Origin: Heterotrichella gracilis | Taxonomy: Eukaryota > Sar > Xanthophyceae > Tribonematales > Xanthonemataceae | Length of the DNA: 64,000 nt | Reading direction: 5' to 3' | Assembly: GCA_032358255.1 (NCBI GenBank) | Contig: JAULBX010019079.1 | Location: 19,068-83,067, forward strand | Shown here: positions 1-64,000 of the stretch, one piece after another | Numbering within the stretch: position 1 is the stretch's first letter | Layout: each line of letters begins with the position of its first letter | Notes under the pieces: model-generated | Databases searched by the model: none | The model's input: the letters and a program-made list of their open reading frames with translations, nothing else | Told to the model about the DNA's origin: nothing | Program-made: the position numbers and the translations under genes

Positions 1-1632
1 AGCTACCCCTTCCCGGGCTGCATCCAAAAACTCCACCAGCACAGCCTTGAACACCCCGCTGCATGTGGGCACCATGTGGGCCCCTGGGTGCTCAAAAGCC
101 TGTGCTAAATGCGCGTCAAATGTGGCCATGAGGTCCCTGCTGCGCTCATTAGGCACCAGCTTGTCAGCCAGGCCGTACACATGCAGCGAGCGCGTGGGGG
201 TGCAAGCAGATTGCAGCGCCTGGGAGTAGCTGGCGTCCCGGGGGAGGAAACCTCCAACCTGCAGGGATCGCAAAAAGCCGTCATATCAGTGCACATTTAG
301 GAGCCTTGGAGCAGGATGTTGCATGCCATGCAGCAGTGCAGCCTCAGAGCACATGCTGGCGTTTGTTAGGCACCGATGACATGGCGCTTCTTTTGCATTG
401 GGCGCCAATGCCATCCCGACAAATCTCGGGACGCAAATGCAGCAATGTTGACCAACAATCACAAATGAACAGCCTGGCATTGACTGCTTTCATGGGGATT
501 AATAGCTTGTGCGACAGATAACGACCCTCATTACTATCATGCATGTGTGGCTGTCTGCAAATATTACCAGGATGGCAAATTGTGGTTGCGCTCCATGCGC
601 CTTGAGCATACTAGCATCCATGGTGGCCAACAGCAGTGCAGCAGCTGTGGCGCCCTGCGAAAACCCTAGGATGCCGTGCACAGGCGCGTGCACCCTAAGG
701 GCTTCCTGCAGCACGTCCAGTGAGGTCTGCCAGCCTGTGTAGTGTGCGGCGCCGGAGGGTCGGGTACCCTGCTCCAAGTCCTGTGGGAAGGGATTTATAA
801 TTAGGGTCAGGAATAGGCTTAGGGTTGATGGTGTGTACCCTACTACATGCGTCCTCGCGTAGGGGCTTGTGGAAGTGCATGCCGCGCAGGCAGTATTGTG
901 TGCTAGTGTCGGCACCATCAGACCAGTAATAATTCTCAGTACCTAGAGTCTTGCAACAAGTATGAAAATTTCATTTAATGCAGATTCATCAGTTTTAACA
1001 CATCGATGGCACATGACCTCAACCCTCTCTATCACCCAGGTGCAAAAGGTTCAGGTTTATGAGTTTATCAACTCCCATCAGAAAGGTTCAGGACCCTGCA
1101 CCACTCACCTCCCAGTTCCACCACGACCTCTGCCCCTCACCCCCACCCCCCGCCTCCCTGACCTCCTCCTCCCCCGCCGCCTCAACCACAAAGGGTGCAT
1201 CCACAAACAGGAACTCCACTCGGGACTTGAGCGCCTTGCGCATGGAGCCGATGCGAGACCGGAAGACCTGCGTTTGGGGTGTTTTACAGTGGTGTTTCGC
1301 GATGTGGAACCCATGCAGGGACGGAAGAGCTGCAACCCTGAAGGTTGCCCAGGGATGGTTCTTGTGGGGGTGTCTGTTACAATGCAAGGCTGCAGCCCAC
1401 TATGGGCATTGATACCTGTGGTACCCGAGGCTCAGTGCATAGTGGTTAGCTACCTTGCCTTCCCCATTTTGCCATTCAGGCACAGGGGGTTATTAGTGCG
1501 TCTGGGCAGTGGTAGTGGTAGCACAGGCTAAGTACAGTCAGCTACCCATCTACCTTACCTCCCCATTTTGCAGGTAGCCGTGGAGGCACAGCACCCGCAG
1601 CTTGGTGCCTGCAGGGGCGCTGCCTACACAAA
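1..1632 (-). CDS. FSH1/OVCA2-family serine hydrolase, partial
   Basis: Alpha/beta-hydrolase of the FSH1 (OVCA2) family, predicted to cleave esters of unknown substrate. Exons, in coding order: about 1632-1559, 1267-1109, 780-568, 258-beyond position 1. The first recognisable exon carries KLRVLCLHGYLQNGE, followed by VFRSRIGSMRKALK and FLFVDAPF, all typical of the family. The nucleophile elbow is GFSQGA (about position 625). The acid loop YGLADKLVP and the histidine in HPGAHMVPT lie in the last visible exon, so Ser, Asp and His are all present. No ATG is found in frame before KLRV: a stop lies upstream at about 1666, so a further 5' exon is missing from this model. The C-terminus runs off the left edge. 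Family assignment is strong; the 5' end is unresolved. Confidence 0.88.
1449..1475 (-). repeat. decayed copy of the FSH1-like exon 1 donor edge
   Basis: Short degenerate copy of the exon 1/donor junction at 1551-1590 (shared core ccccattttgc and aggcacag). It lies inside intron 1, downstream of the true donor in gene order. Confidence 0.45.
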
Positions 1633-2332
1633 GCACAGGTTCTTCAGATGCACTGTTGCGGGATTTTGGCTACCAACTTTGGGCACATAGAAGTCATGTA
1701 CAGCACAACATGCACCAAAAGTTCCAGGTATCCTACCCGTCATGGTGCAGACCCTTCTGCTGTGGCGTGCTTGTGCAGCAAAGGAGTGGTGTGTCCTCAC
1801 GCCAACCCCTTGACACCCCTGCTGGTGCGTGCAGATGCGAGGCAAAACCGCACGCACCAGCATCCACTCACGATGAGAGCCTACAAAAATGCTGTTGTAC
1901 TTCTCTAGTGTGGGATATGCCCTTGCTATGCCCTTGTATATGCTGAAGGGTTGGCCGGCAGCTAAGCACTGCCAGGGCTATACAGACACTCTATTGCGAT
2001 CTCAGAGTGGGCAAGAGGGATATGCATGCCTTTAACGGTGTACAAGGCATATTGTGATCCTCTCTTGCTTCCACTGTGTCAATAAAACGAACGAGCCTTT
2101 GTGCAGCAAAGGTGAACATAGCTTGCAAAGCAGGCAGTGTGGGATGTGCAACTCTTCTGCCCACTTGTTTTTTGCCGAATGCACAAGAGCCCCTAACAAA
2201 GGCCAAGTCGCGAGATAAGTGCAGGGTTAAAACACTCTCGCTGCCGGTTATTTGCAAGGCATAGGAGGTAGGGTGCCTACATGAGTTGATACGGCATGCC
2301 TGGAGCCAATTCCAGGCCACCCATCCAATAAG
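1633..2332. other. intergenic region, head-to-head FSH1-like / TAF10
   Basis: About 700 bases between two divergent genes. The missing 5' exon of the FSH1-like gene is probably here. I see no TATA box or RNA gene I could defend. Confidence 0.5.
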
Positions 2333-3224
2333 ATGCAGAAACAAGGCGTGGACACGCAGGCCCTGGGAGAGTTCCTGGACTCGCTTCAAGAGTACCAGCC
2401 AACGGTGAGACTCCACCGTCTGGTGTGCCGTGTTCTAACCACTGCCGTGCCATATGCATGCATATATGCACCATCTTCATGCATGCATTGCTACCTGTTG
2501 CGATACCTATGCACGGTCCCTTGCTGCTCAAGTTCACTGACACCTACTGCAATGTTTTCTGCAGATACCAGATGAGCTCACCCAGCACTATCTGAGACAA
2601 GGAGGCTACGACTGCAAAGACCCTCGATTGTAAGGCCTGAACAGCTGTTGTACACGCAAAACTGAGCTCACCACTTCATCCTTTTACCACCGGTTGCACA
2701 ACAATGGCCCCTTACACGATGGCTAGGAGTGCGTTTGAGGCATCACGCACTGCAGTGCAGCCTTCCCAGTGTGCATGTGGTGCACACCCCCCGCACTTGA
2801 CCCCACCCCACCCCGCCATTCCTGCAGGGTGAGGCTGGTGTCAGTGGCCGCCCAGCGCTTCATCGCCACCGTGGCGCAGGACGCGCTGATAGTGCAGCGG
2901 CGCAAGAAGGCGGCACCCACTCAGAAGCTGAAGGAGGAGGGGTACAACGTGAAGGACAAGGGCAAGCTGGTGCTCACACTGACTGACCTATCTGAGGCAC
3001 TGGAGGAGGTACCTTGCTTCACCGCTGTGTTCACGCACTACTGTTATTCCGCGTACAATGGGCAAGGGTTGGGTTGGTGCTGCTTTATCTCCTACCCAGA
3101 GTTCAAGAGGCACGCTAGATGCTATGTGCTGATGCATCGTTCCCTGTTTGTGCAGTACGGCATCAATGTGAAGACGCCCCCATACTTTGCTGACTCAGCA
3201 AATGCAAAGACTGCCAAGCAATAG
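2333..3224 (+). CDS. TAF10: Transcription initiation factor TFIID subunit 10
   Basis: TAF10 is a histone-fold subunit of TFIID (and of SAGA in many eukaryotes) and acts in RNA polymerase II pre-initiation complex assembly in the nucleus. Four exons: 2333-2404, 2565-2629, 2828-3008, 3156-3224, giving 128 residues, close to the 134 of the plant protein. The frame is kept across all three introns. Diagnostic stretches are LGEFLDSLQEY, IPDELTQHYLRQGGY, DPRLVRLVSVAAQRFIATVA and, at the end, LTLTDLSEALEEYGINVK. The ATG at 2333 is the first in frame and leaves a short N-terminus like plant TAF10. The next gene (PDC E2) converges on it about 940 bases away. Very confident. Confidence 0.95.
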
Positions 3225-4162
3225 CCAGAAGCCACTCCCCAGCGCCTTTACTGCACTCGCTCGCTCCGAACAGCTCCGACTGTATTGGTTCATATCCGCT
3301 CTTTGCTTGAACTAATCTGCCAGTGAAGCCACGTGCTGCTGCACGCAGTAGGTCACTTTTGGTGACCTCTGGGGCGTGGTGGTTGCCAATGTGCTCAGCG
3401 ACATTCAGATCGAGCACTCTGTGCAAAAGCCTGTAAGGCACGTTCCTGACAGCGCCAACGTGCAACGATTCATGCAACGGCACAGCTGAGAGACCCAGTC
3501 TCGGTGTGTGTTGTGCCTGGCTGTTTCCTGTGGGCGTGTTGTTTCTTTCTTTCTTTCTACCATCATGGTGTGATCAACATGAAGCAATATCGCTGTGATC
3601 ATTACAGCACCAGCCTGCTGCCCGCCGTGCCTGGCAAACTGGGCACCATACGCAGTGCGCACAATGTGCCTTTCAATTTCTGTAACAGTAAACATCACAG
3701 TGTTCAATCCACCTCAAGTCAATGAGACACAACTCTTGAAACTGGAGGTACACCCCCTATTGCCCAGCTATATATGCAATCCTCAGCCCCAGCCCAATAG
3801 CATGGGACATGGCAGCCCCTGATGCAAACTGACGACACTGCCAAAAGCAACCCAAAGCCCCCCACTGGCACGAGTAGCTGTTTTGTGCAGCCCGGCGCAG
3901 ACACGCCTCCAGCCCAATGGGTACATATTCCATCCCACGCAGTGCACACTGCCCCGGGAATCCCCTATCGCCTCAATCCCATGCAATTCTACCCCCGAAA
4001 GTGAATACCACTGGGCGCATCCAATCCAATGGCATGCAAATTCCCCGCAATCCCTCACAATCCCCAGCATGCTCCATCCCATCCAATCACTCCTAGATAT
4101 CCCCTCAATGCCTCCATCCCTTGCAATGTATCCCAGGAAGTCCACCCTGAGTGCTGTCTGTC
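3225..4162. other. convergent intergenic region with C/T-rich degenerate repeats
   Basis: Lies between the 3' ends of TAF10 and the E2 gene, so it should hold both 3' UTRs. A (tttc)n microsatellite is at about 3540-3558. From about 3900 to 4140 the sequence is a degenerate run of short units like caatccc/catccc. No gene seen. Confidence 0.6.
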
Positions 4163-7100
4163 TCACAGTATCATGGTGAGTGGGTTCTCCACATAGCCCT
4201 TGAAGGCTTGCAGCCACACAGCGCCCATGGCACCATCCACCTGCAGGGAGGGAAGGGGCCAATGAGAGGGGGTGTAATCATGACGTGCAGCAATGATGAC
4301 TTGCAGGAACCACCGCGCTCCTTTGCGGCGCCACTGCCAATGAAAGAGGGCACATGTGGATGCCCACCGCCATAGACGATGCGTACCAATACCTAAACCC
4401 TGTGATAAATGTTGTGTTACTGCACCTCGCTGGGGCTGCCGGCACACCACCGCCTGCGGGCCACACCCATTCAGCATCACCCTGCCCCACCCATGCACAG
4501 GAAGGCCCCCACCCATTGCCAACTCTCCACATGGTGGTCACATGGCAGCGTAGCAGTGATCATGCTGCCTTCAGGAAAGATACCCTAGTGGGCTGTGCCC
4601 TAACCCTAGCTGTGTCATGGCACCCCCGTGGCGCCACTACCACACAACCCACCAACCGAAACACCTGTTTCCCATCATCTCCACCCACCCCGCCCTCAGA
4701 ACCCATGGAACATCCACGAGACCCCATTCCCCCGACCCCCCACCCACTCACCACACGGTGGTCGCACGACAGCGTAGCAGTGATGACGCTGCTCTCGCTG
4801 ATGGTGCCATCCTTGGACATGACCAGCTGCTTGTCAGCGCCACCCACCGCCAGTATGCATGCCTGTGGCGGGTTGATGATTGCCGAGAATGCGTTGATCC
4901 CGTACATGCCCAGGTTGCTGATGGTGAAGGTGCCGCCGGTGAACTCGTCGGGCTTCAGCTTGCCCTCCTTGGCCTGCAGGAGGAAATAGGGATTGCTATT
5001 TACATAAAATTGCTCTGGTTTCGCCGCATAGTCTATTTGCTTTATGAAATGGGTTCTTTAGGGTTTAGGTGCCAGCGGTGACCTCATCGGGCTTGCTTTC
5101 CTTGGCCTGTAGGGGGAAGAGGATTTAAATTAAAATCCCAAAGATAACATTGTAGAATATTTTGTTTTCTAATGGTCTAAATAAAATCAGGGAATAGGGC
5201 GTTGCCAACAGCTGCGCAGCCTCACTGTTGCGCTGCAGCCCGCCCCTTGCCCAGCAGATGCATGCGGATACGGCAGCTGCACTTCCCCCACGCATTGTCC
5301 TACCCCTCCTGACGCAATGCAACCCACCAACAACCCTCTAAAGCAGCACAGCCACGCCACCCACCTTTGCCGCCAGCGCCTTGACCTCTGCACTGATTGC
5401 AGACAGGCCCAGGTGGTCCGCGCCGCGCACGATGGGCACCATGAGCCCCACACAGTTTCCTACCACCGTCTGACGCTTGGAACCCAACCCACCACCCAAC
5501 CAACCAACCCAATAGCAGGACAGCCGCATTGGCTTCAGGTTGATGCGCTTTTTATTCCAAGGCACTAACACACACCTTTGCCGCCAGCGCCTTGACCTCT
5601 GCGCTGATTGCCGACAGGCCCAGGTGGTCCGCGCCCCGCACGATGGGCACCATGAGGCCAACCGGCGTCTGCACCGCCACGCTGATGTCGATGTTGCTGT
5701 ACTGGCGCACAAAGTCCGGGTGCCAGCTGGCGTTCACCTCGGGCACCTTGCGCAGGGCGAGGGCTGCCGCCTGCAGGGGGTGGGGGAGAGAGGGGGGAGG
5801 GCTCAGCGGTTCAGCCGTAGTGGTGGTGGTGGGTGGAGGGTGTGTGGTCAGAAATGTGCGTTTGCCGTGTACTGTGGATTTGGGTGGTGGTAGTGGTGAT
5901 GGGCTGAGGGAGTGTGGTCAGTAGCGTGTGGCCCGCGTGCCAAAATCTTGCTGCTCGCCCACACGCCCCTCACCTTGAAGACAGGTGGGCTTTACATACG
6001 ACGGTGAAGTCATTCACTGACAGTTTGCCCCGTCCTGCCCCCAGCTGTGCATTGTGCATCCTCCATGCACCCTAGATCTCAACCCTAGCCCCAAACCCTA
6101 CACCCCTCACCTTAACAATGAAGTCGTTCACCGACAGCTTGCCCCCGTCCTGCGCCGCCAGCTGGGTGTTCAGCTCCGCACGCAGCTTGGCCAGCTTGTC
6201 GATGCTGCAGTTGACAGCCAGGTAGTAGTGCGGGATGGTTTGCTTGGACTCCAGCAGGCGCGCGGCAGTCACCCGCTTAATTTGAGTGTGGGGTACATCG
6301 AAGAAATCGGTGTAGGCTTGGGATGGGGTGGAGGGTGCTGGGGCGGTGGTGGTGGTGGAGGTGTCGGCGGCAGGAGCGGTGCCTCCTGTTGTGGGGGGAG
6401 AGTGGCGGGGTGAGTGGGGGGTGCTGGGGTGGGTGGCATCGGTTTTGCTGCTAGGATGGGTAGTAGTGTGGATTGCGGGGCGAGTGGGCCGTGCAGATGC
6501 TGCATGTGTAGATCGCAGTGCGGTAACACCATTTCTCATTAGAATAATCAAGTTGAATGTGCATGTGGCACAATGGCGCAGCGAGGGTGCACGCACCGCT
6601 GGCAATCGCCTGCTGTACATCCGCGGCCACGATGCGCCCGCCTGGGCCTGTGCCCCCTACTGCATTGAGGCTGATGCCGGCCTCGGCAGCCAGCTTCCTG
6701 GCAAAGGGGCTTGCAACCACGCGGGAACCTGCAGCAGCATGGCGCGCCGGTTAAAATACAATATAAGGAAGCAATCCACTTACGAGGGCGATACAAGCTT
6801 CCAAGCAGCAGAGATGTCATGCCAATAATTTACATGAGAAGGAATATGGAAAATATTACTTAAAAGTTATAACAGTCTAATGAGCCTGGGTTGGCTCCCT
6901 CATGACTGTTTCAAAATTCCTGTAAAATAACATAGGATTATAACTAATAATCTATAAGGGTTTCATAGCAGCACATCATGCAATGGTGCAGGCATCCTAG
7001 CTGTGGCACTTATCTACTGCCAGTATGCTACAGGCTGTAATGGAAACAGTGTCATGGCAGCACCCACACATGCCCTGGAGATTCAGTGGTCATGCACACT

Positions 7101-8967
7101 CACAGATCATTCATGCCATTGATCATGATGCTGACCTTTGTCGGCCTTGAGCGAGCCAGGAATTGCCCTGGTGGTACAGATGCATGGATGAACCACCACC
7201 TGCTAGCGTGCCAGGACCAGTATGCGCATGCCCTGCCAAGGACGTTCATGCATGTGGCACCCCCCCCCCCCCCGTGCACGCACACCCCCTCCGCCCAACG
7301 AGGGCTCTGAAACAGGTGGACAATAGCAGTTACCCACCTGCAGCAGCTGGCGCCGCGGCCTTGCGCGCCGCCGGCGCCTGCGCCGGTGTGGCCGCTGGGG
7401 CAGCAGACTTGGCAGGCGCAGCAGCCTCGGTTGCCGCAGGATTTGCCGCCTTGCCCTTGGCATCATCAGAGGTGAAGCTGGCAAAGGCGCCCACGCTGTC
7501 CTTGTCCTCCACAACCACAAGCACCGGATCCCCAACCGCCACGTTTTGGGCCCCAGCGGGGACCAGGAACTGCGCGATGAAGCCGTCGTCCTGGGACTCC
7601 CATTCGATGGACGCCTTGTCGGTTTCCACCTCCGCGATGATGTCGCCGGCGGCGATGGCATCCCCGATGTTTTTCTTCCAGGCGGTGATGTTGCCCGCCG
7701 CCATGGTGGGCGACAGGGCGGGCATGTCCATCAGTATGTGTGGCGGGAAGCTGGTGCCTGAAACACCAAGTGAGCAAGTAGGTCATTAGGTGCACTGGAT
7801 TCAGGGTGTAGGGTTTAGTGTGCCACACCACCCGCCCTGCACAGTGCTGCATGCATGTATACACCATGTAATAGCGCCCCACGCTACTGCAGGCGGGCAA
7901 AGGGAAAGCGGAGAAGACACACAGGCGCAAGGAAAGACTGGCTGTCCATGGGCAATGGGGGCAGTGAGGCAGCGCTCAGCCACGCTGGAGCGCGCTCTCT
8001 TGTGAGCGAAATGCAATTGACATGGACAGTGTGCTCACCTGACGAGGCCGCGGGTGCAGCTGGCGCAGCTTCTGCTGGCGCAGGTTCAGCTGCTGCCGGG
8101 GCTGGCGCAGCGGCCCCTGGGGAGTAGTCCGCGAAGGCAGCCACGTCGCCCTCCTCCTCCACCAGAATGGCCACAGCGGTGCCCACTGGGATGTCCTACA
8201 GCAAGAACACAGGTCACGAGCCAGCATGGGACAGATCCCAGCGCAACCTACAGCTGGTACCTCTGTGTTGGCAGCACAACAGTGTTGCCAGCAAGTGGCG
8301 ATGGTGAGTGGGGCCCTGCTGACCCCTGCTGATCGTGTCACAGTGGCATGCTGGCAGCAGACCCAGTAACCTCAAAGGATGGCTGCAGTGCATGCGTATG
8401 CTGGCGCGGATACCAACACACGGTATGGAATAATGAACAGGCTCGAACTGCGCGGCGCTGCATGCGCAAAACTGACTGCTACCTTGGGGTGGGTTGTCCG
8501 AAAGCAGGTACTATTCGCTGGCTACTGACCTTGCTGCCTTCGCCATACAGGATCTTTGCAATGAAGCCCTCCTCTTGGGCCTCCCACTCCATGGTGGCCT
8601 TGTCTGTCTCCACCTCACACAGAACGTCCCCGGGCTGCACGCTGTCCCCCACCTTCTTTTTCCACACAGCAATGTTGCCCTGGTTCATGGTTGGGGACAG
8701 CGAGGGCATGGCCATCTCTGTGTGGGGCGGCAGCGCTGCTGCAGCTGCCATCCCTCGGTAGGGCAACCGGGTGCTGGGGTGGGAGGAGAGTTTGGGGAAG
8801 AAGGAAGCCACCTGGCCATGGGATGGGCTCTGATGCTTGCACACATCAATAGCTGCACATAGGGTTGCCCTGCCACTGTATGCTGCACCGTTTGACAGGT
8901 TTCTCTGGCCCAGGTTGCGGCCAGTGGCGACCAACCCCCGGCCCAGTTTTGACCACGCCCTCCGCAT
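4163..8967 (-). CDS. Dihydrolipoamide acetyltransferase, E2 of the mitochondrial pyruvate dehydrogenase complex
   Basis: E2 core of pyruvate dehydrogenase: transfers acetyl groups from lipoate to CoA. Eight exons in coding order: 8967-8530, 8195-8039, 7757-7338, 6728-6597, 6385-6111, 5770-5576, 4973-4752, 4240-4163; every junction keeps frame, giving 638 residues. Order: Arg-rich transit peptide ([12 protein letters not shown]), lipoyl domain 1 (MPSLSPTM, lipoylated Lys in ETDKAT), Ala/Pro linker, lipoyl domain 2 ([14 protein letters not shown]), linker, E1/E3-binding domain ([13 protein letters not shown]), catalytic domain ending in the HxxxDG motif [14 protein letters not shown] and stop. 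Two lipoyl domains and the [15 protein letters not shown] start match plant mitochondrial rather than plastid E2. An ATG 58 codons upstream in the same frame looks like 5' UTR. Introns 5, 6 and 7 hold copies of exon edges, listed separately. Confidence 0.94.
4519..4580 (-). repeat. decayed copy of E2 exon 7 donor edge
   Basis: About 60 bases matching 4752-4806 (shared gcgtagcagtgat and the ccaca-ggtggtc donor context). In gene order it follows the real donor, inside intron 7. Confidence 0.6.
5074..5115 (-). repeat. decayed copy of E2 exon 7 acceptor edge
   Basis: Matches 4935-4980 (shared tcgggctt, ccttggcctg) with indels that break the frame. It is preceded by ctttagggtttagg, a telomere-like run. 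Confidence 0.65.
5362..5460 (-). repeat. near-intact copy of the 3' half of E2 exon 6 inside intron 6
   Basis: About 90 bases repeat 5572-5665 with few changes, including the donor site. The frame is still open and encodes [20 protein letters not shown], the same residues as the true exon. No acceptor fits at its 5' side, so it is probably a pseudo-exon, though its donor could compete. Confidence 0.85.
6008..6060 (-). repeat. decayed copy of E2 exon 5 donor edge
   Basis: Matches 6115-6165 (ttcac-gacag-ttgcccc-gtcctgc). The spacer between copy and exon, 6061-6105, is rich in CCCTA units (caaccctag, ccaaaccctac). Confidence 0.75.
7259..7273. repeat. poly-C run
   Basis: About 13 consecutive C in intron 3 of the E2 gene. 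A likely place for sequencing or assembly length error; it lies outside coding sequence. Confidence 0.8.
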
Positions 8968-10304
8968 CGTTGCAGTTAACCCTGCAATGGCCAAGGGACC
9001 ATGTTCAAGGGCGCAAGCAACCACCCTTGTCAAGCAAAGCAACCAGTGTGTTGGTGCACGTGGATGGCCTAACTGCTTTACATGCTGCTGTGAGGGTGGT
9101 TGAGGCCTTGCCAAAGTGTGTCGTTCACTTGCCGCTGGCACAGGCAGATGTGGGCACTTTTATGACATGGTTGCCACTTGGAGTAGGCGATACCACATGG
9201 TCGGCGTCTTACAAACAAATGCACATAGACACTCTGCAAGCTGTCAAAAAGCACTGGCAATTGTCCAAAGCAACTGGGTGGCGTGTAGCATCAGCGATCT
9301 CAGGCCATTATCGCTCATGCGGGTAAAGGGTTATGGCCACCGCACCTCCCAGCTTCCTTGTGGCGCCGATAGCAGGTCTTCACTGTCTACGCTCCTCTAC
9401 ACAGCCATTTCACGCATCAACAGCTGCAGCTACCAAGCCAGGCCCCGGGGTTTGCAGATTTCGGTAGCCCTGCTCCCCGATATTCAGTTTGGTGGCGCGA
9501 TCTGCTCCAGATGCATCAACTGGGGCGATGGACCAGAGGTTTTGACATAACCGTGCTGATCCACTACCAACAGCGGAAACATGACAAGTCCCAGCGCTTG
9601 GCTGCTTATTTGCGGCGCTCTTTGCGAGGGTTTCTGCCATCCCGATGGAGGCAGGTGAGTGTTGAGCCACTGGCACGATAGGGTTTCTGCCCTTTTGTTG
9701 ACCCTAGGGTCTTGCAAGACCCTACCCGCTTTTTTCCAAGGTATTTCTGGAAAAAAGAGCAACAAGCTGCAGCAATTACAGTAGTATACACGCTTGCAAG
9801 ACATGAAGATAAGCTAAGACAGGAAAGTACAATCTAAATTGGGTTGTACTCGGTCACCCATGAATGGTGACTGAGTCCCGTAGCGTTGATTATTAAAATT
9901 AGAATAACGAATACTTTTATCTACTGTAGAATGGATCACTTTTCACCGTGTCAGAATCTATATTGTTGCAAGGAGAAGAGGAACACAAAATTGAAAGAAC
10001 TATAACATCAGTCTTGCTGTGGGGAAAAGAAGAATAACTCGCAACTTTCATATATGAGCCATCAACAACAACCTGCTTCTCCTCGTCTGCCCCGGGCTAT
10101 GACTGCAAAACCTGTTTCTCCCCCAACCGCTGCGCCACGCCCCCTGGAGCACACATCCTGCCTGCATCGTAATCCTGCTGTAAATGTTCCCCGTGGTCTT
10201 TTGCCATAGCTGCCACGCCAAAGCTCCACACCCACTGTCAGAATCTACATTGTCGCAACGAAAAGAGGAACACCATTTTGGATAAAACCTCCACACCCGC
10301 TGTC
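8968..10304. other. intergenic region between the E2 promoter side and the carrier 3' end
   Basis: The E2 promoter and 5' UTR should be at 8968-9400. A perfect 20-base palindrome (TAGGGTCTTGCAAGACCCTA) is at 9705-9724. An AT-rich stretch fills 9820-10040. A roughly 50-base unit with the core gtcagaatctacattgt occurs at 9949-9999 and again, diverged, at 10236-10282. No gene recognised. Confidence 0.55.
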
Positions 10305-12415
10305 CTATAGGCTGCCCAACCCAGACATCGCACGCAGCTTCTCCACCACAACGAAAATGATGGTGGTCTGGGGCCCCAGCCGCACGTAGGTTGCTCCCCA
10401 GCCCTTGAACAGCCCCCGGGAGCCGTGCTGGGCTATGATGTCCCGCACACACGACGAGACGCTGCACCTGGCACCCCCTGCAGACAAGCCAGTGGTGCGT
10501 GTGAGTGTGGGTCAGGGCTGGCACCCGCCAGGGTGGTTTGCTTGGACAGGAATATACTTTTTGGAAAATATGGCATGTTTATTGCTGACCATGAGCTGCT
10601 GTAGATACAACCGCACCCGCTCAACGACAAAAAAATCCGCCATCGCTTCATGCTTTCATCTTGTGCCTCGTACACCAGTGACTAAAGCATGGAGCATGCA
10701 CGTCTTCTTCCCAAGCAACCCTGCCCAGCAACCCATCCCAACCTGTCACGCACCCCATGCAAAATGCAACAACACCCCCCTTCCCAACCCGCCCTGCACC
10801 AGCACCCACCCACAAACATGTGCCTAAGCAACAACAAAACCCCTTGCACGCACCCACAAACATGTGCGTCTTGACCACATCCACCGGCGCCGTCACTGTG
10901 GTGGTCACCACCCCAGTCACCATGCTGGCCGCCAGGTGCGTTGTGAAGCTGTCCTGGGCCCCCGTGCGCCGCATGATGGCCTGCTTCACCTCGTCGTAGG
11001 TGGCGCACTGGGAGGCGGTCAGCAGGGCGGCGCGCAGCTGCACACACGGGTTCAGGGTTACGGTTTTGAGGTGCAGGGGTGGGGTGCAGGGTTAGGGTTT
11101 TGAGATGTAGGGTTCAGGTGGCCCACTGGGAGGCGGTCAGCAGGGCGGCGCGCATCTGCACAGGGTTGAGGGTGTAGGGCTTCAGGGTGTAGGTGTGTCT
11201 GTGGCTGGGGTGGTGGAATGCATGATATGGCGCACGGGGGTATCGAGCATTTGGAAAGCAAGCACGCATTGGGATGAAAAGGGTGGATCGCCTGCCATCA
11301 CTCAAGGCGGTTGCAGGTGGTAGCCTTAGTGCACTGCCATGCAATGCAAAATGCATGCCATCCCCGCTTGCAAGGTACTGCACATGCAGCCACAGCCTGA
11401 TGGATGTGCATGACCCATGATGATGTGCAACCGCCAAGCCTCCCCGAGCGTACCGATCCAGGCACCGTGCCCCTCCACATTGCCAGCACGCCCTCCTCCT
11501 GCAGGATTTTGCGGGTCACCGCCATGGGCCCCAGGTGCCGATTCTCCTTGGCCTGACACCGGGTCTTGACCAGGTCAGTGGGATTGGTGAGCGCTGCCGC
11601 AATGGCGCCGCTGGCCGACCCCGCCAGTAGCTTGAGGCCGATGGAGGAGCCCTGCTGGTCCGCGCCTAGCCACCGCTTGACTGGGCTGTACAGGCCGAGG
11701 CGAAACCCTGGGGCACGGTTTAGGGCTTAGAGACAAGGCGGCATGGCGTGGGCAATCAGCTGGCTGCCGTAGGGTACATGGGTTCCAGACTGTGGCATGT
11801 GAGGGTGCCTAGGTTGATGCCCAGACCCTTGTCAGGCAGTGCATGGGTGTTGGCGGCAGTATGCATGACCATTCATACCTCCGTAGATGAGACCTCTGGC
11901 TATCGCAGGGGTGGTCCCCTTCAAAAAAGCACCCACGCCCTCGTTCCGCAGGATCCCCGAGGTGGTTGCCAGCTGCAGGGCACACATTGAGCTCGTGAGG
12001 TGCAGCCACATACCCACACACACACACAATGGGCAGCAATGGTCAATCTTGCAGCGCAAGAGATGCATATTTGGAGACAAGGTTGTCAGGGGCTGCGTAC
12101 CATCCCGCTGGGCGCCCCAGACGCAGAGGCGCCTTGAAGCTGCATCCGCACCTTCAACACATCTGCAAGCCACCAGCCCACCTGTCAGCTTAGTGGCTGT
12201 TAAACTGTGAACCAGATGCCAGGGTTGAACAGGCTCTAATAGCAAGCGTGCCAAGGAGGGGTTGTGTGCATTTCTTGGTGAGTGCATATCAGCTTTTGCT
12301 GAGCTGTACAGGGGATGTGCCACCTACCAACTGGGTTTGTGCACGTGTTGGCAACTCCCACGCTCAGGCCGCTTGTGACAAACTCTGCCACAAACGGGTG
12401 CCTCGATAGGGGCAT
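10305..12415 (-). CDS. Mitochondrial carrier (SLC25), dicarboxylate/UCP-like
   Basis: Inner-membrane solute carrier of the SLC25 family. Six exons in coding order: 12415-12328, 12162-12101, 11972-11879, 11707-11454, 11037-10854, 10477-10305; all junctions keep frame and give 284 residues, the normal size. The three tandem repeats each carry the PxDxxK signature: PVDVLKVRMQLQG, PTDLVKTRCQ and PVDVVKTHMF. After the second comes GVLAMWRGTVPGSLRAALLT, after the third GLFKGWGATYVRLGPQT, which resemble dicarboxylate carriers and uncoupling-protein relatives. The substrate cannot be fixed from this. The third repeat has His where Arg is usual. The start ATG (MPLSRHPFVAEFVTSG) was chosen because it sits just before helix 1. 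Spliced length and three-fold repeat make the family call firm. Confidence 0.92.
10806..10824 (-). repeat. copy of carrier exon 5 donor edge
   Basis: Repeats cacccacaaacatgtgc of 10852-10868, which spans the exon 5 donor, about 45 bases farther into the intron. It would offer a second identical donor. Confidence 0.7.
11119..11163 (-). repeat. near-perfect copy of carrier exon 5 acceptor edge
   Basis: About 43 bases, nearly identical to 10999-11042 (ggaggcggtcagcagggcgg core), placed upstream of the exon in gene order. The spacer 11045-11118 is made of agggtt/ttaggg-like words, and more follow at 11163-11200. Confidence 0.85.
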
Positions 12416-13965
12416 GGTCAGCTGCAGCGATGGGACCTGAAAGTGCCACACAAGGGGGGTGACAGGGTGAATAGGTGAGATACGCATGCCATAGAGATGG
12501 GGCCGCGTGCCAACACCAACCTCTATAAGGGGGCCCCCAGCCTGAATGAATATGAAAAGTATGAGAAAAGTGTTCCGTTCTTCGCTCAAGCAAGCCTCCG
12601 TATCCACTACCCTGGGGGTAAGTGCACGCAGCGACCTTGTGCAGGATTGCAACTTTTTTGAGCGGAGCCGATCCACCGATGAGCGATATACTGCTGAAAA
12701 TTGTGGTAACCCTTGGCTCGCAGTGTACGCTACAGTTGGGGTACAAGTCCACAAGCTGCCCAGCCCTGCACACTACCCTCGGGGGTTTCTACTACCTGTC
12801 GCGCAGGGACACTTACCTCCGAGTGTGTTGACATCTGTCGAAGCCCCGTGAAAGCTCAGAGCCCAAGCCCACGCACACGGCAGAACAAGCGCAGCTCAGC
12901 AGATATAGGAAGAAGTTAGAAGCTCTGGGTCTGATAGAGCTGACGACGCGGCTGATAGCAATAGGAGCCCGTCACTTTGTGTCCACCTGTCATGCGAACG
13001 TAGCTACCAGCTGACAAACAAGGGGTAAATACGCGCGCGGGATGGGCAAGAAGACAACGTTCGTAATGTCTACTTGAAAGAGACCACAACACTAGAGCTG
13101 TGCAACCTTGAGCGTACGAATATAAGCGCGGCTTTAGCGCCCATTTTCAACAGCGCAACTGGGACCCACGTGAATTTCATTCGCTTGGGACCAATTACAT
13201 CCCTGACCCAGGGTCTGGGGACTTCATCACCCGACCGAGCCATCCATCAAATTTTCTGCGGTCTTGCACGAGGGACCGACCGATGCCAAGCTTTGTGCCG
13301 ACGATAGATGTGTAGCTCCATATGCTGGGCAAGTCGTTGTTGCAGACAAGCGCGCGTGAAGGCTGGCTTGCTGAGGCCGTCGCTATTCTGACCCCAGATG
13401 CATTTTGTACTGGTACGCATGTGGGCATGACATTTAGACCCGCAAAGGTTTGTGCCGTCCCGTGACTCCTCCACATCGCCCAACATGTGCACCACTTGAC
13501 GGGGTTGCTATTCTTTGATGCGACAATCCCTGCAGCGCTTTGCAAGGGTCTTTGTAGCCTCGGGAGTAGCCTGAGAGGCGTCTTGAGATCATGGCATCCC
13601 AGCAGCTTCGGGGCGGGCTCGCCCAGCCTTTCTGCCGGCCACTGCCTCTGCCCTGCAGGTAATCGCGCATACTTTGCAGTTCAACAGCTGATGGAACGAC
13701 TGTGCCCAGAAGTTCAGCAAAGTTTGTATGTATGCAGGCAACGATGGCGACGATGTGCAGGGACACCCACCCGGGATCCCACCATGGCACAAGGTGGGTT
13801 TGACAAGCAACTCTGCAGAGGCTAGGGAAGGTCACAGCTTAGCACACGAGCATGTGCTAACTATCAACCCCGAAACATGCACATGAGTGCCTCCTTTTGT
13901 GTGGGGCATCTTTGTTCCTATGCTGGTGAGAGATTAGTAATGACTGATTGTGATGTGCAGCACTG
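12416..13965. promoter_or_regulatory. divergent intergenic region carrier / VTE2
   Basis: About 1.5 kb between two gene starts that point away from each other, so it must hold both promoters. Several open frames run through it, but none resembles a known protein and none shows convincing splice structure. I could not place a TATA box. Confidence 0.45.
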
Positions 13966-16034
13966 ATGCCAGCCTTGCCATGCCAACCAGCAAAGTTGTT
14001 CAGCGGGGTGGGTGCCTCACCACCGGGCCTGAGTCAAAAGCTGAAGGCGAAATCTTGTCCCTGGATCGCTTGCTCAAGCGCAGTGGGAGGCTTCGAGACT
14101 GACAACAGTGCAGACCTCATCACTAGCACAGCGCCGCAGTGGGCAGATGCACTGACAGCCTCCCTGTCTGCGTTCTACCGGTTCACCAGGCCACACACCA
14201 TGCTGGGGACGTTCCTGAGCGTCTGCTCGGTATCGCTACTATCAGCGGTACGGCGTGCTTGCACGTTGGCTGCCCTTCATAGTTCATGCCTACCTGCAGT
14301 GGGGGTTAAAGGTGCATTGACGCCTGTGTTCCTCCTGCAGGGCAGCACGCAGCTGGCGCCAGCAGCGGTTACCGGTTTTCTGCAAGCCCTAACCTCAGCG
14401 CTGCTGATGAACATCTGCATCGTGGGGATCAACCAGCTGTTTGACATCCAGATCGACAGGGTCAACAAGCCCTACCTGCCCCTGGCCTCTGGGGAGTACA
14501 GCGTTCAAACGGCAGTGTGGCTGGTGACAGTCACAGGCCTGCTGTCCATCCTGATTGCGGCAGTGTCTGGCTCCCCCGCGCTGCTGGCGACTGTGACGGG
14601 CAGCCTGGCGCTGGGCATCGCCTACTCCACCGACCTCCCGTTCCTGCGATGGAAGAAGTACCCACTGGTGGCTGCCACCTGCATCCTCGCCGTCAGGTAC
14701 AGTGCAAATACCATTTAATGTGTTTTAGTTCATCTTGATGCGGTGGCATTACCGGATTTAAGCTGAGAAGAGCTGGTTTCCAGTGAACAAGGGAAGAAGT
14801 GCTGTGCTGGCAAATTGATAAAGCGTCCTCCTTTTGAAGGGACCTTGGTTAATTTTGCAGGAATACTAGAATTCTAAACTTCAAAAGTAAAATGCTACTC
14901 TACAGAAATAAAATGTGGTGTTCTTGTGCAGGGCTGTGATGGTGCAGCTAGGGTTCTACTTCCACATGCAGCACGTGCTAGGGTACAGCGCCCTGCAGGT
15001 CACCCGCCCCCTGGCCTTCACCATCGCCTTCATGCTGTTCTTCTCTGTGGTCATCGCACTGTTCAAGGACATCCCCGACGTCAAGGGGGACACACAGGTG
15101 GGGGCATGGTGTGATCATCATGCGCCATGCATGGTGTCATTTGCCAGTCGGGCGTTCACTAACAGCAAACATTGCAAGATGCCATCTCGGCCGCCAAGGA
15201 TTTGCTTTCGCATTATGATTATCTGATAATTCTGTGCTAATTCTATACATGTATAGCGATCAGTAGCTCTTGGACCAGCCGATGCGCAGAATCATTGGAC
15301 GCCCGCCAGAACTGAATTTGATTTCAGGCATGCGCATTAAATACAAGTTGGGCAATGGCTGACGCATGTGTCGTGGGCGCACAGGGTGGAGTGCGCACGT
15401 TGAGTGTGAGGTTGGGCGTGAGCAAGGTGTTTTGGGCGTGCATCTGGCTCCTGGAGGTTGCGTACGCTGGAGGGGTGGTGTTTGGGCTCACATCACAGGT
15501 GGGGTTGGTTGGTCTGTTGAACCTTAAACCCTGAACAGCATGCCATGGTATCTCGGTGGTGCAGCCAAGGGGTCATTTGTCATGTCGGCATCTTACGCTG
15601 GCAGTTGTTGGTGTTGGGGCAAATTTGCATGGCTGTGATCGTGTGTGCCTGTGATTGTGCGGGTCACGCGTGATTCAACTGTACATTACCACATTTAAAG
15701 CATACCAAGAGTCGCACCCGCAAGTTTCATGTGATGAAATGAATGCAACGTCCTTTGTAGTACTTGGAATTGCTGTTGCAAAAATCGAGCACAACACAGG
15801 CACATGCCAGGTTGAGGTGCTTCCATCACTTGCACATCGTCACCAGCACATGTGCCTGCACAGGTGTCGTGGAGCAGGATAGCCACAGCGTCAGCGCATG
15901 CCCTGTTTGGCTTCCTGCTCTTCAACCGGGCACAGACCGTCAACCTGAAGAGCAGCAGGGCGATTTACAGCTGCTACATGTTCGTCTGGAAGCTATTTTA
16001 CGCTGAATACCTTCTCATTCCTTTCTTGCGATGA
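13966..16034 (+). CDS. VTE2: Homogentisate phytyltransferase (tocopherol biosynthesis)
   Basis: Plastid membrane prenyltransferase that joins phytyl diphosphate to homogentisate, the committed step to tocopherols. Five exons: 13966-14247, 14341-14696, 14932-15097, 15385-15498, 15864-16034; 362 residues. A Ser/Ala-rich N-terminus of about 70 residues fits a plastid transit peptide. Then [13 protein letters not shown], the prenyl-diphosphate-binding NxxxDxxxD motif in [20 protein letters not shown], the second Asp-rich loop KDIPDVKGD, and the C-terminus [28 protein letters not shown] and the last motif favour phytyl- over solanesyltransferase (VTE2-1 type). The 93-base first intron has no stop and keeps frame, so its retention would add 31 residues; family alignment favours splicing. 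Hydrophobic segments are consistent with the multi-helix UbiA fold. Confidence 0.93.
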
Positions 16035-17795
16035 GTGCGGAACTATGGCCAAGCGGCAGGCATTGAAATGGGCAGGGAGAGGCCAAGGATTAAGGGGAAG
16101 GCCAGGAATTCATTACATGTGGCAGCGCTGCTGAGAGATGCTGGATAGGTCAGCATGTGAACTGCAGCATTGGCAGCTGGCTACATGATGGAGGCATAAA
16201 GGTCCCAGCCGGCCAAGCAGAGAGCATTGTATTGCAATAAGCAAGTTTTAGAAATCCATTTGGAGGTGCAGTACACTAGCTGCTGTATGGGCCCAAAATG
16301 TGCATTTTTTGCAGGGTTTACTGTGGTTTAGGTTTCAAGGTGCAAGCACTGTGCGAGAAATTTCTGTACTGTACATCACGTAGTGCCACTGAGTAGGGTA
16401 GCATAGGGAGCATTGATGTTGCTGTTTGATCATTTGAATGCACACATGTTGAGACGCTGTATTGCAATGGACGTACGTAGGGCTTCTTGTCCTTTGGAGC
16501 AAGTTTAGGATTGCCAGCAGACAGCTTAGGCAGGTTGATGCATGTTGACAAATTGAGAGCTGAAACAATACAGCGAGAAAATGTGGATCCAGTGAGATGC
16601 AGCCAGTAGCCAGTAGCACTTGCACTTTGCAAGTGCCTGACTTTTTAGGCAGCTGACAAGGTGGACCTCTTCACTTGTCACAGCGTAGTGTGGTTTCCTC
16701 CAAACTGTCTCGAGATTGGTCCTGTTGGCCCCCCTCTGTGACAAACTTTTGAGTAATTTACACGTACAGTGTGTGTTATTGACATCTGATGGGGTCCTTT
16801 GTAGCACATTGCACACGCAGATACTGCACATATTGATCAAAAGTGCCAATGGCACTAGCAAGAGCCCTGCGTCTGACTCAGCGCTAGCGGCAGCTGGTAG
16901 TGGGTACCCTAAGTCTCTTAATGACTCATATGATATCGACTGAGGCATGCCCCAGCCTGGCCCAGCATCTGCCGCGGGCCGCAATTAACATGCATGATGT
17001 GCTTGAAGGGCACTGGACCGGTTCAAGGAACCCTCGAGGGTTTAGGGTTCACCCTTGAGGTTTAGGACTTGCGCTTCCAGTATTCACTCACTGACTCAGA
17101 GCCTGACATGTACCCCATGTGGCATAGCAGCCCAACCTGGTACCAAGTAAAGTTTAATTCAAGTCAATGATACAGAAATATCTCCATAGATTAAACTGCT
17201 GCAGGCACTGTGCCTCCAAGGCGGTTTTGCCAAGGCTTGTGCGTCAGGTTCTGACGTGGACCAGTAACTGTTGTTATCAGACTTGCTTCACCTGTAGCAG
17301 GCCTTGTGACTCTCTGCAAACCATGCAGAACCACCGCCTGGTTCAAGCACCTGTCAACGTGCAACCATGAGGCAAGGAGGCATGCTACAATGGCTTGGCC
17401 ATGCCTGCACTGAAGTGCGACTTGGTCGACTCCTTTCCTTATCAGAGGTACTTGTTACAGAGGAAGGAAATAGCTCACAGCAGGTCACAGCGTGTCCCCA
17501 CTGGCTAGGAGACAGTCTAGGAATGGCCAAGCCATGTGACTCGGTGGCCTACAGGGAAGCTGCCCAGGAAAAAGATGTGTGCACTACCAACTGCACGCTG
17601 GAGCCTGTTCAGATGACACATACACAAACTGTAGCTGCTGCACCGTGCCAACCTGCTGGCTGAAGTGCTGTGTTGGCAAGTAGCCCTGTGTGCGCAGTTT
17701 GCAAAGCACTGCCCATGTGCCTTGCTCAAGCGCAATACACTGGTGGTGTTCGCGCATCCCACGCTCCATGCCCCCACACCTCAGCAGGCCCCACC
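16035..17795. other. convergent intergenic region VTE2 / uS13
   Basis: About 1.75 kb with the 3' UTRs of both flanking genes. A telomere-like patch (gggtttagggttc, gaggtttagg) is at 17036-17068. No gene, RNA or element recognised. Confidence 0.5.
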
Positions 17796-18733
17796 CTACT
17801 TCTTCTTGTTGGGCACGGTCTTAGCCTTGCCCTTCCTGGTGCGCGCGTTGGTCTTGGTGCGCTGGCCGCGGCACGGCAGGGAGGCAATGTGCCTGCGCCC
17901 CCGGAAGCACCCAATCTCCTTCAGCCGCTTGATGTTCAGCGCGTTGAAGCGCCTCAGCTCTCCCTCCACGGTGTACTTCTCCACCTCCTCACGCAGGGTG
18001 GTCAGCTCCTCCTCGGACAGCTCCCTGGTGCGCTTGTTCTCAATGGCCTGCAGCACACCAAGATGCAAGTAATTATCATTATTTTAGACCGAGGTGGACT
18101 GTGTGGCTGGAAGTCTAGTTACCAAAGACCAAAGACTTTTGTGTGCTTAGTGGTAAACCTAGTCAGGCTCCTTGCTAGCAGACTTATTTAGCAAGTAACT
18201 CACCCAGCTCTCCATGTATCCCGGAGTGAATATATAAGCTAGTAATGCAGTACTAGGTGTCATGCTGCAGCAGGGTGCAAGGCTTGCAATTGCATCTCTG
18301 CGCGGTGCAGAATACAAATTAAGCTGAAGTCCTGGCAAGAAGATAACTGATGCACCCAGGCACAAGAGCCCCAGGAAACGTGAATACTTGTCCCAGTTAT
18401 AACTTGCTGGGCAATGATGTGTGGGGACCCCATGTCTGTGTTGCCTCCTGTACATACCGTCTCGTGGAGGATGGCCTTTGCCGTTGTGGGCCCAATGCCG
18501 AAGATGTACTGCAACGAGAACTCTATCCTCTTTTGGTTGGGGATTTCCACTCCTCCCACACGAGCACACTCAATCCTCAGGGGCAGCCTGGACAGCTGCG
18601 CTGACCTAGCTGTGTTGGCAACAACGGGGGCTGCCTGGAAAGTTTGCCCTGCCCTGAACCCCTCGTACCGCCGCAGGGTAGGCTGGCTTGTGAGGGATAG
18701 CCCAGACATCTGGGCAACTAGTCCTGTTGCCAT
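17796..18733 (-). CDS. Plastid ribosomal protein uS13
   Basis: Small-subunit protein of the plastid ribosome, at the head near the intersubunit bridges. Two exons: 18733-18458 and 18047-17796; 175 residues. The first about 50 residues ([17 protein letters not shown], then Ala/Arg-rich) look like a plastid transit peptide. The mature protein starts about at [20 protein letters not shown] and runs through [31 protein letters not shown], then [20 protein letters not shown] and a Lys-rich tail ending in NKKK. Bacterial-type features and the transit peptide separate it from cytosolic uS13. A second in-frame ATG lies 18 bases upstream (18751); I prefer 18733 because MAT begins the typical targeting sequence. 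Confidence 0.94.
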
Positions 18734-19197
18734 TTTAACGTTCAGCCCCACTCAACCCACAATTGACGCACAGTGGCTGCGTTGGGCCACCCGCTGCACT
18801 CCCGACGTGCAACGAAGCAAAGTGATAACCCTGACTAACGCTGGGCGAGTGCGGGGTTATAGTCCAGTGTGGAAGGTTCCTGTTGCCCTCTCGAAGCGCA
18901 TGTTTTGGTGCAAAAGTGTGGCTGCGGCTGAACGATATGATCCCAGGGAGGAGATGGATTACAGTAAATACGAGTAGGGCAGAGCGCACAATGCATGCAT
19001 GCAAATGTATCTGAACGCAAACGCAACGCAAACTACGTTACTTTCAGTTCTCGAACCGGAAAGCTTTTTCAGCTTTCTTCCATGCTGGTGGTTGCAAGGC
19101 AGAGACTCTCTGCCTTGCAACCTCTGAGAGAGTGTGGCACTCCAACACTAGGCTTGCTGACGCCCGTTGTTCCGAACTTGCCAAACCACTGTGGACA
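18734..19197. promoter_or_regulatory. divergent spacer between uS13 and a small membrane-protein gene
   Basis: A 464-base spacer that should serve both promoters. It has a short inverted repeat with cagagactctctgcc at 19100-19117. No TATA box seen. Confidence 0.4.
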
Positions 19198-19856
19198 ATG
19201 ACCACAATTCTGCGCACCACACGACCCCAAGTTGGTGTTCCTGCTGTTTCAAAGCCTGTGGGTAATGGGCAATTGCGCCACCGTCGGTTCTCGGGCAGGG
19301 CTGTTGGGGGCCAGGGCCGAAACCGTGGCACAGCAGCGTGGGCAGGCACGCCAGACAGAACCCGTGGAGAGCTGGACTCGGACTCGGCAGCAGACATGGG
19401 GGAGGGAGTGAGAGCAGAGGAAGCTGGTAGTCAAGTGGTACGACATGCATGTCACCTTCCCGCAGTGGAGTTCATTTATGTTGTCTCCTGTTTAGAGCTG
19501 CACCCTCAACCACCTACATAGGACAATAACCTGTGGGCTTGCCGGCAAACTACTCAGCTGCGAACCAGTGTCTCAGCACATTGTCTTTCCACTCAGGTGG
19601 AGGCCTCCACTTAGCAGCGGATTCTCGGTGCTGGGGGGCGCATGCCCATCTGGACCCAGGAACTGCTCTTTTTCTTTGGACTCTATGTCTTCTCGATCCT
19701 CGACTTCGCGGCGTACTATTACATCATCTTTGTTTGGAAGCAACAGGTGGGTGTTGAAGTGTGACTGTTGGATACCGGCGTCTCAGTTTGGTTTGTGGCT
19801 GTATTTGTGGGCTGATGTCCTGAGACCACACCCTCATCCGCTTGCAGGGGCAGTGA
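19198..19856 (+). CDS. Small one-helix membrane protein, function unknown
   Basis: Tentative three-exon model: 19198 to about 19435, about 19615-19746, and a tiny last exon 19848-19856 that adds Gly-Gln and a stop. The first exon encodes a basic, Arg/Gly-rich N-terminus (MTTILRTTRPQVGVPAVSKP) like an organelle targeting peptide. The second encodes RMPIWTQELLFFFGLYVF followed by SILDFAAYYYIIFVWKQQ, one clear transmembrane helix with a basic end. The last donor (caacag/gtgggt) and acceptor (cttgcag) are good; the first junction is guessed. Shape and size recall nuclear-encoded one-helix subunits of organelle complexes, but I do not recognise the family. Confidence 0.45.
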
Positions 19857-21539
19857 GATTCCTGTGGAAGACCAACGCTGCCTCTAAGCCAAGAACAAGC
19901 CTCCTCTATGGCGGAGTAGGAGAGAGGATGCCTCCAGGAAACTGTGTTGTCGACGACTGACTTTCACCATGCCTAGATAGGCGGCAACTGGAACAGTTGT
20001 GGGCCGCTGGGGGCCAAGGCCTCCACTGCACCAGGCTGTATCGTGATTTCCATCCTCGCGTGGACTGGGGGTGGGAAGCAATAGGAGTGGGCAGAGCTGG
20101 GTTGTACAAGCAGAAACGCTCTGGCCACTCCTACTACTACCACTCCCAGTCCTGGCTGGGATCAAGCCAGATATAGCCTAGTTCAGTGAAGGCGTTGGCC
20201 TCGAACGGCCTCCAACGGCACAGAACGGGTCTTAGCCGTGGGAACCTACCTGTTGAAGACCTTTGTAGACCGCACCGCCTCTCTCGCACTGAAGGCCACT
20301 CGTGCCAATTTTGTGCTGACCTGCATGACTGGCCTGATTCAGCACAGCAGCATTCAGCCAGATCCCACTCCATAAACCCATTGCGAGGGAGGACCCAAAA
20401 AGTGGCGACCACTGCTTCAACTGTTCCACCAGCATGGCATTTGCTGTACTTTCTGAGCATGCAGGGTGAGGAGCAGCTGCCACAGCAGGGGGGCGCGGGG
20501 GGTATGCAGCAAGCAGCTGCAGGGGTGCTGACAGGAGCTACCTGAATGTGGACGAGGAGGAGGGGGGTGGGTGAAGGCACGGAGGTTGAGGGCATGGGGC
20601 CTGAGGAGGTGGATGGAGGAGGGCGGTGGGAAGGGGGTACAACAGCCCCCACTGGCAACACTGTTGGCAACAGCTTCAGCGTCGTCAGGACGAAGTGACT
20701 TTTTTTATGGCTGAGCATATAGTGACGTGCGAGGACATTCAGAATCAGACAGGGGCAGGGTTTTTAGCCGTGATTTAGGCATCACTGGTGGCCATGTGAA
20801 TGGGTTATGCCATACAGACCAAGGCTCGTTGAGAACAATTTTCATACCGTAGCCACTTTACCAGTGGCGGTGGCTGCATTTAATCAGACGTGTTAGTTTG
20901 CAGTTGTCAAGCTTGAAGTATAGCACCTGGTTTCCGTGATATTACATCAACAGAGATTTGCAAAGCACAGCACCTTGTGGGTATTTTCCTGAGACCACAT
21001 TCTTCTCCTGCTGCAAAGCGTTGCAAAGCACACCAGCAGGACATTTTGTGCCAGATTGTTCGCCACTGTCCCAGAATTATTAGGAATAGTACTAGCTACT
21101 GGATAGTAGCCATGCCTAGCGGAATACAAGTAAACATAACCAACCAGTCTGAGAAAGCCATTCCCATCCGTCATCGGCTTATTGCACGGTGCCGCAAAGT
21201 TTGAGATAGCCATGCCTAGCGCAGTACTATACGCTTCTAACCAGCAGATTGCAGCAGAATCCCTGCCAGGACAGTGTTCATGACAAGAATGGCCGCCCTT
21301 GAAGGAATTTCTTGCTTGTAAACTTGTTCACCATATGATACATGCGTAGCCTAAAGCCAAGCCAGATGGCTGCCGTGTGACGAATCATGCCCCACGCGTC
21401 CAAACCACCCACAAAAACACCCAAGCCCAGCCTGCATCCTCCCACCCCTATGCCTACTAATAGTCCCGCCCCCGGCCATGCACAGCCACCAAACCCCACC
21501 CAAAACCCTAATGCCCAGCTCACTGCCGCCTTGGCCCTA
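19857..21539. other. mostly non-coding region with one possible exon
   Basis: About 1.7 kb. One frame at 20214-20375 reads like protein (see next entry). The rest holds G-rich low-complexity sequence at 20480-20650 and an A/T-rich region from 20700. A diverged direct repeat around gatagccatgcctagcg occurs near 21105-21120 and 21203-21220. Confidence 0.4.
20214..20375 (+). CDS. possible terminal exon of an unknown gene
   Basis: A 53-codon open stretch ending in TAA reads NGTERVLAVGTYLLKTFVDR, then TASLALKATRANFVLTCMTG. Its composition is more protein-like than the other frames. An in-frame stop lies just upstream, so it would have to be an internal or terminal exon with an acceptor near 20190. 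No upstream exon was found. Weak. Confidence 0.2.
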   Translation, partial: NGTERVLAVGTYLLKTFVDRTASLALKATRANFVLTCMTGLIQHSSIQPDPTP

Positions 21540-21665
21540 AGCTGCCAGAGATGACACCACGGATGACTACAGTCATGAGGACCACATACATCAGACCCTG
21601 AAGACCTCCTGCAGCCTCTTCCCACGCTGCATCGCCCTCGCCCTGCACCTGCTGGCCAGACAGCC
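21540..21665 (-). repeat. decayed copy of the last coding exon end of the FAM114-like gene
   Basis: About 110 bases resembling 21718-21835 (agctgccag-gatgaca, ccacatacatcagacc, ctcctgcagcc), roughly 80 percent alike by eye. It lies past the stop codon, in the expected 3' UTR. The upstream flank has caaaaccctaatg. Confidence 0.8.
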
Positions 21666-21719
21666 CTCAGGCGGCAGCCACACCCAACCCACCACCCTCG
21701 CACCCATCTCCCTCCACCC

Positions 21720-24700
21720 TCAGCTGCCAGTGATGACACTGCGGTTGACCGCTGTGATGAGCACCACGTACATCAGACCCCTGAAGGCCTCCTGCAGCCG
21801 CTTCCCCGCTGCTTCGCTCTCGCCCCGCACCTCCTGGGCAGACGCCTCCGAGGCTGGCGTGAGCGCCACCGGCGGCGCGGCACCTGCGAAAGCCTCCTGC
21901 ACCTCGCCGTGTGCCGCAATGTATGCCCCGCACAGCGCCTCCAGGTCAGCCTGCATGTTGCGTGCCTGCACCCGCAGCATGGCGCCGGTGGCGGTGGGCT
22001 CCGCAGGCCATTGGATGCCTGCACAGCACAGGAAAGGAAATGGTTAGCATCTGTGGAATTGTGTCCCGAATGTGTGCCACTGAAGGGCACACAAGACAAT
22101 AAGCCGTTGGCGACTGGGAATGTCTATCTGTTATTTGTTTGTTTACAAGTGTAAGGCCACGCAATACCATTGGCTACCCACCGTGAGGTAATCAGATTCA
22201 TTGGTTCAATATGATTGCTGAAACACAGCTGGTTGGGGCAAGGAGTGCAACAAAGGCTGTTAATCCAACTCGCAACAACTGACTTGGTGCATCAGTCACA
22301 GTAGTGTGACCTGGTCATGAATGCTTGTGAGTAAGCTGTTGCTGTTCATGCATAGGTCAGCGCGACTGGCTTCAGCTGCTGGCTATGCATGAGCAGCAAC
22401 AGGATACGCACACAGCCTTCATGCATAGGTCACATGATTGTGACTGATGCACCAACATGTTTGTTACTGCTGCCACATATATCACGATGCACTTGCTGGC
22501 ATGCCACAGATCTTGCAGCCACCATGCCAGCCCTCACCGTCATCCGCCGGCCGCCCGTATCTGAACTGCGCCGACACGCTCCTTCCCAGTGCCATCAGCC
22601 GCTCCATGCACAGGGAACACAGCTCGGCAGAGTGCTGCGCAAAGTCGCGGCGGACCTGCGCCAGAACAGATTCATGTTTAAAAATCGATATACAAAAAAA
22701 ACATCTTTGCAATTTATATTTGACTATTTATTTGCCGAAGAAATTGCTTATTCTTTATTTAAAGAATGGCTTCCAAATCCAACTCAAGCTCATAACCAAG
22801 TCCTTGCAGTGAAATATAGCCAGCAACAAGCATTATCACAGCATTTCAGGCATGCCAACGGGGTTTATCCACCCTTTATGACCCCACACCCCATGCCTTC
22901 CTGTAAATCACAAGCGCCAGACCCACATGTGCTGCGCAACCTGTTTAGGGCCCAAAAACTTACAAACCACAGCATAGGTTTCCAGGGTCGTGACCTACCT
23001 GCGCAAGGAGGGCGTCGCCGATGCTGGGCCCCAATGCAGCCGGTTGGCTACTGGATCCCGGGGATGTCTGCGTATCCCCGTCGTCAAGGGCGGTGATTTC
23101 GAGGTCCGGCTGCGGCTCGCCCGCTTCCTGCCCCTGCACCTTTGAAGCCTCTGCCTTGACGGCTTTGACCAGGTCCCCAGCACGCACGATGCCTGCAACC
23201 GGATTTAAGGTTTAGGGTTCGGGAAAACCGATAGGATAGGAGAGGCCAGGTGCACACACTTGGTCACCCGACATGGTGCATTTGCCAGCAAGCCTGCATA
23301 GCCATGGTGAGAAACAGTGGCCCCTATGTACTCTGTAAGAGTACCTTCACCAGGGTATTGCGTTAAGAATTGAAAGATAAAGCTCCATCGCATGGTAGCC
23401 AAACTCTAGGCAGACAGCGGCGCAACCACGATTCTGTAAATCATGCCTTATGGGCCATGGCTCATGTGGAGTGCCAGCAACGCACCACGCCACGGCTGTG
23501 GTCATACCTGATCTGCACAGCTCCGCCAGCACCTGGTGGCCTCGCGCCACAGCGCTCGCATCCCCAGCCGCCCCCTGGCCGCTGGAGGATGCCACCATGG
23601 GCCCATCAGACTCCAGCGCATGCTGCAGTGACACGCGGCAATGCACGGTCAGCATGGTGAACCATCTAGTCTAGTGCATGCGGCGTCAGCCTGGTTCATG
23701 CCAGCCGCCACACCCACGATTCAAACAGTTGCAATCCTGATTCCCAAACGTGACCGGCTTGTTGCCATGAGAACCCCTGAAGGGGACACCACTCCTATCA
23801 CAAATGTGCCCCAACACCACGGTTTGTAAAAATCACACTTCTACTAAAAACCACACTTCTACTAGAAACCTGTCATGTGGTGGTAGATGCACGCTATCAG
23901 CATCTGCATACATACAAGCACACCCAATGCAGGGTATGCAACCCTCACTGCTGTCACCACTTACTGCGCCTGCTGTCACCACTTACTGCACGCACAACCA
24001 GGTCGTAGGTGCAAGGATCCAGCGCAGGGTTTGAGTTTAGGGACTTTCAGAGAACTTCAAGGTCCAACAGCGGCGCCAGCTGCATGAGCGTCTTTGTCCA
24101 GGTTAAGGGTTTGAGGATCATGCGTAGGGTTTGAATTTAGGGTTTGAAGCACCTCCAGGTCAAACAGGGGCGCCAGCTGCGTCAGCGTCTTGTCAAGGTG
24201 CGCCTTCTCCTCCTGCGACAGCTTGGACCGCACCCTGTTGCAGATGCGTGCGCACTCATTGGACAACGACTCGAGCTCCTCATAGCTCGACTGCCCGCCA
24301 TAGTTGTGGAAGAAACCCTCAAAAGAGGTGTCCTGGTCTAAAGCGGGGCCCTGCGCGCCGCCCCACCCGCTAGGGCCGCCCTCCAGGAACTCCACAGCCG
24401 CGCGGCCAAGGCTCTGCAACGGGGATGCAAAAAAGGTTATATCGATCTGACAATGGATTATCACTGTCAAAGCACGTTTTAAACCAAATTTGTATTTGTT
24501 TTCAAACTTTTCAAAAAAAAATTTATTATTTCAAAAAAGCATCTTTTGCAGCGGGGTGGCAGCGGCAGCGCTCAGTGGGGCGGAACGGGGTGGCAGCGCT
24601 TAGATAAGCTAGGATGGCGTTGTAAACTGTAAGTGCGATGGTGAAAGCAGTGGCAGCATGGTGGGCGAATGCGTTCCATGTCGGCACAGCCCTGCAGTGC

Positions 24701-26973
24701 CACAGAAAGGCACAGATGCAGATGCAGGTTGTGTGTGCCACAGTGTATGGGGTAGGATGTGACACAGTGTGTAGGTGGGGTGGGGTTGGAGACAGCAGCG
24801 GATGCAGGGGTGGGGTGGGGTGGCAACTTGGGCACACGCAAGGTGATTGCGCTGACCTACCTCAAAGCTCAACTCTGCATGTGAAGCAAATGTCTTGGAT
24901 GAAGCAGCAGCAGCAGCCAGCCCCCTGCAAGGACCACCACAGTGATTGCCAAGATTGCCTGGTGCCTGATGGTGCAGCCCTTTGTCAGTATTTTACTGCA
25001 AAGAAAGAAGTCCACGAGATTGTACACGCACGCTGGCATGCTCAGCCTAGTTGCTTTAGTGACCCTTCGCAATTGTTTAAATTGTCTACCTCCCGCATGC
25101 TCATGCAAAGCAAACGCAGCCAGCAATGCAATGCAACGAACTGCAGGTGCCTTCCCTGCAGATGTCCCCACGCACAGCTTGCGCAACCTACTCCGATGCT
25201 GACCGCGAGCACCCTGAAGCCTATAACTTAAACCCTCCCCCAATGCAGCGGACAGCGGTACCATAAACCCTGCAACCTACCCCGATGCCGAGGACAGCGG
25301 GTGCAGCCCCTGCACGTCTCGCATGCCCTCCTCGTACGTCACCGCAATCTCCTTGGCGGCCGCAGACGCCACCTCCTCCACCCGCTGCGCAAAGCTGTGT
25401 CCCACCGTGGTTGCGGTCTTGAACAGGCCCTTAAAGGTGTTCACGGCACCCAGGGCAAGCTGCTCCACCTGGTCATCGATGGCCTGCAGGCATTTTGTGT
25501 GGTTCTTGGGAGATAACTACAGTTCTCATTTGAGTTCATTCCCTGTACTGTGGTTGCTCCCAGGTGAAAGAGCATTGGCCACTGCGCAGGAGCTGAGCAC
25601 CCACGCACATACAGCCCAACGCACCAACTGGTGTCAGCAATGACAGACTTTGTTTCGCTGTCATGTGATTAGCGTCACTGCATGCATTCCCCCGCCTCCC
25701 CCGCCTCCCCACAGTGGTTGCCTCACTGATAGCCAGGTGGCCAAGCCCACCGCCCTGGCCTATGATAAACAGCATGTGCACGCAGTGCACATCCCCCCAC
25801 CCCCGCACACGCACCCTCATGCCGGTTTCAAAGTTTGTGTCGGGGCCCTGCAGCTTGGCCAGCACGTCCTCCCGTTTGCGCTCCTCATCAGGGTCCACAG
25901 GACCTGGCGCAGGCCGCTCCTGGGCTGTTGGCTGTGGTGGCCCAGCAGCCCCGCCCTCCCCCTCCCCTTCCTCCTCGCTCTCTGGCGCGTTCACCTCGTG
26001 CAGCACCTGTGTGGCGCATAGAATTTGGGGTTAAAGGTTTTCCAGGGGGCTGCTTGGTGGTGCAGGCCTCAGTGTGCAGTTCCTCACGTGAGGCACCACG
26101 AGCTAAGCAGTTTCTGCGTTACCAGTGTGAATCCACTTTGAATACTTAAGTGAGGGGAGGTGTGGGGCAGAACCTTCAAAGAATACTATTAGGGAGGGAG
26201 GGAGCCGTGCTGGGTAGGTGCGGGGGTCACGTTTGAATTGAACAAACTTGGCTGGAGAGCCATTAGGTCCTCACCTGCTGGAAGCTCTCAGTGAGCTCCT
26301 TCACGTCCTTCACAGCACCCACCGCGGCAGCCTGGATCTGCTTCCAGGCGCCCCACATACCCCACCCGCCCGCCTGCTGCCCCGGGGCTGACCCTGGGCT
26401 GCCCTCCTCGGCCTCAGCCTCAGAGTTAACCCCACTGGGTCCAGCTTCTTCGTCAGCTGCAGCAAGCAGGGGTACGTGCTCCATCGCAGGCTCGGTGTCT
26501 GGTTGCACTGGCTGAGAGGGAGGCAAACGGTTCCTTGCGGGGCTGGGAGGTGGAGCAGCTGCCGGTGGAGCTTGGACAGGCTTTGGGAACCCTACTGGGG
26601 GAGCTAGGGACACTGGCGCGGCTGCGGGCTTGGCAGCTGGCGCTATCGCTGATTGGGTTGGTGCGGCCACAGGCTTGGGTGGCGCAGGTGGTGCGGCTGC
26701 TGTGGGGGCACTGGGTGGAGCCACTGGCTGAGGTATCTGTGGTATTTGTGCCTGGGGAGGTGCTGACTCAGCGTGTGTGCCCACCTCCTCGCTGGTGTTG
26801 GGGGACTCGGAGGCTGAGATAACGCCATCTGACTCGTCACCGATGTCAGCCCAGGAGTCGAGCTCCTCTGGGGTAGGGTCTTCCTCGTCGAGGTCGTCTG
26901 GGACGTCGTTCCCAAAGTCGAGGTCACTGTTGGTGTCTAAGTCCACGTCTTGCAGCTGACTGGCTGAGGCCAT
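21720..26973 (-). CDS. FAM114-like protein (plant DUF7798 type)
   Basis: Relative of animal FAM114A and plant DUF7798 proteins; these are poorly characterised and linked to membranes in animals. Nine exons in coding order: 26973-26275, 26006-25815, 25483-25281, 24924-24861, 24413-24153, 23622-23508, 23192-22999, 22655-22538, 22018-21720; all phases agree, giving 714 residues. The N-terminus is acidic (DFGNDVPDDLDEEDPTPEEL), then a Pro/Ala-rich linker of about 120 residues, then the hallmark GGWGMWGAWKQIQAAAVG and VKELTESFQQ. The middle has FKGLFKTATTVGHSFAQRVE and a helical EELESLSNECARICNRVRSK; the C-terminal helical domain ends near FRGLMYVVLITAVNRS. No signal peptide. The match rests on the WG-rich motif and overall layout, so family is likely and function unknown. 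Confidence 0.78.
22666..22800. other. AT-rich island in FAM114-like intron 7
   Basis: About 130 bases, strongly A/T-rich, in an otherwise balanced region. It sits a few bases from the exon 8 acceptor. On the + strand it is open and reads KTSLQFIFDYLFAEEIAYSL, then FKEWLPNPTQAHNQ, with A/T-ending codons as in organelle genes. I could not match it to a specific plastid or mitochondrial gene. Confidence 0.4.
24052..24110 (-). repeat. decayed copy of FAM114-like exon 5 donor edge
   Basis: Matches 24148-24205 (ggcgccagctgc, agcgtctt). The spacer 24105-24148 is telomere-like (aagggtttgagg, cgtagggtttgaatttaggg). Confidence 0.75.
25190..25262 (-). repeat. weak copy of FAM114-like exon 3 donor edge
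   Basis: Shares cctac-ccgatgc-gagcacc and gcggacagcggta with 25275-25300. The spacer holds cttaaaccctccc and cataaaccctgc. Confidence 0.5.
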
Positions 26974-27981
26974 GGTGTTATGTGCTTGGCTTGTACTGGG
27001 GTGTGTAGAGGGGTAAAGGCGCCTTAGGAACCTAGACCACGCATAGCAGCAGCCCGTCAGCTATGTGTTCCTTTGCGTGGACAGAGCAAGAAATCGCAGA
27101 CAAAAAGTGCGCAAGGTGCAGTCTAGCTGTAGAGCCAGTCATAGCGCCCAGAACAGGGCGATCCATCTGTACCATACCAAGACATACTTACGTCGCAACA
27201 ATTAATACCGGCAAGCTTGGATTGCAAGCTGGAGACTTGTTCTACAGCAGGGTTTGCAAGCTATTGCTGTATGTAGTATGTAGAGGTGACACACGATGGC
27301 ACTCCCAACCTTGTACAACGCACCTCGCTGCAGACAACCGCATACTACTGTAGTACAGGCGTGGGGCGTATAGTGCTACAGCGAACCCTGCAGGCCTCAC
27401 CTCAGCAGCGTTTGCAGCTCAACGGGTGAACGAGGAGCGGTCTTGGCAATGTCACCAGCACCCCCACTTGTATAAAAAGTACCCAATGCCAGGTGTGATA
27501 CAAGCAGACAACGTTTCCACGCCACGCTTATGCTTCGACAGGAACAACGCTGGCGCGCGTCGAAACACGGGCTAATAGCCAGGCGTCAGACCTACGGCAT
27601 ATATAGGAGCCCAGGCCAATGGTTCGCACGCCCAAGAAGTTGCGTACAAGAAATACAAAACCGCCACGGGCCACCTATCATCGCCCACTGCGAGGAGTTA
27701 ACCCTTCTGTTTAGGTAGAAAACCAAATAGGCCGGTCTTCAAGCCAGCAACCTGCTTTCAAGTCATTACCTGTCGATGCCTTGGCAAGGGGTGTGGTCGC
27801 CCGTCCCCTTTACACACCAGTGCCCACTTACATGCGCCTAGCCCCACCTGCTGTAGACGGCTTACAACCTTTGCACGCACCACAAAAACAACCCAGAAGC
27901 GTATCCCTCTGCTCAAAAGCGAGACAAGCTGTTCATGCTCGGCATGCCACATTTGCAAAGCATGCATGCATTGACACATGA
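26974..27981. promoter_or_regulatory. divergent promoter region FAM114-like / VPS39
   Basis: About 1 kb between two gene starts on opposite strands. A TATA-like tataaaaagt is at 27471-27480, about 510 bases before the VPS39 ATG and oriented for it, so either a long or a spliced leader is implied. A 62-codon open frame at 27530-27718 has no recognisable content. Confidence 0.45.
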
Positions 27982-30900
27982 ATGATGGCATCCTTCCAGG
28001 CGTTCACCGCCGAGACAGTGCTTGAGCAGCTGCCAGGGAAACGGGTCGAGTCTGTTGAGCTATGGCAGGATACCCTAATAGTAGGTCTCAACGAAGGCAC
28101 CCTCCTGCTCGTGAAGCCCAGCAGCGGCAGCACCACATGGCAGGTGGTCCAAACTTTTCGAGCGTTTGGGAGGAAAAAGGTCACGCAGCTGTTGGCGATA
28201 GACCACAGGAAACTGCTTTTCAGCCTATCAGAGGACGGCGTGAACGCCCATCACCTGCCCAAGGTGGCACTGCACTGCCAGGCAGGGCGGAGTGCCTATG
28301 CGAGCCGGTTTGCATGGGACGATGACCGAGCCATGCTGTGCGTGGCAGTCAGGAAGAAGCTCATGGTGTTCCACTACGACAGCAAGGAGTTTGTGGCTCT
28401 CAAGGAGTTCGCCATCTCCGACGCAGCGGTTGCACTGAGCTGGGCGGGGGACAGTGTGTGTGTGGCGACGAGGAGAGAGTGAGTGCACATGCATGCATAT
28501 GACACGCTTTCTTGGAACGCTGCCAAGCTGAGTTGCAAGCCCAAAAGCATTTGCCCGTTTTCATGATGGATGCATCCCAAGGTCAGGCGGGAATTTTGTA
28601 TACGTCATGCCATGCCTGGGCATGCAACCGGCATTCCCGCTGTCGCTGTGTGCCCATGCCATGCTGATCATGCCCAGCCGTCCACCTCGCATCCACCCAG
28701 CTCACCCTTGCGTAGGTATTCCCTGGTGCACGCCAACACGGGCGCAGTCACCGAGGTGTGCCTAGCTGGCAAGACAGGCACACCGAGCATCACACCGCTC
28801 AGCACTGGGGAGCTGCTAGTATCCAAGGACGCCATCGGCCTTTTCCTAGGTAAAAATACATATCCACATGCCACCACACATTCTAATTTCTAATCATATA
28901 TAATGATTGCTTTATTATCGCATTGCGGCTACGCATCGCCTGCAGCGGCATCGCCAACCTTTGGCGCACTTTCCCTGCGCTGCATTTTGCTATGTGTACC
29001 CCTGCAATGCACCCAAATTTTATGCACAATATGCCTCCAATGCACCATCAGCGCCACTGCGCCAGCCCTGCATCCATGCATCCATGCAAGCAACAAAGGA
29101 AGGACATTCAAAGGGGCAGCAACACCGTTGCCATGCATCCATGCATGGCCCTCCTTCACAGTACAACACTGCAGCCATCGCATGCCGCATGCCGCAGGTC
29201 CTGAGGGGCGCCTCAGTCGCAAGCTGGGACTGAACTGGAGCGACTCCCCCGTGGCCATTGCCTATTCCGCCCCCTACGCCATCGCACTGCTGCCAAATTT
29301 CGCAGAGGTGAGCCATGCTCCTGCCACAAGGCCCAGGGATAGAGACGTTATGTCCTGGTTGAATTGCATGTTGCTCGGTGATGCACATGCGCCGGACCGC
29401 CATGTGGGTGCATGGCATGCTGTCTGTTTCCTGGTTGATACTGTGATGTTGTTCAAAATTGTTCATGCTGATGGACCGCCGTGGATCATGGGTCATGGAC
29501 CAATGAGTGGTTCTCATGCGCAACATTACCCTAAACCCTTGCCTCCACATGCGCACATGTCTATTCTTTGCAACCATTCAGACATCGATCACCAGTGGCC
29601 CCGGCTGGCACCTCACCACTTTAAACAACCTATCACATTGGTCATCCCATAGCAAGCACCCTTTCTACCATCCATGGGTGCCATTTTGCAGGTGCGGTCC
29701 GTGGGTCGCAACGCGGTGCAGGGGGTGGCTCAGATGCTGCCGCTCAGGGAGGCTGCACTTGCCAGCGCATCAGTGGGTGAGGATGGGAGCCTGTTTGTGG
29801 CGGCGCCTGAGCCAGCCACCATCTGGTAGGTGCATGAATGGTTCTAGGATGGCGCGAGCGGCGGGCCCTGCCTTGGGTCACCAATGAATGCCTTACACAT
29901 TCAGGGGATGTACAGAACATGTCAGTATGTTCTGTACTGCACCCATCTTACCGGGCTGCTTGGGGCTGCTTCGGTCCTGTTGAGGCGTTTTTTTAAAATT
30001 AAGGGCTTCGTTTTCTGTATGCGCACCTGTGGTTTTGCAAGTGCTTGGGATCAGCCAAGCGTTTGGCACCATAAGCGTTTCACAATTTAGGGGTTTGACC
30101 TTTGGTGAAAAGGTCAGGATGGCACTGCATGTACGTGCTGCCCCATACAATTGCCTGTGCGGCCGCTCTTTGTGGACTGCAGGCCGGTTCACTCACTCAG
30201 TAAGTATGCTCTAATCAGAAAACAGTACTTTCGTGTATGATCTTCTTGATATTTTTGTGATGTGTAGGTATGTGCGCCCTGTTGCCCTTGTGCAGCAGAT
30301 TGAGGCCCTGGCAGGCATCAGTGAGTTCCAGGAGGGGCTCAACCTCACGGCGCTGCTGCCGCCCAGCCAGGTAACCCTAAGCTTTAAACCCTAGACCCTA
30401 ACAGGTATATTAAACCCTAAACAACCGCTCAACCTTTCTGCGCTGTGCCGTCCAGCCAGGTAACTAAAAGCGTGGTTCTTTATGTAACTCATGGTATACA
30501 AGGCTCCCTTTGGTGGTTCTCCCTATTAATTGCAAATAGTAGTAATATCTTAAAATAGGTGACAATTTTATGTATATCCAGCTGTTTCCCCCTTGCAGGA
30601 TGCCCAGGCGCGCCACCTGCAGGCCTCCCTCAACCTGCGCTACGGGTACCACCTGTTCCAGCAGGGAGAGTATGAGGATGCCATGGCGCAAATGAGCATG
30701 AGTGCCTACGCGTCCCCTCTGCTGTTCCTCAGGCTCTTCCCCTCGCTGGCGCCGCAAACCCTAGCCAAGGGTTTGGCGCTGCCGGACGCAGGTGGGTGGT
30801 TTGCTGGGGCATGTGGTGGCGCAGATGGTGCTATACCAGGGCTTAGGGTTTAGAGTTTAGGGACCAGTGTTAACTACATGTCACTAGTAGCGGACATGAC

Positions 30901-33900
30901 AATAGTTCATCCTTGAGCGGTGCTTCATCGTGCGTCATTTGCCACTCCGTTCCGCCACGTGGAATGCTTGTGTGGGACCAGTGCGGCAGATCACTATCCG
31001 CGACCCCCCATGCCCTAGCCACAGGTATCATCACATGCGGTTGACAATCTCCTCGTCAAGAGGGTTTTGACACTTTGGAATGTCGTACATCCCTCTACAG
31101 ACTCCTGGCCATGGAACGCATGAATGTCAATAAGTGCATTCCTCCTGTACTCACCCTCGCCCTTCCCTGTGCCCCTCCAGCCAAGGACCTCCCCGAGGTC
31201 TCCCCGCCCCCCGAGGAAGACTACCCCCTTGCAGTCTCCATCCTCCTGCCCTACCTGCTCAGCTACCGCAGCAGGATTGCAGCAGCCAATGACAGCGCCA
31301 GCACAGACGCCGAATTGGCTGCAGAGCTAAGGGAAGCTAGCATAAAGGAACGCAGCCGATCCATGTCGGTGCGATCCGCCAAATCGAGCCCGAATCGGGG
31401 AACGCAACCCACTGATGTGGCGGCGCATGTGGATCAGCTGGCGGGCGAGTCAGCGGCCCGTTTGCTGCCAGCTGGCGCGCCGTTGGTGGAGGAGGGGCGG
31501 GCAGGGGATTCAGCTGCTGATGGGGCGCAAGGGGGGAAGTCGCAAGGTGAATTGTTAGGGGAGGAACAGGGAGGGTCGCCTGTTGCGTCCACGTCAGCCT
31601 TCGAGGGCATGGCACAGGGGGCTGGAGTTTCCTCCCCGCAGGTGGCGGCTCAATCCTCCCCACATGCGCACCCCATGCAAGGGGAGGGCGACATAGGGGA
31701 GGGGCAAGGGGAGGGGCCTGCGGCGGCGGCTCAGCCGGAGCCTGGCACTGCCTCCCGGTGGGATGTTGGGGAGCTGTCATTGGTTGAGCGGCAGCGCCTG
31801 GCTGTGCTCATTGACACTGCCATACTCAAGGTAGGTAGATGCCACGCCAGGTGGTGCGATTGAGCGGCGGATATGTTTGGTTGTAGACAGGAACAGTTTT
31901 TAAGGTTGCACAATGTATCATGCGAGCAGTCTCTGAAAGAAATTTCCAATCAGCATGATGGCAATAGGTGGTCAGTATCATGCCTTTCCTTTCACTTGAG
32001 GGGGGAGAAAGTTAATTAAAGAGTAAGTATGTAAATGGGACTGACTTTCACCCTGCAGGTTATGTTGGACATGAGCGACAGCGGGGCGCTGCTGCGGTAT
32101 GTGCAGCGGCCCAATGCGGTGGACCTGGCCGAGGGGGAAAAGACGCTCAAGGAAAAGGGGAGGTACTCTGAGCTGGTGGCGCTGTATGCACAGCACGCCA
32201 GGCACGAGGCCGCTCTGGACGTGCTGCATGCGCTTTCGCAGGGTCCAGAGAAGCTGCCTGTGCCGCCACAAGGTAGGGTTTTGGGGGTTTTCTGGGGCCT
32301 GTGCTCTTTGCGGTTGAAGTACATGGTAGCAGTGATGACTTGTAAATAATTCTTTGGTGGCAGTTGATTAAATGGCCCATGGGGGGGTAAGGTTTAGGCG
32401 CTGATCGCGGTACAGTACAGTTTGGTGGCATATGATCATTTAGTGACAACTGTTTAAAGGCAGTTGATCAATGGCTAAAGGTGGGGTGGGATGCAGGTGC
32501 TGCCACCGACCTGCGTGGCATGCCTGGCGTGTGGGCTGCTGTGAAGTACATTGTGGCCATGGGTGCACACCAGGAGGGGCTCATCAGGAGGCACTGCAGG
32601 TGAGGGTGTGGCGGCAGGGGCGGAATGGAAGTTAGGGGAAAGGGGGGAAACACCATAGTCAAGGTTTGGCGCGTTGGAATGATGTTTACCAGGTGCCAGG
32701 TGTCAGCGACACAATGAGCTTTCAAGTCCACTATTTCCTTCCTCTTACGGGGTGGATATCTACGTGGACAATTTGGAGGTCGTTGTCTTGCGGCCAATTG
32801 TCTCTCGCTGGTGGGCATGCATTGACTCTGTGTGCAATACTGCTTGTCAAGGGAGCTTCTCATTCACCGCGTAAATTTTCCTGCCCCTTTTTGCTAGGTG
32901 GATACTGCAAAACGACCCTGAAGCCGGCCTGGAAATGTTTGTCCAAATGTCGCCCCCCCTGGACCCTGCCAAGGTCCTCTCCATGCTCACCACAAATGCA
33001 CCCCATCTGTCGGCCCCCTACCTGGAAAACGCGCTGAAGATGGGTGCCGCCCCGCCAGCCAAGTACCACCACGAGCTGGTACTCATATACCTCCAGCAGG
33101 TGTGTAGGGTTCCGTAAACTCTACACCCTCCGGCAGATTATTTGGATTCAACCCTGAACCTGAATCTGTAAACCCTTCAGCACGAGCTGGTGCTCATCTA
33201 CCTCCAGCTGGCCAAAGGGATTTAACCCCAATCCCTTTAGCAGGTTGAATGATTTTGGCCTTGTTTTGTTTGCCTTCCTTCCAATGCCTGGCGCGCCTAT
33301 TTCCTCCTGTGTCTTGTTGTACTACCCCTTCTGCTTCCTCCTGCGTCTTGTTATACTATCCTCCTGCTCTATATTGTGGGTGGGCCTCGTTCCTTCATCT
33401 CCTGCATCTCTTTCTCAGGTGTTGGATGAGATGAAACGTGGAGGGGAGGACAACCTAAGCAAGGGTTCCAGCACACAGGCTGCTGCCAATGGCAACCATG
33501 AGGAGCCACATGCGCTGGCACGGCTGAAAGAGCTGGTACGGATCTACCTAAATTGGTTGAAAGAGTTGGTATACAACCCTTAATAAGACAATATCCTTAA
33601 TCAGCTGACAGGCGCTGAAAACCCTTCCCAGCAGCATTTGAGCCACATTTTCCTTCTGCCCCCCCAGATCACCATGTAAGCGACGTACCTTGCGGCACAC
33701 AGAACCTGGACCCTAAACCCTGGATCTTAAACAACATTTCCCCATGCTCCCCACAGATCACCACCTCACCACACATAGACGCCGAGCGCCTGCTGCAAGT
33801 GGTGCCAGCCAACAGACTCCTAGAGGTAGGCTGTTAAGGGTTGACGATTTAGGGCGTTAGGGTCTGCCTTAACCCTAAACAGACTCCGAAAGGTAGGCTC

Positions 33901-36076
33901 CAGCTGAAGTGGCATTGTGTGACTGGCCAATGATTCGCCTTGGCCAACCTGTTGCCCCTGTGACCTCATGGGCTTGGTACTACCATATACAATCAAACAA
34001 ACAGACAGGCATTCCCAACCGTCATTGGCTTACCGTAGTGCCCTGTTGTATTACCACATACAGAGGGCTATTTTGTTGCAAGTCATTGTTGATTCATTGC
34101 ATTGCACCATGCTGATGTTTGGCATATCCCGCTTGCATCCTTTGCTTCTCGTTGGAATTGCACCAGCTGAGGTAAATCAATACTGGAAAAACATACAAAC
34201 AAATCGGCAAAAGTGCAGTTACAGCATTCTTGCCTCTGAAACCAGCCAATGCAATTGTTCTGACCACAGCATTTCACCGTCACATATACGGATGGCGGTG
34301 CACCACCACCGCCACTACCATCACCACCACCGCCATTACCACTACCACAACCACAACCTCCACCACCACCACACCCGCAGGTGCGCGCACTGCTCCTCGA
34401 GCGCCTGGCTAGGCACCGCGAGGCCCTCCACCTGTACGCCACCCGCATGGACCGACCAGACCTGGCGGAAGGGTACTGCGATAGGGTTTATAAAGGGGAG
34501 GTGGCGCGGGCGGCAGAGGAGCGGGGGGCGGTGGGGGCTGGGCCCAGTGGGCGGGTGCATGTGGGTGGTGGCGGGAGGGGTGGGGGCTGGCTGGAGGCGC
34601 CTGCGCAGGCTTCGGATGTGTACCTAATGCTCATGCAGGTGGGTGTGCAGATATTAATGAATAATGATGGTTTAATCAACATGAATGTTGATATTTGTCT
34701 CCTTTTCTGCCATGGTCTGCGCCTTAGTGTGCCATGGTTTTATAATTAATGGGGGGGATGCATGTGCGCTGTGAACAGAGTGGCTGCCTTAAGTGCATGC
34801 ATGGCGAGAAGCATCACCCACTGACATGCCAGGTAGATCACAAACATGAGAACAATACAGAATCCTTCTTGCAGCCTTGGTAGCAGTGCATGAAACAAGG
34901 TGCCGACCTGCATGCAGGAGTACTTACAAACCCTAAACCCTAACCCTAAACCCTAAACCTGATGCAGGAGTACTTGCAGCAGGCGGCTGCCGCAGCAGCA
35001 AGCGCCCAACCCACCTCCGCCCCCCAACCCCCCACTCCTGTGGGTGCCAGTGGGAGGCCGCCAGGGGAGGAACAGCTGCTGGCGCTGCTCCGGAGGAAGC
35101 AAGGGGTCATAAACCCCATCAAAGCGCTGGGGATGCTGCCAGACGAGGTGGGGATTGCCAGCAGCACACCAGGGGCGTTCCAGGGTAGTCCTTTAACCTG
35201 GTTTTGGGTCAAAGAAAGTACAGTGGTTTAGAAAAAGTGCATAAAAACCGCACCCATGGCTGTGAACCTGCCAGCTCGCAGAAGGTTAAGTCTATGCTTG
35301 GGGATCTTGCCTATGCTTCAATTTATACTATCATGATGACACAAAAAGCAGGCAGATGTGTGCGCACCTTCACAACAGATTGCACCTCCTGCGCCAACCC
35401 TTATGTGCGGTTTCCCCCTGGTTCCCAATCCCTGCAATCCCTCTCACCGCAGGTCCCGGTGTTGGGCTTGCGGGAGTTCCTGGAGGGCGGCCTGCGCCAC
35501 GTGGCTGACGTGGCGCACAGCTCTGCGCTGGTGAAGTCCCTGAGGCGGGTTGAGCACCAGCAGCAGAAGCACGCGCTGGTGCGCGCAAAGCAGCGGTGCG
35601 TGAGGGGGTGGAGGGGGCATGATCCACCGGTGGTGGGGGGGGGTGGGGGGGGTGATGGCTAAAAGCCTCATTCCGCATGCGCCTTGTGATTGGTTGTCCC
35701 ACAGCAGCGGTTCATGGGGGGGGGGGAGGGGTGTGAGGGGGCAAGCACCATCGGTGGGGACTGGGGGGTAGGGGCGGTAAACCCGGTGGGCATGCGCCAA
35801 TTGTGGTGGGTAGTTACGGGTGGTGTTTTGGAACCCATGGATAAAAGCCTCAATCCATGTGCACCATGTGATTTGTTGCCCCCACAGCAGCTTACCCCTA
35901 CCATTACCACCCCCTGCAGGTGCGTGGTGGTGACGTCTGAGCGCGCCTGCTGCCTGTGCCACAAGGGGGTGGGCACAACAGTGCTGGTGGCATACCCCAA
36001 CGGCAACCTGGCGCACTACTCGTGCTTCAAGCGGGCGGAGGTGGCGGCGGGAGGGGCGGGAGCCACTCGCCGCTGA
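27982..36076 (+). CDS. VPS39: VPS39/Vam6-like HOPS tethering subunit
   Basis: HOPS component that tethers late endosomes to the vacuole and binds Rab7. Sixteen exons: 27982-28478, 28716-28849, 29198-29307, 29692-29825, 30268-30370, 30599-30791, 31181-31830, 32059-32272, 32497-32599, 32898-33099, 33419-33535, 33757-33825, 34381-34638, 34968-35147, 35453-35595, 35920-36076; all phases agree, 1087 residues. The N-terminus is a CNH beta-propeller (FQAFTAETVLEQLPGKRVES onward). The middle is clathrin-repeat helical solenoid (HLQASLNLRYGYHLFQQGEY, YVQRPNAVDLAEGEKTLKEK). The C-terminus is the Vps39 zinc finger, CCLCHKGVGTTVLVAYPNG followed by HYSCFKR. Exon 7 adds a Gly/Ala/Gln-rich insert of roughly 140 residues not seen in the human protein. 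A second ATG lies one codon in. Six of its introns carry exon-edge copies. Confidence 0.94.
30428..30464 (+). repeat. copy of VPS39 exon 5 donor edge
   Basis: About 37 bases matching 30338-30375 with some five differences, including cagccaggtaac at the donor. The spacer is telomere-like (taaaccctagaccctaac, attaaaccctaaac). Confidence 0.85.
33181..33211 (+). repeat. copy of VPS39 exon 10 donor edge
   Basis: Repeats cacgagctggt-ctcat-tacctccag of 33070-33099. The donor GT is lost. The spacer includes tagggttcc and caaccctgaacc. Confidence 0.85.
33554..33575 (+). repeat. short copy of VPS39 exon 11 donor edge
   Basis: ttgaaagagttggtata repeats ctgaaagagctggtacg at 33524-33540, about 30 bases downstream. 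Confidence 0.65.
33660..33676 (+). repeat. copy of VPS39 exon 12 acceptor edge
   Basis: ccccagatcacca repeats the true acceptor ccacagatcacca at 33751-33763. The spacer has gaccctaaaccctgg. Confidence 0.75.
33879..33901 (+). repeat. copy of VPS39 exon 12 donor edge
   Basis: aacagactccgaaaggtaggc repeats the exon end at 33811-33831 with two changes. The spacer 33832-33879 is telomere-like (gatttagggcgttaggg, ttaaccctaa). Exon 12 is thus duplicated at both edges. Confidence 0.88.
34303..34378 (+). repeat. (cac)n microsatellite before VPS39 exon 13
   Basis: Imperfect caccac/cattac repeat filling the polypyrimidine position of intron 12, ending right at the acceptor. Confidence 0.85.
34913..34967 (+). 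repeat. duplicated VPS39 exon 14 acceptor with telomere array between copies
   Basis: tgcaggagtactta at 34915-34928 copies the true acceptor and exon start tgcaggagtacttg at 34963-34976. Between them lie four to five CCCTAAA/CCCTAA units (34928-34959) and little else. It is the cleanest example of this pattern in the window. Confidence 0.92.
35648..35890 (+). repeat. duplicated segment upstream of VPS39 exon 16
   Basis: The block at 35655-35706 (taaaagcctca-tcc, tgtgatt-gttg, cccacagcag) recurs at 35841-35890. Both end in an acceptor-like cagcag. The DNA between is very G-rich. Confidence 0.75.
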
Positions 36077-38091
36077 CTGTGCATGCCGCGCCAGTGGGGT
36101 GTGTGCTCTTTCAGGGTTAGTTGCCACGCGGGCAACGCATTAGATTTCCCTTTTGTCTACTTTCTCTTTATTGGTGAACTCCAATATATTATATTTGTGG
36201 TGGTGATAATCACACACCCCTCGCGGGGCAGATGGTTGACAACCTTCTTATTGGCGTGCAGCAATTGCGCACCAGCCTGACGTGGGTGGTTTTTGTATCT
36301 TTCCATCGCCCACATCTAGCCACAACCCACCACGCTGGATTATCACACATGAATGCATGGAATCAATGACTCATTTTGACTCATTTGAAATGATGCCAAG
36401 GCATTAAATTTTATGGATGTGAAGTCCAGTGTACATGGCCTGGCCTGGCTGTCAGCGTGGTGTAATTGATTTCTAAGCGAATTGAAATGGTGTAATTACA
36501 GTCACTGTGTGACGCCCCATTGGCAATCTTCCAAGGTTTAACCTTGGAAGGGCTAGCTCATGTAACTTACATGAGCTAGCCCTGTATAGCTCAGCACCCG
36601 GTGGGCCGTGCAACTGGTCACCACGGCTGAGCCATCATGGTACTGAATCTGACAGATAATGGATATCAGTACCCCAATCAAATTGTATTAACAGCAATTG
36701 CTGTGCTGCTGTACCGCGGTCCTATTGAGAAGGCTTCCATCAGTGATGATCAAAAGTCATAACACACTGTATACGAAAATCAGACATTGTCAACGCTCAG
36801 CGGTGTTGGTAATTGGGTGTTGCAGCAGTGAGGCCTCCACGTGATTACAGCCCTTCAACCAGCCTGGCTGGCAGTGATTCACTTCAGAGTGCCTCTGCCT
36901 ATTGATTGCAAAATTTACGGACACCACCTTGGCCAGTGGCTCTAATACCGGTTGCAATGTGCATGTACAGTACAGACTAGCCGAGTTAGTCACAATGTGT
37001 CATATTGCCTACAAATTTAAATCCATCCTGGGTACTACTAGCATAATGCAGCAATGTTATCTCCCACAGAGTGCTACATTGGAATGGCCAAGAGTTCCTG
37101 GGTCACTGTAAAAACCACATCCAATGGAGATGCATTGGAAACACAACCTTGGAAGGAAGGCTACTTGCTCTATCACTGATTAGGCTACCAGCAATGCGAA
37201 AATGGACCAGCCTATAGCAATGATCAACTCATGAACTTTAATAGCTTACTAAGGGTATATTATCCAGTCCTGGATCACCAAACCCAACCAATATCACAAC
37301 AGTTTACCAATATACCAACAGTCGTATGTCTGTTTAAAACTGTACACTTTATTTTTTACGGACAAGTAATTGTGCTGCTCCTGATAGAATGCCAAGCACT
37401 GTAACACTCGCAATCACAAGCCCTGCCTGGAATGAATTATGTACATGTCTATACAGCATTTTCTGTTTTCTTTTGTAAACGTTAAATGTCAGTAAATGTA
37501 GCACACTGTACTTTCAACAAATAATACATGCACTGTGCAAACCACCATGAGAAAATGGGCTATAATGTCGGCGGGTGTGCCAGCATGCCATGCAGTATGG
37601 GTACACAACTACACTACATTCTAGAAGCCGGCCTCCACCTCTTGATTTGCTGCGGGCTGGCTGCGCCCCACACCAATCCTGCCAAGGCTCCCCAGTACAT
37701 CACTTGGTGCTGACATCTACATGCCAAAGATGGTCATGGCAGCTGAGTGCTCCACCGCATAGCTTGGAGCCATGGGTCCACTCCGTGTTGCCAGTTGATG
37801 GCTAGCCATGCTAGCACTGGGTACGCTGTGTGTGGCGGGGCTGCAAAGGCCGTCTGCACTTGACGCTTGATTTTGCACAGCCTGGTGCATAGTGTACATT
37901 TTTCTTGGTAGAGGGAAACTCTCCATACATTCACCACCTGATTCTCCCTGCTGTTGATCTCTGGTTATACACGCCCTGGGAGCTGGGTTCCTATTGTTTT
38001 ATTGCGTTATTCCTGAAGCTGACCATCCTTCCAAGCAACACCCTCCAGGGATAGCAGGGCTCCAGGCGCCAACCGATTCCATGCGCATGCC
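36077..38091. other. 2 kb convergent intergenic region, AT-rich
   Basis: Between the 3' ends of VPS39 and the F-box gene. It is A/T-rich and contains the palindromes at 36531-36582 (next entry). From about 37525 the composition returns to normal; an open frame there (37717-37926, minus) is not recognisable and may be F-box 3' UTR. No gene called. Confidence 0.55.
36531..36582. repeat. paired perfect palindromes (possible MITE-like or cruciform element)
   Basis: CCAAGGTTTAACCTTGG (8-bp arms) at 36531-36547 is followed two bases later by a 16-bp perfect stem: GGGCTAGCTCATGTAA at 36550-36565, one base, then its reverse complement at 36567-36582. No T-run follows, so it is not a simple bacterial-type terminator. 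Confidence 0.9.
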
Positions 38092-40245
38092 TCATGCTGT
38101 TTCTCCATCCGACCAGTAGGCGGTTGCGCTGATGTCGTGGCCGCGCCACTCAGCCTTCTCCTGATCACTCAAACGCCTGACGCCGCCCACAAACCTGCAC
38201 CCAGGCAGAGCAAACCCTTGTTAGGGTATAATACAACAAAAAGCTAACCTGGCTTCAAAGCTGGAAAGCAGATACTTACTTACTTACAACAAAAAAGCGC
38301 ACAATCTTCCAATGCTTCTGGGATCACCGTACCACATACTCTCTCAATTCCTGGGTGGAGGTATGCAATAGTAGAGGTGTCGTGCATTTAATGCTCTTTA
38401 GGACCCACACCCACAGTGCCTTGCAGACTAATCTCACGATGAACCATGCAGCACTTCTTGAAGACAGGACTGCATGGCATAACCATCGGCGCATGCATGG
38501 CATGATGTGGCATAACCATCGGCGCGTGCATGCCACTTTGGGCACCCATGATGACCCCGCCCTTTGCCCTCACCCAAAAGAGAAATCCCCGTTGACCACC
38601 GCCTCCTTCCCCGGGTGCAGCGGGGCGCGCACAGTTCGCCACGCCGAGGCGGGTGGGTACTGCTTGAAGGCCAGGGTTATTGAGTCCTGGGTGATTGCCT
38701 GCACGCAGCCAAACCACCAGCCAAACGGGTGGCTCTTCCTCCCCTTCCACTGCACCTCCACCTCCTCCCCTACCTCCAGCCCATCCAGGTTGCCGCTGCA
38801 GGGAAGGGGCCGGTCAGAAAGTGGGTGGTGCAGCGGACAGTGTTTCACAAAGGAAGAGCCATTCTAGGAGCCTGAGTATGTGTAGCGCTTCGTGGCAAGC
38901 GTGTGCATGTAGGGTTTAGGGTACAGGACCTCAGCCCTAGCCTCGATACATCAAGGTCAACCTTTGGAATGGTGAAACCCCACTTTTTACATGTCCAGTA
39001 GAGATTTCATTGTGTAGCTACAAATTAGGGTTCAGGACCTAAACCCTAACCTTGATACATCAAGGTCAACCGTTGGCATGGTGAAACGCTGGATTTTATA
39101 CGTTCAAGTGTAAAGCATGCCTGCAGCAGGTGCCTTCAACCCTACCTACCCACCTGTACACGCTGTTGTATTGGCTGCCTGGTGGGGGCAGGCGGATCCG
39201 TTCCACAGTCAAACCACGCTCGATGACAGCTGCCATACGACCCATGGGCAGGTACCTGCAGAACACCCCTGGCTTTCAGTCGAGCACAGGTGATGCAGCT
39301 TTGCGCTTGGGAGTAGTGCGGCAGTAGGCAACCAATATGTGTGGAACACCTACCTCGCCGTGAACGTTGGGCTGGCATCCGGTGAAGCACCAATTTCCAG
39401 GCTGACCATTGAGTCATATGCAGACAGGACGAAATCTGCAGACAAGCAGCCCCTTGTCAGCAATTGTCATCAACTCTGAAAAGGTGGGTGAGTATATAAT
39501 TCAGGTGTTTTAAACAAGCAGGGCTGGGCATTTTCCCTGACCTTCTGCATCGTTGTCTAGCTCCCTATTGTAGATTTGGGTGCTGAACTCCTTTCCCGAC
39601 ACCAGGGAGGCATAGCGTTGCTTCCAAGAGTGCTTGGCCCACCACTCGGGGTTGGCGTGCTCAAGGATGCTGAGCAGGCGTGCCCCAAACCGGTTGGTGA
39701 ACTTGTCCTCCCATAGCCAGTCAGAGGAAGCCAACTGGTTGAGCGACCTCGAGCAACACGCAACTGCGCGCCATTCGCACCAGGTTACACCTTGCATAAT
39801 AACTACAATAATAGCAGGGCGTGTGCTGATATCCTACCTTCCAGCTGGTGTATCGTAAGCAACAATTTATGGAAGTCAAGATATCTCATGCCCTCGAGGA
39901 ATGCATTTGGGCATGCAAACGAACCGACAGGAGAAAAGCAAGGCACGCGCAGAGGTCGATACTCTGAAAAACACGGTGCAGAAGGTCAACGCTTCCAGAT
40001 TGCAACCTGACAGACAACCGTAGCCTTTTGTGTTGTACTGGGCAGTTACCTAGGGCCAGCTCCGGGGCGGAAAGCTGTCGTAGTATGTCTTCGAGCAGGC
40101 AGTCGGGCAACGTCTCCAGCTTCAATCTGCACTGTTCTTTCGAGCTGACTGTCGCAGCTGTGCGGGGACCATGGCTACGTCTCGACAGAACGCTTCGGTG
40201 GAAACATGCCACGCTCACGCCCATGATACCCCATACAAACAACAT
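38092..40245 (-). CDS. F-box protein
   Basis: Predicted SCF ubiquitin-ligase substrate adaptor. Six exons in coding order: 40245-40050, 39763-39542, 39435-39354, 39255-39154, 38795-38574, 38194-38092; frame is kept throughout, 308 residues. The F-box is KLETLPDCLLEDILRQLSAP, continuing after intron 1 as ELALVACCSRSLNQLASSDW and LWEDKFTNRFG. The C-terminal half holds VGEEVEVQWKGRKSHPFGWW, a pattern seen in one group of plant F-box proteins whose substrates are not known to me. Another possible start is the Met at 40224. The N-terminus is basic and mildly hydrophobic. Confidence 0.82.
38927..39112. repeat. tandem repeat, about 90-100 bp x 2, in an F-box gene intron
   Basis: Two diverged copies, about 38927-39010 and 39031-39112, share ttagggt-caggacct, gatacatcaaggtcaacc and catggtgaaac. 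Each begins with a telomere-like word. No exon sequence is included. Confidence 0.85.
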
Positions 40246-40754
40246 AGCCTCAGCGCACCGTAACAACAATCTACTTGCGGGACCAGATATACCAACAGGT
40301 ACCCACAATCTGCTTGGCCTTGGGAAAGCACAGTGCCGTTATGTGCTTGCGTGGTTTGGCATGCCACTTTTTCCCCCGGAACCATGCCAGTCATGTGAGT
40401 CACAGGAAACCCCACTTCCGCCACCCACTTGTGACTCTTAAAGAGCAGTAGGTGTGCAACCAAAACGCATACACAATCAACTTGGGTTTCGAATACTTAT
40501 TTTCCTGCAGCCGGATAGTTGATCTCTTGTCATACGGATGCTACACAGATTGCGTTGACATTTTGCACTTGCATGCATGTGCACCGGCAGCGATACCCGT
40601 GCATGCAAACGATTTTACCCTCCCTTAATTACCCACAAGGGACTTACTGTAACATAACAGCTTGCAGTCTCGCCATCCTGTCACCCTGAGCTCATTCCTT
40701 GCCGCTTCACACCGCATCTGATTGGCCAAGGTCAAGCCACATTAAGCCGCCCAC
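40246..40754. promoter_or_regulatory. divergent promoter region F-box / AK6
   Basis: About 500 bases between two starts on opposite strands. ccaccggcagc and tgcatgcatg words occur. No TATA box seen. Confidence 0.4.
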
Positions 40755-42260
<1,506 letters not shown>

Positions 42261-43085
42261 GAGTGGCAGCTTCAAGCTTGGCAGCGTGGTGTGTTGACTT
42301 TACAACTGCTAACGGTAGGCAGTCTCTCCAGCATGGGCCAATTACAGGAGGAATGTGGCCTCTGGGCTGCACACAGATAAACGAGACCCAGCCAGACAAC
42401 GATCAAAGTCCTGTCAACCAGTCACTGTGACTAATAATGCAAACTGAGACAGAGTTTGGTATAAACAGTGCCAAGACCGGGCCGCTTGGTGCATGACAAG
42501 ACTGGCAAAGCATGGCTGGCAAGGCATGTAGGACTGACTGCCAATCTGGCTGTACTGCTGGAACGTATGCAACGCTGCTGACAGAAAAGGCTGCTATTCG
42601 ACCTGAGAGTGCTTTGACTAGGCTGTTTTATTGAAACCTGATCAAACTTTGGCTTGGCTGACTGCACAAGTACGGGTAGATTGACATATGTTGTAGGCTC
42701 AGAAAAGAGAACCTTTGGCACGGCCGATTTTGGTTACGCAATTAGCCGTGCCATGCCTTGAAGGACCCACTAGTCTATATGCAAAAGATAAACTGGGCAA
42801 AAATTACCCCTGAAACATAAATGGCAAAGGAGGGTAAATTCTATTGTACAACATAGTAGAAAGTACAAGATTGTCAGCAACACTGACCACATATGGACTA
42901 CATATGCAATCTTACTTCACCAACAACGAGAGCGAAAACTGGGTAGGGTATAACACGTTGCTGCAGGAGTTGTACAGAGTTGCGTAGTAGTACAAGGGCT
43001 TGGTAATATGCAGCGTTACGTTCAGCATTGTGCCAACAGCTGGTGACTGTACTGGGGATTGTAGTAGGCTGCGCAATTGCACCAA
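42261..43085. other. convergent intergenic region AK6 / RING
   Basis: About 820 bases holding both 3' UTRs. Unremarkable apart from two similar tggc-aaagcatggctggcaaggc words near 42500-42525. No gene seen. Confidence 0.55.
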
Positions 43086-44268
43086 TCAGGGTTGAGAAAC
43101 GCCTAGCTCCTCAAACTCCATTTCCCGGGCGCACATTGGGCACGTCTTGCTTCGCTCAAGCCACTCGAGGATGCACGCCAGGTGGAAGTGGTGCCGGCAC
43201 TTTGTCATGATTTGTGGATTTTCTGCAGCAGAGAAACAGCAATCCAGTGATTTTGGCACCATGTTGTGGGGTGGACAGGCCATGAGCATGGCGTGACGCC
43301 TGCTGGGGTGATTGAAACCGAATCTAGCACTGCATGCAGCCCCCGAAAACATACCTGGTGTGTAAGGATCAAGGCAGGTGGGGCAAATGTCTTCGTCTTC
43401 TGCCAAAGACAGGCTGGCGGCAATTTGTTGCTTCAGCTTCTCGTCAGAAAGGTCTCCTCCCTCGTTATCCTACACACCGGGTGGGGTTGAGCACTGGGTC
43501 ATGCCAAGCCATTTGAGACCTTGTGTATTGGTACAACATACCTTTGCTGAGCCAGATGTAGCAAGTGACTGCCTTTCCTTCAAGTCGCTGTCTTTATCTG
43601 CAAAGAGTTGGGTCCAGGCGTTATTATCTTCCCAGGAAGCACAGACACCCAGCCCAGCAACCACCATAAATGCAGGGTGATTATGGATGAGTTGGGTTTC
43701 AGGCAGCTGGGATTTTGGAAGACAGAACCATATGTGTTTGCTCATGGTTACCTGCCACACCATACAACCGGCGAAGCCCAGTTGACCCATGGGCCCGCGA
43801 AGAGCTCTCTCCCTGCCACCACACAGTGAAAGTGTCTCACAGGAGGGCAGGAACAAGCTCAAGGCACAAACCGAGTTGAACAAACAACGTCCCATCCAAT
43901 CAGAGGCGCAGCTGCGAGGTTTCTGCTTGCCTTTGACAGGAGCTGTGCGCTTTCGGAGTCTCCAGAAGGGAATGTGCTGCCTGAGCTGGAGGGTGGCACA
44001 ACAGGAGGGGGACTGCCAAATGGAGCTTGGTAACGTGCTGCACGCGCGCTGTCCGTTCTGACGTGTTCCTCATAGCTGTCGCCACTGTGCAAGCACCCAC
44101 AACGTTTAGAACCCCGGTCTCCTATCAGCGTGGGTGAGGAAGCAAACACTGCGTGACACAGGGGAAACCGCACCTGTCCAGATACGAGCCACAGACCCAG
44201 TGCAATATCCTATGCAGCACAGCCCAGCAGCCATATTCGCAGCACAAGTCCCTCACTCCGGAAGGCAT
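43086..44268 (-). CDS. RING-H2 E3 ubiquitin ligase, plant At3g02290-like
   Basis: Predicted E3 ligase. Clear exons in coding order: 44268-44174, 44094 to an undetermined donor, 43597-43542, 43469-43355, 43222-43086. It starts MPSGVRDLCCEYGC, then GDSYEEHVRTD and YQAPFGSPPPVVPPSSSG, which mirror the CC-rich start and DxYRAPP segment of this plant family. The RING-H2 finger is ICPTCLDPYTPENPQIMTKC, RHHFHLACILEWLERS, KTCPMC, with all eight metal ligands. The donor of exon 2 and its join to the exon at 43597 could not be settled: no GT in the right phase is obvious, so a GC donor or an extra small exon is likely. C-terminal half very sure; middle uncertain. Confidence 0.83.
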
Positions 44269-45196
44269 TGTGTCAAATTTTGCAAGTAATATCCCTTCTC
44301 GAACCTGTCCCAACAGTTGGCGAGACGTGGGGAGTTTCGGCACTGTTGAATGCCCGGAGGCCGGGTCACTTCACCATACAGCCACGGAAACCGATGGATG
44401 AACACACTTTGTATACCAAACGAATTACGTGCAGCGCCAACGAGACGGCAGGCTTGCTAACCCAACTGCGTGTGGGGTTCGAGCCTCGACATAAACACGC
44501 ACTGTCTCGTCGCTCGCGGGTGATGCGAAGGAAAGGTGATATTAGCCTGTGCAATACGGTTGTGGTAGACCCATTGAGGTTTATGTCTGGCTCCCGACAG
44601 GGCGTTTCGGCACTCCTATATTCATGCATGTTGCAAGTATATGAACCATATTTTTAAATATATGTTATTTGACTGGATTTGTTTCAATATTTTTGCTGGC
44701 TGTGCACCTCTGCATGCCTTGCCTATGAGCGTAAAAGCTGCATGATAATACCGTGACCACCGGTGTGTGTGGTGCCTGGTAAGATAGCTTGCACCTGCTC
44801 AGCAAATGACTAACGTGGCACTGGATTGAAGTGCCCATGTGTGGCACTGGTCTTCGGCTGCCATTTAATGATCAGTACAAGAACCAGTCTCATTTGGGCA
44901 GTTGCAAACTGTAGACAAAGTTCTGCTTCTTGTCTCAGTCATAACAACAATATATTGATTAATAAACAAAACTGTGTTCGAAAGTTGGCGCCAAAAGGAA
45001 GAGTAGGTGACCCACCTCCGCTGTCAGCCTTGTCAAGGGGAAGTTGCAAACTCTGCTACTTTAAGTTTGTAAGCCAGGGTTCAAGTACATATTACTGCCG
45101 AAAAACTAGTGCCCATATCTACGAGTTTCCCATCTGCCGGCATGCGTGGAGAAGTGCTGCTGAAACCCACTGTGACTGTGTGAAGGTCGTGGCAAA
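44269..45196. promoter_or_regulatory. divergent intergenic region RING / acidic protein
   Basis: About 930 bases. It includes a B-box-like gggttcgagcc at 44476-44486 and a 7-bp inverted pair, but no foldable tRNA (see rejected items). AT-rich at 44650-44690. Confidence 0.4.
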
Positions 45197-46966
45197 ATGA
45201 AGGCCTATCCCATTCTCCTCAACTATGATAGTGACGCATCTTACAACAGCGACGCCGAGGAGACGGTTTATGTCCCTGCCAAAAGAACAAGAATGGCTGC
45301 TGTTTTTGAGTCGTCAGAGTCAGATGAGGAGGAAGGCTCGTTGATCGTTCACAGTCCTGAATCCACCAGAACAACACCCAAGAGCGAGATTACTCCTAGT
45401 GCGCTTGAAGGACGTGGGCTGCCTCTGGTAAGTTGCTGGGTACCAACCTATTGGGCCTAAGGGTTCAGTGCTCTGCAAGTGCTATTATCATACAGTCCAT
45501 AGCCTCCCTGCAGGTGGTAGAAGCCAGTGGGGAAAGGTCTCCGCACCTTGTATCACCCACAACTGCTGTCGTGGACTCGCTTATCTGCGGCACAGTCAGT
45601 CTCTTCCCACCAGGCAGTTCTGAAGGCTCAATGGGCAACAACTTCCCTTCAGCAGGCGACTCAACCTCTCCAGTGGTCACACTTCAATACCCACCTGCCA
45701 AAGTTGAGAGGGATGTTGCTAGTGACGAAGAAGCACTTGACCCACAAGAAGAAACGCTTGACCCACAAGGTACAGCCCTTTTCAAGTAGTACCTCACCTC
45801 TCAATGCAGTTCTGCCTGACGCCAATACCAGCCATCTAGTTCTATAATATGATCACCGTTGCTCTCAACTCCTATCATGTGCTGTTTATCTTCATATCTT
45901 TACATCTGTGATTCTGCTCGTCAAAGTATGAAGCTGCACTGGGGCTGACAACCAAGTGTGTGCAGTGGCAGGTGGCGAGCTGGTGGAGGAACAAGTTGAA
46001 GTCAACGGCGCAGACTCTGAGCAGAGCTTTGATGGAGTGCTCCCTGTCCCTTGTACCCAAGCAAGTGAGGAGTCCATCACTTCCAGCTTTCGACCTGGTC
46101 CACTGGCTTTCTCACAATCTGAAAGCAGCCTCGCAGCAGTACCAGCTGAGCCACCAAACCACACCACTCCTGCAGCGCAACACGAGAACACCTACACGCC
46201 AGTGGGTCGCCTGCCAGTGAATGACCCACCAGCGGACTCCGTTGAAGCTCAAGAAAGTCATGCAAATCCACCACCAGCCGACGAGCTGAGCCTGTGCAGT
46301 GGAACCGCCAGTGCAGCATCAGGGGGACTCAACGAGCCTACCATGCCAAGGTTTCCACTGTCCACACCCCTCACAGCGCTATATGACAGTGAGCCAGTGG
46401 CCACCATCGAAAGCTTTGCGGTGGAAACTCAATCAAGTGCAGCGCTACCCGCGCTAGGTCTGACAGGCCACCCACTTGGTCAGCTGTACTCTCCAAATGA
46501 CAGCCCTCCATGGTTGAGCCCAGGACCTGGTGGACCCAGGGCCACCCAGGTTGACAGCTCAGAATCTCAAGGAGTGGCAGTGGCAGCTACAGAGCTCCAA
46601 ATCCCTGACAACGCAAGTTCAGTGGCCGACAATGGCGATAGCAATGCACCTGACAATGCAAGTTCTGTGGCTGACAATGGGGATAGCAATGCACACGCCT
46701 TCAGCAGCTCCCTGGCTTCCAACAACCCAGCTGAAGACAGCGGACCGCAACCAACCCCAGTGACGGCAGGCATTGAACCAGACAGCAGCCCCCCGCCTGC
46801 TGCCCTACAGCCAATTCCACTTGCAAATGGTCCACCCGCAGTGGCTGACGTTAACAGCACTGCGGTTGCGGAGTCTGGCGAAGACAACATCAGCTGCTTG
46901 TCCTGGATATGGCACAAGCTGTTTTGCAGCCACCCACGCATCAGTGGCCACGTCAAAGCCAACTAG
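45197..46966 (+). CDS. Acidic low-complexity protein, unknown
   Basis: Three exons, 45197-45427, 45514-45769 and 45966-46966, keep frame and give 495 residues. It starts MKAYPILLNYDSDASYNSDA with an Asp/Ser/Glu-rich patch (SSESDEEEGS), a short basic AKRTR, then long Ser/Pro/Ala/Glu-rich sequence without a predicted fold. Residues 219-248 of the last exon hold a perfect 15-residue tandem repeat, PDNASSVADNGDSNA twice (45-bp units at 46609-46698). A shorter DPQEETLDPQ repeat ends exon 2. The only ordered-looking part is the C-terminus, ISCLSWIWHKLFCSHP. I do not recognise a family; the acidic patch and basic motif would suit a nuclear protein but that is a guess. Confidence 0.62.
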
Positions 46967-47348
46967 GGGGATGCCTACGCGCAAGGCAGCTGCAACAGGA
47001 GTAACACAACCTTCACCGCATATTCAACAGCTTACAGATACCAACAGAACCGTGACTATGGACAGTCAAGCAACAGTGGTGGTGGCATGCTGCCACTGGA
47101 AACGCTGAGCGTGGCTATGGCTGTGGGTGGCGCATGTCAGCGTCATTGAACTACGGCAGCACCACCATAAAGCAAACTTGGGGTGCTGATAATAAACGAA
47201 GCCAGACCCTGGAATTTGACGCGCAGGTTTGCAAACACTCTGTTCGTCAAGGGTCAAAACAAGCTGCCAGGCTATGTTGCGGCTTTGGCTCAACGCTAAG
47301 AAGCTGCTGCAGCTTGCGAGTCACTCAGTAGACTGCTCCTATGCTCTG
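46967..47348. other. convergent intergenic region
   Basis: Holds the 3' UTRs of the acidic protein and ATP synthase g genes. Nothing else seen. Confidence 0.5.
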
Positions 47349-47893
47349 TCAGACTTTGTAGCCTGCGATAGATCCTCCCCTCCCAATAATCTCTCCAATA
47401 CAGAACCAGGCGTACACTTCCGCTGTGAACAATGCGTACATGCCAACCTGCACACACCCACACAGCGTTAATACTGGCTGCACTTGACAGTCATGCTTGC
47501 GTTGCAGCGCTCGTCTTAAGTCTCAGATGCAGTCCTGCAATATTTTATGTTAAGAGGGGGGGATCCCTTTTGTTTGTGAGTAGCAGTCTGTTCTGTCTGT
47601 CTTACCTCAGTCAGGTCCATGACTCCTGCTTTGCTGAACTTCTCCCTCACCACCTGTGCCTCCTGCTCCATATGCTTGACGCCAGTGGGGATCTTGGCCA
47701 GGTTTGTGTAGACTAGCTGCTTGAATAGCTTGCTGGCCGCTGCAGGGTCCTTGACAACGTATTCAGAGTTGTTGGCCATCACCTTATCATACTGTGATGT
47801 TACTGTTGTCTTGGCACTTTGCACCGCTGGCTGAACAGTCTTTGTCACGGTGGATACGAGTGAACTCAAGCGGGAACGTATGGCAGACGCCAT
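47349..47893 (-). CDS. Mitochondrial ATP synthase subunit g
   Basis: Membrane subunit of FoF1 ATP synthase that takes part in dimer formation in the inner membrane. Two exons: 47893-47606 and 47447-47349; 128 residues. The N-terminus MASAIRSRLSSLVSTVTKTV is amphipathic and basic. Then KLFKQLVYTNLAKIPTGVKH, which fits the family pattern K-L-Y-A-L-P. The second exon begins VGMYALFTAEVYAWFCIGE and ends IIGRGGSIAGYKV: the single transmembrane helix with the GxxxG-type IGEIIGRG that defines subunit g. The junction (ctgag/gtaaga, gtgcag/gttgg) keeps frame. This subunit is reported absent from Chlamydomonas-type algae, so it helps place the organism. Confidence 0.88.
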
Positions 47894-48320
47894 TGAAGCC
47901 TATCAGAAAGATAACCAACCCAAGAGATGATCGGAAATTAGTCACCAGACAGCGGTGCGTGCCTCATCAGTTTGCTTGCAAATCGTTGCAGCACGCACGC
48001 CGCGACTCTAGCCTTCTCGGGGAAGCTTGTAGTGCGGGGAGTGGGGTATGTGTGCGCTGTGATTTGGGCAAAAAGGGTTGTTGCCAGGAGGTTTTTGTTG
48101 GCAGCAAAAAAGTGGGCGCAGGTTCCTCCCACCCTGCCTGCTACGCTGCCACACCACTTGGCTCCTCTTATACCGTTTGCTTTTCTCAACGCCGTGTCGT
48201 GTATTTTGCGGTTGTCGCGACGGGCCTGGTGTTAGTTTGATTGCAATAGTAGCGCGGAGTTGCACTCTCGGAATGGTTGTCAAAGTATAACATTACACCG
48301 TATATGCATGCATATGCCAG
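47894..48320. promoter_or_regulatory. 427-base divergent promoter region ATP synthase g / LCMT1
   Basis: Short spacer between two opposite starts, so probably a bidirectional promoter. An atgcatgcatat word lies at 48304-48315, just before the LCMT1 ATG. Confidence 0.5.
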
Positions 48321-51234
48321 ATGGCCGAGACCGCGACCACTCGTGGCAGGACAACTGTGAACAACGGCAGTGACGCCAACGTACAAGGAACAAATGACGA
48401 CGCGCAGATCAGCAAACTGTAAGTCTGCCTGTACGCTACTACACTGTGAAATATCTGTAGCAGCAAGGCCTAACGACACACTGCTTGGCTGTTCCTTTGT
48501 GCACGCCCGCAGTAAACATGCTCAGTAATTACTGGGCGAAGTAATGGGTGTCAAATTTTGTCAAGCTACGTTGTTGGCAATTGGTGTGGGCTTGGCATGT
48601 CTGCAGATCATGCGTCAGGCTGGGGTACTTCAGGGACAACTACATACAGTACTTTGTGCGGAGGCCTTCCAGGCGCTCGCCGTTGATAAACCGAGGTACG
48701 AAAGCAAAGCACTGGCCACTCCTCCCATGGGTGTGATGATATGCGCATCAATGGCATGTGCATGGCATGCCTGTCGTCTCGGGTCCCTCAATGCGCCATG
48801 CCAGGATGTGCAATGCCATTGCCGCCGCGCCCAAGCTGCACACAGCCAGTGGCTCAGCAAGGTTCCATTAGCCTTGTTTGGTGGTGCAGGATATTACTCC
48901 CGCGCGGCCGCACTGCGGCAACTCCTGCAATCTTTCCTGGCAGCTGGCGGCGGCGCCAAGCAAATACTGTCTCTGGGGGCAGGCTTCGACACAACTTTCT
49001 TCCAGCTAGCGGTACTGAATGCACCGCATTGAATGCGCAAATGCGTTATCGCATGGGGTGTTATCATCACAATACCTTTTGACTTTAACCATGCCATGCA
49101 TGGATTGGTACTGTTGGCCAGTTCTGCCTCAGCCAGTGAACCATGAGGGCAAGGCCTGAGTGCACATTCGATACAGGATGCATGTGCCCATACCATACCA
49201 ATACAATTCAAAAAATTGATACCCTATCTACTCACCTCCCTGCTACCCTGTGCAGGAGGAAGGCCGCAGCGTGCAGCGCTACGTGGAGCTCGATTTCCCC
49301 CAGGTCACCCGCAACAAGGCGCACATCATCGCCGCGACACCCACCCTGCGCGCCCACATACCCGTCTCCCCGCCGCCGCACGTAGACACAGAATCCGGGC
49401 AAATCACCAGCACCAGCTACAGCCTGCTTCCAATTGACCTTCAGGACCTGGCAGGGGTGGAGGCGGCGCTGGCGTCTGCCGGGTTTGACTTTGATGCACC
49501 CACTTTTGTGCTGTCTGAGTGTGTGCTGGTGTACATGGAGCCGGGTGCCAGCCAGGCGGTGGTGCGGTGGCTGGGGGAGCGGCTCACGTGTGCGACGTGC
49601 GTGGTGTATGAACAGGTGGGGCAGGGCGGGGGGCTGGGTAGCGGTCTTTGAATTTATGTTCCTGGTACATGTAATATCAGGACAAAAAGAGAGCTTTCCT
49701 GTTTGATCAGAAGTAAAGTAATTATAGGTTTAATATCCTATATATTGAAAATCATGTTTGTTATAGAATCAATATAGTAACGCTGTGTAGGCTGGGGCCA
49801 TTCTGTCCCTACGTGAACCAATGCCCTGGTACTGGACGTGTGGTGTGTAGCGTTAATCAATTGCATTGTTTGATTGAATTTTCTAATGCAAATGAATGCC
49901 GCGTGATGCAGCTTGCGGATGGCAGGCATGGAAGCGCACCTGCATGCCTGCAGTACCGGCAGACAGCTGAACTGACCATGCAAATCCATGTTCTGCATGC
50001 CTGTCAGCATGTCACGCAGTAGGTTTGGGATTTCCGAGGGGGCCGGTCCGCCGGGATGTCCCCATCTAGAGCTGGTGCGGTCCACGAGCGATGCTCAGTG
50101 CTGACTGACTGTGTATGATGGTGTGTTGCAGATCAAGCCCGATGACGCCTTTGGTCGGCAGATGCTGCTCAACCTAGAGGTGAGGAAGGGCTGGTTGGGC
50201 AGTGGTAACAGCGTGCATATCGCTGTGGAGGGCATATTACCTGCGTGCAGTTGGTTTTATTGGGTAAAAGTACACAGGCGCAGGCGTGTGAAGTGTGCTC
50301 CTCCAATCCCTAAAGTGGGGTGTATTCATCAATTTCAATGACTTTATATTAAATCTAATTACTTTACATTAAATCAATCTCAATTACTGAATCTATCTTT
50401 TCATTTGCCAGGCTGTATTCCAATCAACATGTTTTTATTCTCTAAACAACATCATCCGTCGTCCCTGCGCGCCCTCAACCGTTGTGCTTTGCGTCACATG
50501 AACATTTTCACTGCACTGCCAATGGGCGGCCTCCAGGGTGACACAGCTGCTTCACTGCTTGATCATCCCTCACATGTAACTCAATGTGCGTCCCCCCTGC
50601 AGTGCAGAGGCTGTCCCCTGAAGGGCCTGCACGCCACCCCCTCCCTTGAGGCGCACCAGGCCCGGTTCCTGGACAACGGCTGGCAGCGCGCCCTGGCTGC
50701 TGACATGGACACAATCTATAAGCGCCATCTGGACCCGGTGGATAAGCGGCGGATAGAGCGGCTGGAGATCTTTGACGAGTTTGAGGAGTGGCACATGATC
50801 CAGGTGGGGCTCGTTGGGATATTAGTGACATTAGTGAAATATAGAACGATTTATTGATGTTTGTTCCAAAATATTTGGAAATCTTTGACTAGTTTGAGGG
50901 GTGGCACATGATCCAGGTGCTGGCTTGGGCGGGGTAGGGGGATATCAGTGACATATTAGTGGGACATGAGAAAAATTTGGCTTTCTATGAGTTAGTTAAT
51001 TACAAGCATTCCAGCACTTGCTACGGTAGTATGCAGTACAAAAAAGTCATTAGTAGTAACCTGGTAATACCACACGTCGTCCCAAGAGGATTTCACTGAG
51101 TGCTGTTTGCTGGTGCTGCTGCGCAGGAGCACTACTGCATCGCGATAGGTATCAATGACAGCCAAGGCGTGTTCAGCGATTTCGGGTTCAAGCAGGTCAG
51201 CCAGGCTCCACTCAGGTTCCCCAATGCAGACTGA
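48321..51234 (+). CDS. LCMT1: Leucine carboxyl methyltransferase 1 (PP2A methyltransferase)
   Basis: Methylates the C-terminal leucine of the PP2A catalytic subunit, controlling holoenzyme assembly. Seven exons: 48321-48418, 48607-48695, 48890-49011, 49256-49615, 50132-50179, 50603-50803, 51127-51234; all in phase, 341 residues. Hallmarks: VRLGYFRDNYIQYFVRRPSR, SPLINRGYYSRAAALRQLL, SAM-binding motif ILSLGAGFDTTFFQL, YVELDFPQVTRNKAHII, SYSLLPIDLQDL, FVLSECVLVYMEPGASQ, IKPDDAFGRQML, LDNGWQRALAADMDTIYKR and EIFDEFEEWHMIQEHYCIA. The first exon is a Thr/Asn-rich leader. Intron 6 holds a copy of the exon 6 end. Very confident. Confidence 0.95.
50876..50965 (+). repeat. decayed copy of LCMT1 exon 6 donor edge and intron start
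   Basis: About 85 bases repeating 50764-50850: 44 bases of exon end plus the start of the intron (atatcagtgacatattagtg). The copy carries a stop (gactag for gacgag) but keeps the donor ccaggtg. Confidence 0.88.
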
Positions 51235-51610
51235 CGCGCAGCCCACAACCGGATAAAGCAAGTCTGACAGTCATACTGCCTATGATAGCGTGCAGCAAAG
51301 CCCATCCAGGAAGGAAATATCAGTCTGTCAGGGGGAAAACGTATACCATAAGGAGAGGGACAGCCTTAAAACACGGCAGTTATTGGCCCATAGATGGTTC
51401 GCTAGCCAAAATGTCCAGCATGTACAGATGGCAAAAAAGTAAGGTGTACTACAGCGTACTACTGAGTAAATAACGTGAATTTCTTGTCTGTAAGACTATC
51501 AGTCTGACGTCAGCTCAAATACTCATTTAAACGTGGACTGCCAACCATGCTCCTCGAGCATTCCCATCTCCAAGGCTGTGCACAACTGCCACTGACTGAC
51601 CCCATGAGTG
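51235..51610. other. convergent 3' spacer
   Basis: 376 bases between the stop codons of LCMT1 and the next, opposite gene. Nothing notable. Confidence 0.5.
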
Positions 51611-53250
51611 CTAGGAGGGACCATCCACAAGCGAAACGCTGTCCTGTGGAGCATTAGTGCTAGCTAGGCCAAGCGGACGCTTGCCCACCCCACGAATCTG
51701 ATAATCGCGATGCTTTTTTGCCTTACTCTTGCTGAGCTTGTGGAACTGCGTCAAGCCCATCTTCTCCAGTTGGTCCAGGCTTGTTGTTGCCCACATGTGC
51801 TGCAGAGTATCTACTTGCACTACCTCATACCCTGCTTCTTGGATCATGTTGCCAAAGATTTGCGCGTTCCATGTGTAGATGTGGTGCTTCGTGTCCTCCC
51901 GTTTGTATTCTGCTGTTGAGTGCTCCGAAGGCACCTATAATAAGAGGTCTTGTTGAAAATGAGTTGGCTGCTTGCTAAAAAAGAAAGAAAGGAGACACAC
52001 AGAGGAGGAGTTAAGGGGCCCCTGGCTTGCGCAGCGCACCACAACCAGCCAGAACGACTGGTCAAGCACAGGCCTTGCTAATAGCCAATGCCAACATGCA
52101 GGGTATACCAACGGGTAGTACATTGGGCTACAAGATATCAATAGGATGTTCACCTTGGTGTTGACCACCACCACACTGCCGCATGACGCACACCACGAGC
52201 AATGCGCTTGGGGATGCAGTAAGTGAGCATTATCAGACTGGGAGGTGCAGGTTGCTGGCACACTTGCAAAACCGTAAACCCTAATCACTAAACCCTCGGC
52301 CAAGCACACAATAAAGAATGCACAAGCAAGGGAAATCATCAGGCGCCTAGCCAGCAGCCACCACCACGCACCACGGCTACTAGAAGACCGCCAGGCTTCA
52401 ACTTGGGCAGCAGGCTTTGCAACACGGCAACAGGAGAGCTGAAGTGCTCCAGGGCTGAGTGGCTGATCACCACGTCTGCATAGTTGTCTGGAAGCCGGGA
52501 CGGAAGCTGGAACGATTTCACGCCATTCTGCTCCGCAGCAAAGAGCCTTGCAACTGGGTCTACCTCAATGCCCACTTTACTTGTGCAGTTCTCCAGCCCG
52601 GCCAAGAGGTAGCCTGTTCCCGATCCCAGGTCCACGCACACGCTGCCTTGTTGTATGAAAGGCTCAAACTTCCACCTGTTAATGGCACGCTTTGTAAGCA
52701 CTTTCAGCGACCAGGGGTATAGTAACTAGCTAGGGGTATAGTGACTAGTACAGTTAGTATACCCCTGCTGAGACCAGCAAGAGTCTGCATGCGCGCTGAA
52801 AGGCCGTGTCAATGGCACTGTGGACAACACATATGCGCCTTCACAAAAGACCGCCATGACTCTGTAGTTTGGTTCTACAGGTGAGTGGTTGCAACATATA
52901 CCCATTTTTTGTGTCTATCTTTGCTGCTCCCAGGCCCTGGGCCAGTATGCATGGAGCCATAACAGCAGCAGTGCAACTTCAGGAAACAGTAGTGCACATG
53001 CAAGCATAGGGAGCAGGTTACGTCTGCAGGGAGCATAGGGAGCATAGGGAGCATAGGTAACGTACCTGTTGGCCACCCCGCCAAACGCTCCGTGCTTTTT
53101 CTGCCACTTGAAGTATTGCTCATCGTAGTTTGCAGACATTATTTGTGACTCCTCTGCAGGCACACTTTCGGTGCCGTTTGAGCTGCTAACCGAACCGAGA
53201 GAACATATGATCACGGACGTTAACGCGATGGCGCATAGCGCCCTCGTCAT
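51611..53250 (-). CDS. Class I SAM-dependent methyltransferase with N-terminal signal/anchor
   Basis: Three exons in coding order: 53250-53066, 52675-52372, 51934-51611; in phase, 270 residues. The N-terminus MTRALCAIALTSVIICSLGS is a signal peptide or membrane anchor, so the enzyme probably acts in the secretory route or an organelle. The body has YDEQYFKWQKKHGAFGGVAN, motif I VDLGSGTGYLLAGLE, acidic loop GIEVDPVA, DVVISHSALEHFSSPVAVLQ and LLPKLKPGGLLVAVVPSE, then HHIYTWNAQIFGNMIQEAGY. The C-terminus is Lys-rich (LSKSKAKKHRDYQ). Substrate unknown. An extra small exon near 52150-52200 (reading VVVVNTK) is possible but is not needed for a continuous fold. Confidence 0.82.
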
Positions 53251-54272
53251 TCCTTTGCTTTTCTAGCAACACGGGCACTGTTGGAGAAACTGGTTGGCAC
53301 AGATCGCCGTGGCTCTATATGAGACACCCACGCCGCCCGCCACCTGGCCAAAACCCATCACGGCTAGCCCCACTTGTCAGGCCACCGTGAGTATAGGGCC
53401 AAAGCAGTGGCCGAAAGCAATGCCGGGCTGCTCAAAGATCAGGCACATGCAACATAGGTAAGTTATACACACATGCATGCATGCATGCATAAAACGTGGA
53501 GCCTTGGTGAGGACTCGACGCGGTTTCGCTTTCGAAGACTCAATGTTGCGACAAGAACTGACCAGAACTGTCCTTACAGTTGCCTGTCTACCATCATGCA
53601 CAAGCGTGTTGGTTAAAGGTATCCCACGCCAGCTGCTCTCCTATGTTGTCCTTTATAAGTGTGCCTATCAGGTGGGCAGTCAGTGCACTTCCAATGCATT
53701 AGAAGGTGGGCATTGCAGGCACTAGATGGGTGGGAGGGGCAGCAACAGTACCAACTCCTTCTCAAGAACGAGTGGCAGGAAGCATTCACTGTGGCCCAGG
53801 GCTATGAACGTTGCTTTGTAAGCATAAAATCCCTGACCGAGGGATACTTTCACCAACACATTGGTGTACCAACGAACCCGAGCTGGGTTGCAGCGTGCAG
53901 TGGGCTACTGGATAGCCTGGGCAAGTGAATATGCAGCGTGTTCAGTATGTTAAATAATAATGTCCAGTACTTTGTTACACCCTTCCCAGGGCATTAAAGG
54001 AAATGCGCTGCGCAAATATGTAGCAGTGCTTCACGAATGCAGTGGTCTCAACTACTGATTTGCCAGGGCCTGCAAAACTTGGACTGCTGACAAGCCTTTG
54101 TGCAACGAGCTTTGTCAGAGGTTTGCGTTGCAGCTACCACATCATCCGGGTCCACACATAGGCAGGTGATGTAACCAAAGAACCTGATTTAAACAGAGAT
54201 ACACTGTGGCAAGACAAAAATACGCAGCAAGGGCGAATATGCCTGCCGAAGCCAGCAATTTAGCCTGCAGAT
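53251..54272. other. spacer with a tentative small gene
   Basis: About 1 kb between the methyltransferase start and the UGPase stop. The only coding signal is the tentative gene at 53543-53928. A tgcatgcatgcatgcatg microsatellite lies at about 53472-53490. Confidence 0.45.
53543..53928 (+). CDS. small hypothetical protein, tentative
   Basis: Two-exon model, 53543-53618 and 53672-53928, in phase, 110 residues. It reads MLRQELTRTVLTVACLPSCT, then after the intron GQSVHFQCIRRWALQALDGW, EGQQQYQLLLKNEWQEAFTV and FHQHIGVPTNPSWVAACSGL to the stop. Composition is protein-like and the 53-base intron has proper GT and AG ends, but it is short for this locus. No family recognised. It would start about 290 bases from the divergent methyltransferase gene. 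Confidence 0.35.
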
Positions 54273-57200
54273 TTAGGCCATTGCAGGTACAGGTACTTCC
54301 GCAGGGGTGACGTTGAGTGACGTGTCTGTGTACTCGCCAGCTGGGATCCCCCGGGGCTCTTTTGAATCTGCAAGCAGAGGTTCTCATCAGCATACAGCAA
54401 TCTTATTTTTGTGAGAGCACAGTGATCTTTGTTGCACAATATTGTGCAGCCGAAGCCCCCCCGAGTGAGGAGGGTACATTGGTAAACAGCTGGTAGCAAG
54501 TTTCGTGATGCGCCAATAGTATTGTCCCAAACCAACGCTGTAAAGCCACCACACCACAGCATGACAAACCCTTCAGCTTGCTAGTACACCACGAGTACCA
54601 TATGCTGGGAACACCAGGCTCACCATTGATCGCCAGCACTGACCCCTTGATGGTGATTGGCTCATCGAAGCGCACAGGGCCCTTGACCACCAGGGAGGTA
54701 GCCTCAATGAGAGAGGGGTATACCGTCACCAGGCTCTCCAGCTGGTCCACCAGCTTGTAGTACTTGTCATCCAGCTTCAGGTTTGGTGGCTTGCCTGTGG
54801 CAAGCACGATGGTGCTGTCCTCCGTCACCTGGGGAGGCAGATGATGCTGATCAGAACACATGCATTCCCTTACTCCACTAACCCCGCATGCCGGTGGGGG
54901 GCAAGGGCAATGGTTGTAAAAGACATGTCGTGTGCACTGCACCTGAAGTGCTTTGCAGCAGCAGAATTGAGACAGCTCCCCATGCGAAAATTGAACACAA
55001 CTTGCAGGGCCATGGGCCATGGCGTGAGATGCATGAAAAATGGCGATAAGGACATCGTTTGCCCTCACATGGGCACGATGCATGATATGAGCCATTCAAC
55101 GATCAGTGGTGCAATTAGTCACATGTTTACAACCGACCCACCTTGTAAGCGTCCGATCGCAATGCAAAGAGATCATTGCAGGTCTTCACGGGTGCAAACC
55201 TGTCCCTGGGCACCACCACAGCGCCTGCAGAGTCAAAGCACTCGATGGCTGACCCCATGGCGGTCTCCAGCTGGAACACAGGTGGCGTGGAGGAGTCCCG
55301 GGGGTTGACTGTCTTCTTATTCTTGATGAGCGGCAGCTGCAGCACGCCCTTGGAGGCCTCTAGCGTCTCCTTGAGGCTGTCCAGGTTCACCCACAGGTTG
55401 TTGGTGTTGAAGAACTTGTGCCTGCGTGGAAGCAACGCCATCATGGTAATTAAAGTGTGTCCCTGATTGGTTGACCACCTGAGCCATGTGCCAGATCACA
55501 TGCCCATGCCACATCCCATGTTGCAATGTGCATGTATGAAGCCACCAGTCCCATGTCCCATCGTGAGCCAATATGAAGCCACTGTCCCACTCGATTCCTT
55601 TTGCACATGGAATGCATGCATCATCTCAGGATTCCCAAGTCAAAAGCCACCCTAGTGCATGCGTAAAGTGTACTGCACTCCGCGCTATGAAAAAGAATTA
55701 TTTTTTCTTCCTGCCCACCCTTCATCTAGGGTTCATCCTAAACCCTACCTTGTGATGTCCTCGAAGCTTGGCTTGTCCTCATCCGGGCACATGGCACTCT
55801 CCCTCAGCATGAAGCGCCCATCAGACTTCCTGACAGCCAGGTGGCCACCCTTCTTGTCGGTTTCCGACCGTTCACACACCTGCCAAGGGTTCGGAGGTGT
55901 AAGTCTTGGGGTTTTGCCTCTCGCATACAGCGCAGGCTTCAGAATTTGGACTTCCTTGCCTTTTGCCCATCCTCTCGGGGCATTGCATCAGGGCACTACA
56001 TGCAACATATGTATCCAAGCATCCAAAGCATGCCATGGCAACACCTCCACGCGTACCTCCATGACGAACCCCTTGCCGCTGCCAGCAAAGTATGCCAGGA
56101 GGTCGAGGTCCAAGGTGGCGCCCAGGTTGTCAGAGTTGGACACAAAGAGGTACTTGATCCCAGCTGCAAGCAGGCGGTCCAGCAGCCCTGAGCCCAGCAG
56201 GGAGCAGTAGATGTCTCCATGGCCCGGAGGGCACCTGCAATTGAGCAGCATTGCCTTTAAATTACTGTACCCACAGCCGTGTACCAGAGGTGGATGAAGT
56301 CACAGTGTGGTGCGTGTGCCTAACATGTTGTGAGCATGGCACACTGCAGTGCAGCTGCTGTTTGGTCCATTGGTCATTGGCGATGAGCATTGGCGATGGG
56401 CATGGGCATGGGCATAGACAATGAGGATCATGGAGCGCATCACTTTTGCAAGCGGCACAAGCTTACCACTCCAGGTCGGGGTTCTCTGGGAAGGATACAG
56501 GCGCAAGTGTGGCTGCGTCAACCTTGGGTGACTTGTTCTGTACCAGCTCGACGTCGGGCTCTGCCATCAGGTCTGAGTGGGTCTCGCTGAGGTACGCCTT
56601 GGTGTCGTCGCTGGTGCTGAAGCTGTTCATCAGCACAAACTTGACGTTGGAGTCGAACTTGGTGCGGGTGACCTTTATTTGCTCGGCGATGAGGTCCAGG
56701 AAGGTCTTGCCGTTCTTGACCTCCAAGAGGCTCTTGGCTTTCTCAAGGCCCATGGACGTGCCCAGGCCACCATTCAGCTTGAGCACAGCTGTCTGGGACA
56801 GGATGGCCTGTGACATGGCAAACAACACAGCCAGTGAGACTGTTTGCAACCCTAACAGGTGCATAAGGTGGGGTGAGTATGCAAGCATTGGTTGGTGGGT
56901 GTGGACCTGCAGTGAATGCGGCATGTGCACCCAATGATCCTGCAGATGGATCGAACTGCAACGCTGACAGAAAATACAGCCAAATAGGGACCTCTCCCCA
57001 GACCCATACGCATTCTGTACCTGGATATCGGCTCCCTCTGCCTTCAACTCCGTCAGAGTAGGGAGGCTCTCCACTGGATCAATGTCAGCCTCTGGCACCT
57101 GCACCCAGGAATGCTTGATGAGGCGTGGTTGTTGCAGTTTGCTAGGTCTAAACCGGACCTTATCTGCAGGTTCAGTGCGTCATGACGGTACACGCTTGCA

Positions 57201-57328
57201 GATGCAGGTTGATCAAAACTCACCAAGCCAGTCACTCCCGCAACTAGCTGCTCGTAGTTGAGCGCAAAAGCGCCAATAGCTGCCTCAGACAGGCCAGCGG
57301 CCTCCATCTTGCTCCTGAAAGCCTCCAT
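54273..57328 (-). CDS. UTP-glucose-1-phosphate uridylyltransferase (UGPase)
   Basis: Makes UDP-glucose from glucose-1-phosphate and UTP, feeding cell-wall, sucrose and glycolipid synthesis in the cytosol. Eight exons in coding order: 57328-57224, 57098-57021, 56807-56467, 56234-56057, 55879-55749, 55421-55142, 54828-54624, 54367-54273; in phase, 470 residues, the usual eukaryotic length. Nucleotide-binding loop LNGGLGTSMGLEKAKSLLEV, then KFVLMNSFSTSDDTKAYL, CPPGHGDIYCSLLGSGLLD, YLFVSNSDNLGATLDLDLL, FFNTNNLWVNLDSL, RDSSTPPVFQLETAMGSAIE and VVPRDRFAPVKTCNDLFALR with the conserved lysine. The C-terminal beta-helix is present but ends in an unusual tail (GEYTDTSLNVTPAEVPVPAM) rather than the plant ENKDI-type end. 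Very confident. Confidence 0.96.
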
Positions 57329-58295
57329 GGTGTCCCTAGTTCTAGCTGTTGGGGGTCCTTGTGTGTTCGGGGTGTGTCAATATGCGCTCAACAACTAAGA
57401 TGGCGGGGTGGTGATGCTGCAGAGAAAGGTGTCGTCAACAAGTGCACAGCGGTTGCTTGTAAGGCGCAAGATGGAACCTTGATCTGCAGCACGATCCCTC
57501 CAAAATAAGGTTGCAGCATGGTTTATTCTCAGCTTTTTCAACGAGCTTCAGAGCAGATGCCCGAGCCATTTGGATATGCCCATGCAAAAAGTGTGACAGC
57601 ACTGCAAAGTCACGGGGGAGAAACCATTAACATTGTAAACCCTAGAGGGTTTTCAGCCCCTCCGTTTGACAATTTGATGGTGCCAGGAGTGCACTCGAGT
57701 GATGGACTTCCCCCAACGGTTTTTGGCAGTGCTTGAGAGGCGACAATGGGTTTGTGTGTGAGCTGCTGGTTTGGTGCGTGCCGCAATCAATATTGAAGAA
57801 TATCTTTCAAAGGCAGGGGCACTTCTACTTTGCTGCCAGGCTATTCCTATCCCCAAAGCGATTTTGGTTTCTGGGTCATCATGATTGACAATGTGAATAT
57901 CCCCTCCGGCAGAGCTGCCCATGCCGCAATCACTATGGAATATGAAAGTTGACAGTTTACCTGTTGGAGCAAATTGCATTGAAAGAAAGACGACCCCGTG
58001 CCAAGGGCGCACAGACGATAATTTGCAATACCGCATCGAGCAGCTACAGATCTGGTTCATGATGCAGGCAATGGTTTCCAAAACACCATGTTGCAAGTCT
58101 TGGCCATGCAATGTTGTGTCCACAGTTGCAAATCAAGTGCGCAGTTTGGGAAAGTGCGCACTGGAGCGGTTGGGTGGTTTGTTCTGTCTGCCCCCTCATC
58201 CACCGCAACTCAACTTCCACTTCCCACACACACCCCTTCTCCTCTCTCATCTGGGCTGATCATCAGGCCCATACATTCACAGCATATATGTGGCC
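57329..58295. promoter_or_regulatory. upstream region of UGPase
   Basis: Nearly 1 kb between the UGPase start and the end of the next gene on the same strand. It should hold the UGPase promoter. An aaaccctagagggttttc hairpin-like word is at 57637-57654. No gene seen. Confidence 0.45.
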
Positions 58296-61200
58296 CTACT
58301 TCTTGGACCGCTTGCCACGCGGCAGCTGCACCTTGGTCGCAGCAGACGACCCCTCCTTCTTCTTGCGCGCAGACTCGTTCCATGGCAGCATAGGCTTGGA
58401 GGAGCTGAGGTCGGCCAGGTCCTGCTCAACCATCTGGAGCATCTTGGGGGGGACAACGCCGCCGCTCTTGGCCTGCGCCGCAAATATTAAAAATAAAAAC
58501 ATATAAGAAAACAAATCTGCTCCACCATCTGGAGCATCTTGGGGGGCATCACGCCGCCGCTCTTGGCCTGCGCCGCAATGTGATTTATGGTGGTAAATCT
58601 TGCCCCCAAACCCCCCTCGACGCCAGGATGGTGAAAGATGTCCTCCTCCAACAAACCATAAACTCCAAATCCCAACTCCCAACCCATTAGAATCCAAACC
58701 CTGCACCCTGCCTCGACAGGGCAAATTTATGTCAAAACATAAACCCTGACTTTTGGCCTAAACCCTAGGCCCCCACCTTCACATGGTGGATGATGTTCTC
58801 CTCCTTGTAGCCCAGTACCCTGCCCACAAGCACCTTGTAGTAGGGCGAGTCAGCAACCAGCGCCGCCTGGGCCCCAAATGTGGTCAAATGCTGGGCCCAC
58901 GACCGGAAGGGCTCTTTTTTGGTGCTGATGACGGAGGTGATACCCAGGTTGCCTGTGGGTGCATCAGGGCTATGTTTTAGATGAAAAATTGAAGAGAAAC
59001 TAATGAACATAAATGCCTGCATCGGTGTCCCAGCCTGCGGCGCAGGCCATTAGCTATTGCATCATAAGGTACGTATATCAGGATTATATGAGGACGCAGA
59101 AATTGCAGCAAGCATAGCATTGCATTGTGCAAGGCTGTCTGCTGATTTGCGTGCAGTGCTGTGACGGTTGTAAATGTAAATCACCTGGGGCGGTAGACGT
59201 GAACATGGCAACCTTGGGGTTGTCCACAATCTGCTTCAGCAGCGGGACCACGTAGGGTCTGAACAGGGGCATGAGCTTGGTGCGGTCCACATCCCAGCCG
59301 ATCCACAGCTGCACCATGCACACCGCTTTCCTTCCCTCTAGGAACGCTATTAGCTCCCCTGAGGCAAGCATGATCTGCTGCTCCTCGGTGAAGGGGGGGT
59401 CATTAGGGCCTGCAGGGGGACCCACGGTACATTTTTTAAGGTTCAAATTTCCAACGTTTTGAGGCAAGCATGAACTGCTGCTCCACAATGAAGGGGGGGT
59501 CGTCGGGGCCTGCGGGCCACCATGATTTTTATCACAAATTTCAGGTGTAATTTTTCAGGAATTCCATCACGAGCAAGTGACATGTGGCATGATCTGCTGC
59601 TCCTCTATGAAGGGGGGGTTGTTGGGGCCTGCGGGTCAACCACAGCAAATTTCTTAGGAATGCTGTGAAAATTTTCTGCATTTGGGCGGCGACTTGCTCT
59701 TTGCACGCCTGCTCCTTGGTGAAGGGGGGATCATAGGGACCTGCGAGTACCCCATGGCAAATTTTCTTGGGTTTGTATTTTTCGGCATTTAAAGTGCGAC
59801 TTGCTCTTTGCGCGCCTCGGTGGAGGGGAGGTCGATGGTTTTTATCAGAATTTTCAGGAATCCCATCACAAGCAAGTGCCACGGCATGTGGCCTGCATGT
59901 ATATGCACTCATTGTGAGGAGGCTTTTGAGTAATCCGCAGTGCCCAACGACCCAAGCTACTGCCACTAGTAAGTGACACTTGGCAATAGATTGAATCGCT
60001 GAACACTGTGAATTACTCAAACCTTCCTCAGTACAAGCGCATTCACATGCAGGCCACAGTCGGCAGATTCCTTAGGGTTTGCTATGAAAAATTTACTGCA
60101 TTTGGGGCGTGACTAGCTCTTTGCACGCCTGACCGGGACCGGAAATCGCACCACTTGCCTACGGTCCGCGGACTGCGGCGGGCTTATCATCATTATTCTG
60201 CCATTCTATTTAAATAATTTAGCATTCACCCACGGGTCACGATGAGTGCGTACACATGTGGCAGGAGAGCGCGCTCATGAGCCCGTGAGCGCTGTGTGAG
60301 GCATGCGTGTGCAGCACGGGGTCAACATCAAGTGCATCAGCATTCCTGCCATGTGGTAGAATGCCTCCAGAATGGCATGCGCATGCACATGGGTTGCGGC
60401 ATGCTTCATGGCGGTGTTTAGGGTTTACAGGAGATGAAGCACACAGGGCAACACGTGGATGGAGGGGGCCTTGAGCCCACCATAATGGTATGGGGTGGGT
60501 TGCATGTCATCATCAGAGAAACGCCTCAATAAGCAGCACCAGCAGTGCGCCTTGCTAGCATTGCATGTTTGGTACCACCGGCACACAAGGTGGCGTGAAA
60601 TTGATTTTACCTGTCCCATCCACGATCAGCCCCAGGTTGTCCGCCACCTGGCGGTAGTAGGAGTCGTAGCTGTACATGCGCTGCGCAGACACGATGGTGT
60701 TGTCCTGCAGCACCTCCATGCCGTGCAGCTCCAACTGCCACTTCTGCAGCGCCTCAGCCAGGGAGGGCACCTTCTTGACCCAGGCCTCTGATGGGTCGGG
60801 GTACAGGCCTGCGCACACGCACGCCCAAGGCTTCAGGTTGCGAGCCCGCTCCTAACATGCTTTAAAGAACCTAACCTTTTTGAGCTAGGATTTCCGTTCA
60901 ACCTGAGCTCCCTGCCTGCAGGCGCAGCCGCAGCTCCAGCAGCTTGCCATATGTTGCAAACCCCAACACTCAAAACCCCAAACCTTAAACCCTAGCACAC
61001 ACCTGTGGGCTTCAGGGTTGCAAACCCGTCGTGCACCCGCAGCTCCAGCAGCTTGCCATAGGTGGCCACCTGCAGCTCCCCAGGCGACCTGGCCTGAAGC
61101 ACCTCCAACCAGAAGCGCCTGCCGGTGGTGGTGGTGGCCGCCAGCACATCCCCTGCCTTCACCCCTTGGAGGCTGTCTTGCAGGGTTGCGGTGCCTGCGG

Positions 61201-61881
61201 TTTCGGGTTTCGGGTTTTGGGTTTAGACCCCACACGGGCACGGCCACACTGCAAGTCAGATTGAGCGCTGGCATACTTGAGCTGCTGTGTGATGGGAGGG
61301 TGGGGATTCCAGTAAGTGTGAGAGGTGTGGAATGGGTTGTGTGTGTAAAATGTGCAGGTCGCAATATCGTGGCGAAGCGTGTTGTGTGGCTTACCTGGCA
61401 CCTCTGGCGTTGCTGTGCTGCTGCACCGACAGGTGCGCTGTGGTCTCCGTGGGGATAGGTGGGTCTGGAGTTGCACAGAGCCCAGTCGTGAGTACAGAGC
61501 CCAGCTGTGAGTACAGTGCAAGGCGAGAGGGCATCGTGCACACCACAAGCTTGGTAGGTAACGCCGGGAAACCGCCACGCACCTTGACAACTGCATGGCT
61601 GCTGAAGGGCTTGGGTGTACTCCTGGCAGCAACCAGCCTGCATCCAGGTATAAAACCGAGGGTAAGTTATTGATTCCAACTGCCCCCAGCTGCACATTGT
61701 AAGCACCAAGTATTGCACCTGCAAGCCAGTCCCATGCAGGGGTGCTGTCAAACTGGAGGTGTGCCAGGGTTTGGGGTACCCACCTGTGGCAGTGTCCTGA
61801 CAGCGCAAGCAGGGGCGCGCCTCGGCTGCACTTGGTCAACATAGTGAGCAGCAGAGCAGCTATAACTGAAGCCTGATGCAC
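58296..61881 (-). CDS. Conserved-looking protein of unknown function, probably organelle-targeted
   Basis: Eight exons in coding order: 61881-61784, 61637-61583, 61464-61395, 61194-61003, 60808-60611, 59409-59185, 58952-58777, 58472-58296; in phase, 396 residues. The first 70 residues are basic, Ser/Thr/Arg-rich (RLVAARSTPKPFSSHAVVK), like a transit peptide, although MHQASVIAALLLTMLTKC is hydrophobic enough for a signal peptide. The rest reads like a folded protein: GVKAGDVLAATTTTGRRFWL, VATYGKLLELRVHDGFATLK, AWVKKVPSLAEALQKWQLEL, YSYDSYYRQVADNLGLIVDG, GELIAFLEGRKAVCMVQLWI, NLGITSVISTKKEPFRSWAQ, ADSPYYKVLVGRVLGYKEEN. The tail is Lys-rich. I do not recognise the family. Three of its introns contain exon-edge copies. 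Confidence 0.72.
58505..58577 (-). repeat. second, intact copy of the last exon's 5' part
   Basis: Near-identical to 58427-58480 and still preceded by its own acceptor (rc gcggcgcag). Used as a terminal exon it would encode AKSGGVMPPKMLQMVEQ, then a short hydrophobic tail and stop, in place of the Lys-rich C-terminus. Confidence 0.88.
59463..60140 (-). repeat. series of four to five decayed copies of one exon acceptor edge
   Basis: The exon 6 start at 59368-59412 (ctgctgctc, gaaggggggg, gggcctgc) is repeated upstream at about 59470-59512, 59592-59632, 59700-59745, partly at 59800-59830, and as a remnant at 60110-60135. The spacer unit cag-gaatcccatcac-agcaagtg also repeats (59557-59583 and 59856-59882). 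Copies decay with distance from the exon. Confidence 0.85.
60905..60962 (-). repeat. decayed copy of an internal stretch of exon 4
   Basis: cgcagctccagcagcttgcc at 60930-60949 is identical to part of exon 4 at 61038-61057. The spacer 60960-61003 is telomere-like (caaaccttaaaccctag). Confidence 0.85.
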
Positions 61882-62535
61882 AGAACTGCACTATTGGAAG
61901 CTTCGCGTCATGACGCGTCACGAGGCTGCTGTTAAACCCTAGTCCAGAGCAATGCTAGCCTAGCCTGAGGCCGTGCAAGAGTTGGGTGGTGCAAGGCTGC
62001 AACTTGATAGGTGTAGCTTAGCAGACTAACGGCCATGCACAATGATGGTGTTAGTTAAAGTCCCCCACACTTTAACTAACACAATGATGGTTAGCAAGGG
62101 CTTGTAGTGCATATGCATGCATGCATGGTGCCGGCGGCATCACAACGCAAATGCCCTCAAAAACCCTGCACGATTGGTGAGCCACAGTGAACTGGAAAGG
62201 GAGACGTAGAAAAGCGTTATCTATCTGGGGACAATGGCTTAATGTGTGTCCTAAAAAAATGCTCCAGCCGGGCCCGTCGTCAGGCACCGTGGATCCTTGT
62301 CCACTATAATATCAGAGCTATGGTTGCGTTGTTGGCTGCTATAGACAGCTTGGACTGCAACACTAAATGCCTTTAATAAAGCCTCTACGCGGTTAATAGT
62401 GTAGAGGTCTCCGTGCAGGGACACCAAGACTAACCTTGTCATATGCATGCATGCAAATTTGAGCCAAAGCTCGTGTTCGCGACTGTGTTGCTTTTGAGGA
62501 CAGGGTGATCCCTATCAGAAGCTTAAACCTCCGCG
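61882..62535. promoter_or_regulatory. divergent intergenic region with a hairpin
   Basis: About 650 bases between the hypothetical gene (minus) and the RbfA-like gene (plus). It contains the hairpin at 62048-62082 described separately and a second gcatgcatgcatg word at 62112-62126. Confidence 0.5.
62048..62082. repeat. 14-bp inverted repeat flanked by short direct repeats
   Basis: gtgttagttaaagt (62048-62061), loop cccccac, then actttaactaacac (62069-62082). Both sides carry acaatgatgg (about 62039-62048 and 62081-62090), like a target-site duplication around a tiny insertion. Confidence 0.88.
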
Positions 62536-63770
62536 ATGTTGCGCCGGCTGGTGGCTCCCTTGTGCAGCCACCAAGGCATGGAACAGGTGGCCAGCATCTC
62601 TGTGCAGCACACAGACAGGCTCGCGTCTTCACACCAGTGTGGAACCTCTGGTGGGGTCAACAGCTGGGCAAGCAGGCAGCATGGAACGATGGGGAGTAGG
62701 TGTTTCAGTTCAGAACGGGGCAGTGAGTCTGGGGAAGCCCTGGAGCCCCCAGAAGAGCACCGAGAGCTCGACTTGAACTTCAGGTGTGTAACTTGGGTGT
62801 TTGCTGTTGGGGTTGTGACCACTGTGCGCGCTACATGTAGTATTTGAACAGAGGCGTTGTGTTTTTGCAGGTCTTCCACGGAGATCATGTGGCCGCCGTC
62901 CATGCAGCAACATAGATGTGAGTGCGCATATGCATGCATACCCACCCGCCTGCAGCTGGCCACATGCAGCTTTGCCTGCCGGCACTGGCATATATGGCTG
63001 GCTGCATGACACACCCGCTTGTTGCTTGCTTATACCTGCAATGACATCCGCATGCGGATCCGCCTACCTGCCGTGGTGGTTACCTTGCTATCCACGTCAA
63101 GTGAACATGCCTGCTGTCCTATTCCTAGCTCGTCTCGGCCACACCCCAACATGGTGACTTTGTATTTCAACTGATCGTTACGTTGCTGTCTAGTTGGTTC
63201 GCGTGTGCTCAAGGCGCTGATGGTGGCCATGTCAGAGGATGGCGAGCTGCGGGAGCGCATTCTACAGCCATACAACTTCTGCATACAAGAGGTACCCATG
63301 TAAAATTGACTGTATGGCAAAGTGGATGCCCGTGTGCAAATGCACATCCTATTTCAAAACCAATGTATACAATTCTCAAAAATATTTTATATAACGTTAA
63401 AAACAAATGTCACTGAATTTTGACCTTTTTTTATTTTTTAACAGAGTTAAATTAGAGTTATCTTTGCTATCCAGGTCCGCATGTCTCCAGACCTGCTCAA
63501 GGCATATGTGCTGTGGAATTGTGACCCCACCAAGCAGGATAAGGCACAAGAAGTCATCCAGAGGAAGTAAGTACTTGCACCCCAGGGGACAATTTCAAGT
63601 TACCTGATCAGCATTCCCTGCATACCAGGAAAGGTCATGATGAGCCTGTCTGGCTTGTGGCCCATTCTTTGAAAACAACATGCCGGGTGGGGTGACCGTT
63701 GCTGTCGCTGTGGCTATTTGTGCAGGGCTGGCCGCATTCGAGCCAAGGTGGCGCAGATACTGCAAGCCAA
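62536..63770 (+). CDS. Ribosome-binding factor A-like protein, partial
   Basis: Likely organellar RbfA, a KH-type factor for small-subunit maturation. Exons in phase: 62536-62783, 62871-62917, 63194-63291, 63475-63566, 63726-63770; the gene continues past 63770, possibly out of the window. The start MLRRLVAPLCSHQ and the following Ser/Arg-rich stretch suit a mitochondrial presequence. The core reads RVLKALMVAMSEDGELRERI, then NFCIQEVRMSPDLLKAYVLW, then KAQEVIQRKAGRIRAKVAQI, matching the RbfA pattern of beta-strand V-x-x-S-P-D-L-x-x-A-x-V and helix with A-x-x-x-I/L-R. The last exon was not found; candidates near 63893 and 63957 both open only a short frame. Assignment is moderate because the visible homology is about 80 residues. 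Confidence 0.68.
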
Positions 63771-64000
63771 GTAAGTGACCTCATGGCTGTTTTGGGGTTT
63801 GGGTGCAGTCATTCTTAGGTACTTCGCGGCTTTTGGGTAATGCACAAGGTATCTTGCCATGTATATGTCGTGCATTCCTATGTAATCTGCAGATCATCGT
63901 ATATACCTTGCATATATGTGACGTGCAGATGACATCACCCTGGTTTGTGGATCCCAGTTGGAGGTGGCAACAGCGCTTTCTCAGGTGTTTGTGATTTTTC

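Follow-up and report, generated by a model that had tools for sequence, protein, structure and literature searches.

Where does intron DNA come from? The question is hard to approach because the traces of its origin fade. It is raised by the window, i.e. the 64,000-nucleotide stretch of the Heterotrichella gracilis genome analysed here. An earlier note had described introns of this stretch that hold decayed copies of the edges of neighbouring exons, often with degenerate TTTAGGG/CCCTAAA repeats in between, and had proposed that a single repair process acting on exon edges, followed by decay, generates both. Our analyses reveal that many introns of the alga are lengthened by local copying. The copied stretch is usually an exon edge including the splice site, and telomere repeats often separate the copies. 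These copies and repeats look like scars of repaired broken DNA.

Copy pairs in the window and in sampled loci

Exons, introns and junctions are predicted throughout, with a codon-and-splice model of our own; its training set comprised 14 of 15 ORFs picked by hand in the window (the one left out contains a stop), and it was then refined on its own output. On the minus strand, a 23-bp pair in an FSH1-like gene (Pfam FSH1) is found at positions 1450-1472 and 1550-1571 (distance between copies, d, of 100 bp; score 32), with the second copy covering the low edge (donor) of the predicted exon 1559-1608. The E2 gene, on the same strand, harbours four pairs. The donor exon edges 4730-4792 and 5569-5662 have intron copies at 4506-4568 (d=224) and 5358-5451 (93.6% identity, d=211, non-telomeric 117-bp spacer), respectively. 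The acceptor exon edge 4928-4985 is copied at 5067-5118 (d=139), with a spacer ending in TTTAGGGTTT, and an exon stretch 8-9 bp off the donor edge (6119-6164) is copied at 6005-6047 across a telomere-like spacer (d=114). Also on the minus strand, a mitochondrial carrier gene (Pfam Mito_carr) has its acceptor exon edge 10998-11081 copied at 11116-11197 (d=118, telomere-like spacer), and a FAM114-like gene (Pfam DUF7798) has two copied donor exon edges, 21717-21843 at 21535-21661 (d=182) and 24114-24199 at 24014-24103 (d=100), both copies of the latter pair containing a telomere-like stretch.

In the plus-strand VPS39 gene (Pfam Vps39 domains), three exon edges with their donors are copied into introns: 30337-30375 at 30427-30464 (d=90, 51-bp telomere-like spacer), 33067-33100 at 33178-33211 (d=111, 77-bp telomere-like spacer) and 33811-33832 at 33878-33899 (d=67, score 34). 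Two 16-bp copies (34913-34928 and 34963-34978, 15/16 identical) flank an almost perfect CCCTAAA array where the predicted exon 34968-35147 has its acceptor; this pair was read by eye and is under the score cut of the scan. A further VPS39 pair, 35655-35708 and 35837-35891 (d=182), was classed as intronic. Two minus-strand copies within a predicted intron (38916-38978 and 39025-39087, d=109) each have a telomere-like start. In the plus-strand LCMT1 gene (Pfam LCM), the exon edge and donor 50763-50836 are copied at 50876-50961 (d=113) across an AT-rich 39-bp spacer, an event that is assigned to a junction if the first copy is kept and to an intron if the second is kept. Lastly, the minus-strand gene at 58300-61194 has an acceptor exon edge (58422-58483) copied at 58517-58578 (93.5% identity, d=95, 33-bp spacer with a GC content of 0.09), and an exon stretch about 30 bp off a donor edge (61033-61066) copied at 60924-60957 across a telomere-like spacer (d=109). 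Beside the acceptor edge of its predicted exon 59185-59409 lies a ladder of copies (59368-59438, 59587-59656 and 59709-59773), with more related copies as far as about position 60131.

All scans were freed of low-complexity pairs. The finer scan of the window (d of 20 to 350 bp, score >=32) yielded 24 direct and no inverted pairs, and the next three distance bins contained 1, 1 and 0 direct and 0, 1 and 1 inverted pairs. A blastn comparison of the window with itself identified 19 direct and no inverted pairs at d<500 (score >=45); merging at this score cut leaves 16 non-overlapping events in the window. One pair at d=984 reflects the lipoyl domain, which is repeated in the E2 gene. These numbers fit the about 18 cases, within about 300 bases of the source exon, counted in the earlier note.

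To the window, we added 20 8-kb loci picked for telomere arrays and 11 4-kb loci placed at round coordinates picked by hand; neither the window nor the latter were picked for arrays. In 222 kb, the window counted in, we found 86 non-overlapping events and no inverted pairs below 1000 bp; the pairs are thus local and direct. Separately, the arbitrarily placed loci (44 kb) yielded 12 events at a score of >=40, together with two inverted pairs at <600 bp and four far direct pairs at that cut. Repeat lengths span 25-262 bp. By eye, the offsets seemed to form two classes (~100 and ~200 bp), which a model comparison did not support (BIC of 87.0 for one component and 88.2 for two). When predicted introns were compared with their flanking exons, as the earlier note had suggested, 44 of 278 contained a copy of the exon next to them, against 0.0 for shuffled intron-exon pairs; in the 11 arbitrarily placed loci the figures were 7 of 46 and 0.00.

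Chance or low complexity is ruled out by the distance bins, the inverted strand, mismatched flanks, and shuffled and antisense intron-exon pairs. Microsatellite slippage implies one short unit and no duplicated unique flanks; the flanking copies observed here are at least 25 bp long. An assembly artefact is unlikely because the copy identities in the sampled loci form a gradient from 73 to 100%.

Telomeric and other filler between the copies

CCCTAAA is the telomere repeat of the alga: in 6 of the 11 contigs that have an 8-unit array, one is found within 200 bases of the first base. A telomerase RNA-binding domain is encoded at C626. In the window, heptamers occur 30 times per 1279 positions of spacer (23.5/kb), compared with 169 per 37053 (4.6/kb) in other introns, 0.8/kb in exons and 2.5/kb in intergenic regions. 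In the arbitrarily placed loci, their density is 77.2/kb in spacers and 6.5/kb in other introns. The enrichment anticipated in the earlier note is therefore present in both samples. Its count of roughly ten telomeric spacers compares with 7 of 16 window spacers that have a telomere-likeness score of >=8, and two more with a score of 7.

We also started from the arrays themselves. The first 100 of the 834 listed matches, on low-numbered contigs, supplied 85 internal arrays with three perfect units that do not lie at contig ends. Arrays <150 bp from a locus end and the overlapping locus L006 were dropped before the flanks were compared. Among the matches listed, direct repeats of 24-139 aligned bases flank 37 of the 85 arrays (score >=32), against an expectation of 0.68 derived from 7138 mismatched flank pairs, with no inverted repeats; at a score of >=50, they flank 21 of 85, against 0.01 expected. 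Such flanking repeats are found at 7.4% of 1463 random positions of the same genome, which indicates that duplications without telomere filler are common. Other spacers are AT-rich or missing, and there are also simple tandem duplications. AT-rich spacers (GC <0.35) represent 8 of 58, compared with 3.4% of control intervals.

Inserted DNA flanked by direct repeats could represent a mobile element or an introner-like family with target-site duplication, and all 85 arrays among the matches listed are in predicted introns, none in predicted exons. However, an all-against-all comparison of 66 fillers (E<=0.01) revealed no shared element, with only the telomere repeat and some short pieces of simple sequence in common, the repeat length varies from 25 to 262 bp, and two AT-rich fillers searched in the genome matched only themselves. 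Such an element is extremely improbable, and is ruled out in our sample unless it is the telomere repeat itself. Regarding an organelle source of the AT-rich filler, the AT-rich stretch 22656-22830 also matched only itself in the genome, like the two fillers, in an assembly that may lack organelle contigs.

Alternatively, the array might come first, with intronic telomere-like tracts stalling replication, and slippage or template switching then turning the adjacent DNA into tandem copies. Intronic telomeric tracts are known to trigger rearrangements (PMC6410037). In the ladder of locus L096 a telomere-like stretch follows each copy, and at least three of the 12 left-abutting cases (L028, L044 and L046) have telomere-like sequence behind the second copy as well, indicating that an array-holding unit was duplicated there. 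Nevertheless, in most of the 12 cases the sequence beyond the second copy is not telomeric, so that the array lies only between the copies, and both AT-rich spacers and pure duplications occur without any array. We thus regard this order of events as unlikely.

Left-abutting junctions have at least one nucleotide in register with the array in 7 of 12 cases, right-abutting ones in 13 of 16 (few cases, nested ones included); PMC2246262 uses a chance level of about 25% or less. This microhomology is not concentrated, among those junctions, on the side that telomerase would prime. The array score tracks the identity of the flanking copies (rho 0.46, p 0.009); array purity shows no relation to it (rho 0.04, p 0.82, n=32), and its use as a clock is unsupported. 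The G-rich strand is directed away from the closest exon in 63 of the 85 arrays among the matches listed, against 22, and in 15 against 4 cases in the window. We claim no orientation rule, because the arbitrarily placed loci gave 11 against 10. Similarly, heptamer counts in the first and second intron halves are 420/70 for the G strand and 185/465 for the C strand in the set of the 278-intron comparison, and 55/10 and 46/66 in the window, a bias that likewise fails in eight loci (12/19 and 42/38).

Exon edges and the fate of the intron copies

On the collapsed sites of the 222-kb set, 65 to 68 of the 86 events span a predicted junction, whereas random placement gives 28.4% at junctions and 49% in introns. 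When one copy is removed from each of the 16 window events, 10 or 11 span a predicted junction, two are in an exon near its edge and three or four are intronic. The idea that exon edges are always involved was therefore too strong; that donor and acceptor sides are both affected is borne out in the window.

Breaks or their repair might be concentrated at exon-intron boundaries, for instance at nucleosome edges or through transcription and splicing, with survivorship playing a minor part. The least diverged events are mostly at junctions (12 of 13 at >=92% identity, the other being intronic; 14 of 20 at 88-92%, with four intronic and two exon-internal), and 9 of the 12 events of the arbitrarily placed loci are at a junction, compared with 22% at random. 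On the other hand, slow decay of the exon copy would leave edge pairs recognizable for up to about twice the time, near exons the only harmless duplications are those covering a junction, and 13 of the 37 array-flanking repeats among the matches listed are inside introns. The dominance of exon edges thus results at least partly from survival, since splicing still works at a duplicated junction and decay of the exon copy is slow. Selection would be its main reason; genuine targeting is possible, and a process in which targeting prevails is a tentative proposal. A broader version, in which telomerase-assisted repair is directed to the boundaries and telomere addition at breaks is a main generator of intron DNA, is doubtful; the inserted length amounts to 9.3% of the predicted intron DNA in the 222-kb set, which was partly chosen for telomere arrays.

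The intron copies decay. Frameshifts or stops are found in 0 of 11 copies at >=90% identity, 4 of 16 at 84-90% and 16 of 26 at 70-84%. Third codon positions differ about 2.5 times as often as first and second positions, a ratio at the top of the range for a pair in which one copy is constrained and the other free, which suggests that some intron copies may be under constraint. This excess, and the prediction of the intron copy itself as an exon in 16 of 69 scored events, would be consistent with copies retained as alternative or mutually exclusive exons. That they are so in general is very unlikely, as 22 of the 69 carry a net frameshift or a stop and telomeric or AT-rich filler would be unexpected.

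Proposed break repair and its known relatives

We propose that the copy pairs are probably scars of double-strand-break repair, in which the broken ends are duplicated, telomeric, AT-rich or no filler is placed between them, and the intron copy decays. A staggered break would leave two ends, each with the same stretch X. Both would be filled in, and filler would enter the gap before joining. It may consist of telomeric repeats, whose simplest source would be telomerase acting on a 3' end, or of AT-rich DNA, or be missing altogether, yielding X-filler-X. Within an exon, this product would ruin the gene unless the frame is kept. If X lies across a splice junction, one copy would keep the junction and the exon, and the filler and second copy would become intron, with the second copy decaying. 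Repeated rounds at one spot would generate ladders.

The proposal of one repair process acting on exon edges, followed by decay, thus holds in part. Copies and filler are linked, with arrays between copies among the matches listed and heptamer-rich spacers in both unselected samples, and disruption of the reading frame rises with divergence. Telomeric repeats are only one kind of filler, and action on exon edges as such is not established by the junction excess, given that selection and slower decay of the exon copy push in the same direction. The window alone preserves 16 events per 64 kb, and the range of identities in the sampled loci implies many stages of decay. Such a record would allow direct measurement of break repair, telomere addition at breaks and intron growth in a lineage far from mammals.

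Natural tandem duplications in rice have reportedly been ascribed to patch-mediated break repair. They are short direct duplications like those of the alga, which differ by lying at exon edges and by having telomeric filler. In intron gain by tandem duplication, splicing renders a local exon duplication harmless. It requires an exon-internal event, and on the collapsed sites 5 to 6 of the 86 algal events are exon-internal; none of the six cases inspected was judged a clear gain.

The closest relatives are the short interstitial telomeric sequences of mammals that stem from break repair. According to PMC2246262 and PMC7215372, they share with the algal arrays their short internal nature, absence from exons and, in part of the cases, a direct target duplication ascribed to staggered breaks; nucleotides in register with the array, described there, may be a further common trait. 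Such duplications are a minor feature there (6/130 rodent, 4/25 primate and 3/66 horse loci), in contrast with the 37 of 85 algal arrays among the matches listed, whose repeats often include an exon edge. Human arrays are 31% intronic according to the same sources, unlike the algal arrays among the matches listed. Filler from end joining as an intron source in Drosophila, as described in PMC3296678, also involves direct repeats around foreign DNA. Nevertheless, repeats of at least 5 bp are not in excess in the gained Drosophila introns (19/77 vs 26/100), whereas the long repeats of the alga greatly exceed controls, the events extend introns that already exist and the filler is often telomeric. 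Thus, relative to mammalian interstitial telomeric insertions and repair-made introns, what is new here is the frequency of the events, the length of the duplications and their exon-edge position.

Direct copies of exon edges in introns

Comparison of the window with itself gave 19 direct pairs less than 500 bp apart at a score of at least 45, and no inverted ones; a finer scan between 20 and 350 bp gave 24 direct pairs and again 0 inverted. In the alignments, an exon edge including the splice site is paired with a diverged copy in the intron, in many cases across a telomere-like spacer. Among the 16 merged events (two direct copies and the spacer between them) of the window, 10 to 11 span a splice junction of the predicted gene models once one copy is removed, 2 are exonic near an edge and 3 to 4 are intronic. 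The local exon-edge copies described in the earlier note are thus borne out, and they are also found outside the window. A set of 222 kb, made up of the window and 20 8-kb loci chosen for telomere arrays, contains 86 events with copy-to-copy offsets of 59 to 315 bp, and no inverted pairs within 1000 bp. The offsets of these 86 events seemed to cluster near 105 and 200 bp; fitting two components brought no improvement over one (BIC 88.2 vs 87.0). Eleven arbitrarily placed 4-kb loci yielded 12 further events and one offset of 385 bp.

At a score of at least 36, 44 of 278 introns, as predicted by gene models built for this analysis, harbour a stretch of their own flanking exons, compared with 0.0 for shuffled pairs and 0 in antisense. 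These matches lie on the donor (20) and acceptor (26) sides, and 25 of the 46 have their start precisely at the exon edge. Of 46 introns in the arbitrarily placed loci, 7 carry an exon-edge copy (0.00 when shuffled), and 9 of the 12 events there have a junction position, vs 22% at random. Two other repeats of the window deserve mention. The E2 lipoyl domains (7564-7746 and 8548-8730; 71% alike, 984 bp apart) were rejected as part of the copy pattern and represent an ordinary domain repeat. At 46603-46690, an in-frame tandem repeat, DNASSVADNGDSNA, lies within the long open frame of a hypothetical protein, a kind of repeat that exons can tolerate.

Telomere repeats between the copies

The genome comprises 68.5 Mb in 903 contigs, with the window in contig C192. 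The top match of its E2 protein has 67% identity, and the named near-top matches are green algae, e.g. Coccomyxa and Monoraphidium, from which the source was taken to be a green alga lacking close relatives in the database searched. Eight-unit CCCTAAA arrays were found on 11 contigs, on 6 of them within 200 bases of the first base, the position expected of telomeres, and in reverse orientation on 5 of the 11. Contig C626 encodes a telomerase RNA-binding domain.

Heptamers (TTTAGGG/CCCTAAA) reach 43.5 per kb in 58 spacers vs 5.4 in intron control intervals, with the surroundings of seed arrays left out, yet such arrays were the reason for choosing most of these loci. The window was not picked for arrays; its densities are 23.5 per kb in spacers and 4.6 in other introns. 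In the arbitrarily placed loci they are 77.2 and 6.5, with a heptamer in 9 of the 12 spacers. Both the heptamer enrichment and the excess over shuffled pairs anticipated in the earlier note were therefore found.

At the VPS39 acceptor (34913-34978), a nearly perfect array has a 16-bp repeat on each side, which prompted a test of array flanks elsewhere in the genome. Perfect three-unit arrays gave 428 matches on one strand and 406 on the other. Among the matches listed, we took 85 arrays at 84 loci and aligned the 150 bp on their left with the 150 bp on their right; the first 56 were also run separately, the arrays being selected in a slightly different way. Direct repeats scoring at least 32 flank 37 of the 85 arrays (0.68 expected when flanks are paired across loci; none inverted), and 21 reach at least 50 (0.01 expected). 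Of 1463 random positions in the 8-kb loci, 7.4% also score at least 32, so that local duplications are common there too, and direct repeats are about six times commoner at arrays. All 85 arrays are in predicted introns. With one copy removed, the 37 repeat-flanked cases are junction-spanning (23), intronic (13) or unclear (1).

Decay of the copies and the excess at exon edges

When intron copies that the gene models call exonic are set aside, 0 of 11 copies at 90% identity or more, 4 of 16 at 84-90% and 16 of 26 at 70-84% contain a stop or a net frameshift. One constrained and one free copy would give about a two-fold ratio of third-position differences, somewhat higher with biased mutation. 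The observed excess at third codon positions is about 2.5-fold, so that constraint may persist on a few intron copies. Array score follows the identity of the duplicated stretch; array purity shows no such relation.

Among the 86 events, 65 span a predicted junction when copy 2 is retained and 68 when copy 1 is, compared with 28.4% for random placement. Exon-internal events would be removed unless in frame; the clearest such cases, tandem duplications in sampled loci L017 (6313-6449, offset 78 bp) and L023 (7043-7212, offset 123 bp), both have offsets that are multiples of three. A duplicated junction would leave one working copy, and slow change of the exon copy would keep the pair visible longer. 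As all three effects favour edges, the excess is at least partly due to selection and visibility. Nevertheless, 12 of the 13 events with 92% identity or more, the class least affected by decay, lie at a junction, which leaves room for a real boundary preference; that breaks or repair truly prefer exon boundaries is rather unlikely. In introns of the 222 kb, and in those of the window taken alone, the telomere G strand is commoner in the first half and the C strand in the second. This strand pattern was not found in the first 8 of the 11 arbitrarily placed loci. An orientation bias of the arrays, with the G-rich strand pointing away from the nearest exon, did not recur in the 11 loci either, which makes telomerase-assisted break repair directed to exon boundaries slightly more doubtful; we regard it as improbable.

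Kinds of filler and a probable repair origin

Little-diverged pairs have telomeric spacers (L022 at 59, L026 at 6404, L010 at 5115), AT-rich spacers (L027 at 3251, GC 0.30; L016 at 90, GC 0.28; window at 58422, GC 0.09) or spacers of 0-2 bp (L013 at 4655, L023 at 1476). A telomere score of at least 12 was found in 14 of 58 spacers (3.0% of controls), and a GC content below 0.35 in 8 of 58 (3.4% of controls). Fillers of different loci have in common the telomere repeat and, beyond that, a small number of short, simple stretches. The window also holds an AT-rich stretch with an open frame within a predicted intron (22656-22830), single-copy in the genome and possibly organelle DNA; its 70-residue frame had no Pfam match at 0.01.

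Staggered breaks that are filled in and then joined would generate direct copies around filler, and local pairs that are exclusively direct, as in the 222 kb, with varied filler, are the pattern expected from this. Microhomology is present at both array junctions, with no concentration on the telomerase priming side. Growth from existing arrays contributes as well, since some duplicated units already contained an array and a sampled locus on contig C9 (L096, 664-900; near 23864 of the contig) harbours a three-step ladder, each step made of an exon end including its donor and then telomere-like filler, with decay increasing along it. The earlier note had invoked a single repair process acting on exon edges, then decay. 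One process with later decay is still the best reading of copies and filler; exon edges owe their excess at least partly to selection and visibility, and a targeting of them is possible but rather unlikely.

No description of telomere-filled exon-edge copies in an alga was found in titles and abstracts, in a search of incomplete coverage, and novelty in print is thus not firmly established. According to a Drosophila paper, end-joining filler frequently has direct repeats at its flanks (PMC3296678). Mammalian telomeric insertions include the same repeat-flanked structure, but there as a minor class (PMC2246262, PMC7215372).
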